Position numbers and translations under genes: made by a program. From positions 1 through 64,000 of the forward strand of contig NZ_JAMXAY010000018.1 in assembly GCF_025460835.1 (NCBI RefSeq): 64,000 nucleotides of DNA, read 5' to 3'. This stretch comes from Parapedobacter soli. GTDB taxonomy: Bacteria; Bacteroidota; Bacteroidia; Sphingobacteriales; Sphingobacteriaceae. Within the stretch, counting starts at the first letter, position 1. Every line of letters begins with the position of its first letter. This document shows positions 1 through 64,000 of this stretch, piece by piece. Under the pieces are notes generated by a model. It did no database searches and had not been told where the DNA came from. It saw nothing but the letters and a program-made list of their open reading frames with translations.

Positions 1-56
1 CCCTGCAAATCCAATCCCCAAAATTCTTAAAAGCGAAATCCCTGCACGATGTTACG

Positions 57-1739
57 TTATGAAGGATCGTTGAGTTTTGAATGCCGATAACCGTAACCGA
101 AATAAACCACGAGGCCGATAGCAAGCCATACCAGAAAAATGAACCAATTGCTTGCCCCCAGTTGTGACATCAGATAGAGATTTACCAGGATACCGGCAAC
201 AGGCAATAGCGAAAACCGATGGCGGTAGCCCATGATGCTAAGCACGACCCATACCACCCAAAAAATGATGATAAGTAATTTGTGCTCAATAATATCAGCG
301 ACTGGCATGTTACGCCATTCAGCAATGGCATCTTGTCCGAAAAGGTAAACACCGTAAACAGCTATCAGCAACCCCGCGGTAATCAGATACCGGCCGTTGA
401 TATAAGGTACTTTGAATTTTGATTGCTTTGATATCCCTGAATAGTCCATGTACAATACGCCGGAACATACCAATATAAAGGCAAAAAATGTCCCTACACT
501 GGTAAGGTCTACAAAGAAATCCATCTTGAAGAACAAGGCGGGCACAGCTACCATGATCCCAGCAACAATTGTTGCGAATGACGGTGTTTTATATTTCGGA
601 TGGATAGTGGAGAACCGCTTCCAAAGGAGCCCGTCACGGCTCATGGTCATCCAAATACGCGGTTGGGCGAGCTGGAAAACCAGCAATGCACTGGTAATGG
701 CTACCACCGACGTTACCGACACGATCCCCGCCATATAATCTACCCCCACGTATTCAAAAACAAACGACAGGGGGTCTTTCACGTTCAATTCCGTGTAATT
801 GACCATGCCTGTCAGCACGAGTGTAATCAAAATGTAGAGAACTGCACAGATGAGCAAACACAATATCATGGCTTTTGGCAAATCGCGCTGTGGGTTCCGG
901 CACTCTTCCGCCGTGGTGGATATGGAATCAAACCCGATAAAAGCGAAAAATACCGCCGCCACACCGCTAAGCACTCCTTCCACACCATTCGGGGCAAACG
1001 GCACCCAGTTCTCGGGCTTCACAAAAAAGGCCCCGCCGAAAATAACAAACAAGATTACTCCAATCTTGATGGCTACCATGATATTGCTTGCGGTCCTCGA
1101 CTCCTTGATGCCGATATAAACCAGCCACGTGACCAGAAACGTGATTAACCCGGCTGGCAAGTCGAATATAAGTGGAACATCCCCAAAACGCGGGGCTTGC
1201 TCGAAAGCCATGGCTGCGGTGCGCTCTGCCGCAGACAACGCTTCGACACCATGCTCCTGCAGCCGCAAATGCGCCTCCGATGCATAGGCGGGGGCCATGG
1301 TCATCCACCCAGGCAGGCGAATACCAAACCCATTGAGCATACTCACAAAATACTGCGACCATGAAATGGCCACAACCATATTGGACACCGCGTATTCAAG
1401 GATAAGCGCCCAGCCGATAATCCAGGCAAACAATTCGCCAAAAGCCACGTAAGCATACGTGTAGGCACTTCCCGAAACAGGTACCGTACTAGCGAATTGC
1501 GCATAAGACAGGGCTGTAAAAACACAGGCAATGGCTACAAAAACAAACAGCAGTGATACCGCCGGACCACCGTTGAAACTGGCCAGGCCAATGGTACTGA
1601 ATATACCCGCTCCCACAATGGCGGCCACACCGAGCGATACCAAGTCACGTACACCCAGCACCTTCTCCAGACCACCGGCCTTAGCCGATGCGTTTATAAT
1701 CTGATCTACGGATTTTTTACGGAATAGTCTGTTTGCCAT
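57..1739 (-). CDS. APC-family amino acid permease (cationic amino acid transporter type)
   Basis: A polytopic inner-membrane protein of about 560 residues, probably importing amino acids by proton symport. The first membrane segment carries the VGAGIF motif typical of APC-superfamily substrate sites. The following segments (SYAQFASTVPVSGSAYTYAY, then FGELFAWIIGWALILEYA) are characteristic of the CAT/YfnA branch. About twelve or more hydrophobic segments are visible, with an Ala/Glu-rich extramembrane insertion near residues 150-200. I chose the ATG at 1739 (MANRLFRKK) because it gives a short basic cytoplasmic tail; an in-frame ATG lies four codons upstream at 1751. A possible TAnnTTTG promoter box lies at 1777-1784. 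Substrate cannot be fixed from sequence. Confidence 0.85.
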   Translation of the reverse strand: MANRLFRKKSVDQIINASAKAGGLEKVLGVRDLVSLGVAAIVGAGIFSTIGLASFNGGPAVSLLFVFVAIACVFTALSYAQFASTVPVSGSAYTYAYVAFGELFAWIIGWALILEYAVSNMVVAISWSQYFVSMLNGFGIRLPGWMTMAPAYASEAHLRLQEHGVEALSAAERTAAMAFEQAPRFGDVPLIFDLPAGLITFLVTWLVYIGIKESRTASNIMVAIKIGVILFVIFGGAFFVKPENWVPFAPNGVEGVLSGVAAVFFAFIGFDSISTTAEECRNPQRDLPKAMILCLLICAVLYILITLVLTGMVNYTELNVKDPLSFVFEYVGVDYMAGIVSVTSVVAITSALLVFQLAQPRIWMTMSRDGLLWKRFSTIHPKYKTPSFATIVAGIMVAVPALFFKMDFFVDLTSVGTFFAFILVCSGVLYMDYSGISKQSKFKVPYINGRYLITAGLLIAVYGVYLFGQDAIAEWRNMPVADIIEHKLLIIIFWVVWVVLSIMGYRHRFSLLPVAGILVNLYLMSQLGASNWFIFLVWLAIGLVVYFGYGYRHSKLNDPS

Positions 1740-1776
1740 ATCGATAATCATTGGCTTAGATTGACCAACAATGGCT

Positions 1777-1784
1777 CAAACATA
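1777..1784 (-). promoter_or_regulatory. Possible Bacteroidota -7 box of the permease gene
   Basis: On the minus strand the sequence reads TATGTTTG, matching TAnnTTTG, 38 bases upstream of the permease ATG. No clear TTG -33 element stands at the usual distance, so this is a weak call. Confidence 0.3.
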
Positions 1785-1848
1785 AAAAAAATATTTCATC
1801 GCAGCGGCGTCGGTGATATGATTATTTAGGCAAATAACGATTTGGATG

Positions 1849-2523
1849 TCAAGCCAGGTGCATCTCTATATCATCGAAAATAGTATGGAAATCGGCATCC
1901 AACAAAGCTGCATAATGTGTCAGCGTGGCTGTCATCCGCTCCGTCTGGTCATCGGTAAGCCGTACGTCCCAGAGGCGGCGGCAGATACTGATGACAGCCT
2001 GTGTGATTTGATCAAATTGCCGGTAGCTACCCACATATTGGGCCCGCAAAAAACTATTGAAATATGTAAAGAAGAACGTGGTTTCGGGCACATCACATAG
2101 CAGCAGGAACCGACCAACAGCATCACGGTCTACCGCCGCCAGACAAGCGTAAAAATCAGACTCGTGCACAGACTGATGGCGAAGAAGCAAGTGATCCAAT
2201 AATAGCTCCAATGCGATGTGTGACAGGAAGGAAGGCCGGATTGGCGTACCCGCCACCACGGGCGAAAGCAACTGCTTCAGCTCGTGCGTATGGGTGTAGA
2301 AAAAAGGGGCATTGTGAAAATAGCGATCGGCCTCCACGTGCCGTCCCCACCCCCGGTAAATCTCTCGGAGCTTCGGGTTACCATCGAAACGGTCCTCGTA
2401 TTTATGGGGCAGTACGTTCACATCCTTATCTGCGTTCTTAATCAGGTCGGGCAACACGCACCCCACCACCAGCTCAGGGTTGCGGTTATAGCGTTCGAAA
2501 TAATAATGTGAGAGAAAATTCAT
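1849..2523 (-). CDS. AcpH-like (DUF479) protein, putative acyl carrier protein phosphodiesterase
   Basis: A soluble protein of about 224 residues starting MNFLSHYYF. The layout resembles the AcpH/DUF479 family, which removes 4'-phosphopantetheine from acyl carrier protein: an N-terminal NFLSH, a G..LPD segment near residue 20, HVEADRYFH around residue 70, and a later H.ALELLLDH helix, supplying His/Asp residues expected at a metal site. Similarity is at the motif level and the match is distant, so function is tentative. I chose the ATG at 2523 because the family begins with MNFL; an in-frame upstream ATG at 2550 would add nine unrelated residues. It is divergent from tyrS, with about 120 bases between the starts. 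Confidence 0.55.
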   Translation of the reverse strand: MNFLSHYYFERYNRNPELVVGCVLPDLIKNADKDVNVLPHKYEDRFDGNPKLREIYRGWGRHVEADRYFHNAPFFYTHTHELKQLLSPVVAGTPIRPSFLSHIALELLLDHLLLRHQSVHESDFYACLAAVDRDAVGRFLLLCDVPETTFFFTYFNSFLRAQYVGSYRQFDQITQAVISICRRLWDVRLTDDQTERMTATLTHYAALLDADFHTIFDDIEMHLA

Positions 2524-2600
2524 ACGGCCCACTTTACGCACATTCAACACTTATTGTGCCAAGGTAACGATTTTACCCGATAATTTACCATGCTTTCTGC

Positions 2601-2608
2601 TATCTTTG
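2601..2608 (+). promoter_or_regulatory. tyrS -7 promoter box
   Basis: TATCTTTG matches the Bacteroidota -7 consensus TAnnTTTG and lies 36 bases before the tyrS ATG. A convincing TTG -33 element is not obvious. Confidence 0.45.
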
Positions 2609-2644
2609 CCGTCAGATTGATTACCGAATTGATTAGTTAGAATA

Positions 2645-3928
2645 ATGGGCTTTGTTGACGAATTACGATGGCGGGGTATGCTGCATGATATCATACCCGG
2701 TACAGAAGAACAATTACTCAAAGAGAAAACAGCCGGGTATATCGGCTTTGATCCCACCGGGGATTCGCTGCATGTGGGCCACTTGACCCAACTGATGACA
2801 CTGATCCATTTCCAGCAGGCCGGGCATCGCCCCGTGGCCCTCGTGGGCGGCGCAACGGGTATGGTGGGCGACCCTTCTGGCAAATCGGCCGAACGCAACC
2901 TGCTGGACGAAGATACGCTGGCGCACAACGTAGCCTGCCTGAAAAAACAACTGGCCAAATTCCTCGATTTCTCCGCAGGCGAACACGGCGCAATCATGGT
3001 AAACAATTATGACTGGTTCAAGGAATTCCGCTTTTTGGACTTTATTCGGGATGTGGGCAAGCATATTACCGTAAACTATATGATGGCCAAAGATTCGGTA
3101 AAAAAACGGCTAGAAGGGGAAAACGGCCTGTCATTCACCGAATTTTCATACCAATTGATACAGGGCTACGATTTTTACTACCTGTGGAAAAACCAAGGCT
3201 GTATGCTCCAGATGGGGGGGTCTGACCAATGGGGGAATATCGTTACCGGAACGGAGCTCATCCGACGCAAGGAAAGCGGCTCCGCTTACGGGCTTACCAC
3301 CCAGCTCATCAAGAAGGCCGACGGCAATAAATTCGGAAAAACAGAGAGCGGTGCAGTATGGCTCGACCCCGAAAAGACATCCCCTTACCGCTATTACCAG
3401 TTTTGGCTCAATGCAAGTGACGAGGATGCCAAAAATTGGATTAAAATCTTCACTTTGAAGTCAAAGGGAGAAATAGAGGCGCTTATTGCGGAACACGACG
3501 CGGCGCCCCATCTCCGGGTGGTACAAAAAGCGCTGGCGAAAGACATCACCATACGCACCCACTCGGAGGCCGACTATGACACAGCGGTTAATACTTCCGA
3601 ATTCCTGTTCGGCAATGGGTCTCTTGACTTTCTAAAAGATCTATCGCATAATGCGGTTCTGGATGTATTCGATGGCGTACCGACGTTCCGCATCTCACGG
3701 AACACGTTGAGCACAGGCATCCCCATAGTTGATTTATTGGCTGTAGACAGCGCTGTGTTCTCCTCAAAAGGGGAAGCACGCAAAATGATACAAGGTGGCG
3801 GCGTGTCGGTAAACAAGTCAAAAATCACCGACCCTGCACAGGAGCTCCACTCCGGCAACCTGGTGAACGACAGGTATCTCATTGTACAACGCGGTAAGAA
3901 AAACTATTTCCTGCTGATTGCGGAATAA
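2645..3928 (+). CDS. tyrS: Tyrosine--tRNA ligase
   Basis: Charges tRNA-Tyr with tyrosine in the cytoplasm. The 427-residue length fits bacterial TyrRS. The HIGH-like signature is in [14 protein letters not shown] (about residues 35-48), followed by the Rossmann core with [12 protein letters not shown] and the tyrosine-site segment GYDFYYLW. The KMSKS-like loop appears as [14 protein letters not shown]-terminal S4 RNA-binding domain ([18 protein letters not shown]) completes the class Ic architecture. It stands alone, divergent from the AcpH-like gene, and converges on the lipoprotein gene downstream, where a short weak hairpin (3936-3954) lies between the two stops. No anomalies. Confidence 0.97.
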
Positions 3929-3958
3929 GAACCGTGGCGACTGGGCAAATCGCCGCAT

Positions 3959-4678
3959 CTAATGAATAAGGATGCCGTGCCCAAATCCCAGGGAGATGTT
4001 TTCAGTATCGCTGAGCAGCCCTTTCACCCACAAGGTGTAAATCATGCCTGCCGCAGGTTCAAACTCGAACGTATGTAGCACGTCTCCGCTACTATGTTCG
4101 ATGAAATCCACGGTGCAGGTTATCCCGCCATCGATCGAAACGAAGTCGGAGGCCTCCTTAAATGCCTTGTCACTGATAATCAACGGGTCGACTGCATCTG
4201 AATGGATCTCGAAATCCAACGCCGGCGCATCCGGGCTTAAATGGATGAAGCGGATTTTTGCCTTCCCCTCAGCAGGCTCGGTCAGGTCATCTTCCGTGGA
4301 TATGACTTCTATATTTTCATATCCTACCACATATAACGAATAGAAGCTTCCCGGCACGAAATTTACCGTTTTCTGAACAATGGGTTCAGCATTGGGGTAG
4401 TCCACCGGATCGACAATACTTACCACCCTACTATTAGGCCATGCATTCTTGTAGGGCAACGTATCGGAATAAGCGAAACCCTCATCTTCCCGTACGATAT
4501 CATTGAAGTTAAGCTTATTATAGTCTAGAAATATATCGAGTTGACCCGATCCGGGAACCCCGTTCAACGCGCGCACAGCAGATACCCGGTATAATTGGTC
4601 GTCATCTTTAAAACATCCGCCCAACACCACACTGATGACTACTAATGCAGTAGCCAAAAACCATGTTTTCTTTTTCAT
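3959..4678 (-). CDS. DUF4397-domain lipoprotein
   Basis: A secreted lipoprotein of about 239 residues. The start MKKKTWFLATALVV gives a basic n-region, a hydrophobic core and the lipobox VLGGC, then acidic residues (FKDDD). The mature part has the DUF4397 signature, including VRALNGVPGSGQLDIFLD and KIRFIHLSPDAPALDFEI, a beta-sandwich found in many Bacteroidota surface lipoproteins of unknown role. An in-frame ATG eight codons upstream (4702) is possible but gives a longer n-region. It converges on tyrS and is divergent from ftsK. Function is unknown beyond an envelope location. Confidence 0.8.
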   Translation of the reverse strand: MKKKTWFLATALVVISVVLGGCFKDDDQLYRVSAVRALNGVPGSGQLDIFLDYNKLNFNDIVREDEGFAYSDTLPYKNAWPNSRVVSIVDPVDYPNAEPIVQKTVNFVPGSFYSLYVVGYENIEVISTEDDLTEPAEGKAKIRFIHLSPDAPALDFEIHSDAVDPLIISDKAFKEASDFVSIDGGITCTVDFIEHSSGDVLHTFEFEPAAGMIYTLWVKGLLSDTENISLGFGHGILIH

Positions 4679-4918
4679 CTTTACATTTACAGACTGCTTC
4701 ATCTGACTCTCTTGTTTTAATTAACCCATGCTAACCTACGCCATCCAAATAACTGCCGATACATCTTCCCGGTTGGCACGTCTTATCATTCATTCTGAAA
4801 AAATAACGAGCTAGCCCGCGACATCGCTACATATCAGTAAAAAAATCAAAACAGGTATTGGATCCGTTTTGAACATTGCGTTACATGGCAACACGACCGA
4901 TAATCAGCAAAAAATACG

Positions 4919-4926
4919 TAAGTTTG
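4919..4926 (+). promoter_or_regulatory. Candidate -7 box of the ftsK-lolA operon
   Basis: TAAGTTTG matches TAnnTTTG and lies 24 bases before the ATG at 4951. If real, it excludes the longer reading frames that open at 4876 and 4885 and supports the shorter ftsK start. The -33 element is not clear. Confidence 0.4.
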
Positions 4927-4950
4927 TCTCAAACAAAACGTGTACTTTAC

Positions 4951-7503
4951 ATGTCCGGAAAAGGGAACTCATTCAGAAAAAACGTTCGAAATAACACGGA
5001 GGGCCAATCTGCCAGACGGAAAAAGCGAGAACCAAAAACGTCAAAAACAAAATCACTAGGCATTTTTGGGAGCAAAGCGATAAAAATTGTGGGTTTGTTC
5101 CTGCTTATCCTGTCTGTATATTTCCTTATTGCCTTCATTTCATATTTATTTACCTGGAAAGAAGACCAAAGCTATGTATCTGCAGCGAATGGCGGCTGGC
5201 ATACATTATTCCAAACACGCGAAGAGCTTGCCCTGGCCGGCGTGGATAGTCCGGTTGTGCAAAATTGGATGGGTAAGGTGGGAGCACTGCTTGCTCACCA
5301 GTTTATTTACAAATGGTTTGGTATCGCCTCATTCCTCTTTGTGGGTATTTTATTCATTATCGGGTACCGGTTATTATTCAAAGTAAAAATTATCTCCATT
5401 TGGAAGGTATTGGGATATGCCCTGTTTTTGCTGGTCTTCGTTTCGGTGGCATTAGGGTTTATCCACGGCTTCGTGAGTGATTACCCACATTTTTTGGAGG
5501 GTGAGTTTGGCTATTGGTCCAACCGCTTGCTCGAGGCACAAATCGGTACTGTGGGCGTAGCGGGGTTATTGATTTTCACCATTTTTACCACGCTTATTCT
5601 TTTATACAACCTAGATTTCAAACTAAAGCCACGCCGTAATGGTATCGGTATCCCGGATCAAACGGATGACTCCACATTGGAAGCGAACGTGATGCGCAAT
5701 GAAGAACGTTATACCCAGGAGTCGGAATACCGCGTGGATCCTGTGGAGTTCAGCCTCAACCGTGCTCGGGAGGAAGAGTCCCGTAACGAGAAATTACAGC
5801 AAAACATGAGTACCTCCAAGTCGGCAAAGGTGGACGAAAGCGCCGCTCCGGATTTTACAGTGGAGGCGGCATCGGCGGAAAAGCCAGAGGCCAAGAACGA
5901 GCTCAAGACTCCTGCGCTGACCGTTGCCGCCATCAAAGAAGAAAAACCCAGTACGGCAGACGAGTTGGTTGAGAAAGTAGGGCAATACGACCCGAAACTG
6001 GATTTATCCGGTTATCAATACCCTACGCTCGACCTGTTGCGCGATTATGGCTCGGGCAAAATCACGGTGAATAACCATGAGCTCGAAGCGAACAAGGACA
6101 AGATTGTGGACACCTTGGGCAATTACAACATCGAGATATCCAAAATCAAGGCAACCATCGGCCCCACGGTAACACTCTACGAAATCATCCCCAAGCCCGG
6201 CGTACGTATATCGAAAATCAAAAACTTGGAAGATGACATCGCGCTGAGTTTGGCTGCATTGGGGATACGTATCATAGCTCCAATGCCTGGCAAGGGCACC
6301 ATCGGCATTGAAGTACCCAACAGCCACCCCGAAATGGTATCCATGCGGTCGGTACTGGCAACGGAGAAATTCCAACATACCGATATGGATTTACCCATCG
6401 CATTAGGCCGTACCATATCAAACGAGGTATATATTGCCGACCTAACCAAAATGCCCCACTTATTGGTTGCCGGGGCCACCGGACAAGGTAAGTCGGTCGG
6501 TATCAACGCTATCCTTACGTCACTGTTGTATAAGAAACACCCTGCCGAACTAAAGTTCGTACTGGTCGACCCTAAGAAAGTAGAGCTTTCGCTATTCAAA
6601 AAGATTGAGCGCCACTTCCTAGCCAAGCTACCGGGAGAAGAGGATGCTATCATCACAGATACCAAAAAGGTAATCAACACGCTTAACTCGTTGTGCATCG
6701 AAATGGACGCACGGTACGATCTGCTGAAGAACGGCCAGGTACGGAACCTGAAGGAGTACAATAAAAAATTCGTGAACCGGCGCCTTAATCCTGAGGAAGG
6801 TCACCGGTTTCTCCCATTCATTGTGCTAATCATCGACGAGTTTGCGGACCTGATGATGACTGCCGGCAAAGAGGTGGAAACACCTATTGCCCGACTGGCC
6901 CAGCTGGCCCGCGCTGTGGGTATCCACTTAGTTATCGCTACACAACGCCCGTCGGTAAACATCATTACCGGAACCATCAAAGCCAATTTCCCGGCACGGT
7001 TGGCCTTCCGCGTTCTATCCAAAGTCGACTCGCGCACCATCCTCGACTCGGGGGGTGCCGACCAGCTGATTGGTCGGGGCGATATGCTGTTGGCAACGGG
7101 AAGCGATTTGATCCGGATACAATGTGCTTTTGTAGACACGCCCGAAGTGGAAGAAATCTCTGATTTCATCGGTAACCAACGGGGCTATCCATCTGCACTC
7201 CTCCTACCTGAATATGTAGGTGAAGACGGCGAGGGTGGTGCAGGCGACTTCGATATCAGTGACAGGGATTCTATGTTTGAAGAGGCCGCCCGCCTGGTGG
7301 TACTCCATCAACAGGGGTCCACTTCACTTATACAACGTAAGTTAAAGCTCGGCTACAACCGTGCCGGACGAATCATCGACCAATTGGAGGCTGCGGGCAT
7401 CGTAGGACCATTTGAGGGCAGTAAGGCGAGAGAGGTACTATTCCCCGACGAATATTCATTGGAACAGTTTTTGGATGGGTTGAATAAAGAAGGTGAGAGA
7501 TGA
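4951..7503 (+). CDS. ftsK: DNA translocase FtsK/SpoIIIE family
   Basis: A septal double-stranded DNA pump that clears chromosome DNA from the division plane. From the ATG at 4951 the protein is about 850 residues: a basic N-terminal tail (MSGKGNSFRKN, as in Sphingobacteriaceae FtsK), four membrane segments to about residue 220, a charged linker, then the motor. The alpha/beta motor carries Walker A GATGQGKS (about residue 508) and Walker B VLIIDEFADL (about 625). The C-terminal winged-helix gamma domain (GSTSLIQRKLKLGYNRAGRI) would read KOPS-like orientation sequences. In-frame ATGs at 4876 and 4885 exist, but the -7 box at 4919 and family N-termini favour 4951. Its stop overlaps the lolA start (ATGA). 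Confidence 0.95.
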   Translation: MSGKGNSFRKNVRNNTEGQSARRKKREPKTSKTKSLGIFGSKAIKIVGLFLLILSVYFLIAFISYLFTWKEDQSYVSAANGGWHTLFQTREELALAGVDSPVVQNWMGKVGALLAHQFIYKWFGIASFLFVGILFIIGYRLLFKVKIISIWKVLGYALFLLVFVSVALGFIHGFVSDYPHFLEGEFGYWSNRLLEAQIGTVGVAGLLIFTIFTTLILLYNLDFKLKPRRNGIGIPDQTDDSTLEANVMRNEERYTQESEYRVDPVEFSLNRAREEESRNEKLQQNMSTSKSAKVDESAAPDFTVEAASAEKPEAKNELKTPALTVAAIKEEKPSTADELVEKVGQYDPKLDLSGYQYPTLDLLRDYGSGKITVNNHELEANKDKIVDTLGNYNIEISKIKATIGPTVTLYEIIPKPGVRISKIKNLEDDIALSLAALGIRIIAPMPGKGTIGIEVPNSHPEMVSMRSVLATEKFQHTDMDLPIALGRTISNEVYIADLTKMPHLLVAGATGQGKSVGINAILTSLLYKKHPAELKFVLVDPKKVELSLFKKIERHFLAKLPGEEDAIITDTKKVINTLNSLCIEMDARYDLLKNGQVRNLKEYNKKFVNRRLNPEEGHRFLPFIVLIIDEFADLMMTAGKEVETPIARLAQLARAVGIHLVIATQRPSVNIITGTIKANFPARLAFRVLSKVDSRTILDSGGADQLIGRGDMLLATGSDLIRIQCAFVDTPEVEEISDFIGNQRGYPSALLLPEYVGEDGEGGAGDFDISDRDSMFEEAARLVVLHQQGSTSLIQRKLKLGYNRAGRIIDQLEAAGIVGPFEGSKAREVLFPDEYSLEQFLDGLNKEGER

Positions 7504-8162
7504 AAAAGTCGACTTTTAACGTAATCGCATTAGCAATACTTCTCGGAGGTATTGCTTTACCGGGATATACACAAACCGATGCTGGGGCAAAGGCGCTCCT
7601 CGACAAGGTAAGCCAAACCTACGGAACATACAAAACCATCCAGGCTGACTTCTCCCTTGAAATGAAGCAAGGTAGCCAGCAAACAAATCACAAAGAGTCT
7701 GGTACGGTTTATATGAACACGCCGGAAGGCAAATATCGGATTTCCATGGGTAACCAAGATATCATCAGCGACGGGAAAACCCAGTGGATGGTGCTCAAAG
7801 ACATGGACGAGGTACAGGTTACTGATGTAGATCCCTCGTCTGATGCAATATCGCCGACGAATATCTTTTCTTTTTACAAAACGGGTTACAAATACATGTC
7901 ATCAGCCGATGAGACTGCCGGCGGCAAACAGCTAGCGGTGGTAGAAGTTACACCCGAAGACACCAGTTCACCCTATTTTAAAATAAAACTGCGTATCGAC
8001 GAAAAAACCCACTTGATACACGACGTGACAGTATTCGACAAAGGTGGGAATCGGTTCGTATACACCTTTAAAAGCACCAAAGCAAACCCACAGCTTGCCC
8101 CGAACATGTTTGTATTTAAACAAGCAGATTATCCTGAGATGGAAATCGTCGACCTCCGATAA
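7500..8162 (+). CDS. lolA: LolA-like outer-membrane lipoprotein carrier protein
   Basis: A periplasmic chaperone of 220 residues expected to ferry lipoproteins to the outer membrane. An N-terminal signal peptide (MKKSTFNVIALAILLGGIAL, cleavage probably after GYTQ) is followed by the LolA-type half-barrel. Recognisable stretches are KTIQADFSLEMKQ, a SGTVYMNTPEGKYRI strand, the ISDGKTQWM strand and, near the end, VTVFDKGGNRFVYTFKS. The start overlaps the ftsK stop by four bases (ATGA), so the two are translationally coupled, an arrangement common in Bacteroidota. Its end converges on the lytic transglycosylase gene with about 36 bases between stops. Confidence 0.87.
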   Translation: MKKSTFNVIALAILLGGIALPGYTQTDAGAKALLDKVSQTYGTYKTIQADFSLEMKQGSQQTNHKESGTVYMNTPEGKYRISMGNQDIISDGKTQWMVLKDMDEVQVTDVDPSSDAISPTNIFSFYKTGYKYMSSADETAGGKQLAVVEVTPEDTSSPYFKIKLRIDEKTHLIHDVTVFDKGGNRFVYTFKSTKANPQLAPNMFVFKQADYPEMEIVDLR

Positions 8163-8198
8163 GTTCGCTATTAATCGTCCTCCGCACGAGAAAGAAAG

Positions 8199-9008
8199 CT
8201 ATAACGCACTCATTCGTGAGTCGTCAGCCGACGACGTTTCGGCTAGACGTATGGCATTGCTCCGGTAACCGTGGAGGTTCGGATGCTCGATGATTTCTTT
8301 TACCGAAATCAGTTTATACACATAGCTGCCTGTTTCCTTATTCAGCTTCAGCCGGAAATAGTTATCTTCTTTCTGCCTGTTTATGGCCCGTAAGAGTGCC
8401 CCCTCGCCGGCATTGAAGGCTGCGGCCACAAGAGTCCAACTATTGAACTCCCGGTATAATGCCTTGATATATTTGGCTGCGGCAACTGTAGACTTCTCGA
8501 TGTCTTGGCGTTCGTCGGCGGTGTCGTCAACTCGCAATCCGAACGACCTTGCTGTGGCTGGCATAAACTGCCAATAACCAGAAGCGCCGCGGTGTGACGT
8601 TGTGCCGCTAGTAAAGCCGCTTTCAACCAAAGGGATGTACTTGAAGTCTTCCGGGACACCATGTGAACGGAGTATGGCCGCCACTTTTGGCAGGGCACTC
8701 AAAGCTTTACGGTGCAATCCATGCGAGCGTTGTTTTGCATAGGAATATTCGCGGAGGTAACGCATCATTTTTCCCTCGATCCGTTGGTCGCCTAACGGCA
8801 GGTTTTCGTCGGCGAAAGACAATGAAGCAAAGTAGGGGGTATTTCGGATTGCACTGATATCCTCTTGCATCAATAGCTGCAATGATAACGAATCATCAGT
8901 CCACTTTTCCGAATGTCGCTCATCAGCCGACACTTCGTGGGTGTACAGCTTAGAGAGCGACACCAGGAGTAAAACCGCGCTAAAACAGAGCAGTTGTTTT
9001 TTTATCAT
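8199..9008 (-). CDS. Lytic murein transglycosylase, SLT domain (MltD-like core)
   Basis: Cleaves the MurNAc-GlcNAc bond of peptidoglycan from the periplasmic side. The 269-residue protein has an N-terminal hydrophobic signal (KKQLLCFSAVLLLVSLSKLY), an alpha-helical stretch, then the SLT domain from about residue 105. The catalytic Glu is E129 in IPLVESGF. It is followed by the family motifs GASGYWQFMPATARSFGL and, near residue 193, LVAAAFNAGEGAL. Unlike MltD of Escherichia coli it ends without LysM domains, so wall targeting would rely on the catalytic domain or partners. It is monocistronic, convergent with lolA, and divergent from rluB. Confidence 0.88.
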   Translation of the reverse strand: MIKKQLLCFSAVLLLVSLSKLYTHEVSADERHSEKWTDDSLSLQLLMQEDISAIRNTPYFASLSFADENLPLGDQRIEGKMMRYLREYSYAKQRSHGLHRKALSALPKVAAILRSHGVPEDFKYIPLVESGFTSGTTSHRGASGYWQFMPATARSFGLRVDDTADERQDIEKSTVAAAKYIKALYREFNSWTLVAAAFNAGEGALLRAINRQKEDNYFRLKLNKETGSYVYKLISVKEIIEHPNLHGYRSNAIRLAETSSADDSRMSAL

Positions 9009-9215
9009 TCAAACCCTTTTCTGCAATTCAAACGCCGTAAAACGACACGTGAAATTGCTTGATCCAAAAAGCTGGCGACAAAAGTAAAAATTATATCATT
9101 AACATACAAATAGTTACAAAACAACACCTTGTATTTTAACATAATTTAACGTACCTTTTCGGGTTATTTTTTCGTAAAAAAAGAGCTATACGTCGTATAA
9201 GCGGTATTTTTTGAC

Positions 9216-9223
9216 TACTTTTG
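9216..9223 (+). promoter_or_regulatory. rluB -7 promoter box
   Basis: TACTTTTG matches TAnnTTTG. It overlaps the first codons of a longer reading frame that opens at 9221, which supports translation from the ATG at 9251 instead, about 27 bases downstream. Confidence 0.5.
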
Positions 9224-9250
9224 CAGCTTACATTTTTTACGGTAAAAATC

Positions 9251-10312
9251 ATGCCATTTAGTAACAAAAGGAACAGTCGGGACGACAACTCCAAACAGCG
9301 GCGCAGGTCAACCTCCAACCATCCCCGCGCGAAGGGTCGCAATTTTGCAAAGCAAAGAACTACCGATGACGAGCAGTGGCAACCGAATACAGGGTCAAGT
9401 AGATTCAGCGGAAAGCGCAAAAATACGGACGCCAGTACTCATCGGGACGGCACACAGCGGCGGGGCGGCCAGTATACTTCGGACAGGTCAGAAAGGCGTC
9501 CTTATGGCAATAAGCCATACGACCCATCCAAGAAACGGCGCGAGCGGACGGAAACCCGTAAAAACCCGCCGGTCGACAGCCGAACCCAAGACGACGGGCT
9601 TATCCGGCTAAACCGTTACATTGCCAACTCAGGTGTCTGTTCCAGGCGTAAGGCCGATGAGTTAATCGAAGCAGGTGTTATTACCGTAAACGGCGAAGTT
9701 GTCACCGAACTGGGCAGCAAAGTGGACCCTGCGAAAGATGACGTACGATACAATGGCGAGCGCTTGAAACGGGAGAAAATGGTGTACATACTACTAAACA
9801 AACCGAAAGATTATATCACCACAACTGATGACCCACAAGAAAGGCGGACGGTGATGCAACTTGTGGCCAATGCTTCACGGGAGCGGATTTATCCGGTAGG
9901 CCGATTGGACCGAAACACGACAGGGTTACTGCTATTGACCAACGACGGTAATCTCGCAGAGAAACTGTCACACCCACGAAATAACGTGGCCAAGATATAT
10001 AATGTCGAGTTGGATAAAAATCTGACACAGGGTGATTTGAACAAAATAGCCTTCGGTTTGGAGCTCGAAGACGGGTTTGTAAAACCCGACGCCGTTAGCT
10101 ATGTGCAAGGTGGCAGTAAACGTGAAGTAGGCATCCAGATCCACAGCGGCAAGAACCGCATTGTAAGACGCATCTTCGAGCACTTGGGTTACGACATTAT
10201 CCGACTGGACCGGGTGGTCTATGCCAACCTCACCAAAAAGGACCTTCCCCGTGGCCGGTGGCGCCACCTCGAAGAAAAAGAAATCATCCAACTCAAACAC
10301 TTTATCAAGTGA
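9251..10312 (+). CDS. rluB: 23S rRNA pseudouridine synthase, RluB/RsuA family
   Basis: Isomerises uridine to pseudouridine in large-subunit rRNA. The first ~110 residues are a disordered basic tail rich in Arg, Lys, Ser and Gly, usual for Bacteroidota homologues. An S4 domain follows (RLNRYIANSGVCSRRKADEL), then the catalytic domain with the aspartate motif VGRLDRNTTGLLLLTNDG and the late motif GKNRIVRRIFEHLGY. I chose the ATG at 9251 (MPFSNKRN) because the upstream alternative at 9221 overlaps the -7 box. The exact target uridine cannot be told from sequence. The pyrophosphohydrolase gene starts 32 bases downstream and is probably cotranscribed. Confidence 0.9.
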   Translation: MPFSNKRNSRDDNSKQRRRSTSNHPRAKGRNFAKQRTTDDEQWQPNTGSSRFSGKRKNTDASTHRDGTQRRGGQYTSDRSERRPYGNKPYDPSKKRRERTETRKNPPVDSRTQDDGLIRLNRYIANSGVCSRRKADELIEAGVITVNGEVVTELGSKVDPAKDDVRYNGERLKREKMVYILLNKPKDYITTTDDPQERRTVMQLVANASRERIYPVGRLDRNTTGLLLLTNDGNLAEKLSHPRNNVAKIYNVELDKNLTQGDLNKIAFGLELEDGFVKPDAVSYVQGGSKREVGIQIHSGKNRIVRRIFEHLGYDIIRLDRVVYANLTKKDLPRGRWRHLEEKEIIQLKHFIK

Positions 10313-10344
10313 TTGTAGATTATTTTTGAATTACGACTAATATC

Positions 10345-10815
10345 ATGACAGATCCCAAATCCCTTACGTCCGTAGCTGCATTTCACAAAACATTCAAGCA
10401 TCCGATATTACCGGAGCCAGCCATCCCCGACGAAAACCGTTGTAAGTTACGGGTGGCACTGCTGGCTGAGGAACTCGGCGAACTAGAAGAGGCCATTGCT
10501 GCCAACGACCTGGTAGAGGTAGCAGACGCACTGTGCGACCTGCAGTATGTGCTGTCTGGTGCCGTGCTGGAATTTGGTTTAGCGGATAAATTTGCGGAGC
10601 TATTCGATGAAGTACAACGCTCAAACATGAGTAAGGCATGCAAAACCGTGCAAGAGGCAGAGGAAACTGTAGCCCATTATCAAGCGAAAGGGGTGCCGTG
10701 CTTCTACGAACAAGCCGATGGACATTATTTGGTATACCGTACAGAAGACCGGAAAACGCTCAAATCCGTTCACTACTCACCCGCCGACCTGAAATCAATC
10801 CTACATAGGGACTGA
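10345..10815 (+). CDS. MazG-like nucleoside triphosphate pyrophosphohydrolase family protein
   Basis: A small all-alpha hydrolase of 156 residues, expected to cleave a nucleoside triphosphate or a related phosphorylated substrate to the monophosphate and pyrophosphate. The metal-binding EExxE...ExxD pattern is visible as EELGELEEAI (about residue 37) and VEVADALCDLQYVLSGA (about residue 54). The C-terminal part (CFYEQADGHYLVYRTEDRKTLKSVHYSP) is typical of the HisE/MazG-like subfamily found in bacteria and phages. It follows rluB on the same strand by 32 bases and converges on the radical SAM gene. The natural substrate is unknown. Confidence 0.8.
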   Translation: MTDPKSLTSVAAFHKTFKHPILPEPAIPDENRCKLRVALLAEELGELEEAIAANDLVEVADALCDLQYVLSGAVLEFGLADKFAELFDEVQRSNMSKACKTVQEAEETVAHYQAKGVPCFYEQADGHYLVYRTEDRKTLKSVHYSPADLKSILHRD

Positions 10816-10823
10816 TAAACAAC

Positions 10824-11789
10824 TTAACCTCGGCGTATATAATTACTGCCCTGGTAGGCCCCACGGCGCTCCAGTTCCTTATCGATGTAGGTCTGGATTG
10901 CGGATTTCCCCTTCCCCCAATTCGGGGCAATCAACAATTCTTGATCTGCCAATCCGAAGAGGCGCTGGATAACGATATCAGGGCGCAACAAGGGGATAAA
11001 CTCGCAAAGGAAATCAGAATACTCCTCCAAGCTGAATACGTGGAATGGCTCACGTTTATAATGTACCCCCATGATGGAACCCTCCACAATGTGGAGGTGA
11101 TGGAGTTTGACGAATTTAATCTGTGGGAACTTATTGATTTCATCTGCATAACGTAGCATCATCTCCCGTGTTTCCCATGGGAATCCGAAAATGGTGTGTA
11201 CACAAATATCCAGCGGGCTTCCTTGAGCTAACGCCAACGCCGCCTCCAGCTCCTGATGGGTGCACCCCCGGTTAATGCGGCTCAATGTATCGTCATAGAT
11301 AGACTCCATACCCATCTCCAAATCCACATCGTAGCGACCGGCATAACTCTCGAGCAAAGCTATCTTTTCAAAGTCAATGCAGTCGGGGCGCGTACCCACT
11401 GACAGCCCGACTACCTGCCCGGGCACGGTGCGCTCGGCCTCGGCCAGTGCCTCGTCATACATCGTCTTGAGGTAATGAACGGGCGCGTATGTATTGGTGT
11501 TTGGCTGAAAATAGATAATGAATTTTTCTGCCCCATAACCGTTTACCGCTCGTTGGATACCCTCTTCCACTTGTTGGCGGATCGTGGGCAACTTCCGGGC
11601 CGAATCGGGTGTAAAAGAATCAACATTACAATATGTACATCCGCCATATCCTTTACTGCCGTCACGGTTCGGACATGTAAATTGACCGTCTACAATGATT
11701 TTGAATACACGCTTACCCTCATATTTAGCACGCAGATACGCACCGTAATGGTTGTAAGGCTTCTGCCCAATGTCGAGGAGTGTGCTCAT
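10824..11789 (-). CDS. TIGR01212-family radical SAM protein (YhcC type)
   Basis: A 321-residue radical SAM enzyme of uncharacterised reaction. The iron-sulfur cysteines are C39, C51 and C54 in FTCPNRDG...GGCTYC, the extended spacing typical of the YhcC/TIGR01212 family. Further family stretches are YFQPNTNTY, VGLSVGTRPDCI (SAM/substrate region), DLEMGMESIYDDTL and HTIFGFPWET. The C-terminal residues contain QELLIAPNWGKGKSAIQ. It is monocistronic; its start lies close to the rpoC terminator. The Escherichia coli homologue is expressed in many conditions but its substrate is not established. Confidence 0.87.
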   Translation of the reverse strand: MSTLLDIGQKPYNHYGAYLRAKYEGKRVFKIIVDGQFTCPNRDGSKGYGGCTYCNVDSFTPDSARKLPTIRQQVEEGIQRAVNGYGAEKFIIYFQPNTNTYAPVHYLKTMYDEALAEAERTVPGQVVGLSVGTRPDCIDFEKIALLESYAGRYDVDLEMGMESIYDDTLSRINRGCTHQELEAALALAQGSPLDICVHTIFGFPWETREMMLRYADEINKFPQIKFVKLHHLHIVEGSIMGVHYKREPFHVFSLEEYSDFLCEFIPLLRPDIVIQRLFGLADQELLIAPNWGKGKSAIQTYIDKELERRGAYQGSNYIRRG

Positions 11790-11817
11790 ATAGCAGGCAA
11801 AGATACGGGTTTATGAC

Positions 11818-11855
11818 GAAAAAAAACCGCCAGGAGCTGAAGCCCTGACGGTTTT
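11818..11855 (-). terminator. Rho-independent terminator after rpoC
   Basis: On the minus strand an inverted repeat AACCGTCAGG / CCTGGCGGTT with a short loop is followed by a run of eight T. It lies about 20 bases after the rpoC stop, and ends the ribosomal/RNA polymerase operon. Confidence 0.85.
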
Positions 11856-11875
11856 ATCCGTTATTATAGGATCAG

Positions 11876-14800
11876 TTAATCTTCTTCTTTAGAAGCGAGC
11901 AGCTGATCGTATTCTTCTTTAGAACCTACGATAATGCCCTCGTAGTCACGTAAACCCGTTCCTGAAGGAATCAGGTGACCTACGATAACGTTCTCCTTCA
12001 GACCAAGTAGATTGTCGCGCTTTCCGGCTATCGATGCTTCGTTCAACACCTTAGTGGTTTCTTGGAAAGATGCAGCCGAAATGAACGATTTAGTTCCTAA
12101 TGATGCCCGGGTAATACCTTGCAACAACGGACTGGAGGTAGCAGGGATCGCATCGCGTACCTCCACGAGTTTTAAATCGCGGCGCTTTAACCCGGAGTTT
12201 ACTTCCCGCAACTTACGCTGCGATACGATCTGTCCAGGTTTCAACTCATCTGAATCACCCTCATCTACAACAACTTTCTTGTCGTAAATCATATCGTTCT
12301 CCTCTACGAAGTCCCATTTATTTACGGCTTCGCGCTCCAAGAAGCGGGTATCACCCGGATCTTCAATCTCGACTTTCTGCATCATCTGATGCACAATGGT
12401 CTCGAAATGTTTGTCGTTGATTTTCACCCCTTGCAGGCGGTAAACCTCCTGTATACCGTTAACGAGGTATTCCTGCACGGCCGATGGACCCTTAATAGCT
12501 AGGATATCGGCTGGTGAAATCGACCCATCTGAAAGCGGCATACCGGCCTTTACAAAGTCGTTGTCCTGAACAAGGATGTGCTTCGATAACGGTACGAGGT
12601 ACTTCTTAACTTGCCCGTCGCGCGACTCGATCGATATCTCACGGTTACCGCGTTTCACCCCGCCCAATGTTACCACACCGTCTATTTCAGTCACCACCGC
12701 CGGGTTAGAAGGGTTACGTGCTTCAAACAATTCGGTTACACGTGGCAAACCACCCGTGATGTCACGCGTTTTGCCCGTAGATCTTGGGATCTTGGCAAGG
12801 ATAACGCCTTCCTTCACAGTAACACCGTCGTTAACAGATACGTGTGCCCCAACGGGTATGTTATAGGTACGGATAACCGCACCCTTGCTATCTACAATCT
12901 TGATTGCAGGGTTCTTCGTCTTATCGCGCGTATCGATAATTACTTTCTCACGGTGACCGGTTTGTTCGTCGGATTCCTCACGGAAAGTAACACCTTCGAT
13001 AATGGCTTCAAACTCAACCTTACCACCGAATTCGGAGATGATAACAGCGTTGTACGGATCCCACGAGCATATACGTTGTCCCTTCGTCACTGTATCTCCC
13101 GCATTCACGTAAAGGAAAGCCCCGTAAGGGATATTGTTAGTCATCAGCACCTTTCTTGTTTCGGGCTCAATGATCCTAAATTCGCCCGACCGGCCGATAA
13201 CTACTTGGTCAAGGACACCATCACCTTCATGTGGAACCGACCGGATGTTTTCGAGCTCGATAACACCATCAAATTTCGCAAATATCTGCGATTCTGCTGC
13301 AATGTTTGAGGCCGTACCACCCACGTGGAATGTACGCAATGTAAGCTGTGTACCCGGCTCACCGATAGACTGGGCGGCAATTACACCAACGGCTTCGCCC
13401 TTTTGCACCCGTTTACCGGTAGCGAGGTTACGGCCATAACACAACGCGCAAACGCCTCGCTTGCTCTCACAGGTCAATACCGAACGTATCTCCAGTCCTT
13501 CCACTGAAGAGTGTTCAATCCGATAAGCAATCTCTTCATCGATATCCTGATCGGCAGCAACCAGCAACTCACCCGATGCCGGATCGTACACATCGTGCAA
13601 CGAAACCCGACCTAGGATGCGGTCATACAACGGTTCGACAATGTCTTCATTATCTTTCAGCGCAGTGGTATAAACACCCCTCAAGCCCCCGCAATCTTCG
13701 TCGACCACAATCATGTCTTGGGCTACGTCGTGCAAACGTCTGGTAAGGTAACCAGCGTCAGCCGTTTTCAGTGCCGTATCCGCAAGACCTTTACGCGCAC
13801 CGTGTGTTGAGATAAAATATTCCAGTACGGACAATCCTTCCTTAAAGTTAGAAAGGATCGGGTTTTCGATGATTTCCCCGCCCGATGCGCCCGACTTCTG
13901 TGGCTTCGCCATCAAGCCCCGCATGCCGCAAAGCTGACGAATCTGCTCCTTGGACCCACGGGCACCCGAATCAAGCATCATGTATACCGAATTGAACCCT
14001 TGGTTGTCGGTCGAAAGGATTTCCATCACATTTGCCGTCAACCGGTTATTGATACGGGTCCAGATATCGATAATCTGGTTATAACGTTCGTTGTTGGTAA
14101 TGAAGCCCATGTTATAGTTATTCATCACCTCCTCAACTTCTTTAGTCGCTTGGTCGATAAGGTCGGCCTTGGCATCCGGGATGTTCAAATCCTGCAGGTT
14201 AAACGAGAGCCCTCCTTTGAATGCCATCTGGAAACCGAGTTCCTTGATATCATCCAGGAACTTCGCCGCACGGGCCATACCGGTAATTTTCACCACTTTA
14301 CCAATGATATCGCGCAGCGATTTCTTGGTCAGCAGCTCATTCACGTATCCGATTTCCTCCGGGACCACCTGGTTGAACAACACGCGGCCCACCGTCGTTT
14401 CAATGACACGTTCCTCAACACTACCATCGATGCCCTTAATTTGGGTCTTCACCTTGATCGAGGCATGCAAATCGATTTGCCTTTCATTATGTGCAATGAT
14501 CACCTCTTCGGCCGAATAGAAGGTCATCCCCTCTCCTTTTACCACCCGGGTTTCGTCGGTTTTACGGCCTTTGGTCATATAGTAAAGCCCCAACACCATA
14601 TCCTGCGAAGGAACCGTGATTGGCGTACCGTTCGCGGGGTTCAGGATGTTGTGCGAAGCAAGCATCAATATCTGTGCTTCCAGGATAGCCGCATTGCCCA
14701 ACGGCAAGTGCACGGCCATCTGGTCACCGTCGAAGTCGGCGTTGAATGCCGTACACACAAGCGGATGGAGTTGGATTGCCTTACCTTCTACCAATGTCGG

Positions 14801-16156
14801 CTGGAACGCCTGTATACCCAAACGGTGCAATGTCGGCGCACGGTTGAGCAATACCGGATGCCCTTTCAGTACGTTCTCCAGAATATCCCATACAACAGGG
14901 TCTTTCCGGTCTACTATTTTCTTTGCTGATTTAACGGTCTTCACGATACCGCGCTCGATCATCTTACGGATGATGAACGGCTTATATAGTTCAGCAGCCA
15001 TATCTTTAGGCAAGCCACATTCATGGAGCTTCAGATTCGGGCCGACTACAATCACCGAACGGGCGGAATAATCCACACGCTTACCCAACAGATTCTGGCG
15101 GAACCGGCCTTGCTTTCCTTTAAGGATATCTGATAGCGATTTCAGTGCACGGTTACCTTCCGTCTTTACTGCATTTACCTTACGGGAATTATCGAACAAC
15201 GAATCGACCGCTTCCTGCAGCATCCGCTTTTCGTTACGGAGAATTACTTCAGGCGCCTTGATTTCCATCAGACGCTTCAACCGGTTGTTACGGATAATTA
15301 CACGGCGGTACAAATCATTGAGGTCGGAAGTCGCAAACCGCCCCCCTTCCAACGGTACCAGCGGCCTCAACTCGGGAGGGATGATCGGAACAATCTTTAC
15401 AATCATCCACTCCGGCCTGTTTTCTATGCGGTCTCGCGATCCGCGGAACGCTTCTACCACCTGCAGGCGCTTCAACGCTTCGTTTTTACGCTGTTGCGAC
15501 GTTTCGTTGGCAGCTTGGTGGCGCAAATCATAAGAAAGCTGGTCGAGATCCAGGCGCTTCAGCAGCTCTTCAAGCGCTTCGGCACCCATCTTTGCGATAA
15601 ATTTCTGCGGATCTGTATCATCCAAGAACTGGTTTTCCTTCGGCAGCGTATCCAATATATCCAGGTATTCTTCCTCCGAGAGGAAATCCATGTATTGGAT
15701 ACCATCTTCTTCTTTTACCCCCGCTTGGATCACTACATACCGTTCGTAGTAGATGATCATATCAAGCTTCTTGGTGGGCAGCCCAAGCAGATAACCGATT
15801 TTATTGGGTAAGGAGCGGAAATACCAAATGTGGGCTACGGGCACAACCAGGCTGATGTGTCCCATACGCTCACGGCGAACTTTCTTCTCTGTTACCTCTA
15901 CCCCGCAACGATCGCACACGATACCCTTATACCGGATACGTTTATATTTACCGCAATGACACTCGTAATCCTTTACCGGACCAAAAATACGTTCGCAAAA
16001 CAAACCATCACGTTCCGGCTTATATGTCCGGTAATTGATCGTTTCGGGTTTCACCACCTCACCGCTTGAGCGCTCGAGGATTGTCTCGGGTGATGCCAAG
16101 CTGATTGTAATGGAGGTGAAGTTGCTCTTTATCTTATTATCTTTTTTGTAAGACAT
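11876..16156 (-). CDS. rpoC: DNA-directed RNA polymerase beta' subunit
   Basis: The beta' subunit (1426 residues) supplies the catalytic Mg-binding loop and the clamp of RNA polymerase. The N-terminal zinc site ([13 protein letters not shown] then CDRCGVEV) lies near residues 65-90, and the active-site motif [12 protein letters not shown] near residue 470. The second zinc site is seen around [16 protein letters not shown], and the trigger-loop region is followed by [16 protein letters not shown]. The C-terminus contains [20 protein letters not shown], a standard beta' end. It follows rpoB by 33 bases and is closed by the strong terminator at 11818-11855. No insertion or truncation is evident. 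Confidence 0.98.
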
Positions 16157-16189
16157 ACTTTCGTTTCTAAAGTTAAAACGCTATGCTGA

Positions 16190-19100
16190 TTAATCCAACG
16201 TGATATCCAAACCTAAGCCTCTCAGCTCGTGCACGAGTACGTTGAACGATTCCGGCACAGACGGGGTCGGCAGGTTGTTGCCTTTAACAATGGCCTCATA
16301 GGTCTTAGCCCTACCTACCACATCGTCGGATTTCACGGTCAGGATTTCTTGAAGAATATTTGACGCACCGAATGCCTCCAGTGCCCACACTTCCATCTCA
16401 CCGAAACGCTGTCCACCGAACTGGGCTTTACCGCCCAAAGGTTGCTGCGTAATGAGCGAATAAGGGCCAATGGAACGTGCGTGCATCTTATCATCAACCA
16501 TGTGGCCGAGCTTTAACATATAAATCACGCCCACAGTGGTCGGCTGGTCAAAGCGCTCACCGGTCAGCCCATTATAGAGATACGTCCGTCCCGATGCTGG
16601 GAGTTTGGCTTTTTCCACCCATTCTTCCACTTCTTCGGTAGATGCACCGTCGAAAATCGGCGTAGCAAACTTCACTCCTAACTTCGTGCCGGCCCAGCCT
16701 AAAACAGTTTCATAGATCTGGCCAAGGTTCATCCGCGATGGTACCCCTAACGGATTCAAGACAATATCGACCGGAGTTCCGTCTTCGAGGAATGGCATAT
16801 CCTCATCACGTACAATCCGTGCGACGATGCCTTTGTTTCCATGCCGGCCGGCCATCTTATCCCCTACTTTGAGCTTCCGCTTCTTGGCGATGAATACTTT
16901 AGCCATCTGAACGATACCAGACGGCAACTCATCGCCCACGCTGATCGCAAACTTATCGCGCTTATAGGCACCTAGCTCTTCGTTCAACTTGATGTTATAG
17001 AAGTGGAGCGTTTGCTTAATCAATTCGTTCTTATCATCATCGGTAGTCCATCCGGTCGGATTAATATTAGCATATTCCAGTTCGGTAAGGATACGTTGCG
17101 TGAACTTCGACCCCTTTGGTACCAAGAGCTCTTTATATACATTGTAAACCCCCTGTGATGTCTTGCCGTTCACAATCGTAAACAGCTTCTCTATCAACTT
17201 ATCTTTCAGGGCCTTCAATGCCTTCTCGTGCCGGGCATCTAATTGGTCGAGTGCTTTTTTCTCCTCATCCTTCGCCACCTTTTTCGCACGCGAAAACAGC
17301 TTGGTATCGATTACCACGCCATTGATCGACGGCGGGGTCTTCAACGATGCATCCTTGACGTCGCCCGCCTTATCGCCAAAGATGGCGCGGAGAAGTTTCT
17401 CCTCAGGCGACGGGTCGGATTCACCCTTAGGGGTGATTTTACCAATGAGGATGTCCCCATCGCGCACCTCGGCACCCACCCGGATAATTCCGTTTTCGTC
17501 CAGGTCCTTGGTTGCTTCTTCTGAAACGTTCGGAATATCAGCCGTGAGCTCTTCCTCTCCACGTTTCGTATCGCGCACTTCCAACTCAAACTCCTCGATA
17601 TGCAGCGAAGTGAAAATATCTTGGCTCACCACGCGTTCGGAAATCACAATGGCGTCCTCGAAATTAAACCCTTGCCAAGGCATAAACGCAACTTTCAAAT
17701 TACGCCCCAGGGCAAGCTCGCCGTTTTGGGTGGCATAGCCCTCACATAGCACCTGCCCTTTTTCAACTTGCTGTCCTTTTTTAACGATGGGCTTCAAGTT
17801 AATACAGGTGCTCTGATTCGTTTTCTTGAACTTGATCAAACGATAGGTTTTGACGTCATCGTCAAAAGAAACCAATCGATCATCATCGGTACGTTCGTAC
17901 CTGATTTTAATCTCATTGGCATCTACATATTCTACAACGCCTTTGCCTTCCGCATTGATCAGTGTGCGGGAGTCTCGGGCTACGCGTCCTTCCAATCCGG
18001 TACCCACAATAGGGGCTTCCGGGCGCAGTAGGGGCACCGCTTGACGTTGCATGTTAGATCCCATCAGCGCACGGTTGGCATCGTCATGCTCCAGGAATGG
18101 GATCAGCGACGCAGCGATGGATGTAATCTGATTGGGTGCAATATCCATCAAATCCAACATCTCCGGCTCGATAACCGGGAAGTCGCCCTCATACCTGGCT
18201 TTTACCTTCGGTGTGATGAAATTGCCTTTATCATCATATTCAGCATTTGCTTGCGCAATGGTTTTGCCATCTTCGTCTTCTGCAGACAGGTAAATCACGG
18301 GTTCCTCAACCACAACACGGCCATTCTCGACACGCCGATAGGGGGTCTCTATAAAGCCGAGGTTATTGATCTTTGCGTGTACACATAGCGACGAAATCAG
18401 ACCGATATTGGGTCCTTCTGGTGTCTCAATTGTACATAACCTACCGTAGTGCGTGTAGTGTACGTCGCGCACCTCAAATCCCGCGCGCTCACGCGATAAC
18501 CCCCCGGGCCCCAGGGCAGACAGCCTACGCTTGTGCGTAATCTCAGCCAACGGGTTGGTTTGGTCCATAAACTGCGACAGTTGATTGGTACCAAAGAATG
18601 AATTGATTACGGACGACAACGTACGTGCGTTGATCAGGTCCGTCGGGGTGAATACTTCGTTGTCGCGGATATTCATACGCTCGCGTATGGTACGGGCCAT
18701 ACGTGAAAGCCCTACGCCAAACTGTGAGTAGAGCTGTTCGCCCACAGTACGCACCCGCCGGTTAGACAGGTGGTCGATATCATCGACTTCTGCCTTAGAG
18801 TTGATCAGATTGATCAGGTACTTTACGATGGCAATGATATCTTCACGTGTCAGCACCTTGGTTTCATCCGGGGTGTCCAACTGTAATTTCCGGTTGATGC
18901 GGTACCTTCCCACATCACCCAGGTCATAACGTTTATCCGAGAAGAACAAGCGCTCGATAATCCCGCGTGCCGTTTCCTCATCGGGCGGTTCAGCGTTACG
19001 CAATTGCCGGTAGATATGCTCCACGGCTTCCTTCTCCGAGTTAGACGTATCTTTTTGAAGCGTATTGTAGATGATGGAGTAGTCTGCATTATTAGCAGTA

Positions 19101-19999
19101 TCCTCTTTGGTGAGGATGATTGACTTCACACCGGCATCTATGATCAGTTCGATGTGGTCTTCTTCCAATACCGTTTCCCGTTCCAGCACTACCTCGTTAC
19201 GGTCAATGGAAACAACTTCCCCGGTATCTTCATCCACAAAATCCTCGATCCACTTCTTCAATACCCTCGCGGCCAACTTACGGCCCACATATTTCTTGAG
19301 CCCCGATTTGCTTACCTTCACTTCATCCGCCAATTCGAACAACTCCAGGATATCCTTATCCGAATCGTAGCCAATGGCACGCAGGAGTGTGGTAACGGGG
19401 AATTTCTTCTTACGGTCTATGTATGCATACATCACGTTATTCACGTCTGTAGCAAATTCAATCCATGAGCCTTTGAAGGGGATTACCCGGGCTGAGTACA
19501 GTTTAGTACCATTGGTATGTCGGCTTTGGCCGAAAAACACGCCCGGTGAACGGTGCAGTTGCGATACGATTACGCGCTCTGCGCCATTGATTACAAAGGT
19601 CCCTTTCGGAGTCATATAGGGGATGGTCCCTAAATAAACGTCCTGCACAATGGTTTCGAAATCCTCGTGCTCTTCGTCGTTACACGACAGCCGCAGCTTT
19701 GCCTTGAGCGGAACACTATAGGTCAACCCACGTTCAATACACTCTTGTATACTGTAGCGCGGCGGATCGATGAAATAATCCAGAAACTCAAGTACGAAAA
19801 TGTTCCTTGAATCAGATATAGGGAAGTTTTCGGAAAACACCTTAAACAGCCCTTCCTGGTGGCGGTTGTCGGAAGTCGTTTCGAGTTGAAAAAACTCCCG
19901 GAAAGATTCCAATTGCACGTCCAGAAAATCAGGGTAATCAATTACCTTCCTACTACTTGCAAAATTTACTCTTTCGTTTTGAATATTTTTGTTTGCCAA
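16190..19999 (-). CDS. rpoB: DNA-directed RNA polymerase beta subunit (TTG start)
   Basis: The 1269-residue beta subunit forms the other half of the RNA polymerase cleft and the rifampicin pocket. The rifampicin region reads [17 protein letters not shown] then [20 protein letters not shown], the susceptible-type sequence. The C-terminal [18 protein letters not shown] is the beta/beta' contact. The first residues [19 protein letters not shown] match family N-termini, but the initiator codon here is TTG (19997-19999); no ATG or GTG fits. Upstream lies a 180-base gap from rplL with two hairpins, so expression relative to the ribosomal proteins may be adjusted there. Confidence 0.98.
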
Positions 20000-20037
20000 G
20001 GGAATAAGATTTTAGTTTAACTATTTAAACTGCACTT

Positions 20038-20067
20038 TGGGTGCTGCTTTCGCCTCGTTGAGGCACC
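20038..20067 (-). promoter_or_regulatory. Hairpin just upstream of rpoB
   Basis: The segment folds into a stem-loop: an inner perfect GCCTC/GAGGC stem with a GTT loop (plus-strand reading), flanked by GGGTGC and ACCC that can extend pairing imperfectly. It lies about 40-70 bases before the rpoB start codon, so it would sit in the rpoBC leader of the operon mRNA. Role is inferred only from position. Confidence 0.35.
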
Positions 20068-20120
20068 CATACAGCCCGGATATGGTACTGGTGATAAGAG
20101 GAAAAGTCATAAACAGGAAT

Positions 20121-20149
20121 AGACTCTGACGAAATTCACGTCAGAGTCT
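20121..20149 (-). promoter_or_regulatory. 11-bp perfect hairpin between rplL and rpoB (possible attenuator or processing site)
   Basis: AGACTCTGACG and CGTCAGAGTCT form an 11-bp perfect stem with a 7-base loop, 31 bases after the rplL stop. On the minus strand the stem is followed by ATTCCTGTTT, not a clean T-run, so full termination is unlikely. In Escherichia coli a partial terminator and an RNase III site lie at the equivalent place, which suggests a similar role here. Confidence 0.6.
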
Positions 20150-20179
20150 ACCCCATTCAGGTGTGTTGTATGAACTGAA

Positions 20180-20560
20180 TTAGTTGATCTCAACAACAGC
20201 TCCTGCTTCTTCGAGTTGCTTCTTCAGTGCTTCGGCTTCGTCTTTAGCAACACCGGTTTTAATTTCTTTCGGCGCACCGTCAACTAGGTCCTTAGCTTCC
20301 TTCAGACCAAGACCTGTCAAATCTTTAACCAATTTGACTACAGCTAATTTCTGACCGCCAGCTTCTTTCAAAATTACGTCGAAAGATGTCTTCTCTTCCG
20401 CTGCAGCAGGCGCATCGCCGCCAGCAGCCGGACCGGCAACGGCCACTGCAGCCGCAGCTGGCTCAATGCCATACTCGTCTTTCAAGATTTGAGCTAACTC
20501 GTTAACTTCCTTTACTGTCAAGTTTACCAACTGCTCAGCAAACGCTTTTAAATCTGCCAT
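20180..20560 (-). CDS. rplL: 50S ribosomal protein L7/L12
   Basis: The stalk protein (126 residues) recruits and activates translational GTPases. The N-terminal dimerisation helices ([20 protein letters not shown]) are followed by the Ala/Gly/Pro-rich hinge ([20 protein letters not shown], about residues 36-55) and the globular C-terminal domain with [20 protein letters not shown] and [16 protein letters not shown]. Length and sequence are standard. It follows rplJ by about 75 bases and is separated from rpoB by a 180-base spacer with two hairpins. Confidence 0.98.
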
Positions 20561-20634
20561 TTTATTTTTAATTTTTGAATTTACTTTTTAAAACTATTAA
20601 CAACTTTTCGGACATTTCAATTGGAGGGATCCGA

Positions 20635-21153
20635 TTAACCTCTCTCTTGTAAAGTTTTAACCAACCCGGCCAGCGTATTACCTCCTGATTGGAGTGCTGA
20701 TACGACATTCTTGGCCGGTGATTGCAACAAACCAATGATATCACCGATAAGCTCATGCTTAGACTTAAGCTTGCTTAACGTGTCGACTTGGTTATCGCCA
20801 ATGAACACAGCGGCATCGATATAGGCACCTTTCAAAACGGGCTTATCGCCTTCCTTACGGAGCTCCTTAATCAATTTCGCCGGTGCATTACCGACTTCCG
20901 AAAACAACATAGTTGATGATCCCTTCAAGATACCCACCAACTCTTCCGAATCGACTCCGGCTTCTACAAGTGCTTTGTGAATCAACGTGTTTTTCACCAC
21001 TTGCATAGCAATCCCTTTGTCGAAGCACTTGCGGCGTATCCCATTGATTTTTGCAACAGTCAAGTCAGCAGTGTCGGTAATGTAAAAATTACCGTACGAT
21101 TTAATCTGCTCAGCTAAAGCGCTAACAATTTCTTGTTTTTCTTCTCTTTTCAT
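20635..21153 (-). CDS. rplJ: 50S ribosomal protein L10
   Basis: Anchors the L7/L12 dimers to the large subunit. The 172-residue protein starts MKREEKQEIVSALAEQIKSY and has the conserved FYITDTADLTVAKINGIRRK stretch, where L10 contacts 23S rRNA, and a C-terminal helix for L12 dimers. It starts two bases after rplA ends, so the two are coupled. L10(L12) complexes repress their own mRNA in many bacteria; with no leader between rplA and rplJ here, such control would have to act within the rplA region or further upstream. Confidence 0.97.
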   Translation of the reverse strand: MKREEKQEIVSALAEQIKSYGNFYITDTADLTVAKINGIRRKCFDKGIAMQVVKNTLIHKALVEAGVDSEELVGILKGSSTMLFSEVGNAPAKLIKELRKEGDKPVLKGAYIDAAVFIGDNQVDTLSKLKSKHELIGDIIGLLQSPAKNVVSALQSGGNTLAGLVKTLQERG

Positions 21154-21155
21154 GA

Positions 21156-21854
21156 TTAAATTCCTACTACTGATTTCGTTTCAATTTGAATACCCGGGCT
21201 CATCGTGGAAGAAAGGTAAATACTCTTGAAATAGGTCCCTTTGGCTGCCGACGGCTTCAATTTGGAGATCGTCTGCAATACCTCCAAGGCGTTTTCATAG
21301 ATTTTCTCCGCGGGGAAAGATGCTTTACCTACAGATGTATGAATAATCCCTGTTTTGTCTACCTTGAAATCAATCTTACCCGCTTTCACATCGGTTACCG
21401 CTTTACCGATATCGGTAGTTACCGTACCCGTCTTAGGGTTAGGCATCAGGTTACGCGGGCCGAGAATACGACCCAACCGGCCTACTTTTGCCATTACACT
21501 GGGCATGGTAATGATGATATCAATATCGGTCCATCCACCCTCGATCTTGCTGATGTAATCGTCCAACCCCACATGGTCTGCTCCGGCCGCTTTGGCCTCT
21601 TCTTCCTTATCGGGAGTACAGAGTACCAATACACGCACGGTCTTGCCTGTACCATGTGGCAGTGTGGCAATACCACGTACCATTTGATTCGCTTTCCGTG
21701 GATCCACGCCTAAGCGTACATCGATATCCACCGACGCATCAAATTTCACATTGGTAATATCTTTTACCAAGGCAGAAGCCTCTTCCAAAGTATATGCTTT
21801 ACCAACTTCAATCTTGGATAGTGCCGTTTTCTGATTCTTTGTTAATCTTGCCAC
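21156..21854 (-). CDS. rplA: 50S ribosomal protein L1 (GTG start)
   Basis: Binds the mobile L1 stalk of 23S rRNA and aids release of tRNA from the E site. The 232-residue protein begins [15 protein letters not shown] from a GTG codon (21852-21854). The family stretches [53 protein letters not shown] and TSVGKASF are all present. It follows rplK by 22 bases. L1 commonly autoregulates the rplK-rplA message by binding a leader that mimics its rRNA site; the rplK leader here starts at the promoter at 22439-22467. Confidence 0.98.
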
Positions 21855-21876
21855 TTTCTTAAACTGATTTCGTTAA

Positions 21877-22320
21877 TTAATTATTCCAGGGCGCACTACC
21901 ATTCACGGTAATACCCATACTACGTGCCGTTCCGGCAACCATGCGCATGGCAGATTCCAGTGTGAAAGCATTCAAATCAGTCATTTTATCCTTGGCGATG
22001 GTTTCGACTTGTTCCCAAGTGACACTGCCCACCTTCTTCCGGTTGGGCTCGCCCGATCCCTTCTTAACACCCGATAACTCCACCAACTGAATGGCTACCG
22101 GGGGGGTCTTAATGATAAAATCGAATGACTTGTCGCTATACACCGTAATCACGACGGGCAATACTTTGCCTGGCTTGTCTTGCGTACGAGCGTTGAACTG
22201 TTTGCAAAACTCCATGATATTCACCCCTTTTGCACCCAATGCGGGCCCTACTGGGGGAGATGGATTTGCAGCGCCACCCTTCACTTGTAATTTTACTAAC
22301 GCACTGACTTCTTTTGCCAT
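21877..22320 (-). CDS. rplK: 50S ribosomal protein L11
   Basis: Forms the GTPase-associated centre with 23S rRNA and L10/L12. The 147-residue protein has the standard N-terminus with [20 protein letters not shown] and [17 protein letters not shown], and the C-terminal RNA-binding part [20 protein letters not shown]. It begins a sub-operon: a 190-base gap separates it from nusG and holds a good Bacteroidota promoter. Confidence 0.98.
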
Positions 22321-22438
22321 TTCTCGATTTTAAATTTAACTAAATAAATGTTTGTTAGTAAGTTGGAAGCATTTAACGTAACATTTAGATTTTGAAGCGC
22401 TTACTGCTTAACGACTATTAGCACCCCAAAATGGAGTG

Positions 22439-22467
22439 CAAAGGTACAACTTTTTTATTAATATCAA
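22439..22467 (-). promoter_or_regulatory. Internal promoter of the rplK operon
   Basis: On the minus strand TTG (22467-22465), 18 bases, then TACCTTTG (22446-22439) match the Bacteroidota -33/-7 consensus. It lies about 120 bases before the rplK start in the gap after nusG, so rplKAJL-rpoBC can be transcribed apart from tuf-secE-nusG. The gap otherwise shows no gene. Confidence 0.75.
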
Positions 22468-22510
22468 GCACAACGGAAAAAATAAAAGCCATCTTTCAGA
22501 TTGGATGCCC

Positions 22511-23056
22511 TTATTCCTTTTCTACCTGAATGTAATTCAATTCGAGCGGGGTTTTCCGACCGAAAACCTTCACCATCACTTTCAGCTTCTTCTTTTCCTC
22601 GTTCACTTCTTCGATTTCGCCGGTGAACCCATTGAATGGGCCGTCGTTCACTTTCACGAGTTCACCTACGTAAAACGGCACATTCATCAATTCACCCTGC
22701 TCCGACATCTCATCTACCTTGCCCAATATCCGGTTGATTTCTGCGGGCCGCAACGGAATCGGGTTCCCTGCCTTATCGCCTAAAAAGCCAACTACGCTAT
22801 TGATATTTTTGATAACGTGTTCAAGTTCACCGTCCAACGCCATCTCCAGCAGCACGTAACCCGGATAGAAATTACGCTCTTTGGCAACTTTCTTGCCATC
22901 GCGCATTTGATAATACTTTTCCATCGGAATGAGTACCTGGGGGACGAGGTGGTTGACACCTAAGCGATTTACCTCCGCTTCAATATACTGCTTTACTTTT
23001 TTCTCCTTACCGCTTACCGCCCGTACAACATACCATTTCAGTGGTTGATCTGCCAT
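22511..23056 (-). CDS. nusG: Transcription termination/antitermination protein NusG
   Basis: Binds RNA polymerase and links it to Rho or the ribosome. The 181-residue protein has the NGN domain (KWYVVRAVSGKEKKVKQYIE, then KVAKERNFYPGYVLLEM) and a C-terminal KOW domain (VNDGPFNGFTGEIEEVNEEK). The VGFLGDKAGNPIPL loop is also typical. It follows secE by 17 bases, the classic secE-nusG pair. Its stop is followed by the gap with the rplK promoter. Confidence 0.97.
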   Translation of the reverse strand: MADQPLKWYVVRAVSGKEKKVKQYIEAEVNRLGVNHLVPQVLIPMEKYYQMRDGKKVAKERNFYPGYVLLEMALDGELEHVIKNINSVVGFLGDKAGNPIPLRPAEINRILGKVDEMSEQGELMNVPFYVGELVKVNDGPFNGFTGEIEEVNEEKKKLKVMVKVFGRKTPLELNYIQVEKE

Positions 23057-23073
23057 TTCTTCTTTCCCGCCAA

Positions 23074-23268
23074 TTAAGACCCAATATTATAGAACAATTC
23101 CAGCGCGTTACTCGATGCTTTATCCATTGCGAAAATAATCAATGCAATGATAATTGATGCAATCAGTACGACCACGGCCGAATTCTGCAACTGCCCCCAA
23201 GTGGGCCAGGTGACCTTTTGGGTCATCTCGATATAGGAGTCTTTTATAAATTCAAGTACGTTCGCCAT
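23074..23268 (-). CDS. secE: Preprotein translocase subunit SecE
   Basis: A 64-residue single-span clamp of the SecYEG channel. The amphipathic helix EFIKDSYIEMTQKVTWPTWG carries the conserved K-V-x-W-P motif and is followed by one membrane segment (VVVLIASIIIALIIFAMD). Small SecE of this type is usual in Bacteroidota. It sits between tRNA-Trp (18 bases upstream) and nusG (17 bases downstream). Confidence 0.96.
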   Translation of the reverse strand: MANVLEFIKDSYIEMTQKVTWPTWGQLQNSAVVVLIASIIIALIIFAMDKASSNALELFYNIGS

Positions 23269-23285
23269 GTTCTGTCGATAATTAG

Positions 23286-23356
23286 CACGGGCACCAGGAT
23301 TCGAACCCAGATCAAAGGTTTTGGAGACCTCTATTCTACCATTGAACTATGCCCGT
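23286..23356 (-). tRNA. trnW: tRNA-Trp (CCA)
   Basis: A complete cloverleaf of 71 bases on the minus strand. The acceptor stem is ACGGGCA/TGCCCGT with discriminator G, the anticodon loop is CTCCAAA (anticodon CCA), and the T-loop is TTCGAAT. CCA is not encoded. Its position between tuf and secE is conserved in Bacteroidota. Confidence 0.96.
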
Positions 23357-23368
23357 GTTTTTTAGACA

Positions 23369-23405
23369 CGATTAGCTAATCAGCACATTACTGATTAGCT
23401 AATCG
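23369..23405 (-). promoter_or_regulatory. 15-bp perfect hairpin between tuf and tRNA-Trp
   Basis: CGATTAGCTAATCAG and CTGATTAGCTAATCG are exact reverse complements separated by a 7-base loop (CACATTA on the plus strand). Each arm contains the self-complementary GATTAGCTAATC. It lies 31 bases after the tuf stop and 12 bases before tRNA-Trp. No T-run follows on the minus strand, so it may be an RNA processing or stability element rather than a simple terminator. Confidence 0.75.
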
Positions 23406-23436
23406 GCTGGAGTAAATCCAACACCCGGAGGGTGGA

Positions 23437-24624
23437 TTACTTAAGAATTTCGGTTACCTGACCGGCACCTACCGTTCTGCCACCTTCGCGAATAGCGAAA
23501 CGGAGGCCTTTTTCCATTGCGATAGCGTTAATCAGCTTCACAGTGATTGTTACGTTATCACCTGGCATAACCATTTCTACACCATCAGGCAACGAAATTT
23601 CGCCCGTTACGTCTGTGGTACGGAAATAGAATTGCGGACGGTATTTGTTGAAGAACGGCGTGTGACGGCCACCTTCTGCTTTTGACAACACGTAAACTTC
23701 TGCCTTGAACTCCGTATGGGGAGTAACCGACCCAGGTTTACAGATTACCATACCGCGGCGGATATCGGTTTTCTCAATACCACGCAGCAATAGGCCTACG
23801 TTATCACCAGCTTCGCCATAGTCCAGGATTTTACGGAACATTTCCACCCCTGTAACGGTAGACTTCAAGTTTTCGGCACCCATCCCGAGGATTTCAACCG
23901 GATCACCGGTATTGATCACACCCCGTTCGATACGACCGGTAGCCACCGTGCCGCGGCCGGTAATCGAGAACACGTCCTCAATCGGCATCAGGAACGGAAG
24001 GTCCGTCAACCGTGGAGGAATCGGGATGTAGTTATCTACCGCTTCCATCAGTTCCATAATCTTTTCAACCCACTGCTCTTCGCCATTCAGACCACCCAGG
24101 GCAGAACCACGGATTACCGGGATATCGTCGCCAGGGTATTCGTAGAATGACAGCAGCTCGCGGATTTCCATTTCAACCAAATCCAACAACTCAGGGTCGT
24201 CTACCAAATCCACTTTGTTCATGAAAACAACCAATGCAGGTACACCTACCTGGCGAGCCAACAGGATGTGTTCACGCGTTTGGGGCATCGGACCATCCGT
24301 AGCAGCTACCACGATGATAGCACCGTCCATCTGGGCAGCACCGGTAACCATGTTCTTCACATAGTCGGCGTGTCCGGGGCAGTCAACGTGTGCATAGTGG
24401 CGATTAGCAGTCTGGTATTCAACGTGTGATGTATTAATGGTGATACCGCGCTCTTTTTCTTCCGGAGCGGAGTCAATCGAATCAAATGAGCGGGCTTCAG
24501 AAAACCCCTTGTCTGACAATACTTTCGTAATTGCAGCGGTAGTGGTTGTCTTACCGTGGTCAACGTGACCGATCGTACCAATGTTTAAGTGCGGCTTACT
24601 GCGGTCAAATTTCTCTTTTGCCAT
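23437..24624 (-). CDS. tuf: Elongation factor Tu
   Basis: GTPase that delivers aminoacyl-tRNA to the ribosome. The 395-residue protein has the P-loop [14 protein letters not shown], the switch [14 protein letters not shown] and the NKVD specificity motif ([10 protein letters not shown]), then the two beta-barrel domains, ending [12 protein letters not shown]. Codon choice is clean and the sequence standard. It is preceded by four tRNA genes and followed by tRNA-Trp, so tRNA supply and EF-Tu are made from one unit. Only one tuf gene lies in the window. Confidence 0.98.
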
Positions 24625-24687
24625 GTTTATGCGAATTAGTAATTTAAAATTTTAATGTATAAATGTTAACCTTATGTTACCCTTACG

Positions 24688-24759
<72 letters not shown>

Positions 24760-24830
24760 TTGCGTGTTTACAATCATGACCCCGACAATCACCAAGTGAT
24801 GGGCTGACGGAGCACAATCGACACATTACG

Positions 24831-24903
24831 AGCGGAAGACGGGTCTCGAACCCGCAACCTATAGCTTGGAAGGCTATCGCTCTACCAATTGAGCTACTTC
24901 CGC
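24831..24903 (-). tRNA. trnG: tRNA-Gly (TCC)
   Basis: Complete 73-base cloverleaf on the minus strand: acceptor GCGGAAG/CTTCCGC, anticodon loop CTTCCAA (TCC, reading GGA and GGG), T-loop TTCGAGA. It lies 5 bases after tRNA-Tyr. Confidence 0.95.
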
Positions 24904-24908
24904 TTGTG

Positions 24909-24989
24909 TGGGGGGAGAAGGATTCGAACCTTCGAAGCCGAAGCAACGGATTTACAGTCCGTCCCATTTGACCGCTCTGGAATCCCCCC
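24909..24989 (-). tRNA. trnY: tRNA-Tyr (GTA)
   Basis: A class II tRNA of 81 bases with a long variable arm (GCTTCGGC region). The acceptor is GGGGGGA/TCCCCCC with discriminator A, and the anticodon loop is CTGTAAA (GTA). It lies 12 bases after tRNA-Thr(TGT). Confidence 0.95.
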
Positions 24990-25001
24990 AATCTTTTTTT
25001 G

Positions 25002-25074
<73 letters not shown>

Positions 25075-25104
25075 AATATCTCAAAAAAAACAATTTTCAA
25101 AAAA

Positions 25105-25188
25105 CACCCCCCTTGTTCAGTAATCACCCAGCAACCTAAATGATTACCTGTCAATTCTAGCCAGCCGGCGAATAAGCTAAGGAGGCAA
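25105..25188 (-). pseudogene. Decayed duplicate of tRNA-Thr (TGT)
   Basis: This stretch aligns along its whole length to the neighbouring tRNA-Thr(TGT). Shared blocks in order (plus strand) are CCCCC, CCAGC.ACCT, GATTAC, GTCA, CCAGC and a 14-base exact match AGCTAAGGAGGCAA. Substitutions and small insertions have destroyed the anticodon stem-loop, the T-arm and the D-arm, so it cannot fold as tRNA. The A-rich spacer with CACCCC after each copy is similar too, suggesting an old tandem duplication of about 110 bases. It lies between the operon promoter and the first working tRNA, so it is transcribed as leader. Confidence 0.7.
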
Positions 25189-25220
25189 CCCTCGAAAAAC
25201 ACCCCTTTTCTTAGGGACTG

Positions 25221-25249
25221 CAAAGATATATAAACTTGGTTTAATACAA
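25221..25249 (-). promoter_or_regulatory. Promoter of the tRNA-tuf operon
   Basis: On the minus strand TTG (25249-25247), 18 bases, then TATCTTTG (25228-25221) match the Bacteroidota -33/-7 consensus very well. It is the only strong candidate upstream of the tRNA cluster and would drive the tRNAs, tuf, tRNA-Trp, secE and nusG. Confidence 0.8.
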
Positions 25250-25345
25250 AAATTATTTGCAAAAATGTAAATCTGCGGGGCACACCGATTTGACAGGGTA
25301 TCACATTCCGCTTCTTATCCGTATCTTCGCCGCATAAATTACGCT

Positions 25346-26500
25346 ATGGGTATCATACTCCGCTGTTTGCTTTACCTATTACTCCCAAGCCTTGTATTCC
25401 CGGCTATTTCGCAGGAACGCAAGGGCTTTTGGGACCACAAGCTTATCAAGCGTTTCGTTTCAGCCGACAAAGACACCACACGTTCAGCGGGATTCGTGGT
25501 ACTGCCAGCACTGGGGTATGCACAGGAGACAGGATTGGAATTTGGTCTCGCTGGCGTTTACAATTTCTACGCGAACAAAGCAGATACCAACATCCGCACT
25601 TCCAACGTCACATTCATTGGTACGTTCACCACTCAACGGCAAACCAACCTTAAATTAGAATCCGATATCTGGACCACCGGCAACCGCTACCACTACATCA
25701 GCGAGCTGCGCTTCCGCAACTTCCCGTTTAATTTCTACGGGCTGGGGAATGAAACAGCCGCACAAGACGAAGATGTGGTGCTTATGCAGCTGGTCCGGGT
25801 TCGGTTGGAAGGCGAGCGCGAATTAACCCCCCATTACTACGCCGGGGTAAACATTGCTTACGAGCACTACAGATTTTCCGACAAGGAGAGCGGGGGTATT
25901 TTTGAAAGCAGCGAGCCCTATGGGCAACAGGGCGGGTACCACTTTGCACTGGGTATCTCACAGCTCTATGATACCCGGAACCGCAATACCTACACCACCA
26001 AAGGGTACTATGCACGGGCCAAATATGCTTACTCCCCGGGATTCGGCGGCGGCACTAATTTTCGGGGCAGCTTGTTCGATGTCGACCTGCGCACGTTCGT
26101 TCCGCTCACCGCGGCGCTCACCTTGGGTTTGAATGCCCACTATAAGACATCATTCGGCAGTCGAGTACCTTTCTATGTTTACCGCGAACTGGGTGGCGAC
26201 ATGATGATGCGTGGTTATTACAACGGCCGTTACCGCGACCGGAGTTTGCTAGCCGCACAGAGTGAATTACGCTACCGTTTCCATCCACGGCTAGGCGTAG
26301 CCGCCTTCGCAGGTACTGGCTCCACCTACCGCAATGGACTGTCTAACGCCCGCTTCGTACCTTCCTTTGGGGGCGGCATGCGCTACTTCTTCGATTTGGA
26401 ACACCAGAGCAGCATCCGGTTCGAATACGGATTCGGCGAAAAGCGCCCGGGCGAAAAGCGGCAAGGAGGCTTCTACCTCGCGCTGAGCGAAGCGTTTTAA
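25346..26500 (+). CDS. BamA/TamA-family outer membrane beta-barrel protein
   Basis: An outer-membrane protein of 384 residues with a signal peptide (ILRCLLYLLLPSLVFPAIS, cleavage near residue 23) and a predicted beta-barrel matching the bacterial surface antigen (Omp85 C-terminal) domain. Alternating aromatic strands and the late GGDMMMRGYYNGRYRD motif, equivalent to the lid-loop VRGY/F motif of Omp85 proteins, support this. The C-terminus ends in Phe (LALSEAF), as expected for barrel insertion. No POTRA domains fit in its length, so it is unlike true BamA. Its stop overlaps that of the convergent porV gene. Role unknown; it could move a lipid or a protein through the outer membrane. Confidence 0.8.
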   Translation: MGIILRCLLYLLLPSLVFPAISQERKGFWDHKLIKRFVSADKDTTRSAGFVVLPALGYAQETGLEFGLAGVYNFYANKADTNIRTSNVTFIGTFTTQRQTNLKLESDIWTTGNRYHYISELRFRNFPFNFYGLGNETAAQDEDVVLMQLVRVRLEGERELTPHYYAGVNIAYEHYRFSDKESGGIFESSEPYGQQGGYHFALGISQLYDTRNRNTYTTKGYYARAKYAYSPGFGGGTNFRGSLFDVDLRTFVPLTAALTLGLNAHYKTSFGSRVPFYVYRELGGDMMMRGYYNGRYRDRSLLAAQSELRYRFHPRLGVAAFAGTGSTYRNGLSNARFVPSFGGGMRYFFDLEHQSSIRFEYGFGEKRPGEKRQGGFYLALSEAF

Positions 26501-27537
26501 TAAAAGTAGTACCCGATAGACAACCGCAATGACTTGCCAAGCGGATGCTCATTCGATACCGGCACCATATAGGCAAAATCAAAGTTGAGCGACCGGTACA
26601 CCACGCCAGCACCCACTGTAAAAAACCGCCGGTTGCCAGCAGACGGGTGCTCGTAAAAATACCCCAACCGGCCGGTCAATAAGTCGTCATACTCGTACGC
26701 TGCACCGACACCCCAGGTTAGTCCCCGCCGCAATGCCGCCTCGCTGCCTTGACTCGCATTATTCCAAGCCATCAGCTTGTTCACATCTAAAGCCACCCCC
26801 AACGTATTTCGGTCGTCAAGTTCATAATCGACGTTTACACCTACGCCGAGATTGGTCGGCAAGGAGGCCCCATCGGCAGCATGGACAATCTTCAGGCCGA
26901 TGTTGGACAGGTTTACCCCCGCCGACACTACCGCATCGTGGCCACCCCATATCACCGGACTGCTGAAATAGAAGGAAGCATCCGCTCCCACGGCACTGAC
27001 CGGTTGTACGGTCACCCCATCAAATACCCCTGCGCCAAGGTCCGACCGGATGTACCGGACCGCCAATCCCAACGAAAAATACTCGGGAAATTTACGAACA
27101 TACGCCACATCTGCCGCAAACTCTCGGGGTTTGTATTGTTGAAGGCCATTGCCCCAACTATCGGTAAAATCCACACTGCCATACGAGAAATACCGAATTG
27201 ACCCGGCCAATTTCTGGCGGTAATCCAAGGTGTAGTATCCCGCCAGGTAGCTGAGATGAACATCATCTGCATACTGCCGCAGCCAAGGTATATAGGAAAG
27301 ACTAATCCCCGCGCCATCTTCGGCAAAGGCATATTTTGCAGGGTTCCAATGCATCGAATTGGCGTCGGGCCGCGTCGCTACGCCGGTTTCCCCCATTCCC
27401 CCCGCACGTGAATCCGGCGCAATCGTTAGAAACGGCACCAACGTGTGGAGCGTGCTGGGTTGCCCAGGCTGTTGGGCGTGGAGCAACGGATAGGCCAGTA
27501 TACACACAATGACTGTAAGCAATCGTTTATTCTTCAT
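26497..27537 (-). CDS. porV: PorV-like type IX secretion outer-membrane protein
   Basis: PorV is an outer-membrane FadL-fold barrel that binds T9SS cargo by its C-terminal signal and hands it to the attachment complex. This 346-residue protein has a signal peptide (LLTVIVCILAYPLLHAQ) and the characteristic N-terminal block LTIAPDSRAGGMGETGVATR followed by SMHWNPAKYAFAEDGAG. It ends LRLSIGYYFY, a barrel-closing strand. It is somewhat shorter than the roughly 390 residues common in PorV. The gene starts 12 bases after the stop of a very large T9SS cargo gene, so both are probably read from the promoter at 31937-31963. It may be a dedicated paralogue rather than the housekeeping PorV. Confidence 0.85.
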   Translation of the reverse strand: MKNKRLLTVIVCILAYPLLHAQQPGQPSTLHTLVPFLTIAPDSRAGGMGETGVATRPDANSMHWNPAKYAFAEDGAGISLSYIPWLRQYADDVHLSYLAGYYTLDYRQKLAGSIRYFSYGSVDFTDSWGNGLQQYKPREFAADVAYVRKFPEYFSLGLAVRYIRSDLGAGVFDGVTVQPVSAVGADASFYFSSPVIWGGHDAVVSAGVNLSNIGLKIVHAADGASLPTNLGVGVNVDYELDDRNTLGVALDVNKLMAWNNASQGSEAALRRGLTWGVGAAYEYDDLLTGRLGYFYEHPSAGNRRFFTVGAGVVYRSLNFDFAYMVPVSNEHPLGKSLRLSIGYYFY

Positions 27538-27548
27538 GTTGTAATCGT

Positions 27549-30500
27549 TTATGGTTTATGAATGATCAGTTTATCGCGGTACACCTTTCCATCTTCCTGG
27601 CGAATCACGATAAAATAGATACCTGTCCCCAGCCGGCTAAGGTCTATTGGCGTACCCACTCCCGCATGCATTTCCAGGCGTGTGGGCCTCACCATCTCCT
27701 GGCCGAGCACATTCGCTACGCGTACCGTCACCGCCCCCGTATAATTCGTAGAAATAATCGATGGCGTACCCGTTGAGCTCGGGTTGGGTGCCAGGATGAA
27801 CGGCTTGGCCGACGGCTCCCGCTCAAGAACCCCATCACCAATGCTGACCGTCGCTTCCGTCACCGGTGCCTTCGATTCCCGATTACCTACCCGGTCGTCC
27901 GAAGTAACATAAAAGCTATAGGTCCCACCAATTTCCCCAACGAAGCTCAACGTATCTTGCGAAGTGCCAGTAAAGGGGAACCACTCCCCTCCATTTTCCG
28001 AAAAATAAATGTGGTAATACCCCAGCCCGGAGCCGCCGTCATTGCCGCTCAGCCGTAAGTGGACCACGGTATCCGCCTTTACCTCCGCGATGACTGTACT
28101 TTGGGGCGCCAATAGGTCCGTCGTATTTTGCCATATATTGGTTAGTATGGGTTCGTTTTCGTCAAATATAATGGACGCCCGATTACGCACAACCACGCCG
28201 TTGCCAATGTCTTCCCTGAGATTTACCGAATAAGACACCGACCCTTCACCCTCAGGGAAGTTGACATTCGGTGGTAGAAAACCATCCAATACGGGGATGT
28301 CACCGGTCTGCGGATCGACAGAAAAGAACTGCCATTCGATAATGCCGGTCAGCGTATCCAAAGCCGCATTGATTCGCACACGCAATGGTCTCCCCGGCAC
28401 GGGGTCGAGGTCCAGGACAAATTCCTTTCTCCGTTTAGGCACCCGGTAATTATCCGTGCCGATCGTGACGTTACCGAATTCAAAGGAAGAGAGATCAAAT
28501 ACATTCGCATCCAACGTATCCAAGACGCGTACGATTTGTGCGGCAGCGGATGCAGTATCGACGTTTTCAAACGTTACCAGGAAAGACTGCCTGTCTACGC
28601 TGTTCACAAACCGACCCGTACCGACTCCGGATGGGCCGTAAATGGCATTCGGATCCATGGAACCTACTGACCGGGTTTCCTTTTCACGTTCGTCACGCGG
28701 CGTGAGCTCCCGATCCACTTCGTCCAGTAAATCCTTCAGTTGCTCGGCCAGCTCGGGGCAGTCGTCGAGTACATCCATCAACGCCTGCCGCTTGTCTTCC
28801 AAGGTTTTCAATTTATCAACGGTATCAAACATTTTCTCAAGCCTCTTCAGGCGGTTTATTTCTGAGGCGGCATCCGGAAGCTTGGATAGCTCGAGTAATT
28901 TTTCCTGATACCTCATCCAGGTATCCGACGACATGCCTTGGTTATTGGCCAGCCGCTTATTAATAAAATCCGTCTTCTGCTTCCGGGCATTCAGCATGTC
29001 CTGTCTACCTTGTAAACCTTTTGACAACATCAATTTCCCCACTTCTTCTGTGGCAGTTATCAGCGCATATTCGTTTGCCGCATCCAGGTCCTGCCAGATA
29101 TCTGCGTAGGTTTCGGCGCTCATGTCATACCCATCCCACCACGACCAGAATTTTGCTCCGGCATATTTTGCGCTAACGCCCAAGTGTTTCTGCCCCACTT
29201 TCAAGGTTTTGGTCAACGTCTGCAACGGCACGTTCTTGGTATTATCTGCCATCATATCCACCAAGTCTATCATTTCCGATGCCGCATTCATCGAAACATC
29301 TGCATAATTAGGTGTTTCACACGACCCGAAATAGTTTGGCTTTAGCGTAAAGGTGATAAAATTCTGTGCACTCGGGCTGGTGGCCCGGACATTGAAAGGC
29401 AGCTCATAGGTGGTACCTGCTGGGACATGCGGGATTATTAACAGCCGCATATACCCATCGTAAGGTTCATTCTTGAATGAGTCGATCGGGGTGGCCGTAT
29501 CGAGCTCCTCATAGATATGCTGGATTTCGGCATTGGACAGCGTAAAGGTGTCTCCATCATCATCGAAAATGGTCGTAGTGCCATCGGCGGGTGGTACGAT
29601 TTGCTTGTGTTCAAAATTGAGGTCAACACTCTTTGGCCACAGCAACCCCACGATCACCCCCGAAGCGGTTACGTTGCCTTTGTTACCCACCACCAGGTTG
29701 AAGCGTGTTTCCCGGCCTACGCGCCATTCGTCAGGACCGGTTACTTCGGACCAAGTCGTAGGATAGACAAACGAGCCGATGGTGAATGCCCCCGGGTAAA
29801 CCAACGGGTTTTCACCCGGTATATGGATGGTTACATCGTATTCACCTTCCTCGGCAAAGTGCAGGTCGAAGGTGGCGGTCATACTTGTCCCTTTCGGGCC
29901 CGCATACACGCCATCTGGCTGAAGCGTATTGCCGCCCTTGCTTAGCGTAATCACTGTGTTTTCCGACAACCCTCCTCCAAACACCTGAATCATGCCATCG
30001 CCGCCCTTGCCCACGGACGTGGGTGTGAAGTATTCCACACCTTTGAAATCAAACGTGTATTCGGCGGTATCAGTAAGCCCACAAACGCTATTCACCGCAA
30101 TCAGTCTCGCCGTATAACTGCCAAAGCCATAGGTTTTCATCGGGAACCTACCGGTTGCGGCGGTACCATCGCCAAAATCCCACCGGTATTCGTCTGCGTT
30201 GCCCGCCGCAGCCCTGAAGCCGATTTCATTGCCCACCCGTTCAAAGTCAAAGGCCGCATGAGGCTGGTGGTCAATGTGGTCCATTTCAATTTCATACTGG
30301 AACGACCCCGTACCCCCTTGGTACACCCTTATATAGAGGCTGTCGGTTTGCACGCAAGCGAGGCTGACGGTATCGCGTACCCACACACCGTGGTCAACCG
30401 TGCTGCCACCCACTCGCTGCGAGGCCACCCCCCGTCGATTCGTATCATACGCATAGATGTGGAATCCGGCCGGCCGGCCACTGGTGTTCAACCCGGCTAC

Positions 30501-31898
30501 GTATATATCAATATTACCGTTAGCAGGTACTTCGAGTACGTAATAGTCATTACGGTCCGTCACCCCATCGGCTACATACCCGATATGCCCTTCAATGGCA
30601 TCCGCCACATCCACCGTCGTCGCCTCCTGAAACGTATTATCAGGTTCCCAATCAATCACGCCCTTTTCAACCATTTCATACCGCAGCGTATAGCTGAACG
30701 ACCGGCTACTGCCTTGGTAAATACTGAAATACAGACTATCCGCAGCACGGGAATACAGCTCAATGGTGTCGCGGACCACCTCCCCCGCGGATACGTTACT
30801 TCCTACCGTCGTTTGCCTGGCGATTTGCCGATTGCTTTTATCGAAGGCGTAGAACGAGAAAGAACCGGCGCTTCCGCCGGTATGAACTCCCTCAAGGTAT
30901 ATCTTCACGGTGCCGTCTTCGGGCAACAGGGTTTTGTAGTAGTCGTACCGGTCGGTTACCCCGTCAGCCACGTAGCCAATATGCCCGTTTACCGTCTCTA
31001 GTTCCACCAAGTCTGCCGCTTGGTTAAAAGCGTCATTCACCTCCGGGTCATTGGGGCTACGATCCACTACCTCATACCGCATTTCATATCCGAACGAGCG
31101 ACTGCTACCTTGATATACGACAAAGTATATACTGTCTACAGCCCGGGAGTGTATCTCGATGGTGTCGCGGATCACACCCCCAGGAGATACGTTACTCCCC
31201 ACGGTGGTCTGTCTTGCGATTTGCCGGTTGCTTTTATCGTAAGCATAGAACGAGAAAGAGCCGGTACTTCCTCCGGTATGAACCCCTTCAAGATATACCT
31301 TCACCGTGCCGTCTTCCGGCAACAGGGTTTTGTAATAGTCGTAGCGGTCGGTTACTCCATTGGCCACGTAGCCAATTTGGCCACGTATGCTATCCCCTTC
31401 ATTCACCACGATGGCTTGTGCAAACCCATTGTTAGGCTCGGCATCATCAGGGTGCTGGTTGAGCACTTCGTAGCTCAATTGATAAGTGAACGAACGGTTG
31501 CTACCTTGGTAAACCACAAAATAGATGCTGTCCACCGCGCGGGATGTGATGAGGATCGTATCCGTGACGCTTTCGCCTTCGGATACATTACCGCCAACCG
31601 TCGTTTGCCGGGCGATCTGCCGGCCGCCTTTGTCATACGCATAGAAAGAGAAGGACCCCGTACTGCCGCCCGTATGCGTGCCTTCCAGATAGACCGTCAC
31701 CGTACCGGAAGCAGGCAAGAAGGTTTTATAGTAATCATACCGATCCCCGGCTGTCCCAATGTCGCCCGCAACCTCTTGTTCGGCTGCGATCAGGTTCGCC
31801 TGGTCAAGGGCATTATTCGGCTCAGACTCGGTCTGCGCGTACGATGCATGCATACCGCACACCAATAAGCATGTGAAAAGTAATTTATTTTTACCCAT
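27549..31898 (-). CDS. Giant surface protein with four PPC-like repeats, PKD domain and T9SS type A sorting domain
   Basis: A 1449-residue exported protein. After a signal peptide (LLFTCLLVCGMHASYA) come four tandem units of about 125 residues (roughly 26-147, 153-278, 284-410, 417-540) with YDYYKTLLP, GSFSFYAYDK and IYFVVYQG motifs. They resemble bacterial pre-peptidase C-terminal domains. A PKD domain follows (YRWDFGDGTAA, about 545-620), then an IPT/TIG-like segment, a DUF11-like region, a charged helical region near 950-1080, more beta domains, and a C-terminal T9SS sorting domain with FILAPNPSSTG and GIYFIVIRQEDGKVYRDKLI. It is probably secreted or surface-attached by T9SS. The porV gene follows directly. 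An unusual promoter-like motif precedes it. Confidence 0.85.
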   Translation of the reverse strand: MGKNKLLFTCLLVCGMHASYAQTESEPNNALDQANLIAAEQEVAGDIGTAGDRYDYYKTFLPASGTVTVYLEGTHTGGSTGSFSFYAYDKGGRQIARQTTVGGNVSEGESVTDTILITSRAVDSIYFVVYQGSNRSFTYQLSYEVLNQHPDDAEPNNGFAQAIVVNEGDSIRGQIGYVANGVTDRYDYYKTLLPEDGTVKVYLEGVHTGGSTGSFSFYAYDKSNRQIARQTTVGSNVSPGGVIRDTIEIHSRAVDSIYFVVYQGSSRSFGYEMRYEVVDRSPNDPEVNDAFNQAADLVELETVNGHIGYVADGVTDRYDYYKTLLPEDGTVKIYLEGVHTGGSAGSFSFYAFDKSNRQIARQTTVGSNVSAGEVVRDTIELYSRAADSLYFSIYQGSSRSFSYTLRYEMVEKGVIDWEPDNTFQEATTVDVADAIEGHIGYVADGVTDRNDYYVLEVPANGNIDIYVAGLNTSGRPAGFHIYAYDTNRRGVASQRVGGSTVDHGVWVRDTVSLACVQTDSLYIRVYQGGTGSFQYEIEMDHIDHQPHAAFDFERVGNEIGFRAAAGNADEYRWDFGDGTAATGRFPMKTYGFGSYTARLIAVNSVCGLTDTAEYTFDFKGVEYFTPTSVGKGGDGMIQVFGGGLSENTVITLSKGGNTLQPDGVYAGPKGTSMTATFDLHFAEEGEYDVTIHIPGENPLVYPGAFTIGSFVYPTTWSEVTGPDEWRVGRETRFNLVVGNKGNVTASGVIVGLLWPKSVDLNFEHKQIVPPADGTTTIFDDDGDTFTLSNAEIQHIYEELDTATPIDSFKNEPYDGYMRLLIIPHVPAGTTYELPFNVRATSPSAQNFITFTLKPNYFGSCETPNYADVSMNAASEMIDLVDMMADNTKNVPLQTLTKTLKVGQKHLGVSAKYAGAKFWSWWDGYDMSAETYADIWQDLDAANEYALITATEEVGKLMLSKGLQGRQDMLNARKQKTDFINKRLANNQGMSSDTWMRYQEKLLELSKLPDAASEINRLKRLEKMFDTVDKLKTLEDKRQALMDVLDDCPELAEQLKDLLDEVDRELTPRDEREKETRSVGSMDPNAIYGPSGVGTGRFVNSVDRQSFLVTFENVDTASAAAQIVRVLDTLDANVFDLSSFEFGNVTIGTDNYRVPKRRKEFVLDLDPVPGRPLRVRINAALDTLTGIIEWQFFSVDPQTGDIPVLDGFLPPNVNFPEGEGSVSYSVNLREDIGNGVVVRNRASIIFDENEPILTNIWQNTTDLLAPQSTVIAEVKADTVVHLRLSGNDGGSGLGYYHIYFSENGGEWFPFTGTSQDTLSFVGEIGGTYSFYVTSDDRVGNRESKAPVTEATVSIGDGVLEREPSAKPFILAPNPSSTGTPSIISTNYTGAVTVRVANVLGQEMVRPTRLEMHAGVGTPIDLSRLGTGIYFIVIRQEDGKVYRDKLIIHKP
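30270..31830 (-). repeat. Four tandem coding repeats inside the T9SS surface protein
   Basis: Four units of about 375-390 bases each encode the PPC-like domains. Units 2 and 3 are the most alike: the stretch encoding VTDRYDYYKTLLPEDGTVK is almost the same at DNA level in both (about 30900-30985 and 31310-31375). Unit 4 is the most diverged. Such near-identity points to recent duplication or gene conversion and could let the number of units vary. Confidence 0.75.
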
Positions 31899-31936
31899 AG
31901 TTATAGTTGATTAGCGTGAAACCAATTACTACATAG

Positions 31937-31963
31937 CTATGGGGTAAAACCACAAAAGGTCAA
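31937..31963 (-). promoter_or_regulatory. ECF-type promoter candidate of the surface protein-porV operon
   Basis: Minus strand: TTGACC (31963-31958), 16 bases, then CATAG (31941-31937), about 38 bases before the ATG. The -35 part extends to TTGACCTTTT. The -10 part lies in the palindrome CATAGCTATG. The same arrangement precedes the FHA gene at 56301-56327. It does not match the housekeeping TAnnTTTG type. Confidence 0.5.
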
Positions 31964-32053
31964 CAAACGAAATAGAAATATTTCAATGTTTTTTCTACGT
32001 ATCGTTACTTAGCGATAAGCGACTCATTACCAAGGCACATCAAGCCTTGTCAT

Positions 32054-35000
32054 CTATCCGGTCTTCATTTTACGCCGCGAAAAATAAATCCACCCCGCGA
32101 CGAATGCAACGGCGGCCACCAGCCCGATAAGCCGATAGCGCCAACGACGTTCCGTATATATCGGGTCGCTATCACCAATCAGAGACAACCCTGCCCAGTA
32201 ATAAGGATGGTCCAGTTCCCCGTCGTTTGCTGCTATAAAATCAAGTTTAGCGTTGCGAAGAGCTTCGCTCTTATCCATCCCTTTTGATAGGTATTCGTAA
32301 AATTTCGACACAATATCCGCATTCGTTTTCTCGTCGATTTTCCATAGGGACATGACCACGCCCGAACACCCCGCTTGCAGGAAACTGTGGGCCAACGAAA
32401 TCACGCCCTCCCCGTTGCGTAATGCCCCGCGCCCCGTTTCGCAGGCCGTGAGCACTGCCAACTCCGCACGTAGCTGCATGCCATAAATCTCATAGGCATG
32501 CAAATACCCATCATCGGTGTCGGCGGTGTCGCCAGGCAAGGATTTTGCAAAAAACAATCTCGACTGCATGGGCGACAGGTTATTTATCTCGGCATGCGTA
32601 CCGAGATGCAGTACGCGATACTGCGCTGCATGCGCTTTGAACGCCCCTTCCTGCGCCTGCTGTTCGGCAAACAGATCATGGGCAACGAAGCGGCCGATCT
32701 GCTGTGCAGCCTGCAACGAGAAGGGCTGCCTATTCAGGTAATAATACGGGTCATCCGGCTCGGCATTCGCGGCCGACGCCTGACGGAATGCTTCTTTCAT
32801 TTCCGTGGAAAACACGGGAACGAACAGCAGTGCCTTCCCCCCGACCCGTTTCGATTTGGCCTCTTTGATACGAATGGCGCTTGATGCAGACAGCAGGTAG
32901 GAGAACGTATACTGTTTGATCAGGTAAGGCATTTTTCCGAAATGCATTTCGTTCTCATGTTGCAACAACAATTCGAAATTGAGGTAATACAGAGATGCAT
33001 CCGGGATGACAAGCAAGCGGTTAGAATCAAAATAAGGAACGATTGGCTCGATTAACTCCCCGTAAAGCCGGTGTGACGAGGTTACGAATTGGCGAGCGGA
33101 AACGCCATGAAGGTGCCGCAATGCTTGGATGTCATCCAAGATTTCCTTTTCCATGCGGCGGACATAAAACCCATTGGCAGTAATGACAAAAACAAACACC
33201 GACTCATCGGTCACGGCGTAGTGGATGAGCGTTTCCCGTTTACCGAGCAATTTCTCACGGATTTCCGCAAGACTGTACGGTTCCAGATCGTATTTGGCGA
33301 GAAACGATTCATCGCCCGACTGCTTGAGGCTATCTTGGAATCGCCGGTAATCTTCCATGCTCCCCGTTAATAAACGAAGCAGGGAATCACTGGCTTGAGG
33401 TTCGTTGAGGTATTGTTCGTTGAGGCTGTTTATCCGGATGCGGAAGCCATGGTCGCGCGCAGCGGTCGGGTCGTCGCTACCTAGCGTAGCATCCACCATC
33501 AGGTTGTTTGATGCCAAGCGCAGTAGTAATGCTTTGCTACGTTCTGCATAATCTAATGCTTTTTCCAAATAGTCTGAATCGTTCCCTTCGCCGGATAATG
33601 CCCAACAGGATTCGACGCCGATCGAAAATAATTTTTTATTCGTATCGGCTTGCTCAATGAGCGAAGCCTGCGACCGGAACGCGTATAAATTAGCCGCGAA
33701 AAATGCACTGTACGCATCAATTATTTTGAGTATTTCTACCAAGTGTTGCCGTTGTCCGGTTTGGTTATATAAATCGTGAAGGATTGTAACCCGGTTCAGT
33801 AAGAATATGCAGGAATTAAAACTATAAGGTAAGCGCGGAACCCATTCCGATGGATCGGCTGGGAACTGCTCGAGTTGCATGGTGCGCAAAAACACGCTAT
33901 CGGAATACGCCAAGGCTTGTTCAAAGCGTCCGGCCCGACGATAGGTTGTGCTGATGTTGTCCAAAAATGAAAGCGAACGGTTCTGCAATTGGGGAAAATA
34001 CCGGCGAAAGTCGTCCCACGCAGCCTGTTGTATATTGATCGCCTCCTCCCATCGATCCAAATAACCCAATGTAGCCCCTTTGTCGGCTTTGGCATACAGG
34101 CTATGGTAAGAATTCCCCGATCCCATCCGTTGGTAATTTGCGATCGCTTTTTCATAGTAGTCGATAGCTTCTGCAAACCGGTCTTGGCTAAATTGGAAGT
34201 CGGCGTAATAGCTCTCAATATATGCCTTCTTGGTTAGCTCATCCGGCACATGCCCTTGCTGCAAACGGTACGCCCGTTCAAACGACCGCTCCGCATCAGG
34301 CGCCAATCCCAATTTTTGTTTCGTGCTTCCCAGCATGACTAGGGTCTCCAACATACCTGGTCCGAATTCACCAAAAATAGCGTCAAACAAGTTTTGGGCC
34401 TTGGTCAGGTACACATTCGCCAAATAATATTCATGCAGCGCATAGTACAATCCTCCCAGATTACTGTATGCCCCTGCCAGGAAGTACCCGTTGCCTGTTT
34501 CGAGGTAGTTGCCGTAGTGGATGTCCACGGCCTGGTGTTGGTGGTGTAAAGCTTCCTCATGCCTATTAAGTGCAAGGTACACTTCGGAAAGACTGTTGTG
34601 CATCATGCCCGTATTCGTATGGTCGTGCGGGTAATGCGTTCGAACGGCGCGCTCGAACTCCAAGCCATCTTGCAGGGCTTGGTTATAATCGCCGCTATAA
34701 TAGCTGATGAAATAATTGGTCTGCCATATATTTACCATCAGTGCCCCACCCCTGCCCTGCACCTGCAGGTTCAGTTCGAAGGCTTGCTGCGTGTAATGCC
34801 GTGCCGTTTGATAATCCTGAGCCGATAGATGCAGCTGGGCTATTGCATGATACAAGATGACGTAATGCCTATTTGGCGGCAGGTCTTTATCCACAGAATC
34901 CTCGGCTTTTTTTAAATAGCGTCTCGCCCGCTCCAAATCGTACAGTTGTACGTCCAGCTGCCCCATACGCGTATAGGCCGCCACCCTGGCTATACTTTTG

Positions 35001-35287
35001 TGTGGCAAATCATCGATCGTCCCCAATGCCGCACGCATCAGTTGCCGGGCCTCCTCCAATCCGGACGTACTGGCATATACCAGGGCCTTATGCGTAACGG
35101 CAAACACCAGGCTGTCGGCCTTCCCGGCCCGTGTATACAAATCGATGGCCCGATCGATCGTGTATAGCGCGCTGTCCAAGTTGTTCTCGCGGTAATTACG
35201 CTGGGATTTATCAAAGTCGCTCTCCTGTGCATAGGCGAAACAACCGATTAATAAAAGCGATAAGGGTAGCAACCTTGAGACAAACAT
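32054..35287 (-). CDS. Periplasmic TPR-CHAT protease with C-terminal membrane anchor (unit 1)
   Basis: A caspase-like (clan CD) protease fused to TPR repeats, 1077 residues. An N-terminal signal peptide (FVSRLLPLSLLLIGCFAYA) sends it across the inner membrane. About ten TPR-like helical pairs occupy residues 25-600. The CHAT domain (about 670-1040) holds the dyad H898 (in LHLGTHAE) and C949 (in VLTACETG), with the typical GEGVISLAHSFLQAG and LWKIDEKTNADIV after it. A single membrane segment lies at about 1052-1069 and is followed by the basic tail RRKMKTG, so the enzyme should face the periplasm. It follows the anti-sigma-like gene by 11 bases. A likely role is regulated cleavage of a partner; the substrate is not known. 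Confidence 0.85.
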   Translation of the reverse strand: MFVSRLLPLSLLLIGCFAYAQESDFDKSQRNYRENNLDSALYTIDRAIDLYTRAGKADSLVFAVTHKALVYASTSGLEEARQLMRAALGTIDDLPHKSIARVAAYTRMGQLDVQLYDLERARRYLKKAEDSVDKDLPPNRHYVILYHAIAQLHLSAQDYQTARHYTQQAFELNLQVQGRGGALMVNIWQTNYFISYYSGDYNQALQDGLEFERAVRTHYPHDHTNTGMMHNSLSEVYLALNRHEEALHHQHQAVDIHYGNYLETGNGYFLAGAYSNLGGLYYALHEYYLANVYLTKAQNLFDAIFGEFGPGMLETLVMLGSTKQKLGLAPDAERSFERAYRLQQGHVPDELTKKAYIESYYADFQFSQDRFAEAIDYYEKAIANYQRMGSGNSYHSLYAKADKGATLGYLDRWEEAINIQQAAWDDFRRYFPQLQNRSLSFLDNISTTYRRAGRFEQALAYSDSVFLRTMQLEQFPADPSEWVPRLPYSFNSCIFLLNRVTILHDLYNQTGQRQHLVEILKIIDAYSAFFAANLYAFRSQASLIEQADTNKKLFSIGVESCWALSGEGNDSDYLEKALDYAERSKALLLRLASNNLMVDATLGSDDPTAARDHGFRIRINSLNEQYLNEPQASDSLLRLLTGSMEDYRRFQDSLKQSGDESFLAKYDLEPYSLAEIREKLLGKRETLIHYAVTDESVFVFVITANGFYVRRMEKEILDDIQALRHLHGVSARQFVTSSHRLYGELIEPIVPYFDSNRLLVIPDASLYYLNFELLLQHENEMHFGKMPYLIKQYTFSYLLSASSAIRIKEAKSKRVGGKALLFVPVFSTEMKEAFRQASAANAEPDDPYYYLNRQPFSLQAAQQIGRFVAHDLFAEQQAQEGAFKAHAAQYRVLHLGTHAEINNLSPMQSRLFFAKSLPGDTADTDDGYLHAYEIYGMQLRAELAVLTACETGRGALRNGEGVISLAHSFLQAGCSGVVMSLWKIDEKTNADIVSKFYEYLSKGMDKSEALRNAKLDFIAANDGELDHPYYWAGLSLIGDSDPIYTERRWRYRLIGLVAAVAFVAGWIYFSRRKMKTG

Positions 35288-35298
35288 ATCGATCCAAC

Positions 35299-36036
35299 CT
35301 ACTTCGCCATTCGATCCAACAATTCTACAGCTTCTTCTTTTTCGGGTAATTGCTTCAGCAGCCTCTTCGCCTGGACATAGTCTTTCTCTTTCAGCTTCAG
35401 CAATGCCAAATACCAGATTGCTCTTTCGTGGAATACCGAATGTTTATTTTCGGAAAGGGGCGCCAAGTAATCTAAGGCGACTGCATCGGCATTTTTATTC
35501 AAATATGCTATACCGGTATAATAATGCAAGGTATCCGTTACGCCCTTTTCAACAGCGAGCTGCTTCCATACATTGATGGCACCGTCATAATTCCCTTCTT
35601 TATACGATATCATCCCTTCATTAAACACATATTTGGCCGAATCGTTGCTCATCACCACCGGCAACCCGGGGTCAGGCCGGAAATAGGCTGCATACAGGTC
35701 ATCTTCGGATACCATCTGCTGACGATACATCCACCATCCCACCAAGCCGACACCGATTAGTAACGCGGCTGCGGCCACATAGCGCCAATAAACAAACTGT
35801 TTGCCAGTTGTCGGCGGCGTTTTCACTTCCCGTTCAGTTGTTATGCTTGCGGTGAACGCACCGACCTCCACCGCGCCGATCAACTGCCGTTGTAATTCCA
35901 CCTCGTCGCGAAGCGGCTTATCGACCGACAATAGACGCTCAAACTCCACACGCTCAGCAGTATCCATACTGCCAAGCAGGTACCGCTCGATCCGCTCAAA
36001 CTCCTCGCGGCTGATATCTTGCCTGTATTTACTCAT
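35299..36036 (-). CDS. Single-pass anti-sigma-like membrane protein with periplasmic TPR domain (unit 1)
   Basis: A 245-residue protein in three parts. The N-terminal 60 residues (EEFERIERYLLGSMDTAERV and onward) resemble the cytoplasmic sigma-binding helices of Bacteroidota anti-sigma factors, without the zinc His-Cys motif. One membrane segment follows (about 85-104, YVAAAALLIGVGLVGWW). The periplasmic part has a juxtamembrane DPGLP motif (122-126) and two to three TPR-like helix pairs. Its start overlaps the sigma gene stop by eight bases and the CHAT gene follows after 11 bases. Topology is inferred from the membrane segment and positive residues. Anti-sigma activity is inferred from position and the N-terminal pattern. 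Confidence 0.7.
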   Translation of the reverse strand: MSKYRQDISREEFERIERYLLGSMDTAERVEFERLLSVDKPLRDEVELQRQLIGAVEVGAFTASITTEREVKTPPTTGKQFVYWRYVAAAALLIGVGLVGWWMYRQQMVSEDDLYAAYFRPDPGLPVVMSNDSAKYVFNEGMISYKEGNYDGAINVWKQLAVEKGVTDTLHYYTGIAYLNKNADAVALDYLAPLSENKHSVFHERAIWYLALLKLKEKDYVQAKRLLKQLPEKEEAVELLDRMAK

Positions 36037-36562
36037 CGTTATGCTGCCTTTCCAAATAGATTTTCCGCAATCGCATCATACACCGGTACTTAATAGTTTT
36101 GACGCTTTCCTCAGTATTATTCATCGCAGCTGCGATTTTTGCCAACGACTGCCGCTTAAAGTAAAACCGGCCCAACAACTCCCTGCACTTCTCCCCGATA
36201 CGGGCAATCGACTCGTTCAATCGCTGGTTCTGTTCCAGTTGCTTAGCCAACTGCTCTGTGTCATCAGCTTCCCCTTCAAATAATGACAGGTCATCTTTCA
36301 ACACCAACCGGATGCGCCCCGACGATTTGAGCTGATTTATCCACTTGTATTTGCAGATCTGCCGCACATAGGCGTTGAGCTGTTCGGCATCCCCGCGAAA
36401 TTTCCCCGCCCGCAGGTTCAGCCATGCAGCACTCACGCTTTCCTGAAAAACATCTGCGGCATCTTCAAGCGTACCTGAATTCTTCAGGATATACCCTTGC
36501 AGCCAACTAAAATTATCGGTGTAAACTTTGGTAAGCAGACGCTCCGGGTCTGCATTCCGCAT
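36029..36562 (-). CDS. ECF-type RNA polymerase sigma factor (unit 1)
   Basis: A 177-residue alternative sigma factor with the two ECF domains only. Sigma-2 shows EDAADVFQESVSAAWLNLRA and the -10-reading helix AYVRQICKYKWINQL. Sigma-4 shows CRELLGRFYFKRQSLAKIAA and EESVKTIKYRCMMRLRKIYL. I chose the ATG at 36562; an in-frame TTG six codons upstream (36580) is also possible. A housekeeping-like promoter lies at 36605-36638. The gene leads an operon with the anti-sigma-like and CHAT genes. Its closest relative in the window is the sigma factor at 48953-49522, which shares the CRELLGRFYF block. Confidence 0.88.
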   Translation of the reverse strand: MRNADPERLLTKVYTDNFSWLQGYILKNSGTLEDAADVFQESVSAAWLNLRAGKFRGDAEQLNAYVRQICKYKWINQLKSSGRIRLVLKDDLSLFEGEADDTEQLAKQLEQNQRLNESIARIGEKCRELLGRFYFKRQSLAKIAAAMNNTEESVKTIKYRCMMRLRKIYLERQHNDE

Positions 36563-36604
36563 ATCTTTTAGGCTTTCCAAAATTAAGCATTGCTTTGGTT
36601 GCCC

Positions 36605-36638
36605 GAAAGATACATAGTTTTATTAACTACAGCGACAA
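36605..36638 (-). promoter_or_regulatory. Candidate housekeeping promoter of the sigma factor unit 1
   Basis: On the minus strand TTG (36638-36636), 23 bases, then TATCTTTC (36612-36605), one base off TAnnTTTG. The spacing is at the long end of the usual range. About 43 bases separate it from the ATG. Confidence 0.4.
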
Positions 36639-36729
36639 TTCCCGGTGTTTTCTCTTTTTTACTGTTTATTATCACTCAAATATCTTGTTCCTTGTTGGAA
36701 CGACCGTTATCCGGATTCGACAAGTCCAC

Positions 36730-39243
36730 TCACGGTTTCAACGTGACAATGACTTGGGCCATTCCTGTTCTGGAAGCAGCGCCAGCAATGAATTTGGCGC
36801 AGTCGGGCGGACCGATCCAAGTAGGGCTCCACCCCGACGTCGCCAGCACATAACCAAACTCATACTGCCCGTCAGCATTAAGCTGGCCGGTGGCGGCTGT
36901 CCACGAGGCACCCGTCCCCGTCACTCTCGGAATGACCTCCGGACTGAATTCGATAACTCTGGCCGAATAGCTTACGGCGTTTTCCACGGGATCGACGTAA
37001 AAAATCGTACCCGCCCCGCAACTGGTATAAACACCGTCATCCGTGGGGCCCCAGCTGATGACCGAAATGGGTACATAGATGATTTTCTTCGTTTCGTCAT
37101 TCACGATGAACACTTTGCCTTCGAGCCGCTCAAACAGCTGGTACTCACTATCCGGTTGGCCTTTGGGCTTTACATAGATGGTAGCACTGATGTATTCCGT
37201 ACCCGATTTGGTTTCGTTGTCTACACATTCATACACAATCGAATTGGCTGTAGTGGAGAGGGTCTTCACGTGAGAAGTCCCATCCCCGCTCAATGCCCCA
37301 TATTTCCCCGCCGTGCTCCACGAAATGCGGTAATCATTTTCCGGGTCATTTTCTATCCGCACCATATTTCTGTTGATCGGCCGAATAAATAGCGTCACTT
37401 TGTTCTCACTCCCTTTTCGTCCGGAAACCGTGGCTTCTGGCCCAATCTGGTAAGCGCTTTTGTTCACCCGTACGTTTGCCGTATCCCGGCCAATCAGCTT
37501 ATCATCGATGTAAACGGCGACATACACCTGCTCCCAGTTTTCTCCATCGGTAAGTGCACTGGTCTGCATTCCCTGGAAAACGATCTTTGAATCAGCGCTT
37601 CGGAATGTTTTCCCGGCATTGCCTTTACTGTCAGACAGGGTACTGTATTTGCCGGTTGTTGTCCATTCATACGAGCGGTCCTTCCCTTTATCCTTTTCGT
37701 CCAAGTCTTTGATTTCCGCACTGATTTCCTGTCGGCTGGAGGCGCCACTTGTGGATACAGCGGCCTCGCCCGGAGTAAGGGTCACCTTGCTGCGCCGGGC
37801 CAATACTTCCCATTCTTCCAGCCCCTTGGAATGGTACCAGTGATAGGATACGCGCGCCCAATCCGTACCCTGAAGAATGAGATCTGTTACTAAAAACACC
37901 CGGGTAAGCTTCTTGGCCACGTCCTCGATTTTTCCTTGGGCATCGGGTAATGCTTTTTTGAGCAACATAACCAACAACGTCTGTCCCTGTGTCGCCACCA
38001 TCGCATCCAACGTGGCTATAAAAGCACCTGAAAAATCGCCTTTTACCATATTCTCCATGACCTTAGGCGTATTCAGTACAAGGTCTCCGAAAAGTTCGAC
38101 CATCCCGTCTTCCTGGAGGGAGCCTCCAGCTTTATAGAAGCCCCCTACCAGTGGAACAAAAAAATCATTGATAAAATGGTAGGCAAAAACTCCACAAAAG
38201 GCTGTAAGTTCCTTTTTAGTCAGCCCATTTTCTTCCATTTCTTCCGACAACGATATTTTCGTGCCAGCGCCTAGACCTATCAGGCGTACTTTGTAATACG
38301 CTTCGGTCTCGTCCTCGTCCAGGTCCAGCGATACGGGGTCGGATGTAATCATATTGGCTTCCAGTCCTTTTCCCTGGATGTTATTGTAGACTGTACCGGT
38401 AAATGATGTGACTCCCGAAACAGGGTCTACCCAAAAATCAACATCCGGATCGGTGCTTGCTTCCAGCCGGGGCAGAATATCACGGAAATGCTGTTCGCCT
38501 TCTTTTTTAGACTTCATTTTATAGGCAAATCCTACTACGGCACGTCGGTAATGGTTGGTCACCGAAAGCCCCAAATCCTCGGCATGGAGGCGCAGGCCGC
38601 TGCGTATATCGTTGGCATCTACCCGTATGCTTGAAGCCCTCGTGCTCATCGACAACGATGTAGGTACAGGGGCTGAAAGCCCCATAGCGGTCTCGTTGTT
38701 TGACATCCACTGTTTCAGTGCAGGGACAAACGAGCCGGAAGACAATCCTTTGGGGTTATTGCTCCAAGCTGCCGTAAATGCCGACACCCAGTCTGACACG
38801 GCCGGTATTTTGTCTATATTATTCACAAAGACTCCGTGTAGCGTATCCGGCTGAAACGCCGTACCTAACACATAATACAGCAGCACCTTCGCTGTGCTGG
38901 CCACCGAGATGGTTTGCGTACTATCTGTAATGAATCCGGCCATCACAGGATTGTCGTCCTTGTCAAAAAGATACGCTATACCAATCTGGCCATCTTTTTG
39001 TATTACTTTCGTTTTCCCATCTTTATCTACGGGCTGTATAACGCCTCCTGCAAATAATTCATGGCCATTCAGATCATAAGTAGACCCTGCGGGCAATATC
39101 ACTTGAGCATCTTTCAATTTGACATCAACCGGAACGGAATTGCCGTCATCGTCGTCAGGCAGGTTTGTGGAGTCTTTCTTACAGGAATTGGTCAGTGCCC
39201 CGATCAGGAGCATGAAGACTAGGGTAATTGCTTTGGTTTTCAT
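36730..39243 (-). CDS. Large lipoprotein with repeated Ig-like domains, function unknown
   Basis: An exported lipoprotein of about 837 residues (lipobox LTNSC after TLVFMLLIGA). I chose the ATG at 39243; an in-frame ATG at 39264 adds seven residues. An N-terminal segment (PAGSTYDLNGHELFAGG) is followed by a largely helical middle (about 150-470). The C-terminal half contains at least two Ig-like repeats of the form EW(S)T(T/A)GKYS.LSD, each beginning near a ...SRKEISAEI or GRKGSENKVTLFI strand. No catalytic motif was recognised. It follows the 260-residue lipoprotein by 32 bases and is probably cotranscribed with it from the motif at 40125-40151. Confidence 0.75.
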   Translation of the reverse strand: MKTKAITLVFMLLIGALTNSCKKDSTNLPDDDDGNSVPVDVKLKDAQVILPAGSTYDLNGHELFAGGVIQPVDKDGKTKVIQKDGQIGIAYLFDKDDNPVMAGFITDSTQTISVASTAKVLLYYVLGTAFQPDTLHGVFVNNIDKIPAVSDWVSAFTAAWSNNPKGLSSGSFVPALKQWMSNNETAMGLSAPVPTSLSMSTRASSIRVDANDIRSGLRLHAEDLGLSVTNHYRRAVVGFAYKMKSKKEGEQHFRDILPRLEASTDPDVDFWVDPVSGVTSFTGTVYNNIQGKGLEANMITSDPVSLDLDEDETEAYYKVRLIGLGAGTKISLSEEMEENGLTKKELTAFCGVFAYHFINDFFVPLVGGFYKAGGSLQEDGMVELFGDLVLNTPKVMENMVKGDFSGAFIATLDAMVATQGQTLLVMLLKKALPDAQGKIEDVAKKLTRVFLVTDLILQGTDWARVSYHWYHSKGLEEWEVLARRSKVTLTPGEAAVSTSGASSRQEISAEIKDLDEKDKGKDRSYEWTTTGKYSTLSDSKGNAGKTFRSADSKIVFQGMQTSALTDGENWEQVYVAVYIDDKLIGRDTANVRVNKSAYQIGPEATVSGRKGSENKVTLFIRPINRNMVRIENDPENDYRISWSTAGKYGALSGDGTSHVKTLSTTANSIVYECVDNETKSGTEYISATIYVKPKGQPDSEYQLFERLEGKVFIVNDETKKIIYVPISVISWGPTDDGVYTSCGAGTIFYVDPVENAVSYSARVIEFSPEVIPRVTGTGASWTAATGQLNADGQYEFGYVLATSGWSPTWIGPPDCAKFIAGAASRTGMAQVIVTLKP

Positions 39244-39275
39244 TTTATCCAAGTTGAATTTCAAACTTCATCCTA

Positions 39276-40058
39276 CTACTGGATATTCGGATTAAAAGGC
39301 GCCCTGTCGCGGTCATCCGGCACACCGTCATTATCCGAATCCTGGACGCTCTCGCGATCGATGAAGAGGAGCTGGTAGCCTATGGGAAGGAATGTTTCCA
39401 GCACCATCGCATCGTATTCAGCTGTTGGAGCCATAGTCATCTGTATACCCACGAATGAACTTCCCAAATCGGGCGAGGCATTGACGTTGGCCACAACCAA
39501 CGCCGTGAAGTCACCTGCACGGACCAGCCGGGTAGCCACGGTCGACTGCATTCCCGGGGCCAGTTGCTGGGCGCTCCCGTTGCTACATACAATTGTAAAT
39601 TGCGGATTGCCTAGGTTAGCAAGCATCTGGTTTACTTCGCTTTGCACCACCTGCTCGGCATTCGTCAAGCCGAAGAAAGTCGTCGTGACATAGCGCCACA
39701 GCACATTATTATCGTTGCGGAGCACGTTTACACCGATGGTACTGCTCCCGCTGAGCTCAAACGCTTGGTACCCTTGCGGCATCTGGAAGCCCAGTGCCGG
39801 GTATCCGCTGTGGATAAAATATCCTCCTGGATTCTTAATGGTCGGCAGACCTCCGGGGATGTCGCCCCGTAGCACACCGTTGTTCAAGTCCCAATACAAG
39901 GCCTGCACACCGCGTACATTGGGACATAGTTGTGATGTCATATTGGCCAACTGCGCCTCCGGTGAGGGGTTATCCCGCTTACTGCACGAAAGCAGTAAAC
40001 AAACGGCAACGATGCAGATCATCCGTTGCCATGTTGTATGTCTTTGTAGCTGTTTCAT
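39276..40058 (-). CDS. Lipoprotein with C-terminal thrombospondin type 3-like Ca site
   Basis: A lipoprotein of about 260 residues. The ATG at 40058 gives MKQLQRHTTWQRMICIVAVC with lipobox LLLSC; the frame is open further upstream only through a TTG. The mature part contains the N-terminal LCPNVRGVQALYWDLNNGVL and a Gly/Asn-rich middle. It ends in an Asp-rich DSDNDGVPDDRDRAPFNPN, matching the calcium-binding thrombospondin type 3 pattern. I do not recognise a family for the main domain. It heads a two-gene unit with the 837-residue lipoprotein. Confidence 0.72.
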   Translation of the reverse strand: MKQLQRHTTWQRMICIVAVCLLLSCSKRDNPSPEAQLANMTSQLCPNVRGVQALYWDLNNGVLRGDIPGGLPTIKNPGGYFIHSGYPALGFQMPQGYQAFELSGSSTIGVNVLRNDNNVLWRYVTTTFFGLTNAEQVVQSEVNQMLANLGNPQFTIVCSNGSAQQLAPGMQSTVATRLVRAGDFTALVVANVNASPDLGSSFVGIQMTMAPTAEYDAMVLETFLPIGYQLLFIDRESVQDSDNDGVPDDRDRAPFNPNIQ

Positions 40059-40124
40059 CGTCAAGTTATTACTTACCTATACCGATTAACTTCCGGCATT
40101 TAATCAAATGGATACGCTATGAGT

Positions 40125-40151
40125 TTATCAACGGAATAAAGGCAAGGTGAA
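40125..40151 (-). promoter_or_regulatory. ECF-type promoter candidate of the TSP3/Ig lipoprotein pair
   Basis: Minus strand: TTCACC (40151-40146), 16 bases, then GATAA (40129-40125), about 67 bases before the ATG. It differs by one base in the -35 box from the motif at 31937-31963 and has the same spacing. Weaker than the other copies. Confidence 0.35.
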
Positions 40152-40175
40152 CAGCTGAATTCATTTTTTTACGCC

Positions 40176-40210
40176 AAAAAAAAGCCGCTTTCTAAGGTTA
40201 GAAAGCAGCT
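40176..40210 (-). terminator. Rho-independent terminator after the 508-residue lipoprotein gene
   Basis: Minus strand: AGCTGCTTTCTAA pairs with TTAGAAAGCGGCT around a 2-base loop, with one mismatch, and is followed by eight T. It lies about 40 bases after the stop at 40250. Confidence 0.85.
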
Positions 40211-40249
40211 CTTTCTGCAACTTTAATTCAGCGCGCGGACCTGACCCGG

Positions 40250-41776
40250 TCAGAATTCGTGGTCCCGCGACTCTCCCCACTCGGTATCCAGCGCAATGGA
40301 AAACCCGTTGATGGCACCCGTATCTCCAAGTAGCCGGCCGCGGAGCCGTAGCCGCACGTTGTTCCGTATCGATTGGGATATCGTTACCGTATTAAGCGCC
40401 ACGCCACCTTCGCCATAGGCCGTCAATTCATAGGTTATGGCCTCATCCTCAACGAGCAATCCAAAAAACTGGTGCAATGCAATCCGATAGTCGTCGGCAC
40501 CATCGAAACCGCTGAATTCGATCGTGTGGATATCCGACATGTGTTCCTCGGCTGGCTCGCCAAAAGGCGTATAGAGGAAATTACCGTGTTGCTTCGTTAC
40601 CTCAATCTTTTTAACCCGCAACAAATCGGCGGCTAAGTCGGTAAAATCGAATTCGACAAGGCTATAACAACGCCTCAGTACTGCCTCCATCTCCGCATCG
40701 CGACCATCTACCACCAAATTATCCAATAACACGGCGTAGGTGACTGCCCGGTAGTCATTAAAATGCTGCCCGAAATAAAACTCATTCGCATTGGTGACAT
40801 TATCGGGTAAAAGCATACCCTTATCAGATCGGTACGCCACAAATAGCACATCGTAACTGCCGTCTGCCAGCTTGATATCAAGCGCACCGCCCTCACCTAA
40901 TGCCGTCATGGATAGCTGCTGCTGTTGTACCACGGCACCATCTCCGGCCGAAAAAACATAGTAATGCAACGTGGTGGGCACCGTGGGGTCGCCTGTTTCC
41001 ACCTCGGCATTGTAAACACCGGACAAGCGGATGTTGTCCAACCGAACAGTGCCTTGTGTTTCATTGTAGTCACTGATAGTATCGCGATCACCGGCAAGGA
41101 AATCAAATTTTAAGTTCAACACAGTTGTTAGCCCGTCCCATATCGAGGAGAAATCAAACTGATAGGGATTTCTCTTTTGTTCCTCCATATTAGCAAATTG
41201 CCGGTTTTCAACGAAGGGCACATACGTCTCACCACCATCAAACGAATAAGAAAGTGAAAAAGCCTTTGGCCCCGTGTCAGAACTACTGATATCGAATGCG
41301 AATTCGGAAAGCGATTCTACACCCTGCAACGGCAGTTTCAATGTAACATTTCGTCCTCCACGAAGGCTAAATGCCTTACCCCCGGGATACGGTTCGACCG
41401 CAAAAGTCGAATTCGGATATGTGGGCGACGCAGCTACAGCCTCAAACGTAATCTCCGCCCCTTCCTCATCCACAGCGATATCAGGCTCCAAATCTTCAGC
41501 GTTGAACGACCAGAAGTAGAGGTACTGCGGTTCCAAACCGGGCTCGATGTTCTTCAATGCCTGCATACCGCCCAACCCATCGAAAGCCTGCAGAGCCGCC
41601 GACTTCATCCCATCCAAGGGGGTTACTTCGGCTTCGAAACCGGCCAACTTGAACGTGACATTCCGCAATTCATTCGTGGGTAACTCCGGGATGTGCCGCT
41701 TACAACCGGCAAACAAACAGACACACCATAAAATGGTGCATAATAAATAATCGGAAACGTGCTTTAAAGATCTCAT
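40250..41776 (-). CDS. Lipoprotein of unknown function with galactose-binding-like domain
   Basis: An exported lipoprotein of about 508 residues, start MRSLKHVSDYLLCTILWCVC and lipobox LFAGC. The longer upstream frame to 41887 adds a Cys/His-rich stretch that would precede the signal, so I reject it. One beta domain (about residues 100-270) has SFDGGETYVPF and GTVRLDNIRLSGV, a pattern seen in jelly-roll domains of Bacteroidota lipoproteins. The C-terminal half is another beta-rich region. No catalytic residues are apparent. It lies alone between two terminators, in the middle of the lipoprotein block between the two CHAT units. Confidence 0.7.
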   Translation of the reverse strand: MRSLKHVSDYLLCTILWCVCLFAGCKRHIPELPTNELRNVTFKLAGFEAEVTPLDGMKSAALQAFDGLGGMQALKNIEPGLEPQYLYFWSFNAEDLEPDIAVDEEGAEITFEAVAASPTYPNSTFAVEPYPGGKAFSLRGGRNVTLKLPLQGVESLSEFAFDISSSDTGPKAFSLSYSFDGGETYVPFVENRQFANMEEQKRNPYQFDFSSIWDGLTTVLNLKFDFLAGDRDTISDYNETQGTVRLDNIRLSGVYNAEVETGDPTVPTTLHYYVFSAGDGAVVQQQQLSMTALGEGGALDIKLADGSYDVLFVAYRSDKGMLLPDNVTNANEFYFGQHFNDYRAVTYAVLLDNLVVDGRDAEMEAVLRRCYSLVEFDFTDLAADLLRVKKIEVTKQHGNFLYTPFGEPAEEHMSDIHTIEFSGFDGADDYRIALHQFFGLLVEDEAITYELTAYGEGGVALNTVTISQSIRNNVRLRLRGRLLGDTGAINGFSIALDTEWGESRDHEF

Positions 41777-41802
41777 TGGTATATGTAAATTGGTTAATAA
41801 GC

Positions 41803-41892
41803 ATCCGTTGTGGCAGCATCCTCGCGATTGCGAATATGGGCTGCGACTTAATGCATGAGTCCAAGCATCATCCCGAAAATAACACAACGGAT
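41803..41892. repeat. 10-bp inverted repeat in the 312-base gap upstream of the 508-residue lipoprotein gene
   Basis: ATCCGTTGTG (41803-41812) and CACAACGGAT (41883-41892) are exact reverse complements 70 bases apart. The rest of the 312-base gap (41777-42088) holds the terminator of the metalloprotease gene but no gene or convincing promoter. The arms could be a pair of operator half-sites or a large RNA stem. Confidence 0.4.
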
Positions 41893-42023
41893 GGGAACAA
41901 CCAATAAAACACCTGAATACAAAGCAAACGTTACAATGTGGTAAAAAAGAATAACCGTTAAGATAACTTTTAGTACGTTGAGCCTTCTATCATCATAAAT
42001 ATATTGAATTTAAATTAAAACAA

Positions 42024-42048
42024 TGCCCACACCAAACCGACGTGGGCA
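42024..42048 (-). terminator. Terminator after the metalloprotease gene
   Basis: Minus strand: TGCCCAC pairs exactly with GTGGGCA around an 11-base loop, then TTGTTTTAATTT. It lies about 40 bases after the stop at 42089. Confidence 0.7.
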
Positions 42049-42088
42049 CTATACCATTTAAACGTTACGAAACCAGTCGCAACCGAAA

Positions 42089-44785
42089 TCAGCTTTTATC
42101 TACGGACAGCGCCTTGTCTATTATGAACAGTAAACTCTGCCGGTGCGCGGCAGTCTGTGCATCCGTGCCTGAGGCACCTGCCAATTTCCCCTTAAGATCA
42201 GTTAGGGCCGCTAACGCGCCGGCTTTGCTCGCATAGTCGTAGCCCGTCTTGGCTTCCAGGATACCAACCAACGCCTTCACATAATCCGTTTGCAGGTTCT
42301 GCCGAATCAGGTTGACAGCCCCGCCAAGGTCAGCATCAAAGATATTCGCGGTCAGGTCTTGCATTACATCGGTTACTGAATAACCATTTCCATACAGGCT
42401 GCTGTTGCTGATGCGCGTCAGGGTAGTCGGATGAAGGATATGCGAGAGCGTACTCACCTGCAGCGACCTAAACGTATTCTGTGGCTTGTAATCTTCCGTG
42501 CCACTGAAAAAGTTGAAGCCCCGGCGCTGGCGTTGCAAATAGGGGAACAGTTCATAATCCGTTGCGAACGCATCGGGCGCATACACATATTTACCCAGCA
42601 GTTCCATGGCCTTTTTCTGAACGTCTACCGGCACCGGTGTATAAGGTTTGGCGTCCGTTCGCTGCCCCACAAAACTACGGTCCACATACACGCCACCGAT
42701 ATACCGGCTGATGGCTGCTGCCATGCTTGCACGCTGGCTATTCAGTTGGCCATAGCGCTGCAACAGCTCTTGGTATCCTTGGTTGGGGCGGCTGAACCGA
42801 TCTTTCAGCTTTGGCATCATATCGTTTACTAATAGGAAACGCTCCTCCCCATAGGCCATCATATCGCTGGAGTGGTCATTTATCATCACCCGCGGGTCGA
42901 TGGCCTTGCCCGGGCTCCGCATATCGTCGGCATCATTGCCAAAGGCCAGCTTGGGGTCGGTGCTCCGGCTTAAAATTTTATCTAGCCCTTTTGCTTCGTC
43001 CGCCTCCGAAAATGGCGTATAACCATATTCAATGGCCCAAATATCATAAGGCCCCGCTTTTGTGGTATAATAATCGCCCTGCTTACTACGGTCGCGGCTC
43101 ACGTTAATGGCCGGATAGTCCATCACCGACCCCTGCAGACCGATTTTGCGTGTCAGTTTAGTATCGTGCAGTTGCTCAGGGCTAAGCATCTGGCTTGCCC
43201 GCATGTTGTGGTTCAAGCCGAGGGTATGCCCCATTTCATGCATAATCAAATAATAGAGGAATTGTTTATGCATTTCCTTTACCGTTTCCGATTTAGCAGC
43301 ATCGCCTGCTTCGGCATCTAATGTTTCCACAACAGCAACTCCGGTCTGGAACTGCATACTGAGCTCGTTAGCGAGGTTGCATAATGCCATACGGTTCACT
43401 TGGGAGTGGTGCACATACTCTGTCTGTGCTACCGCTTGCTCCGGATTTTCCCACGGTAACGATGCCAATGCGGCATTACCGCCATTAAACAAATCGTCCA
43501 TCACCGGTGTGCCCGCCCCCGATTTCCATTCTACCGTGATGTCGGCTCCTAGGATCTGCCCGGTCAGCGGGTTGAAAAAACTTGGGCCGATAGCGCCGTA
43601 GGTCGGAGTCGCTGAAGATTTCCAGCGGATCACATTATAAGTTATATCCGCCGGGTCCCAATCTGCATCATCGGGCATCTGTTTCATCACGATAGCATTC
43701 TTGAACCCAGCAGCTTCGAATGCTTCGTTCCACTTTTCCCCGGCCTCCTTGATTATCGGCCGGTACTCCAGCGGTGTGGTATTCTCTATCCAGAATACGA
43801 TTGGCTCCACCGGCTCGCTGACCCTTGCATTCGGGTTTTTCTTTTCAAGGTGCCAACGGCTGATAAAATCTCGGTATGGCGTGGGCGATATCGATGTCAG
43901 GTCATCCACCTCTGCCCCGAAGTAGCCCACACGGGGGTCGTCGCGCCTGGGGCGGTAGTTGTTTTGGGGTACTTCCAGAAATGAATGTTGCATTCTCACC
44001 GTCACATAGCGCGCATCGGTGATATCTTTGCCGCCACCATTCATAGGGGCGGGGTTGTCATAAGTCAACCGCACCACAATATCCGTATTTTTCGGGAATG
44101 ACCGCACCGTGTCGTAACTTGACTTCGCCGCATTCAAATTCCCCAGGTTGAAGACCGCTGTAGGCGGGATACCTGGAGGCATCACCGGTTTCACAGCGTC
44201 GAGCTTATTACTGATAAATAAACCATCAATCGGGATGAGGTAACCTGCACTATCGGAAGCAGCAATTTTCTCCGAATGGAATATTGTTTCTGCCACATCC
44301 GCATTGGCTGCCTTGCTCACCGGGTTATCCGGGTCATAATAAAATGATGTGTTTTTTCGTAAGAACTCAATTTTATCCTGGTTCTTCCGAATGCTGAACA
44401 ACCACGTATCGCGGATCATATTCTCGTTGAGATACAGCGACGTTGGCCCCCCCATAGAAAAGCTCTGATAGATAAAATCCTTGTCCAACTGCTCTTTCGG
44501 GAGGTATAGTTGCAAACTGGCCGTAGTGGTATCCCGATATAGCGTAAAAAGCCCGTCGATTTTCTTGCTCGACTTCACCTTTTCATCGATACTCGGCTTT
44601 TCGTCTTTCTTCTTCTTTGCCGAGTCCGCTACAGCTTTGGCCGTGCTGTCTGGCGGGGTTACCTTAGTGGTATCCGGTTGGTTCTTCGGAAGGGTGTCCT
44701 GTAGCAGGTACAGTGCCCCATGGCCTGAAACGGGCGTACCTAGAAATAGGCCGCCTATTACAGTTGCTAGCAATACATACTTCAT
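42089..44785 (-). CDS. Secreted zinc-dependent metalloprotease (metzincin-like, DUF4953/DUF5117 type)
   Basis: An 898-residue exported protease with a signal peptide (YVLLATVIGGLFLGTPVSG) and a Pro/Lys-rich linker at 30-75. The zinc site HEMGHTLGLNHN gives ligands H516, H520 and H526 with catalytic E517. A Met-turn follows at SVMDYP (M555), as in metzincins. The N-terminal half (LQLYLPKEQLDKDFIYQSF and onward) and the long C-terminal half match the layout of the Bacteroidota zinc-dependent metalloprotease family containing DUF5117, DUF5118 and DUF4953. It is likely periplasmic or exported. It is monocistronic, ended by the terminator at 42024-42048, and sits just downstream of the unit 2 CHAT gene. 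Confidence 0.85.
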   Translation of the reverse strand: MKYVLLATVIGGLFLGTPVSGHGALYLLQDTLPKNQPDTTKVTPPDSTAKAVADSAKKKKDEKPSIDEKVKSSKKIDGLFTLYRDTTTASLQLYLPKEQLDKDFIYQSFSMGGPTSLYLNENMIRDTWLFSIRKNQDKIEFLRKNTSFYYDPDNPVSKAANADVAETIFHSEKIAASDSAGYLIPIDGLFISNKLDAVKPVMPPGIPPTAVFNLGNLNAAKSSYDTVRSFPKNTDIVVRLTYDNPAPMNGGGKDITDARYVTVRMQHSFLEVPQNNYRPRRDDPRVGYFGAEVDDLTSISPTPYRDFISRWHLEKKNPNARVSEPVEPIVFWIENTTPLEYRPIIKEAGEKWNEAFEAAGFKNAIVMKQMPDDADWDPADITYNVIRWKSSATPTYGAIGPSFFNPLTGQILGADITVEWKSGAGTPVMDDLFNGGNAALASLPWENPEQAVAQTEYVHHSQVNRMALCNLANELSMQFQTGVAVVETLDAEAGDAAKSETVKEMHKQFLYYLIMHEMGHTLGLNHNMRASQMLSPEQLHDTKLTRKIGLQGSVMDYPAINVSRDRSKQGDYYTTKAGPYDIWAIEYGYTPFSEADEAKGLDKILSRSTDPKLAFGNDADDMRSPGKAIDPRVMINDHSSDMMAYGEERFLLVNDMMPKLKDRFSRPNQGYQELLQRYGQLNSQRASMAAAISRYIGGVYVDRSFVGQRTDAKPYTPVPVDVQKKAMELLGKYVYAPDAFATDYELFPYLQRQRRGFNFFSGTEDYKPQNTFRSLQVSTLSHILHPTTLTRISNSSLYGNGYSVTDVMQDLTANIFDADLGGAVNLIRQNLQTDYVKALVGILEAKTGYDYASKAGALAALTDLKGKLAGASGTDAQTAAHRQSLLFIIDKALSVDKS

Positions 44786-44835
44786 ACGATTTGGTTAAAA
44801 TTATACATTCATGTGTGGCACATCGTAGGCCAAGT

Positions 44836-44854
44836 GAGTCGTTCCGTACGACTC
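44836..44854 (-). promoter_or_regulatory. Perfect 7-bp hairpin upstream of the metalloprotease gene
   Basis: GAGTCGT and ACGACTC are exact reverse complements around a 5-base loop, about 50 bases before the ATG. No T-run follows, so it may be part of the leader or an operator. Its role is unknown. Confidence 0.35.
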
Positions 44855-44949
44855 TTCCCATAAGACGCCTCTGCACCAAATTAGTTGCTCACGAACATCG
44901 CAAATTATCACCGTATCACCCGCAACTTTTACGTTACATATCAATTGCC

Positions 44950-47900
44950 TTAGTTAGACTGGCCTCCTTTTTTCGGCTTCCGGCTCACCACTATAACACC
45001 TACAACCAACGAAATGAGCAAAACGCCAAGCATAATATGTCGGAATGGGGTAACCGGTTGTAATTCCACCGGACTCAAATCGCCCATAATAGCCAAACCG
45101 GCCCAATATTGCGGTGCCAACAAGCGGCCTTCTGCCTGCTGGAGATAAACCAGTTTTGCACGCTGCAATGCCAAATCTTTAGGTAGCCCCATCTGTAGAT
45201 GCATATAAAACGATTCGGTAATCACCATGCTCGATTGTTCGTCGATTTTCCACAGCCCGGCTAAAATGCTTTCACTACCTGCGTAGTTGAACGCGTGCGC
45301 CATCGATATCATGCCTTCTCCATTAAGATAACCGGATTTACCGGTTTCACAAGCAGTCAACACAGCCACATTGGCGATAAGGTTACAATTATAGATATCA
45401 TACAGATACACCGAGTTCTCCGTGCCTGCAGCACCGTCGTTAGTAAAAATCAACCGGGAATATTCGGGATGGTCGTTATTGGCCTCGGCATGTGTACCGA
45501 TATGGATAATACGATGATAGGCTGCATTAGAGCGGAACGCTTCAGCAGTCGACCGTTCCTCCACGAATAGCCTACCTCCCCATTCCCGCTGCATTTTATG
45601 TGCAAGTTTCACCGTAAATGGTAGTGGAAGGAGCTTTGTATATCCTCTGTCCATGGATAACGAATCCCGCCTGGCCGATGACAAGTACGCCGCTTTATTC
45701 CGGTCCGAAAATACCGGCGCAAATGCTACAAAATTATCCTTCATAACCGTACTGGGATTACCCGGCTTCAACGCCAACAAACTATAATGATACGATATGG
45801 CATATTTATTCAACAGGCATACTGCTGCCAATTCCCACAGGCTCGCAACGGGCACAGGTGCTAACATGTCGAAACTTACGTGATGCAGTATGCCATCGGG
45901 CACCACGATGACGCGACTACCTGTTAATGATGGCTCCAACGGCTGCCAAAGTATTTTATATAGTTGATGGGCCGCTTCCAACAATGGCCGTTCTCCTTGC
46001 CCGAAATCACGTAATAGTTTCACATAACGTTCCAAGCTGTCGTTAGCAAGTGGTGTAAAGGCCCATCCTGAGGCCGAAGAAACAAACGCAAAAAGACTTC
46101 CGCTAGATAGCACATACCTGATTACCGTCACATTTTCGGGCAGGGACCAGCCTATCCCAGCCAGCGCAATGCCTTCCTCAGCATAGCGCATCTGATAATA
46201 TGCCGGGAACCGTTGTTGCAGTTTATTCAAGAAAGTATTCCAGTTATCAACCGCGTGCCGGTAAGCACCGACTGCATTGTCGTCATTAGGGTTCTGTTGA
46301 AGGCTGATATGGATATTCTCCCGCAGCCGCTCCTCTTCTTCTAGCACCGAGTCCGGCACATGAGCAAACTTCAGGGCCTGCTGATAGTCCATCCTCGACC
46401 GCATCCGCGAATAAATCGCCCCCTCGTGGATATTCAACCCCTTTCTAAGCTGGGTGCTGTCATTCGTTTTCAGGTAAAGCTCAAAATGAAGCTTTTTGAT
46501 GAAATCGGTCAACGTTTGATGGCTTGCGATATGAGCCATAATGTCTTTCTGGTCGGTCAGTATCCGTTTCTTCCGATCGATGATTTCCGTTGCTTGCGCC
46601 AACTCCGCCAGCAATGACTGTAGTTCCGCGATACTCTTGGTTGGCGACAGTTCATAGGATGCCTTTGCGCGGATGAGCAAGGGCGACACTTTCTCCCCTT
46701 CGGTTTTGATAGAATCCTCCAGCGTAACGCTCTGACCTACAAACTTATTGATTTCGGCCAACGCACGTTGTGCATAGCCGTACGCTTGCCGGAAATCATG
46801 GCATTGGAACGCCAACTCACCGAGATGTTGAAGTTGGTAAAACGAGAGGAGTGAACGCTCGTTACCGGCGTCTCCCACGTAGCGCAGTGTCTTCACCGCA
46901 AGCGCTGTCGCCGTATCACATCGGCCCAGCTTCGCTTGGAAAGACGCGTACTTACGCAAAAACTCAAGATAAATATTGTCATACGTATCGGCGAATGCCA
47001 GCGCATACAGGCTGTCTGCCTTTTTATAGTACCTCTCTGCCGACTCATCCGAATGCTGTCTCTCTCCGATCAGTGCTAGCGCATAACATGCATCGGCATC
47101 CCAAAACAGGTAGTCCGCGCCGGCTCCTTTGATGGCCTCTCTTCCTTCAATAAGATATTCGCTCGCTTTCTTATAATCCGATGTTGCATAATACAGTTGC
47201 CCCAGGAGGATCTGTGAAATAAAGATCGCCGGGTCGTCTGCCTGCAGACGCTGCTTTTTCTGTTCAAACGAATACAATAGGAGCTGTTCGGTTTTTGCAT
47301 AATTCCCCAGTTCCTTATATGCGCCACCAAGATTGTCGATTGCCTCAAACTGGAGCGATAGGGCTTGCTTCTTCTCATCCGCATAACCTGGCATCGACAA
47401 AAACTCCCGTAATAAGGCGATGCATTTCTCCATCGATTGGATGGATTGGCTGGTCCGGCCCTGAAGGCTGTAAACGCCGGCTAGGTTATTCAAAAGGAGC
47501 GCCTGCCTGAAGTGCGTATTCAGCGGCGAATCATCAATCTGCTTCACCGCTTCGATAGACTTGTCAAAAAAATATTCCGCGCTGTCTAATTTAGCCGAAT
47601 ACCATGATAGTACGCCAAGCGACATATACGTCTGGTAAAGTTGCTTTTGGTCCGGGTCAGGCTGCTGCGACACCAGGTCCGTAGCAATAAGGTAGTGTTT
47701 ACGGGCAAGATCCAGGTTGGCCATCCGCCGTGCGTATTCGCCAAGATTACGTTGCATCAGCGCTAGCCGCTCGATTGGCGTATCTGTCGCCCGCTGGGCG
47801 AACGACAATGCTTCAAGATGTGCATCATACGCCCGTTTGTTATCGCCCATCAACCCGTAGAATTCTCCCAAATCGGCATAGGCCTCACGCAATGAACCCG

Positions 47901-48201
47901 ATTGGGCTCCAAACGACTCTATCTTTCTGACCAGTTCCTCGGCGGTTTGTTTGGCTTGTGCTGCCCCATATCTTTCGTGAGCGACATCACCGGCTAATTT
48001 CACGTATGACGCCAGCGAGTCCCCTTGCTGCTCCTCTATGAGAAAATCCAGGTGTTGTTGAAGTAATTGATTGGCCTCAGTTACGTTATTGTTATCCAAC
48101 AATTGTCGTACCTCGGTTTTTATCTGCGCTTCTTGTGCTATCCCTGTTGTAGCCAGGAATGCAATGGGAAACAAAACAGCTAAAAACACAAGGCATTTCA
48201 T
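44950..48201 (-). CDS. Periplasmic TPR-CHAT protease with C-terminal membrane anchor (unit 2)
   Basis: A paralogue of the unit 1 protein, 1083 residues. It has a signal peptide (MKCLVFLAVLFPIAFLATTG, cleavage near residue 22), TPR-like repeats to about residue 600, then a CHAT domain with H904 (IIHIGTHAE) and C951 (VLTACETG). GEGMISMAHAFNYAG and LWKIDEQSSMVI follow, as in unit 1. The C-terminal membrane segment (about 1055-1072, IMLGVLLISLVVGVIVV) is followed by the basic tail SRKPKKGGQSN. Its start overlaps the anti-sigma-like gene by four bases (ATGA). The dyad spacing is 47 residues against 51 in unit 1. A long helical stretch precedes the CHAT domain. Confidence 0.85.
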   Translation of the reverse strand: MKCLVFLAVLFPIAFLATTGIAQEAQIKTEVRQLLDNNNVTEANQLLQQHLDFLIEEQQGDSLASYVKLAGDVAHERYGAAQAKQTAEELVRKIESFGAQSGSLREAYADLGEFYGLMGDNKRAYDAHLEALSFAQRATDTPIERLALMQRNLGEYARRMANLDLARKHYLIATDLVSQQPDPDQKQLYQTYMSLGVLSWYSAKLDSAEYFFDKSIEAVKQIDDSPLNTHFRQALLLNNLAGVYSLQGRTSQSIQSMEKCIALLREFLSMPGYADEKKQALSLQFEAIDNLGGAYKELGNYAKTEQLLLYSFEQKKQRLQADDPAIFISQILLGQLYYATSDYKKASEYLIEGREAIKGAGADYLFWDADACYALALIGERQHSDESAERYYKKADSLYALAFADTYDNIYLEFLRKYASFQAKLGRCDTATALAVKTLRYVGDAGNERSLLSFYQLQHLGELAFQCHDFRQAYGYAQRALAEINKFVGQSVTLEDSIKTEGEKVSPLLIRAKASYELSPTKSIAELQSLLAELAQATEIIDRKKRILTDQKDIMAHIASHQTLTDFIKKLHFELYLKTNDSTQLRKGLNIHEGAIYSRMRSRMDYQQALKFAHVPDSVLEEEERLRENIHISLQQNPNDDNAVGAYRHAVDNWNTFLNKLQQRFPAYYQMRYAEEGIALAGIGWSLPENVTVIRYVLSSGSLFAFVSSASGWAFTPLANDSLERYVKLLRDFGQGERPLLEAAHQLYKILWQPLEPSLTGSRVIVVPDGILHHVSFDMLAPVPVASLWELAAVCLLNKYAISYHYSLLALKPGNPSTVMKDNFVAFAPVFSDRNKAAYLSSARRDSLSMDRGYTKLLPLPFTVKLAHKMQREWGGRLFVEERSTAEAFRSNAAYHRIIHIGTHAEANNDHPEYSRLIFTNDGAAGTENSVYLYDIYNCNLIANVAVLTACETGKSGYLNGEGMISMAHAFNYAGSESILAGLWKIDEQSSMVITESFYMHLQMGLPKDLALQRAKLVYLQQAEGRLLAPQYWAGLAIMGDLSPVELQPVTPFRHIMLGVLLISLVVGVIVVSRKPKKGGQSN

Positions 48202-48953
48202 GGAATTGACGTAATATCGTTTAAGAGGGAATCCTTGGCGTGGTGCTCGGTACGGCGCAACTGCATTAATGCATCGGCTTTCCTACCTTGCTTCAACATG
48301 GCCAGCGCCTTATACCAATAGGCATCAGATTGGAATACAGAGGTCGGAGCGGCGGTTACCTTGTCGAGGAATACCACCGCGGAGTCGGGCTGGCTGTTGG
48401 CTAGGTAAGCAACTCCGATAAAATAATTCAGTGTGTCGTTACTCCTATTTTCCACCAATAACGGATACCACTTACCTATGGCTTTTCGGAAGTCACCGGT
48501 CTTATAATCTACCATGGCTTCTTCAAATTCATAATTGTCTGACGTTCCCATTAGTGTTGGTAAGCCGGGGTCGGCCTTATAGTACCGACTGAACAGCTTC
48601 TGTTCCTGTGGTTGTGCCGATCGGAAGAACCATAAGCCCACCATAGTCAACACCAATACGGCCGCGGCGGCCAGCCATCGTATACGTTGCCAAAGCGGCT
48701 TACTACTAGTAGAAATGACAGCCTCTTCAGGTTGCAACTCAGCATGGAATAAATTTAACTGTTCAGCGATGTTGGCCTCCTTTATGCCTACAAGCAGTGC
48801 ACGGACTTCCTCTACTTTCCTTTCAAATACTGGGTCGTCCCTTAAACGTTCGTCAAATACCGAACGTTCATCCGCACCCAATTCATCATTCAAATACTCG
48901 CTAATGTATGCCAGCTCTTCTTCGTGCAAATCGTATGACGGCTTCTTTTCCAT
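48198..48953 (-). CDS. Single-pass anti-sigma-like membrane protein with periplasmic TPR domain (unit 2)
   Basis: Paralogue of the unit 1 membrane protein, 251 residues. The N-terminal helices (LAYISEYLNDELGADERSVF, then DERLRDDPVFERKVEEVRAL) resemble Bacteroidota anti-sigma N-termini. One membrane segment lies at about 91-110 (LAAAAVLVLTMVGLWFF). The periplasmic part opens with the same juxtamembrane pattern as unit 1, YYKADPGLPTLMG (DPGLP at 128-132), and then TPR-like helices with EFEEAMVDYKTGDFRKAIGK. It overlaps the sigma gene by one base (TAATG) and the CHAT gene by four (ATGA), so all three are translationally coupled. Confidence 0.7.
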   Translation of the reverse strand: MEKKPSYDLHEEELAYISEYLNDELGADERSVFDERLRDDPVFERKVEEVRALLVGIKEANIAEQLNLFHAELQPEEAVISTSSKPLWQRIRWLAAAAVLVLTMVGLWFFRSAQPQEQKLFSRYYKADPGLPTLMGTSDNYEFEEAMVDYKTGDFRKAIGKWYPLLVENRSNDTLNYFIGVAYLANSQPDSAVVFLDKVTAAPTSVFQSDAYWYKALAMLKQGRKADALMQLRRTEHHAKDSLLNDITSIP

Positions 48954-49522
48954 TATTTCACTCCCTCCTTAAGCACCAGTTCACGCAATTGTTTCAGACA
49001 ACGGTATTTGTTGTTTTTCGCACTAGCCTCCGTCCAGGCAAATTCGGCGGCAATTTCCCGCAGACTTTGTTTGCGGAAGTAGAACCTTCCCAGCAATTCA
49101 CGGCAGCGCGCTCCCAAATGCTTATATTGTTTTTTCACGGCGTTGATGTAATCATCGGTTTCTTCGCCTCGTTCATCCGATACAACGTCAGATTCGTGCC
49201 GTTCATCAACCGGCACCATATATCTATTTTTTTGTTTTCGCAATTCGTCAATCCATTTATTTTTTCCTACCCGCATGAGATAGGCCTCAAAATCCCCTTC
49301 GTCGCGAGGCAAAAACCTTCCAATCTGAATGTTTCTCCATACGGCAAGGAATGCCTCTTGATAAATGTCTTTAGCATCATCGCCTCCCCCGGAATTTTGC
49401 AAAATATAGCGTTCTAAAGCCTCATAATTTGCGATGTAAAGCTGTTTCAATACCGCTTGTTCATCAGAAATGATTCGCTTTACAAGGGAGTCGTCTGGTA
49501 GTCGGAAAGCAGGTTGGTCCAT
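48953..49522 (-). CDS. ECF-type RNA polymerase sigma factor (unit 2)
   Basis: A 189-residue ECF sigma factor. Sigma-2 reads DDAKDIYQEAFLAVWRNIQI with the DNA-melting helix YLMRVGKNKWIDELRKQKNR. Sigma-4 reads CRELLGRFYFRKQSLREIAA and EASAKNNKYRCLKQLRELVL. The shared CRELLGRFYF block places both sigma factors in one subgroup. It begins at the ATG at 49522; a possible promoter of the usual type (TTG at 49575-49573, 22 bases, TAAATTAG at 49550-49543) lies 21 bases upstream. It leads the sigma/anti-sigma/CHAT unit 2 operon. Confidence 0.88.
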   Translation of the reverse strand: MDQPAFRLPDDSLVKRIISDEQAVLKQLYIANYEALERYILQNSGGGDDAKDIYQEAFLAVWRNIQIGRFLPRDEGDFEAYLMRVGKNKWIDELRKQKNRYMVPVDERHESDVVSDERGEETDDYINAVKKQYKHLGARCRELLGRFYFRKQSLREIAAEFAWTEASAKNNKYRCLKQLRELVLKEGVK

Positions 49523-49678
49523 ACGGTCAGCATAGTTTCCGGCTAATTTAATGTTTTATCTCAACAACCTATCAATTTTTGTCCTGTATTTGTTCAATTC
49601 CCTTCAGCCACACCTATTATTTCAATCTACACCTAGGGGCTGAACGCCAAATCCTGGGGACTGGCCTATAATATCCTG

Positions 49679-49849
49679 TCACTGAATTTCTCCGAACGCT
49701 ATGTAGTTCTTCTCCTTTCGGCTATACACATCGGCAATATCCACCTGCACCTCGGCAGGAGGCTCCAGCTGTTTGCTGTCTTTTATGCAGGCTATAGCAC
49801 CGGTTAACACCGGGGCAACTAACCAATAATGAAATTTTGCAGTCGTCAT
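49679..49849 (-). CDS. Small lipoprotein of 56 residues
   Basis: A short reading frame on the minus strand with ATG at 49849 and TGA at 49679. The translation begins MTTAKFHYWLVAPVLTGAIA and reaches a Cys at residue 21 after a hydrophobic stretch, forming the lipobox TGAIAC. A short mature part of about 36 charged residues follows (with QVDIADVYSRKEKNY) and ends EIQ. The promoter-like motif at 49876-49901 lies 27 bases upstream. It stands alone in the gap between the lipocalin-like gene and sigma factor unit 2. No homologue is recognised. Confidence 0.55.
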   Translation of the reverse strand: MTTAKFHYWLVAPVLTGAIACIKDSKQLEPPAEVQVDIADVYSRKEKNYIAFGEIQ

Positions 49850-49875
49850 AAACCGAATTTTAGTTGTTTATAGTA

Positions 49876-49901
49876 TTATCGTTGAGGTTAAAAAAGGTCA
49901 T
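49876..49901 (-). promoter_or_regulatory. ECF-type promoter candidate of the 56-residue lipoprotein gene
   Basis: Minus strand: ATGACC (49901-49896), 15 bases, then GATAA (49880-49876), 27 bases before the ATG. The -35 box extends to TGACCTTTTTT, like the copies at 31937 and 56301. A small inverted repeat GCTAT-GGG-ATAGC lies just upstream (49912-49924). Confidence 0.45.
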
Positions 49902-49947
49902 CAAATAGACCGCTATGGGATAGCAGCACAATTGATAGTGATTATTC

Positions 49948-50388
49948 CTACTGTTTTCGGTAGGTTTCCTTTATCAAACTGCCATCACCACCCCGATAGG
50001 TAACTACAAGCTCCTTACAAGTGAAGCTTAAGATCGTAGACGTGCCTGAGTTTAATATTAGCATGCGGCTACCTACATTGACATCCCACGTGCCGGAAGT
50101 GCTTCCACTTGGGTCACATATTTTGCCCGCATCTGTGTAAATGAACGTCCCATCCGCCCTCAATTCGTTGATATCATCTAACTCACAGTCGTCGTAGATG
50201 TCATGAAGTGCGTCGCGCTCACCGGCTGCCCCAACATAGCTGGCGGCGACGATTTTATATTTACCTGCAAGGGCCGCGACAGAAATCTCACACTCTTCTC
50301 CCGTATCATCCAGTTCTTTTTTCTTACAACCGGTAAAGAGGGATGAAACAATAAACAGTGTGGTTAGTGCAAAAAATAACGATCTCAT
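49948..50388 (-). CDS. Lipocalin-like lipoprotein
   Basis: A lipoprotein of 146 residues with lipobox LFTGC after RSLFFALTTLFIVSS. The mature part follows the lipocalin-like pattern frequent in Bacteroidota surface lipoproteins: AALAGKYKIVAASY, LRADGTFIYTDAGKICDPSG, and SGTWDVNVGSRMLILNSG. Three cysteines in the mature protein (in EECEISV, DDCELDD and KICDPSG) may form disulfides. Ligand unknown. It stands alone with an ECF-like promoter motif at 50458-50483. Confidence 0.75.
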   Translation of the reverse strand: MRSLFFALTTLFIVSSLFTGCKKKELDDTGEECEISVAALAGKYKIVAASYVGAAGERDALHDIYDDCELDDINELRADGTFIYTDAGKICDPSGSTSGTWDVNVGSRMLILNSGTSTILSFTCKELVVTYRGGDGSLIKETYRKQ

Positions 50389-50457
50389 GGTGTTCGCTTT
50401 AGTCAGTAATTATTCTTGTTAATGCTCATTTTGTTAAGCCGTACATATACTATTTAC

Positions 50458-50483
50458 ATATCGTAAAACAGCCAGAACGTCAT
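50458..50483 (-). promoter_or_regulatory. ECF-type promoter candidate of the lipocalin-like lipoprotein gene
   Basis: Minus strand: ATGACG (50483-50478), 15 bases, then GATAT (50462-50458), 70 bases before the ATG. It shares GATGAC and ACGATA with the copy at 49876-49901. The -35 box differs in one base from the strongest copies. Confidence 0.35.
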
Positions 50484-50552
50484 CATAAAATTAAAAAGGG
50501 CACCCCCCTACAGGAAAGGCACCCCTCATTAAACACATGGAACGGCCGTTAA

Positions 50553-51179
50553 TCAGTTGAGTAGCAACTGAATATTGAATTTCACACCCAATGTTACATG
50601 AAATGCCGTTACGTCTGGCTCTGTACCGGTGTTTTGACCATCGAAAAACTCTTTGTTTTTCCCTTCCAACGAAAAGAGACCTTTGGCGAACACAGACAAT
50701 TGTGGATTGAAGAAGTAAGCCACGCCACCGCCCACATGGGGGGTATGCGCCTTTATCCTAACATCCACATAGCCTTCTCCGTAGCTGATGTCGTTCATGC
50801 CGAGTGTCCGGTTACTATAACCTGCTTGGACAAAAGGGCGCCATGCGTGGATTGTACCTAAAAAGTTCAACCGCACGCCAATATCCAACTGACTCATCGA
50901 CATGGATTTAGCGTCTACATTATCCATGGTTATCGAAGAATATGTGAAGCCCAGGTAAGGCTCGATCAATTCGGTAATCCCGTAACTCGCCGCCACGCCC
51001 GCACCGTACCCACTTCCCGCATCCTCAGCAAGGAGTTCGTAATAATCCGAACTCCACCCCATCATATTCACTCCTGCTGCCAGATTCAAACCTTTGATGG
51101 TTGAACGTTGCATAATCTGTCCGCTAGCAGTGAGGCAGCCTACTGCCACCGCCAATACAAATGTTAATATCGATTTCAT
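50553..51179 (-). CDS. Outer membrane beta-barrel protein
   Basis: A 208-residue protein with a signal peptide (ILTFVLAVAVGCLTASGQ) and alternating hydrophobic strands of an eight-stranded OmpA/OmpX-like barrel, such as YGITELIEPYLGFTYSSIT, WRPFVQAGYSNRTLG and HVGGGVAYFFNPQLSVFAKG. It ends FHVTLGVKFNIQLLLN. It is the last gene of the FHA-kinase operon, 38 bases after the kinase stop, so its level may follow that signalling module. Ligand unknown. Confidence 0.78.
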   Translation of the reverse strand: MKSILTFVLAVAVGCLTASGQIMQRSTIKGLNLAAGVNMMGWSSDYYELLAEDAGSGYGAGVAASYGITELIEPYLGFTYSSITMDNVDAKSMSMSQLDIGVRLNFLGTIHAWRPFVQAGYSNRTLGMNDISYGEGYVDVRIKAHTPHVGGGVAYFFNPQLSVFAKGLFSLEGKNKEFFDGQNTGTEPDVTAFHVTLGVKFNIQLLLN

Positions 51180-51217
51180 ATCTTTTCTTTTTTTACTTTT
51201 TTACAATCATTTGTCAA

Positions 51218-53014
51218 CTAAGGTACATCCACCCCTTTCTCCAACATCACTACAAAATCGGGTGATGCCAACATATCCGATAGCCGGCCACTCAGCTCGC
51301 TCTTGGCGAAAGGGATGGTCCGCCCATTGACGCTGCTGACGCCATTGAACCGGATACTCACTTGTTTCGAGCCCACCCGTTGGATTTCGGCTGTTGCGAG
51401 TGCTCCTACAGGAATAATGGTATACCCCTTATAGGTTACGGGCTTGGTAACAGAAAAAGAGAGCTTCCGGCCTTTTTTCAATTGGTCTTCGGCCAGCTTT
51501 TCTCGCAGGCGCAGGCTTACCGCAACCTGGCCATCCACTACCATACCGGCAGGCGGCGTCTTATCGGATACTGGGTGTATCTCCTCTTCTACCTCGGCAG
51601 GCCTTGGTGTCGTCTCTGCTACCGGCACGCTTACGTCGCTGGCGGTGGTCGTTTCCTCTTCCGACTTCGCAACCTGAGTGACCCCATCCACCGCCACGTC
51701 ACCGGTCTCCTGTTGTGTGGTTCCCGACTGAGACACCCGCCCAGACTGATCCGGCACACTCCCTTCAGCGGGTGTTTTCTCAGATTCGGTCATAGCTAAT
51801 AGCTGTTCTACATTGGCCATAGTTGCCGCATCCGTTCCAGCCGGTATACCTGCCACAGAAACTGCCGCACCCATATCTGCTTTCCCACCTTCCACTCGAT
51901 CTGATTGCGCTTGCTTTTTCTCAACGGACTGGCCGCTACGGGGCCAAATCAAAAACACCATCGCTAATACCACCAATATCACTGCCGCTATACCGACCCC
52001 ATAAATTACATTGCGGTACTGCTTCTCTTTCACCATCCCATCGGTTGATATTGCCGGGGAGGGCCCGCCACCTATCGCCGTCGGTTCGAACACCCTCGTT
52101 CCGGGCACATCGGCAGCCGGGGCTGCGCCGGTCACCATCAATATTTCCGTCGGGGCAGGAGCACTTTTCTCACGCGGCATACGTACCGCTCGATAATTTG
52201 GGAATGTGCGGAGCAATGCCTCTCGGAATTGGCTCGTATCGGCAAAACGGCGAGCGGGGTCTGCTTCCATCGCTTTGGCGATTATGCCGGCTAATTTACG
52301 CGGCACTGTCTTTTTCAATTTATCCAATGGCAGCGGATTACCATTGATGATGGCCTGCATCAGTGCGAACTCGCTTGTCCCCTTGAAGGGCAATACACCC
52401 CCGGCGGCCAATTCGTAGGCTACAACCCCAAGTGCATAGCAATCCGACGCCGGTGAAGGATCCGCTCCTTGAATCAATTCAGGTGCAAGGTAATCCAATG
52501 TGCCGATTACGCTTTTTACTTTTGTAAGGCGATTGGCTTGGTCAGAAATCCGAGCAATACCAAAATCCATGATCTTTACGTCACCCTGCGGTGTAAGCAT
52601 AAGGTTCGCCGGCTTGATGTCTCGATGCAATACATTTTTTTGATGTGCGTATCCCAACCCATCTAATAATGCAACCAAAATAGGCACCAGTGTATCAGGC
52701 TCCAATGCACCATTTTTACGCAAATAGGCATCCATATTATCACCCGCTACGTACTCCATAACCATATAATGGTCACTACCTTCTTGGATATAATTATAAA
52801 GCAATGCGATATTGGGGTGCGACAACCGGCTTAATATCCGGGCTTCGTTTGTGAAGCGCTGCAAAAACGTAGGGTCATACACCAAGTTAGCATTAAGGTT
52901 CTTGATGGCCACTTTGCGGTCAAGGGCCAGGTCAACAGCCAAATAAACTTTGCCCATGCCTCCTTCGCCCAAAAGCGCATCCACCCGGTATCCCTGTATG
53001 GTTTTTCCAATCAT
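51218..53014 (-). CDS. Transmembrane Hanks-type Ser/Thr protein kinase
   Basis: A 598-residue receptor-like kinase. The kinase domain (about 8-270) has the glycine loop GEGGMGKVY, the VAIK lysine K38, the catalytic HRDIKPAN with D132, and DFG D150; all invariant residues are present, so it should be active. A membrane segment lies at about 336-357 (VIYGVGIAAVILVVLAMVFL). The periplasmic part has a low-complexity Glu/Thr/Val stretch and a C-terminal beta domain with SLRLREKLAEDQLKKGRKLS and YTIIPVGALATAEIQRVGSK. The PP2C gene upstream ends 4 bases before it, a typical kinase/phosphatase pairing. Confidence 0.93.
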   Translation of the reverse strand: MIGKTIQGYRVDALLGEGGMGKVYLAVDLALDRKVAIKNLNANLVYDPTFLQRFTNEARILSRLSHPNIALLYNYIQEGSDHYMVMEYVAGDNMDAYLRKNGALEPDTLVPILVALLDGLGYAHQKNVLHRDIKPANLMLTPQGDVKIMDFGIARISDQANRLTKVKSVIGTLDYLAPELIQGADPSPASDCYALGVVAYELAAGGVLPFKGTSEFALMQAIINGNPLPLDKLKKTVPRKLAGIIAKAMEADPARRFADTSQFREALLRTFPNYRAVRMPREKSAPAPTEILMVTGAAPAADVPGTRVFEPTAIGGGPSPAISTDGMVKEKQYRNVIYGVGIAAVILVVLAMVFLIWPRSGQSVEKKQAQSDRVEGGKADMGAAVSVAGIPAGTDAATMANVEQLLAMTESEKTPAEGSVPDQSGRVSQSGTTQQETGDVAVDGVTQVAKSEEETTTASDVSVPVAETTPRPAEVEEEIHPVSDKTPPAGMVVDGQVAVSLRLREKLAEDQLKKGRKLSFSVTKPVTYKGYTIIPVGALATAEIQRVGSKQVSIRFNGVSSVNGRTIPFAKSELSGRLSDMLASPDFVVMLEKGVDVP

Positions 53015-53018
53015 GTCG

Positions 53019-53909
53019 TCACGGATTTGGCTTACTGTTTTCTAAAAATTCCTGCGTGTTCTTCAACGCCGTATCCTGTTCCAATGGCTGTATACGGCCC
53101 AGTACCACCGTAATATTATCGTGTCCACCGCGGCGCTTTGCTTCATCTACCATCTCCCGGGCCGTATCGGCACGGTCAGCACCCTCATTCAAGTATGTCT
53201 TGATCTCATCATCCGATAGGTACTCATATAACCCGTCTGAACAGAGGAAAATAATATCACCGGGTGCTGCGCCGCCTTCTTTGCACGATACTTCGGGCTC
53301 TACCGTGGCTGCCGCACCCAGCGCCTGCATCAGGACATTCCTTTTCGGATGCTTGTTCGCCTCTTCGTGGGCCAACGTCCCTGTTTGAATAAGGTACTGT
53401 ACATACGTTTGGTCCGCTGTCATCCGTGTCAGCTGCCCTTCGCGCCAATGGTATGCCCTGCTGTCACCGACATGCGCAACGTATAAGGCATCGCCGATAG
53501 TGACCACGGCTGTACATGTCGTGCCCATTCCCTTATGGGGCTCTTCCTGGCCTGCTCGGTATATCTCCGTATTGACCAAGTGGAATGCCTTCTTAAGCCG
53601 ATCCAGCACCTCCCCCCGTCCGCCGAAAAACAGTTTTGATATCCGCTCCACAGCCATCCTGCTAGCCACCTCGCCACTGTTGTGCCCGCCCATGCCGTCC
53701 GCCAGCACCAGCATCATACCCCGGTCCACTCGCATACTTCCATTTTCGGGGTAAACCGCAGCTGCACTGTCCTCGTTGTTAGACCGAACGTTGCCCACAT
53801 CCGAGACAATCTGGATATTCAGAGGCCCAACACGCCCTGCTTGCGCCAGGATTGCCAACGGCAGGTCGTGCCACTTGCCCGGTCGAAACCATTTGGCCCA
53901 TGTTTTCAT
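53019..53909 (-). CDS. PP2C-family Ser/Thr protein phosphatase
   Basis: A cytoplasmic metal-dependent phosphatase of 296 residues, expected to reverse phosphorylation by the neighbouring kinase. The metal-binding motifs are VRSNNEDS, VLADGMGGHNSGEVAS, GDSRAYHW, LCSDGLYEYL and RGGHDNITVVLG. The N-terminal 30 residues (WAKWFRPGKWHDLPLAIL) precede the domain. Its start overlaps the upstream 221-residue membrane protein gene by four bases (ATGA), and the kinase starts 4 bases after it. Confidence 0.93.
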   Translation of the reverse strand: MKTWAKWFRPGKWHDLPLAILAQAGRVGPLNIQIVSDVGNVRSNNEDSAAAVYPENGSMRVDRGMMLVLADGMGGHNSGEVASRMAVERISKLFFGGRGEVLDRLKKAFHLVNTEIYRAGQEEPHKGMGTTCTAVVTIGDALYVAHVGDSRAYHWREGQLTRMTADQTYVQYLIQTGTLAHEEANKHPKRNVLMQALGAAATVEPEVSCKEGGAAPGDIIFLCSDGLYEYLSDDEIKTYLNEGADRADTAREMVDEAKRRGGHDNITVVLGRIQPLEQDTALKNTQEFLENSKPNP

Positions 53910-54571
53910 ATACGCGATTGCCTACGGAGGAATAACAGCCCAATCACCGACAGCAGCGAAGCACCCAGCAATGAGTAACCTGCTGTCTTCATCCGTGCAT
54001 CGCCCGTGGCTATCACGCTCTCCGTTGGCCGCTTGTATTTGATGGTGATGTAGTTGAATTCATCCTTGTCAAATTCCATCCCGGTTACATCCGTCGGCAA
54101 AGTAACCCGCATATTGGTTTGGAGCACGTTGTAGCCCATATTTTGGGAGATCGAGGCCGTGAAACTATTTTCCGTGATTTTAACGGGTTGCGTTTCTCGG
54201 AGCCCCAATTCGGCTATCCAGTTATCCTTACCGAGGTATTTCACTGCACCTTTCGCTTTGTAGGTCAGCCGGAAGCTGCGGTCCATCTCGTTGGGTTCAT
54301 AATTGAAATCGTAGAGGTACAGCGGGCTTAGTGATTTCTCGATATTACGTTTCAGATTAGAAGCATTCCCGGCGCCATAGGCATAATTCCACCACTGCCA
54401 CTGCATTGCGTTCAATTTACCGGAAATAGTAAACGTGGCATTTCCTGCCGAATCGATATGTGCCTCGCTATTGAATATCATCGGTTCCTTCACTGTCTGC
54501 TGCCCCAATACCAGCAACGTGGCGATCGCCATAACGGTAACCACGGCAAAAAGCTTTTTCATGATTTTCAT
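53906..54571 (-). CDS. Type I membrane protein of unknown function in the kinase operon
   Basis: A 221-residue protein with an N-terminal signal peptide (KKLFAVVTVMAIATLLVLG), a beta-rich periplasmic domain (about 25-195), and a C-terminal membrane segment (SLLGASLLSVIGLLFL) followed by RRQSRI. No family was recognised. Several WW and aromatic residues (NAMQWQWWNYAYGAG) may bind a ligand. It lies between the FHA-transglutaminase gene (11 bases) and the phosphatase (4-base overlap). It may be a sensor or partner of the kinase module. Confidence 0.72.
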   Translation of the reverse strand: MKIMKKLFAVVTVMAIATLLVLGQQTVKEPMIFNSEAHIDSAGNATFTISGKLNAMQWQWWNYAYGAGNASNLKRNIEKSLSPLYLYDFNYEPNEMDRSFRLTYKAKGAVKYLGKDNWIAELGLRETQPVKITENSFTASISQNMGYNVLQTNMRVTLPTDVTGMEFDKDEFNYITIKYKRPTESVIATGDARMKTAGYSLLGASLLSVIGLLFLRRQSRI

Positions 54572-54582
54572 CGTTAATAAGT

Positions 54583-56253
54583 TTATAATTGTTGGCCTTG
54601 TTGATTAAATACCAATGGCCCGCCCATGGCCATCCGCTGTCCCAGCTGGTCCACCTTCACACGCATGAACGCATCGTCGGTAAGTTCCATCGGATGCACG
54701 CCGTTGCTAGTCAGCTGCCTCACATCGATAATCGAGTAGCCAGGTACACCCTGCTGCGCCTGCTGCATGAATTCATTGAGCTGCTTCATTCCTGCTTGCA
54801 GGGCTTGGTCGGCTGTGGCAATATAGCCCAACCCTGCTCCTCCAACGGCCGTCGCTTCGATAGCTAGGTATTGCCCATTCACGCGTACGCCTGGATAGGC
54901 GTGGCCCGGCACAAAGAAAATCACCGGGTCGAGGCCCTCGCTCGCAAAAACACTTGCGTAGAGAAAAGCCATTTCGATGCATAAGCCCGTATTGCCGGTT
55001 ATCACTTCGCGGGGGAGCCGTATTTTCTGCTGTGTACTCACAATGTCGCCTATTTCCTGTTGGACGCCGCTGGTGCCACTGTAAACCATGCCTGTGCGAC
55101 GGGTGGCTTCATATACGCCCATCATGAATCGCATCACCTCCAGTGGTTCCTGGCTTACACCCGCCGTTGCACCCCCCAGTACCTTTTCCTGTACCTGTTG
55201 CGTATAATACTTTACAATCGGGTCTTGCGGGGTAATGAATACCGGTGCCAAGTCGTTATTGTCCTCGAGATCCGTTGTGCCCCTGATTTCGTTCATCGGA
55301 ATGTTGGTATAGAGGTAGTCATTGCGGCTCAGCATCTGGAATGGATAGGTCTTCTCATATTTCTCCGGGTTACCGGCATTCGTGTAGGTAATGCGTATCT
55401 GCATCCGTTCGCTAGACTGGGTGGTCTTTTCTACCACCCGCTGTGGAAACTGCGGATAGATGGTCACTACCGATGCGCCTCCCGGCAAGATGTATTTAAC
55501 CTCTTCGGCTGTTGTCCAGTCGATATACCCGGGCACAGCATAATCAACCTTTACGTCCTGCAATTCGCCGCTGCCTTTATTGTCGATGACCACCTTGCTG
55601 AAATAAAACCGCCCGTCGAGTGCCATCGGGTTGGCATACACCTTATAAGCTGCCGGCATCATCGCTTGCAATGGGAATATCTGGATATCCAGCTCACCAT
55701 CGCCGACCATCTTCGACACAGAGGTCTGCTTGGTGAATCCCATCCATAACACCAGCGCCCCAGCCAATAATAAAAGGGCCGGCAGTGCATACAACCACGT
55801 TGCTTTCGTCTTCCGGTTGGTTACCGGTACATAGTCCATCACCGGTTGGGTATCGAATGCACTTGTAGGCGCAGCGATATCGATAACCTGCGTGGGCTGA
55901 GCCATCGGAACCGGGCGCGGGTCGAGGTCAAACACAAACACCGGACCATTGCCACCCAGCTTGATTTCATCGCCCGGGCGCAGCTCCGTGACTCCCGATA
56001 TCCGGCGGCCGTTGACATAGGAGCCATTCCGCGATCCGTTGTCTTCAATCGTTATCCGGCCATCTGGTTGCCGCACGATCCGCGCATGCTGCCGGCTTAC
56101 CATAAGCTCACGCTCGGGGTCGAACCGGATTTCACTGTCCGGATCACGTCCAATCCGCAATTCGGGCAATGAAAAATCAAAGGTTTCCACCTGGTCGGCC
56201 TTGATACCCTCCTTGTACCTGATTTGATACTGTTTTACTGTTCGTTCCATCAT
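54583..56253 (-). CDS. FHA domain / membrane segment / transglutaminase-like protein
   Basis: A 556-residue transmembrane protein. The N-terminal FHA domain (about 30-110) has the phosphothreonine-binding residues in LRIGRDPDSEIRF, VSRQHARIV and NGSRNGSYVNGRRI. A membrane segment lies at 151-173 (TWLYALPALLLLAGALVLW). The periplasmic part ends in a transglutaminase-like fold with C425 (GLCIEMAFLYASVF), H451 (GHAYPGV) and E466 (LAIEAT) as the catalytic-type triad. The FHA domain would bind a phosphorylated partner of the operon kinase. It heads the operon, with the ECF-like promoter motif at 56301-56327. Whether the periplasmic domain is enzymatically active is unproven. Confidence 0.85.
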   Translation of the reverse strand: MMERTVKQYQIRYKEGIKADQVETFDFSLPELRIGRDPDSEIRFDPERELMVSRQHARIVRQPDGRITIEDNGSRNGSYVNGRRISGVTELRPGDEIKLGGNGPVFVFDLDPRPVPMAQPTQVIDIAAPTSAFDTQPVMDYVPVTNRKTKATWLYALPALLLLAGALVLWMGFTKQTSVSKMVGDGELDIQIFPLQAMMPAAYKVYANPMALDGRFYFSKVVIDNKGSGELQDVKVDYAVPGYIDWTTAEEVKYILPGGASVVTIYPQFPQRVVEKTTQSSERMQIRITYTNAGNPEKYEKTYPFQMLSRNDYLYTNIPMNEIRGTTDLEDNNDLAPVFITPQDPIVKYYTQQVQEKVLGGATAGVSQEPLEVMRFMMGVYEATRRTGMVYSGTSGVQQEIGDIVSTQQKIRLPREVITGNTGLCIEMAFLYASVFASEGLDPVIFFVPGHAYPGVRVNGQYLAIEATAVGGAGLGYIATADQALQAGMKQLNEFMQQAQQGVPGYSIIDVRQLTSNGVHPMELTDDAFMRVKVDQLGQRMAMGGPLVFNQQGQQL

Positions 56254-56300
56254 CAGAAATAATTTTAAATGTGTTTAAATGATCAGCTTATTCTAAGTAC

Positions 56301-56327
56301 CTATCGGGGTATACATAAAAAGGTCAA
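56301..56327 (-). promoter_or_regulatory. ECF-type promoter candidate of the FHA-kinase operon
   Basis: Minus strand: TTGACC (56327-56322), 16 bases, then GATAG (56305-56301), about 48 bases before the ATG. The -35 box extends to TTGACCTTTTT and the -10 is preceded by ACCCC, both as in the copy at 31937-31963. Confidence 0.5.
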
Positions 56328-56375
56328 CAGAAAAAATGAAAAACATCAGCCTAGGTTACTGTCCACATGCAGGGG

Positions 56376-56405
56376 TTGCTACATCAATCAAAATTCGTAC
56401 ATTAG
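56376..56405 (+). promoter_or_regulatory. Candidate housekeeping promoter of the TrpB2-type gene
   Basis: TTG (56376-56378), 19 bases, then TACATTAG (56398-56405), one base off TAnnTTTG. About 40 bases separate it from the ATG. It is divergent from the FHA-kinase operon. Confidence 0.45.
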
Positions 56406-56444
56406 TAGCGCACACCTAACTCATTAATAAATATGTAAAACTAC

Positions 56445-57800
56445 ATGGAAAAGAAAATCCTTTTGAACGAGCGCGACCTACCGACTCAATGGTATAACAT
56501 CGTCGCTGACATGCCGAACAAGCCCTTGCCGCCGTTACATCCGGCCACCAAGCAACCTGTAGGTCCAGACGACCTCTCACCCATTTTCCCGATGGCACTC
56601 ATCGAACAGGAAGTATCCGCAGAGCGGTATATCGACATCCCTGAAGAAGTGCAGCAAGCCTATCGCATCTGGCGCCCTACCCCGCTGATACGGGCTACCA
56701 ACCTGGAGAAAGCATTAGGCACAGATTGTAAAATCTATTACAAATACGAGGGGACTAGCCCAAGCGGCTCACACAAGCCCAATACCGCCATCCCACAAGC
56801 ATATTACAACAAACAGGCGGGCGTGAAGCGTATCATCACCGAGACGGGTGCGGGCCAGTGGGGGACGGCCCTGAGCTTTGCTTGCAGCCAGTTCGGTATC
56901 GACTGTGAGGTATATATGGTACGTATCAGCTTCGACCAGAAACCCTACCGTAAAATCCTGATGAATACCTTTGGCGCAACGGTGCATTCTTCTCCCACAA
57001 ATCATACCCAAGCCGGCCGGGACGCACTTGCCGCCAACGCCGATACCCCCGGCAGTCTTGGTTTAGCCATCTCGGAAGCCATTGAAGTAGCTGTGGGCGA
57101 TGAGCATACAAAGTATGCATTGGGATCGGTGCTCAACCACGTATTGCTCCACCAAACCATCATCGGCCAAGAAGCAAAGAAACAAATGGAATATACGGGC
57201 GATTACCCGGACATTATCATTGCTCCATTGGGCGGAGGCTCCAATTTTGCAGGCCTCTCTTTCCCTTTCCTGCGAGATAAAATAGCGGGCAAGCCACTAC
57301 GTTGCATTGCGGTTGAACCTGCATCATGCCCCAAGCTCACCAAAGGGAAATTCATGTATGACTTTGGTGATACCCAAGGGTACACGCCCCTATTGCCTAT
57401 GTACACATTGGGACACACGTTCACTCCGGCCGCCATACATGCCGGGGGGCTGCGCTACCATGGCGCCAGTGTGCTGTGCAGCCAATTGCTTAAAGACGGG
57501 CTCATCGAGGCGCAGGCGATCCAACAGCTGGAATGTTTCGAAGCCGGTATCCTGTTTGCCAAAACTGAAGGTATCGTACCAGCCCCAGAGGCCAACCACG
57601 GTATCGCACAGGTCATCCGGGAGGTCAACAAAGCCAAGGAAGAAGGCGTGTCAAAAACTATTCTTTTCAACCTTTGTGGCCATGGCTTCGTGGATATGAC
57701 CGCATACCAAGATTATTTCGCGGGCAAATTACACAACCATTCGTTCACAGACGAAGAGCTCACGGCCGAGCTTGCGAGCCTGGAGGCGCTACAGCCCTAG
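56445..57800 (+). CDS. TrpB2-type pyridoxal phosphate enzyme (stand-alone tryptophan synthase beta-like)
   Basis: A 451-residue PLP enzyme of the TrpB2 (TIGR01415) type. PLP is held by the lysine in [11 protein letters not shown] (about residue 109). The family stretches [20 protein letters not shown], the glycine-rich phosphate loop [14 protein letters not shown] and [14 protein letters not shown]-like ending ([14 protein letters not shown]) are present. An N-terminal extension ([18 protein letters not shown]) marks TrpB2. No trpA or other trp gene lies near. TrpB2 can convert serine and indole to tryptophan; a role in indole salvage is a common suggestion. Confidence 0.88.
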
Positions 57801-57890
57801 CCGGATCGCCAATGAACACAGCACGGGCAGTACCGCAGTGGCGCTGCCTGTGTCTTTTCCTCAACCCAGCGCCCAGTACCTATTAATAAG

Positions 57891-58427
57891 TCAATATCTG
57901 ATCCTGAAATCTTCTTTAGCCTGCCCAGCGTGAAAAAATACCAATCCCAGGCGAAACATATCGATGGTCACAGTCACATCGGCTTTGGCTTTTATAGACT
58001 CCCATAAGGCTTTTGTTTCCTCATGGAGGTGGAATCCTGATAGTACCAACACACTGCCGGAGTGGAACTGCCCCCAGCACGCTTCGACCCGGGCGGCCGC
58101 TCTCCCGAAATCGGCACAATCAACCACCAGAAAATCGAGCGGTAAGTTCTGCGGGCACCCATTGTCAGCTGTATAAACAGTATCCGGTTGGAACCTCTTG
58201 ATGAGCCGTGCAATCAACCGCTGCTCTCTGTCATTCGGTTCTCCGGGTCGGCGCTTGGGATAGATTACCTCATCAACCAGCTGGTACACGAACGGCGAAT
58301 GCGTCCCATGCCGGGAATTTGCCGACAGAAAATGGATTAGCCCATCCAGATATAAGCGTAACCGACCCACGGATGCAAAAATAACATAAACCGTCAATCG
58401 GCGGTCAACGTCGGTATCGAGATTCAT
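57891..58427 (-). CDS. Shortened class I methyltransferase-like protein
   Basis: A 178-residue protein whose two ends match the Bacteroidota methyltransferase-like family: N-terminal RHGTHSPFVYQLVDEVIYPK and C-terminal segments VVDCADFGRAAARVEACWGQ, LSGFHLHEETKALWESIKAK and VTIDMFRLGLVFFHAGQAKE. Between them the usual Rossmann core, with the ELG-type SAM-binding loop, is mostly missing: only about 30 residues separate the early helix from the LDFLVVDCAD strand. No SAM-binding glycines are visible, so it probably cannot methylate. The gene is convergent with the TrpB2 gene. It could be a degenerate enzyme or a family with another role. Confidence 0.6.
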   Translation of the reverse strand: MNLDTDVDRRLTVYVIFASVGRLRLYLDGLIHFLSANSRHGTHSPFVYQLVDEVIYPKRRPGEPNDREQRLIARLIKRFQPDTVYTADNGCPQNLPLDFLVVDCADFGRAAARVEACWGQFHSGSVLVLSGFHLHEETKALWESIKAKADVTVTIDMFRLGLVFFHAGQAKEDFRIRY

Positions 58428-58493
58428 AAAAGCTATGTCATATTCGGCACAATATTATTGCATATCATCCCTAATTTACCTAAGTTTGTCGTA

Positions 58494-59348
58494 ATGAACG
58501 AGAAAGAAGTAGATTCGTTGATTAAATTGCTAGACGACCCCGACGTCGAAGTTTTCCAGCATGTCGAACAAAAACTCATCATGATGGGGCCGGAAGTAAT
58601 CGGCCGGCTCGAAACCGTCTGGGGAGAGTCGTTTGATGGGATGCTGCAAACCCGCATCGAGAACCTCATCCATAAGATTCAATTTGAAGATGTATTGCAA
58701 GAGCTGGAGCTCTGGAAACTGAGTGGTTCTTTCGATTTGCTCCAAGGACTGATCATCGTCAATAAATACCAGTATCCCGATGTCGATGAACAGAAAATCA
58801 TCAATCAGATTGAAGCTATCAAACGCGATGCCTGGTTGGATATGATTTACAGCATGAGCGCAGTGGAGAAAGTGCGCCTCCTCAACAATATCATATACAA
58901 TGCCCATGGCTTTGCGGGCAATACAAGTAATTACCACGACCCACAAAACTCTTATGTGGGGCAGGTACTGGAAACCCACCGGGGTAACCCGATTTTGCTG
59001 GCATGTATCTATAGTATCGTAGCCCAGAAGCTAGACATACCTATATATGGTGTCAATTTACCGAAGCACTTCATATTGGCATATACCGAAGATCATACAC
59101 CGGTAGAGAATAAAGACGGCATATTATTTTATATCAATGCATTCAATAGGGGCCAAATATTCGGCCGGCATGATGTGGTAGCCTTTCTCAAACAGCTCAA
59201 CCTTGCGCCCACCGACGAGTTCGTATTGCCGTGCAGCAACGTGGATATCATTACTCGTGTGCTACGAAACTTGGTAACTTCCTACTCGCAAGCGGGTAAC
59301 GCGGCAAAAACGGAAGAAATAAATCGGATGCTGGATTTGCTGGTTTAA
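58494..59348 (+). CDS. Transglutaminase-like (SirB1-type) protein
   Basis: A cytoplasmic protein of 284 residues of the SirB1/transglutaminase-core 2 family. The Cys-His-Asp-like motif region reads GNPILLACIYSIVAQKLDIP, then VNLPKHFILAYTED, with a later INAFNRGQIF. The N-terminal half is helical. I chose the ATG at 58494 (MNEKEVDSL); the upstream frame start at 58458 would add 12 residues. No signal peptide. In other bacteria these proteins have no clear function. It is monocistronic, divergent from the shortened methyltransferase-like gene. Confidence 0.72.
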   Translation: MNEKEVDSLIKLLDDPDVEVFQHVEQKLIMMGPEVIGRLETVWGESFDGMLQTRIENLIHKIQFEDVLQELELWKLSGSFDLLQGLIIVNKYQYPDVDEQKIINQIEAIKRDAWLDMIYSMSAVEKVRLLNNIIYNAHGFAGNTSNYHDPQNSYVGQVLETHRGNPILLACIYSIVAQKLDIPIYGVNLPKHFILAYTEDHTPVENKDGILFYINAFNRGQIFGRHDVVAFLKQLNLAPTDEFVLPCSNVDIITRVLRNLVTSYSQAGNAAKTEEINRMLDLLV

Positions 59349-59355
59349 TAATCTG

Positions 59356-60450
59356 TTATTCTTGTGCCGCATCTCCCCGCACGTCGAGCCAAATACCAAA
59401 CGGCCGGCGGGTATTCCCCAGCGTATCCAATAAGACGGTCGTTTCGGGGGCAACATTTCCATTTGCAGACAACGGGAACCTCGATATTTTCCGCTCATCG
59501 CGATCGGCCACGAAGACTGTCCGCCTATCCGCGCCGCCCCGTGGGTCTACGGCCACATCCACCGGCCCCACCAATCCGGTCAGCGCCCCGCTGATTGTCC
59601 GTGTAGGCGATACCGTTGCCGTAGCGTTGGCCAGATGGGCTTTGATTCCTTCAATGACATAAACCTTGCCATTGGTCAGCCGGCCGCCGGCCTCCACACT
59701 ACCGTAATCTGCGGCCACCAACAAGTCGAGCGAGTCGATGAATGCAATCCCCCGAATGGCATTTGCCCCGGCAATTCGGATGGTGGACAGTGCCTGTATA
59801 TTGACGGGGATGGTGTCCAGTGTAGAGAGGTTTCCATAAAGCGATACGCCGCCGTTCGATCCCGAATTGGATACCAGCAAGCTATCATTCCAAAGCAACA
59901 CACTCCAAGGCCGTATGTCGTCGCCTAAACGGAGCGTACGGCTTGGCTTGGTGAAACCATTCCGATTCATCGGTTGGTAAAAACCGTAAATCGACGTAGG
60001 CGTTGCATTGTTTGCCACATATAACAATTGTGTGGGGTGGTGGTATGCGATCCCGCGCATCTGGTTCAATAAATTATTACCTATGCTTCCCGAATTGCCC
60101 AACGTACCCAAACTGCCCACCGTCATCACCCGGATGGTCGTATCGCTGTAGCCGGCTTGGAACAGGCGGCTGGCAAAGGGACTGAAGAAAATTCCGGCAC
60201 CGCCCAAAGCATCCGAATCGTGATTCAATGCCATATACATATCCAGCGTATCGGCCGGATCGATAAGTACCACGTTGTCTATATCATCTTTCGATGCATC
60301 GCGCTGATAATCTTCAATCGATACATATAGCCGCGCAATCGGTCGCGCTGGGTATACCGGCTCATCATCGTTGCGCATGCAACCGCTGAAGGCCAGCAAT
60401 GCACCGAGCGCTACCAGCCCTACCAATGGAAAACCAAGCGATTTCTTCAT
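59356..60450 (-). CDS. Beta-propeller-like lipoprotein
   Basis: A lipoprotein of about 364 residues; the ATG at 60450 gives MKKSLGFPLVGLVALGALLA with lipobox FSGC. Repeated motifs of about 45 residues such as NQMRGIAYHHPTQLLYVANN, RGIAFIDSLDLLVAADYGSV and DVAVDPRGGADRRTVFVADR suggest an NHL-type propeller. The tail has KISRFPLSANGNVAPET. A -7-like box at 60467-60474 lies 17 bases upstream. No catalytic residues recognised. It is divergent from queH. Confidence 0.72.
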   Translation of the reverse strand: MKKSLGFPLVGLVALGALLAFSGCMRNDDEPVYPARPIARLYVSIEDYQRDASKDDIDNVVLIDPADTLDMYMALNHDSDALGGAGIFFSPFASRLFQAGYSDTTIRVMTVGSLGTLGNSGSIGNNLLNQMRGIAYHHPTQLLYVANNATPTSIYGFYQPMNRNGFTKPSRTLRLGDDIRPWSVLLWNDSLLVSNSGSNGGVSLYGNLSTLDTIPVNIQALSTIRIAGANAIRGIAFIDSLDLLVAADYGSVEAGGRLTNGKVYVIEGIKAHLANATATVSPTRTISGALTGLVGPVDVAVDPRGGADRRTVFVADRDERKISRFPLSANGNVAPETTVLLDTLGNTRRPFGIWLDVRGDAAQE

Positions 60451-60460
60451 CCGGCGGAGT

Positions 60461-60494
60461 TTTGTACAAAGGTAAAGAAAATTCACTAATTTTG
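60461..60494 (+). promoter_or_regulatory. queH promoter (overlaps the divergent lipoprotein promoter)
   Basis: TTTG with TTG at 60462-60464, 22 bases, then TAATTTTG (60487-60494), matching TAnnTTTG. About 25 bases separate it from the ATG at 60519. On the other strand TACCTTTG (60474-60467) is a -7 box for the lipoprotein gene, so the two promoters overlap. Confidence 0.55.
60467..60474 (-). promoter_or_regulatory. -7 box of the propeller-like lipoprotein gene
   Basis: Minus strand TACCTTTG, matching TAnnTTTG, 17 bases before the ATG at 60450. No good -33 element. Confidence 0.4.
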
Positions 60495-60518
60495 CCGTTT
60501 CACTAACGTTGGCGGAAT

Positions 60519-61172
60519 ATGGACAATACGGAGTTCAAACGCGAGAAATTGGAGTTACCCCATGGCGCGAGCAAGCTGCTGCTGCACTCGTGCTGCGCCC
60601 CATGCTCGGGCGAAGTAATGGAAGCATTGGTTGCATCCGGTATCGACTTTACCATCTATTTCTACAATCCTAATATCCATCCGCGCAAGGAGTACGACCT
60701 ACGCAAAGATGAGAACATCCGCTTTGCCGAGAAATATGGTATCCCCTTTGTAGACGCCGACTACGACGTGGACAACTGGTTTGCACGGGCAAAAGGCATG
60801 GAACACGAGCCGGAGCGTGGTATCCGCTGTACGATGTGTTTCGATATGCGGTTTGAACGCACTGCACTCTATGCGCACGAAAATGGATTCCCCGTTATAA
60901 CCAGCTCACTGGGTATCTCCCGCTGGAAGAATTTCGAGCAGATCAATGATTGTGGTGTGCGCGCGGCCGGACATTATCCAGGCATCACGTATTGGACTTT
61001 CAATTGGCGCAAAAAAGGCGGTTCATCGCGCATGCTCGAAATCAGCAAACGGGAGCAGTTTTATATGCAGGAGTACTGCGGCTGCGCCTACTCGCTGCGC
61101 GACACCAACCATTGGCGACTTGCGAATGGCCGCGAACGGATTGAGATCGGGAAGAATTATTACGGGGATTGA
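60519..61172 (+). CDS. queH: Epoxyqueuosine reductase QueH
   Basis: Catalyses the last step of queuosine synthesis in tRNA, reduction of epoxyqueuosine. The 217-residue protein has the QueH cysteine pattern: C25, C26 and C29 in [14 protein letters not shown]104 and C107 in RCTMCFDM, and a later CGC in [13 protein letters not shown], the set used for iron-sulfur cluster and metal binding. The segment [16 protein letters not shown] is typical. QueH is the non-homologous replacement for QueG; the only queuosine gene in the window. Confidence 0.92.
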
Positions 61173-61225
61173 GCATATAGCATTCCAACACTAACAAAAA
61201 ACTTTCATATTTTATAATTTATACA

Positions 61226-61233
61226 TACCTTTG
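61226..61233 (+). promoter_or_regulatory. -7 box of the yceD-rpmF operon
   Basis: TACCTTTG matches TAnnTTTG and lies 16 bases before the GTG start at 61250. A -33 TTG is not obvious. Confidence 0.5.
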
Positions 61234-61249
61234 CAGGCTCAATTGTGGG

Positions 61250-61789
61250 GTGGTGAATTATTTGAAGCAATACCGGATTCCCTTCACAGGGCTGAGCTTG
61301 GGCGCACACGACTTCGAGTTTAACATTGACAAGGCGTTCTTTGATTGCTATGATTATTCCATTGTAAAAGATGGCAGTTTAAGAGCCGGTGTGGAGCTGC
61401 TTAAGCAGGAGAATATGATGATTGCACAGTTTCATATCACTGGCACCATTATGCTTACCTGCGACGTGTGTTTATCATCCTTTCCGGCGAATACCGACAT
61501 TACAGAGAGGCTGATTGTCAAATTCACGGATGAGGGTGTCGCCGAAAGTACAGAAGAAATCGTTGTGTTGGCCAAGCACGAACACGAGCTCGACATTGCA
61601 GGACTGCTATATGAGTACATCAACGTAGCTGTACCCCATTATATCAAGTGCAGCGAGCAGGGCAGCAACATCACTTGCGACGAAGCAGTGCTGGCAAAGT
61701 TAAACGACCTTTCGCCTTCTCCACAAGGAGGTGAAGAGAAGCAGACAGACCCGCGCTGGGATGCACTTAAGAAGATAAAGTATAATTGA
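61250..61789 (+). CDS. yceD: DUF177 (YceD) family protein
   Basis: A 179-residue protein of the DUF177 family, which is found next to rpmF in most bacteria and linked to 23S rRNA accumulation. The pattern LTCDVCLSSFPANTDITERL gives the two-Cys motif, and a later DIAGLLYEYINVAVPHYIKC supplies a further Cys. Translation starts with GTG at 61250 (an in-frame GTG follows directly). It is followed by rpmF after 75 bases. Confidence 0.85.
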   Translation: MVNYLKQYRIPFTGLSLGAHDFEFNIDKAFFDCYDYSIVKDGSLRAGVELLKQENMMIAQFHITGTIMLTCDVCLSSFPANTDITERLIVKFTDEGVAESTEEIVVLAKHEHELDIAGLLYEYINVAVPHYIKCSEQGSNITCDEAVLAKLNDLSPSPQGGEEKQTDPRWDALKKIKYN

Positions 61790-61864
61790 TAGTTGATCTG
61801 CGATCGGCAAAAACAGGATAACAAAGACGAATTAAACGAATAGATAAATTAAGTATAATACGAG

Positions 61865-62056
61865 ATGGCACATCCAAAACGTAAGACCTCCAAATCACGG
61901 AGAGACAAAAGAAGGACACACTATAAAGCTGAACGCCCGACCTTAGCGACATGCAAGGAAACAGGTGCTGTACACTTGCCTCACCGTGCATACCTGGTAG
62001 ATGGCAACCTATATTATAACGGCAAACTGATCATCGAAAACACTGTTTCAGCCTAA
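61865..62056 (+). CDS. rpmF: 50S ribosomal protein L32
   Basis: A basic 63-residue ribosomal protein. The N-terminus [20 protein letters not shown] is standard. A Cys at residue ~31 remains ([11 protein letters not shown]) while the other zinc-binding cysteines of L32 are absent; this form without the full zinc set is common in Bacteroidota. It lies in the usual yceD-rpmF-plsX-fabH order. Confidence 0.95.
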
Positions 62057-62078
62057 GTTGATCTGTCAAAAAAATCGA

Positions 62079-62137
62079 ACATCCCATAACGCGTAACTGA
62101 TTTTTTATGCGTTACTTTGGGGTGTTTTTGCGTATTA
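62079..62137 (+). terminator. Terminator after rpmF
   Basis: AACATCCC pairs with GGGGTGTT (one G-U pair) around an interior with AACGC/GCGTT, then a T-run. It lies about 20 bases after the rpmF stop and before plsX. Pairing is imperfect, so readthrough into plsX is likely. Confidence 0.5.
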
Positions 62138-62159
62138 TCGGATTCAACGACAATAACGA

Positions 62160-63098
62160 ATGAAGATTGGTTTAGATATATTGGGCGGCGATTTTGCCCC
62201 GGAAGCAACGATTCAAGGTGCTATTCTAGCAGCCAAACAGCTTTCGGAAGATCAAAAAATCGTACTCATCGGTGACCAAGAAATTGCTAAACAACAGATC
62301 GAACAAGCAGGGGAAAATCCTGCTTTTTTTGAATATGTGCACGCCCCCGACCACATCGGTATGGGCGAGCACCCAACCAAAGCCATTGCCCACAAACCTG
62401 AATCGAGCATCGCACGTGGGTTCCAGTTACTAAAAGAAGGCGTGATCGATTCTTTTGCTTCCGCAGGCAACACCGGCGCTATGTTAGTTGGAGCGGTATT
62501 GAGTGTAAAAACAATACCCGGCGTAATCCGCCCGGCTATTGCCACCAATGTTCCGAAAATCAAGAGTGGATTCGGCATCCTGCTCGACGTGGGCGCCAAT
62601 GCCGACTGCAAGCCGGAAATGCTGCCACAGTTCGGTCTAATGGGCAGCCTCTTTTCAGAATACGTATATGGCATAGAAAAGCCCACAGTGGGTCTAGTCA
62701 ATATCGGAGAAGAAGAAGAAAAAGGCAATGCGCTCACACTTGCTGCTTACCCGCTGCTGAAAGAGAACCAATATATCAATTTCGTTGGCAACATTGAAGG
62801 GAGGGAGTTGTTTGACGAAAAAGCCGACGTCATGGTATGCGATGGGTTTGTAGGTAACATCATTCTAAAGCTTGCAGAATCATTTTACGTATTGACACGG
62901 AAAAAAGGATTTCGCGACTCATTTTTCGACCGTTTCAACTATGAGCAGTATGGTGGCAGCCCTATTTTAGGGGTCAACGCACCGGTCATCATCGGGCACG
63001 GTATTTCCAGCCCGGAAGCCATAAAAAACATGGTACTGCTCGGTAAAGACATGATCGACTCCGATATCATCGAACGAATAAAACTGGCTTTCAATTAA
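62160..63098 (+). CDS. plsX: Phosphate acyltransferase PlsX
   Basis: Makes acyl-phosphate from acyl-ACP for phospholipid synthesis. The 312-residue protein has the family N-terminus MKIGLDILGGDFAPEATIQG (compare M.GGDxAP), HAPDHIGMGEHPTKAI, and FASAGNTGAMLVGA. The GLVNIGEEEEKGNAL block and VCDGFVGNIILKLAES complete the pattern. It stands in the conserved rpmF-plsX-fabH cluster and fabH starts 9 bases after it. Confidence 0.96.
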   Translation: MKIGLDILGGDFAPEATIQGAILAAKQLSEDQKIVLIGDQEIAKQQIEQAGENPAFFEYVHAPDHIGMGEHPTKAIAHKPESSIARGFQLLKEGVIDSFASAGNTGAMLVGAVLSVKTIPGVIRPAIATNVPKIKSGFGILLDVGANADCKPEMLPQFGLMGSLFSEYVYGIEKPTVGLVNIGEEEEKGNALTLAAYPLLKENQYINFVGNIEGRELFDEKADVMVCDGFVGNIILKLAESFYVLTRKKGFRDSFFDRFNYEQYGGSPILGVNAPVIIGHGISSPEAIKNMVLLGKDMIDSDIIERIKLAFN

Positions 63099-63107
63099 GT
63101 TTATTAT

Positions 63108-64000
63108 ATGTCAAAGATTCATGCTGCCGTAACGGCTGTACACGGGTACGTACCTGACTATATCCTTACCAATCAGGAACTGGAGACTATGGTTGATACC
63201 AATGACGAGTGGATTACCACACGTACGGGCATCAAGGAACGACGTATCCTGAAAGGGGAAGGGAAGGCAACATCCGACATGGCTGTGCCTGCGGTAAACG
63301 GCTTATTGGAAAAGCGCGGCATCGGTGCCGATGAGATCGACCTGATCATCTTCTGTACGGTGACACCCGATATGCCATTTCCTGCCACCGCCAATATCCT
63401 GGCCGATAAAATCGGTGCAGTAAATGCTTGGGGATTCGACCTGCAAGCCGCTTGTTCGGGTTTCATTTACGGGCTCACCACCGGTGCACAATTTATTGAA
63501 GCCGGCACACATAAAAAAGTATTGGTAGTGGGTGGCGATAAGATGTCGTCGATCATCAACTATAAAGACCGCACCACATGCATTATTTTTGGCGACGGCT
63601 GCGGTGCCGTGCTGCTCGAACCCAATGAAGAGGGACTTGGCGTAATGGACTCCATTCTCAAGAGCGATGGTTCGGGATGTCCGTACCTCAACATCAAGGC
63701 CGGAGGCTCGTTATTACCTGCATCACACGCCACGGTAGACGCCGATTTACATTATGCCTACCAAGAAGGTCGTACTGTCTTCAAATTTGCGGTAACCAAC
63801 ATGGCAGATGTAGCAGCAGAAATCATGGACCGAAATGGCCTCACAGCAGGAGATGTGGCTTGGCTGGTTCCCCACCAGGCAAATAAGCGCATTATTGATG
63901 CCACAGCAGACCGCATGGGGCTCAGCGACGAAAAAGTGATGGTCAATATCCAACGCTATGGTAATACAACCGCAGGCACTATCCCCCTATGTTTGTGGGA
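63108..64000 (+). CDS. fabH: 3-oxoacyl-ACP synthase III (partial at the right edge)
   Basis: Starts fatty acid chains by condensing acyl-CoA with malonyl-ACP. The reading frame opens at 63108 (ATG) and runs to the window end without a stop, giving 297 residues of an expected ~330. The catalytic triad is visible: C116 in LQAACSGFIYG, H256 in VPHQANKRI and N286 in GNTTAGTIP. The N-terminus IHAAVTAVHGYVPDYILTNQ with DEWITTRTGIKERR is standard. It follows plsX by 9 bases. The last ~35 residues lie outside the window. Confidence 0.95.
   Translation, partial: MSKIHAAVTAVHGYVPDYILTNQELETMVDTNDEWITTRTGIKERRILKGEGKATSDMAVPAVNGLLEKRGIGADEIDLIIFCTVTPDMPFPATANILADKIGAVNAWGFDLQAACSGFIYGLTTGAQFIEAGTHKKVLVVGGDKMSSIINYKDRTTCIIFGDGCGAVLLEPNEEGLGVMDSILKSDGSGCPYLNIKAGGSLLPASHATVDADLHYAYQEGRTVFKFAVTNMADVAAEIMDRNGLTAGDVAWLVPHQANKRIIDATADRMGLSDEKVMVNIQRYGNTTAGTIPLCLW

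Follow-up and report, generated by a model that had tools for sequence, protein, structure and literature searches.

The window, by which we mean the whole stretch of 64,000 nucleotides of Parapedobacter soli DNA analysed here, contains two units of three genes, each coding for an ECF-type sigma factor, a membrane anti-sigma-like TPR protein and a TPR-CHAT protein (Table 1). The original prediction had described these six open reading frames exactly, with the same order in both units, an 8-base overlap and an 11-base gap in unit 1, 1-base and 4-base overlaps in unit 2, and correctly assigned His-Cys dyads in the two CHAT proteins. Against the ECF sigma model TIGR02937, P0003 scores 60.4 bits and P0006 scores 69.6 bits, above the curated cut-off of 42.9; the CHAT model PF12770 is likewise matched above its cut-off by P0001 (E = 1.5e-53, 182.5 bits) and P0004 (E = 1.7e-39, 136.4 bits). 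Identities of 32% (CHAT half), 34% and 36% (sigma pair) bear out the paralogy of the units, which, judged from their sequences, are old paralogues.

Table 1. Genes and residues of the two units in the window
Feature	Coordinates	Strand	Evidence or detail
Unit 1 ECF-type sigma factor P0003, 177 aa	36029..36562	-	TIGR02937
Unit 1 membrane anti-sigma-like TPR protein P0002, 245 aa	35299..36036	-	TM near residue 81; TPR
Unit 1 TPR-CHAT protein P0001, 1077 aa	32054..35287	-	PF12770; H898/C949; C-terminal TM
Unit 2 ECF-type sigma factor P0006, 189 aa	48953..49522	-	TIGR02937
Unit 2 membrane anti-sigma-like TPR protein P0005, 251 aa	48198..48953	-	AF2 model, TPR
Unit 2 TPR-CHAT protein P0004, 1083 aa	44950..48201	-	PF12770; H904/C951; C-terminal TM 1053-1074
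Met129 codon, unit 1 conserved stalk position (LPVVM-SND), predicted P1	35650..35652	-	alignment column
Met135 codon, unit 2 conserved stalk position (LPTLM-GTS), predicted P1	48549..48551	-	alignment column; predicted loop 125-137
Pocket candidate, P0001			D985-E986
Pocket candidate, P0004			D987-E988

Both units are real, and a third trio, missed in the original prediction, is present elsewhere in the genome (locus L001, G000:C15), with its CHAT gene tail to tail to the sigma/anti-sigma pair and about 18 bp between them. All three CHAT genes of the genome therefore lie beside a pair of sigma and TPR anti-sigma genes, which is not chance in a genome of 5.17 Mb that carries about 41 genes for ECF sigma factors. 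Our comparison sample comprised several hundred loci drawn from relatives and named genomes. Where a Bacteroidota CHAT gene has an anti-sigma gene within 300 bp, two layouts only are found: a co-directional one (20 loci), with sigma, anti-sigma and CHAT on one strand, and a convergent one (31 loci), with CHAT facing anti-sigma tail to tail. The existence of convergent loci means that the link between sigma and CHAT is independent of a shared operon. Around CHAT genes, sigma density is 116 per Mb within 1 kb and drops to roughly 0–34 per Mb beyond 4 kb, and the association spans the phylum, being found at CHAT loci in Aquimarina, Kordia, Saprospiraceae and other groups. The gene order had been expected to recur in other genomes; what recurs phylum-wide is the linkage, but many of the linked loci are convergent and not operonic. 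Many CHAT genes, most of them from beyond the class, lack a sigma gene nearby, and the CHAT family thus has other roles too.

The middle gene lies directly downstream of the sigma gene and encodes a protein with a single transmembrane segment some 80–110 residues in, an arrangement repeated in about 110 relatives. In the AlphaFold2 model of P0005 (pLDDT 88.7), N-terminal helices (11-73) are followed by the transmembrane segment (87-112), a helix (116-124), a loop (125-137) and a TPR domain (138-248). This predicted structure, together with the single transmembrane segment and the C-terminal TPR, supports the anti-sigma topology proposed earlier. The N-termini score 28.9 and 34 bits against the NCBIfam anti-sigma model NF052375, below its curated cut-off of 100, and 14 of 30 relatives match that model at E ≤ 0.01; in two relatives (L109 and L106), zf-HC2 is matched slightly under its cut-off (E = 3.5e-4 and 9e-4). 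A fold search with the anti-sigma model returned a list filled by TPR matches and so did not probe the N-terminal domain. Position, topology and these sub-threshold profile matches together suggest an anti-sigma identity, and the N-terminal helices would be the part that binds the sigma factor.

The third protein is likely to be a cysteine protease, as judged from its PF12770 domain and dyad. Among ungapped CHAT sequences, the Cys is present in 321 of 321 and the His in 320 of 321. The AlphaFold2 model of P0004 (pLDDT 87.9) matches separase (Z 25.8) and Csx29 (Z 28.6), and its CHAT half superposes on Chaetomium thermophilum separase (5fby) with an r.m.s.d. of 3.1 Å over 305 residues. A simple hydropathy scan, as distinct from a trained predictor, of 73 paired full-length CHAT proteins gave an N-terminal hydrophobic leader in 62 and a C-terminal transmembrane segment in 56, with a positive tail in 55 of these 56. 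By the positive-inside rule, these features place the TPR-CHAT protein in the periplasm and support, as a prediction, the location first proposed for it. The leader of P0001 (LLIGC-FAYAQ), a detail overlooked in the original prediction, can be taken for a lipobox or for a signal peptidase I site, and this protein could be a lipoprotein.

An alignment of 110 anti-sigma proteins points to a single position on the periplasmic side, immediately before the TPR domain, which is the most conserved of all 110 if the Ala-Ala at the entry of the transmembrane segment and the start Met are left aside. The 108 proteins counted at this stalk column have Arg (92), Met (10), Lys (3), Leu (2) or Asp (1). In P0005 the residue falls within the predicted loop, between the juxtamembrane helix and the TPR domain. 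The Arg is kept even where the surrounding stalk is unrecognizable (QVRNT in L250, LVRNN in L264 and ALRSN in L265), and the residue is also kept where another domain replaces the C-terminal TPR (L109, L106, L110 and L131). Conserved above the protein core, it looks like a cut site or a contact site. We read it as the putative P1 residue of a CHAT cut, and its conservation could also reflect docking. The earlier placement of CHAT beside the TPR part of the anti-sigma protein agrees with the predicted periplasmic position of both, but the candidate contact is the stalk and not the TPR part.

On the CHAT side, a candidate S1 pocket residue, putatively near the substrate pocket, follows an almost invariant Trp by four positions (LWKVxD) and opens the next helix. 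It is Asp in 302 and Glu in 15 of 322 ungapped CHAT sequences. In several clan CD families, separase included, the preferred P1 residue is Arg or Lys (PMC4357240; PMC4626109), and the separase pocket model names Asp1082, which is not exactly the +4 position of CHAT (PMC4626109). In pairs no more than 1.5 kb apart, the stalk and pocket residues are Arg/Asp (56), Met/Glu (10), Leu/Asp (2) and Lys/Asp (1), with no Arg/Glu or Met/Asp pair among them. All 10 Met/Glu pairs, both systems of the window included, belong to the window's clade, which each of the two trees recovers as a single group (support 0.999 and 0.985), so that this covariation amounts to one event, plus at most one more, and is no proof. 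The only pair that looks independent of the Met/Glu clade is Lys/Glu at L123, with its genes 2.2 kb apart; for two further Glu-type CHAT proteins (L310 and L317), a search located the anti-sigma genes. A strict specificity code is not followed by two Lys/Asp and two Leu/Asp pairs. Across the families, anti-sigma and CHAT proteins co-evolve with r = 0.52, a value reached in 0 of 5,000 permutations.

Such co-evolution suits binding as much as cutting, and the CHAT protein might instead work in the periplasm as a sensor or co-receptor, binding the stalk or the TPR part of the anti-sigma protein and controlling it without cutting. The presence of TPRs in both partners and the DdvA protein of Myxococcus, which holds anti-sigma and CHAT in one chain, are in keeping with such a role. 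We nevertheless consider it rather unlikely, as binding alone needs no catalytic dyad and the dyad is kept in essentially all 321 sequences; moreover, the key residue sits in a predicted stalk loop and persists when the TPR domain is replaced.

The two genes also occur together. We searched 395 genomes of the class with a profile of the anti-sigma N-terminus, transmembrane segment and stalk. CHAT is encoded in 142 of the 395 genomes overall; among the matches listed, it is found in all 46 genomes with a match that reaches the stalk, including all 22 that were not used for the profile, but in only 9 of 20 genomes (3 of 14 independent ones) with a match confined to the N-terminus and transmembrane segment. 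Fisher tests of this difference among the matches listed, which ignore kinship, give 1.6e-7 for all genomes and 6e-7 for the independent ones. This co-occurrence speaks against CHAT as purely a target gene, an effector protease that sigma controls as a member of its regulon, that is not its activator and whose substrates are other proteins of the envelope or secreted ones; such a role would also leave the conserved stalk and its covariation unexplained. Secreted or surface proteins and metalloproteases do occur among the neighbours, and the convergent layout gives CHAT a promoter of its own, but we judge this role improbable. Weaker by far is the reading as a Craspase-like system of the cytoplasm, where CHAT would target the anti-sigma or the sigma factor, for which Csx29-Csx30-CASP-sigma offers a precedent (PMC10028731): the leader and the C-terminal transmembrane segment with its positive tail speak against it, and the scores with the Csx29 model NF041237, 15.5 and 16.3 bits, lie below its cut-off of 300. 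No CRISPR-like array or array-like repeats were found from position 20000 to the window's end at 64000, which, with the Csx29 scores below cut-off, upholds the view of the units as CRISPR-free.

Specific support for CHAT as a site-1 protease that acts on the anti-sigma protein comes from the conserved residue in the stalk, from the way it covaries with the pocket and from the phyletic co-occurrence. We therefore lean, with a little better than even confidence, towards each trio being a self-contained envelope sigma switch in which CHAT cuts the anti-sigma stalk. The model that we infer takes in the binding of sigma, the signal, the cut with the exact bond where it falls, and the site-2 step. 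In it, the single-pass anti-sigma protein would hold the sigma factor by its cytoplasmic N-terminal helices, cross the inner membrane once and extend into the periplasm with a short stalk followed by a sensor domain, TPR or of another kind. The exported TPR-CHAT protein, anchored by its C-terminal helix, would place a separase- or caspase-like protease in the periplasm beside the stalk. The activating signal would probably be read by the long TPR array of CHAT, a likely sensor by analogy with Csx29 (PMC10028731). On activation, CHAT would cut the stalk after the conserved residue, Arg in most systems and Met in the window's clade, about 15–25 residues beyond the membrane, and a general site-2 protease would then free the sigma factor. 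The candidate for this step is the single M50 peptidase of the genome (G000:C114), which may act as the site-2 protease. More tentatively, and with somewhat less than even confidence, CHAT proteins may be dedicated separase-like site-1 proteases throughout the Bacteroidota, with a code in which an Asp pocket goes with an Arg cut site and a Glu pocket with Met (or Lys).

Bacteroidota have dozens of ECF sigma factors, and little is known of what triggers them. To our knowledge, most CHAT proteases outside CRISPR are without a known substrate, and this locus offers a candidate partner for one together with a single residue to mutate. If the model is right, caspase- and separase-type enzymes serve as envelope site-1 proteases across a phylum. 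The library that we searched returned no literature on a Bacteroidota sigma/anti-sigma/CHAT system, and a paper elsewhere is possible. What is new here is the stalk residue, its pairing with the pocket residue and the co-occurrence of stalk-bearing anti-sigma proteins with CHAT.

Several known systems share parts of this design. The proposed logic is that of RseA-DegS-RseP, in which a periplasmic site-1 cut is followed by a site-2 protease that frees sigma, except that the site-1 protease there is a PDZ serine protease, whereas in the trios a caspase-like enzyme encoded next to the anti-sigma gene would be dedicated to this step. Separase (clan CD, C50) resembles the CHAT half in fold and cuts after Arg, but is eukaryotic and acts on cohesin inside the cell without a membrane anchor. 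ECF54 sigma genes have CHAT in their context, their neighbours being CHAT, subtilase or carboxypeptidase genes; ECF54 is proposed to work without an anti-sigma factor, whereas the trios centre on a membrane anti-sigma protein (PMC8999054).

A profile search of the PDB with the full-length protein was swamped by TPR matches and was rerun with the CHAT domain only. The best match (E = 3.6e-7) is DdvA (PDB 8ROT/8RW5), in which the His, the Cys and the pocket-position Asp are kept. DdvA is deposited as a transmembrane anti-sigma factor, with its chain named CHAT domain-containing protein, and its partner is the ECF sigma factor DdvS; it thus shares with the trios a transmembrane ECF anti-sigma factor and a CHAT domain. 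DdvA is one fused chain, whereas the Bacteroidota trios have two proteins, and none of 326 CHAT open reading frames in Bacteroidota carries an anti-sigma N-terminus. The signal for DdvA was unknown as of 2015 (PMC4374960). The original prediction of a CRISPR-free, caspase-like transmembrane sigma switch is partly supported by our results but had overlooked this precedent of anti-sigma and CHAT together in the PDB.

The Csx29-Csx30-CASP-sigma system of type III-E CRISPR likewise combines a TPR-CHAT protease, an anti-sigma substrate and an ECF-like sigma factor at one locus (PMC10028731), but it is cytoplasmic, RNA-activated via Cas7-11 and has a soluble Csx30. At the pocket position, the Craspase TPR-CHAT protein (Csx29, for example 7x8a) has Ser. 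The cut in Csx30 of Desulfonema ishimotonii falls between residues 427 and 429, and deleting Met427 abolishes it. The idea is thus not wholly new, as DdvA, Csx29-Csx30-sigma and ECF54 precede it; the trios are a two-protein, envelope, CRISPR-free variant and, if our model holds, Csx29-Csx30-sigma would be one branch of a broader theme of protease, anti-sigma and sigma factor.

The gene immediately upstream of the unit 1 sigma gene encodes a secreted lipoprotein-like protein of 844 aa, for which a Pfam search returned no match. A gene for such a protein likewise lies immediately upstream of sigma at one collected CHAT locus, L044, and close to sigma at another, L037, so that this protein is possibly a conserved partner or regulon member. 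On its other side, unit 1 is followed by a gene for a PorV-like protein and another for a T9SS-targeted protein of 1449 aa, which contains three internal repeats of 396 bases. The trio at locus L077 is flanked by relatives of this T9SS-targeted protein.

The unit 2 CHAT gene is followed by a DUF5117/DUF4953 metalloprotease gene, which also follows CHAT in two relatives (L038 and L040; 86% identical) and is lacking at L044, the closest CHAT relative. The FHA, PP2C-like phosphatase and Ser/Thr kinase genes upstream of unit 2 are a separate phospho-signalling cluster.

Genes near the two units and related loci
Feature	Location	Arrangement	Type
PorV-like and T9SS-targeted proteins	window 26497-31898		
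Lipoprotein-like protein	window 36730-39264		
Lipoprotein-like protein	L044 1818-4424		
Lipoprotein-like protein	L037 12168-14741		
Metalloprotease	window 42089-44785		
Metalloprotease	L038 5381-8080		
Metalloprotease	L040 9305-12004		
FHA/phosphatase/kinase genes	window 51218-56253		
Third sigma/anti-sigma/CHAT set of the window's genome (L001)	G000:C15:1-3157	convergent	Arg/Asp

The CHAT protein of the third set (stalk Arg in the anti-sigma protein, Asp at the CHAT pocket position) is missing its N-terminus, cut off by the short contig. Three CHAT proteins from a single CHAT-rich genome, G037, carry Gly at this position (SLWKADGQAT; L084, L085, L086), and their genes have no sigma neighbour. 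Finally, in many same-family genomes (L059, L061, L064, L071, L076 and similar loci), CHAT and the sigma/anti-sigma pair occupy opposite strands, 3.3-4.8 kb apart and separated by other genes; the stalk motif there is ERG or ERS.
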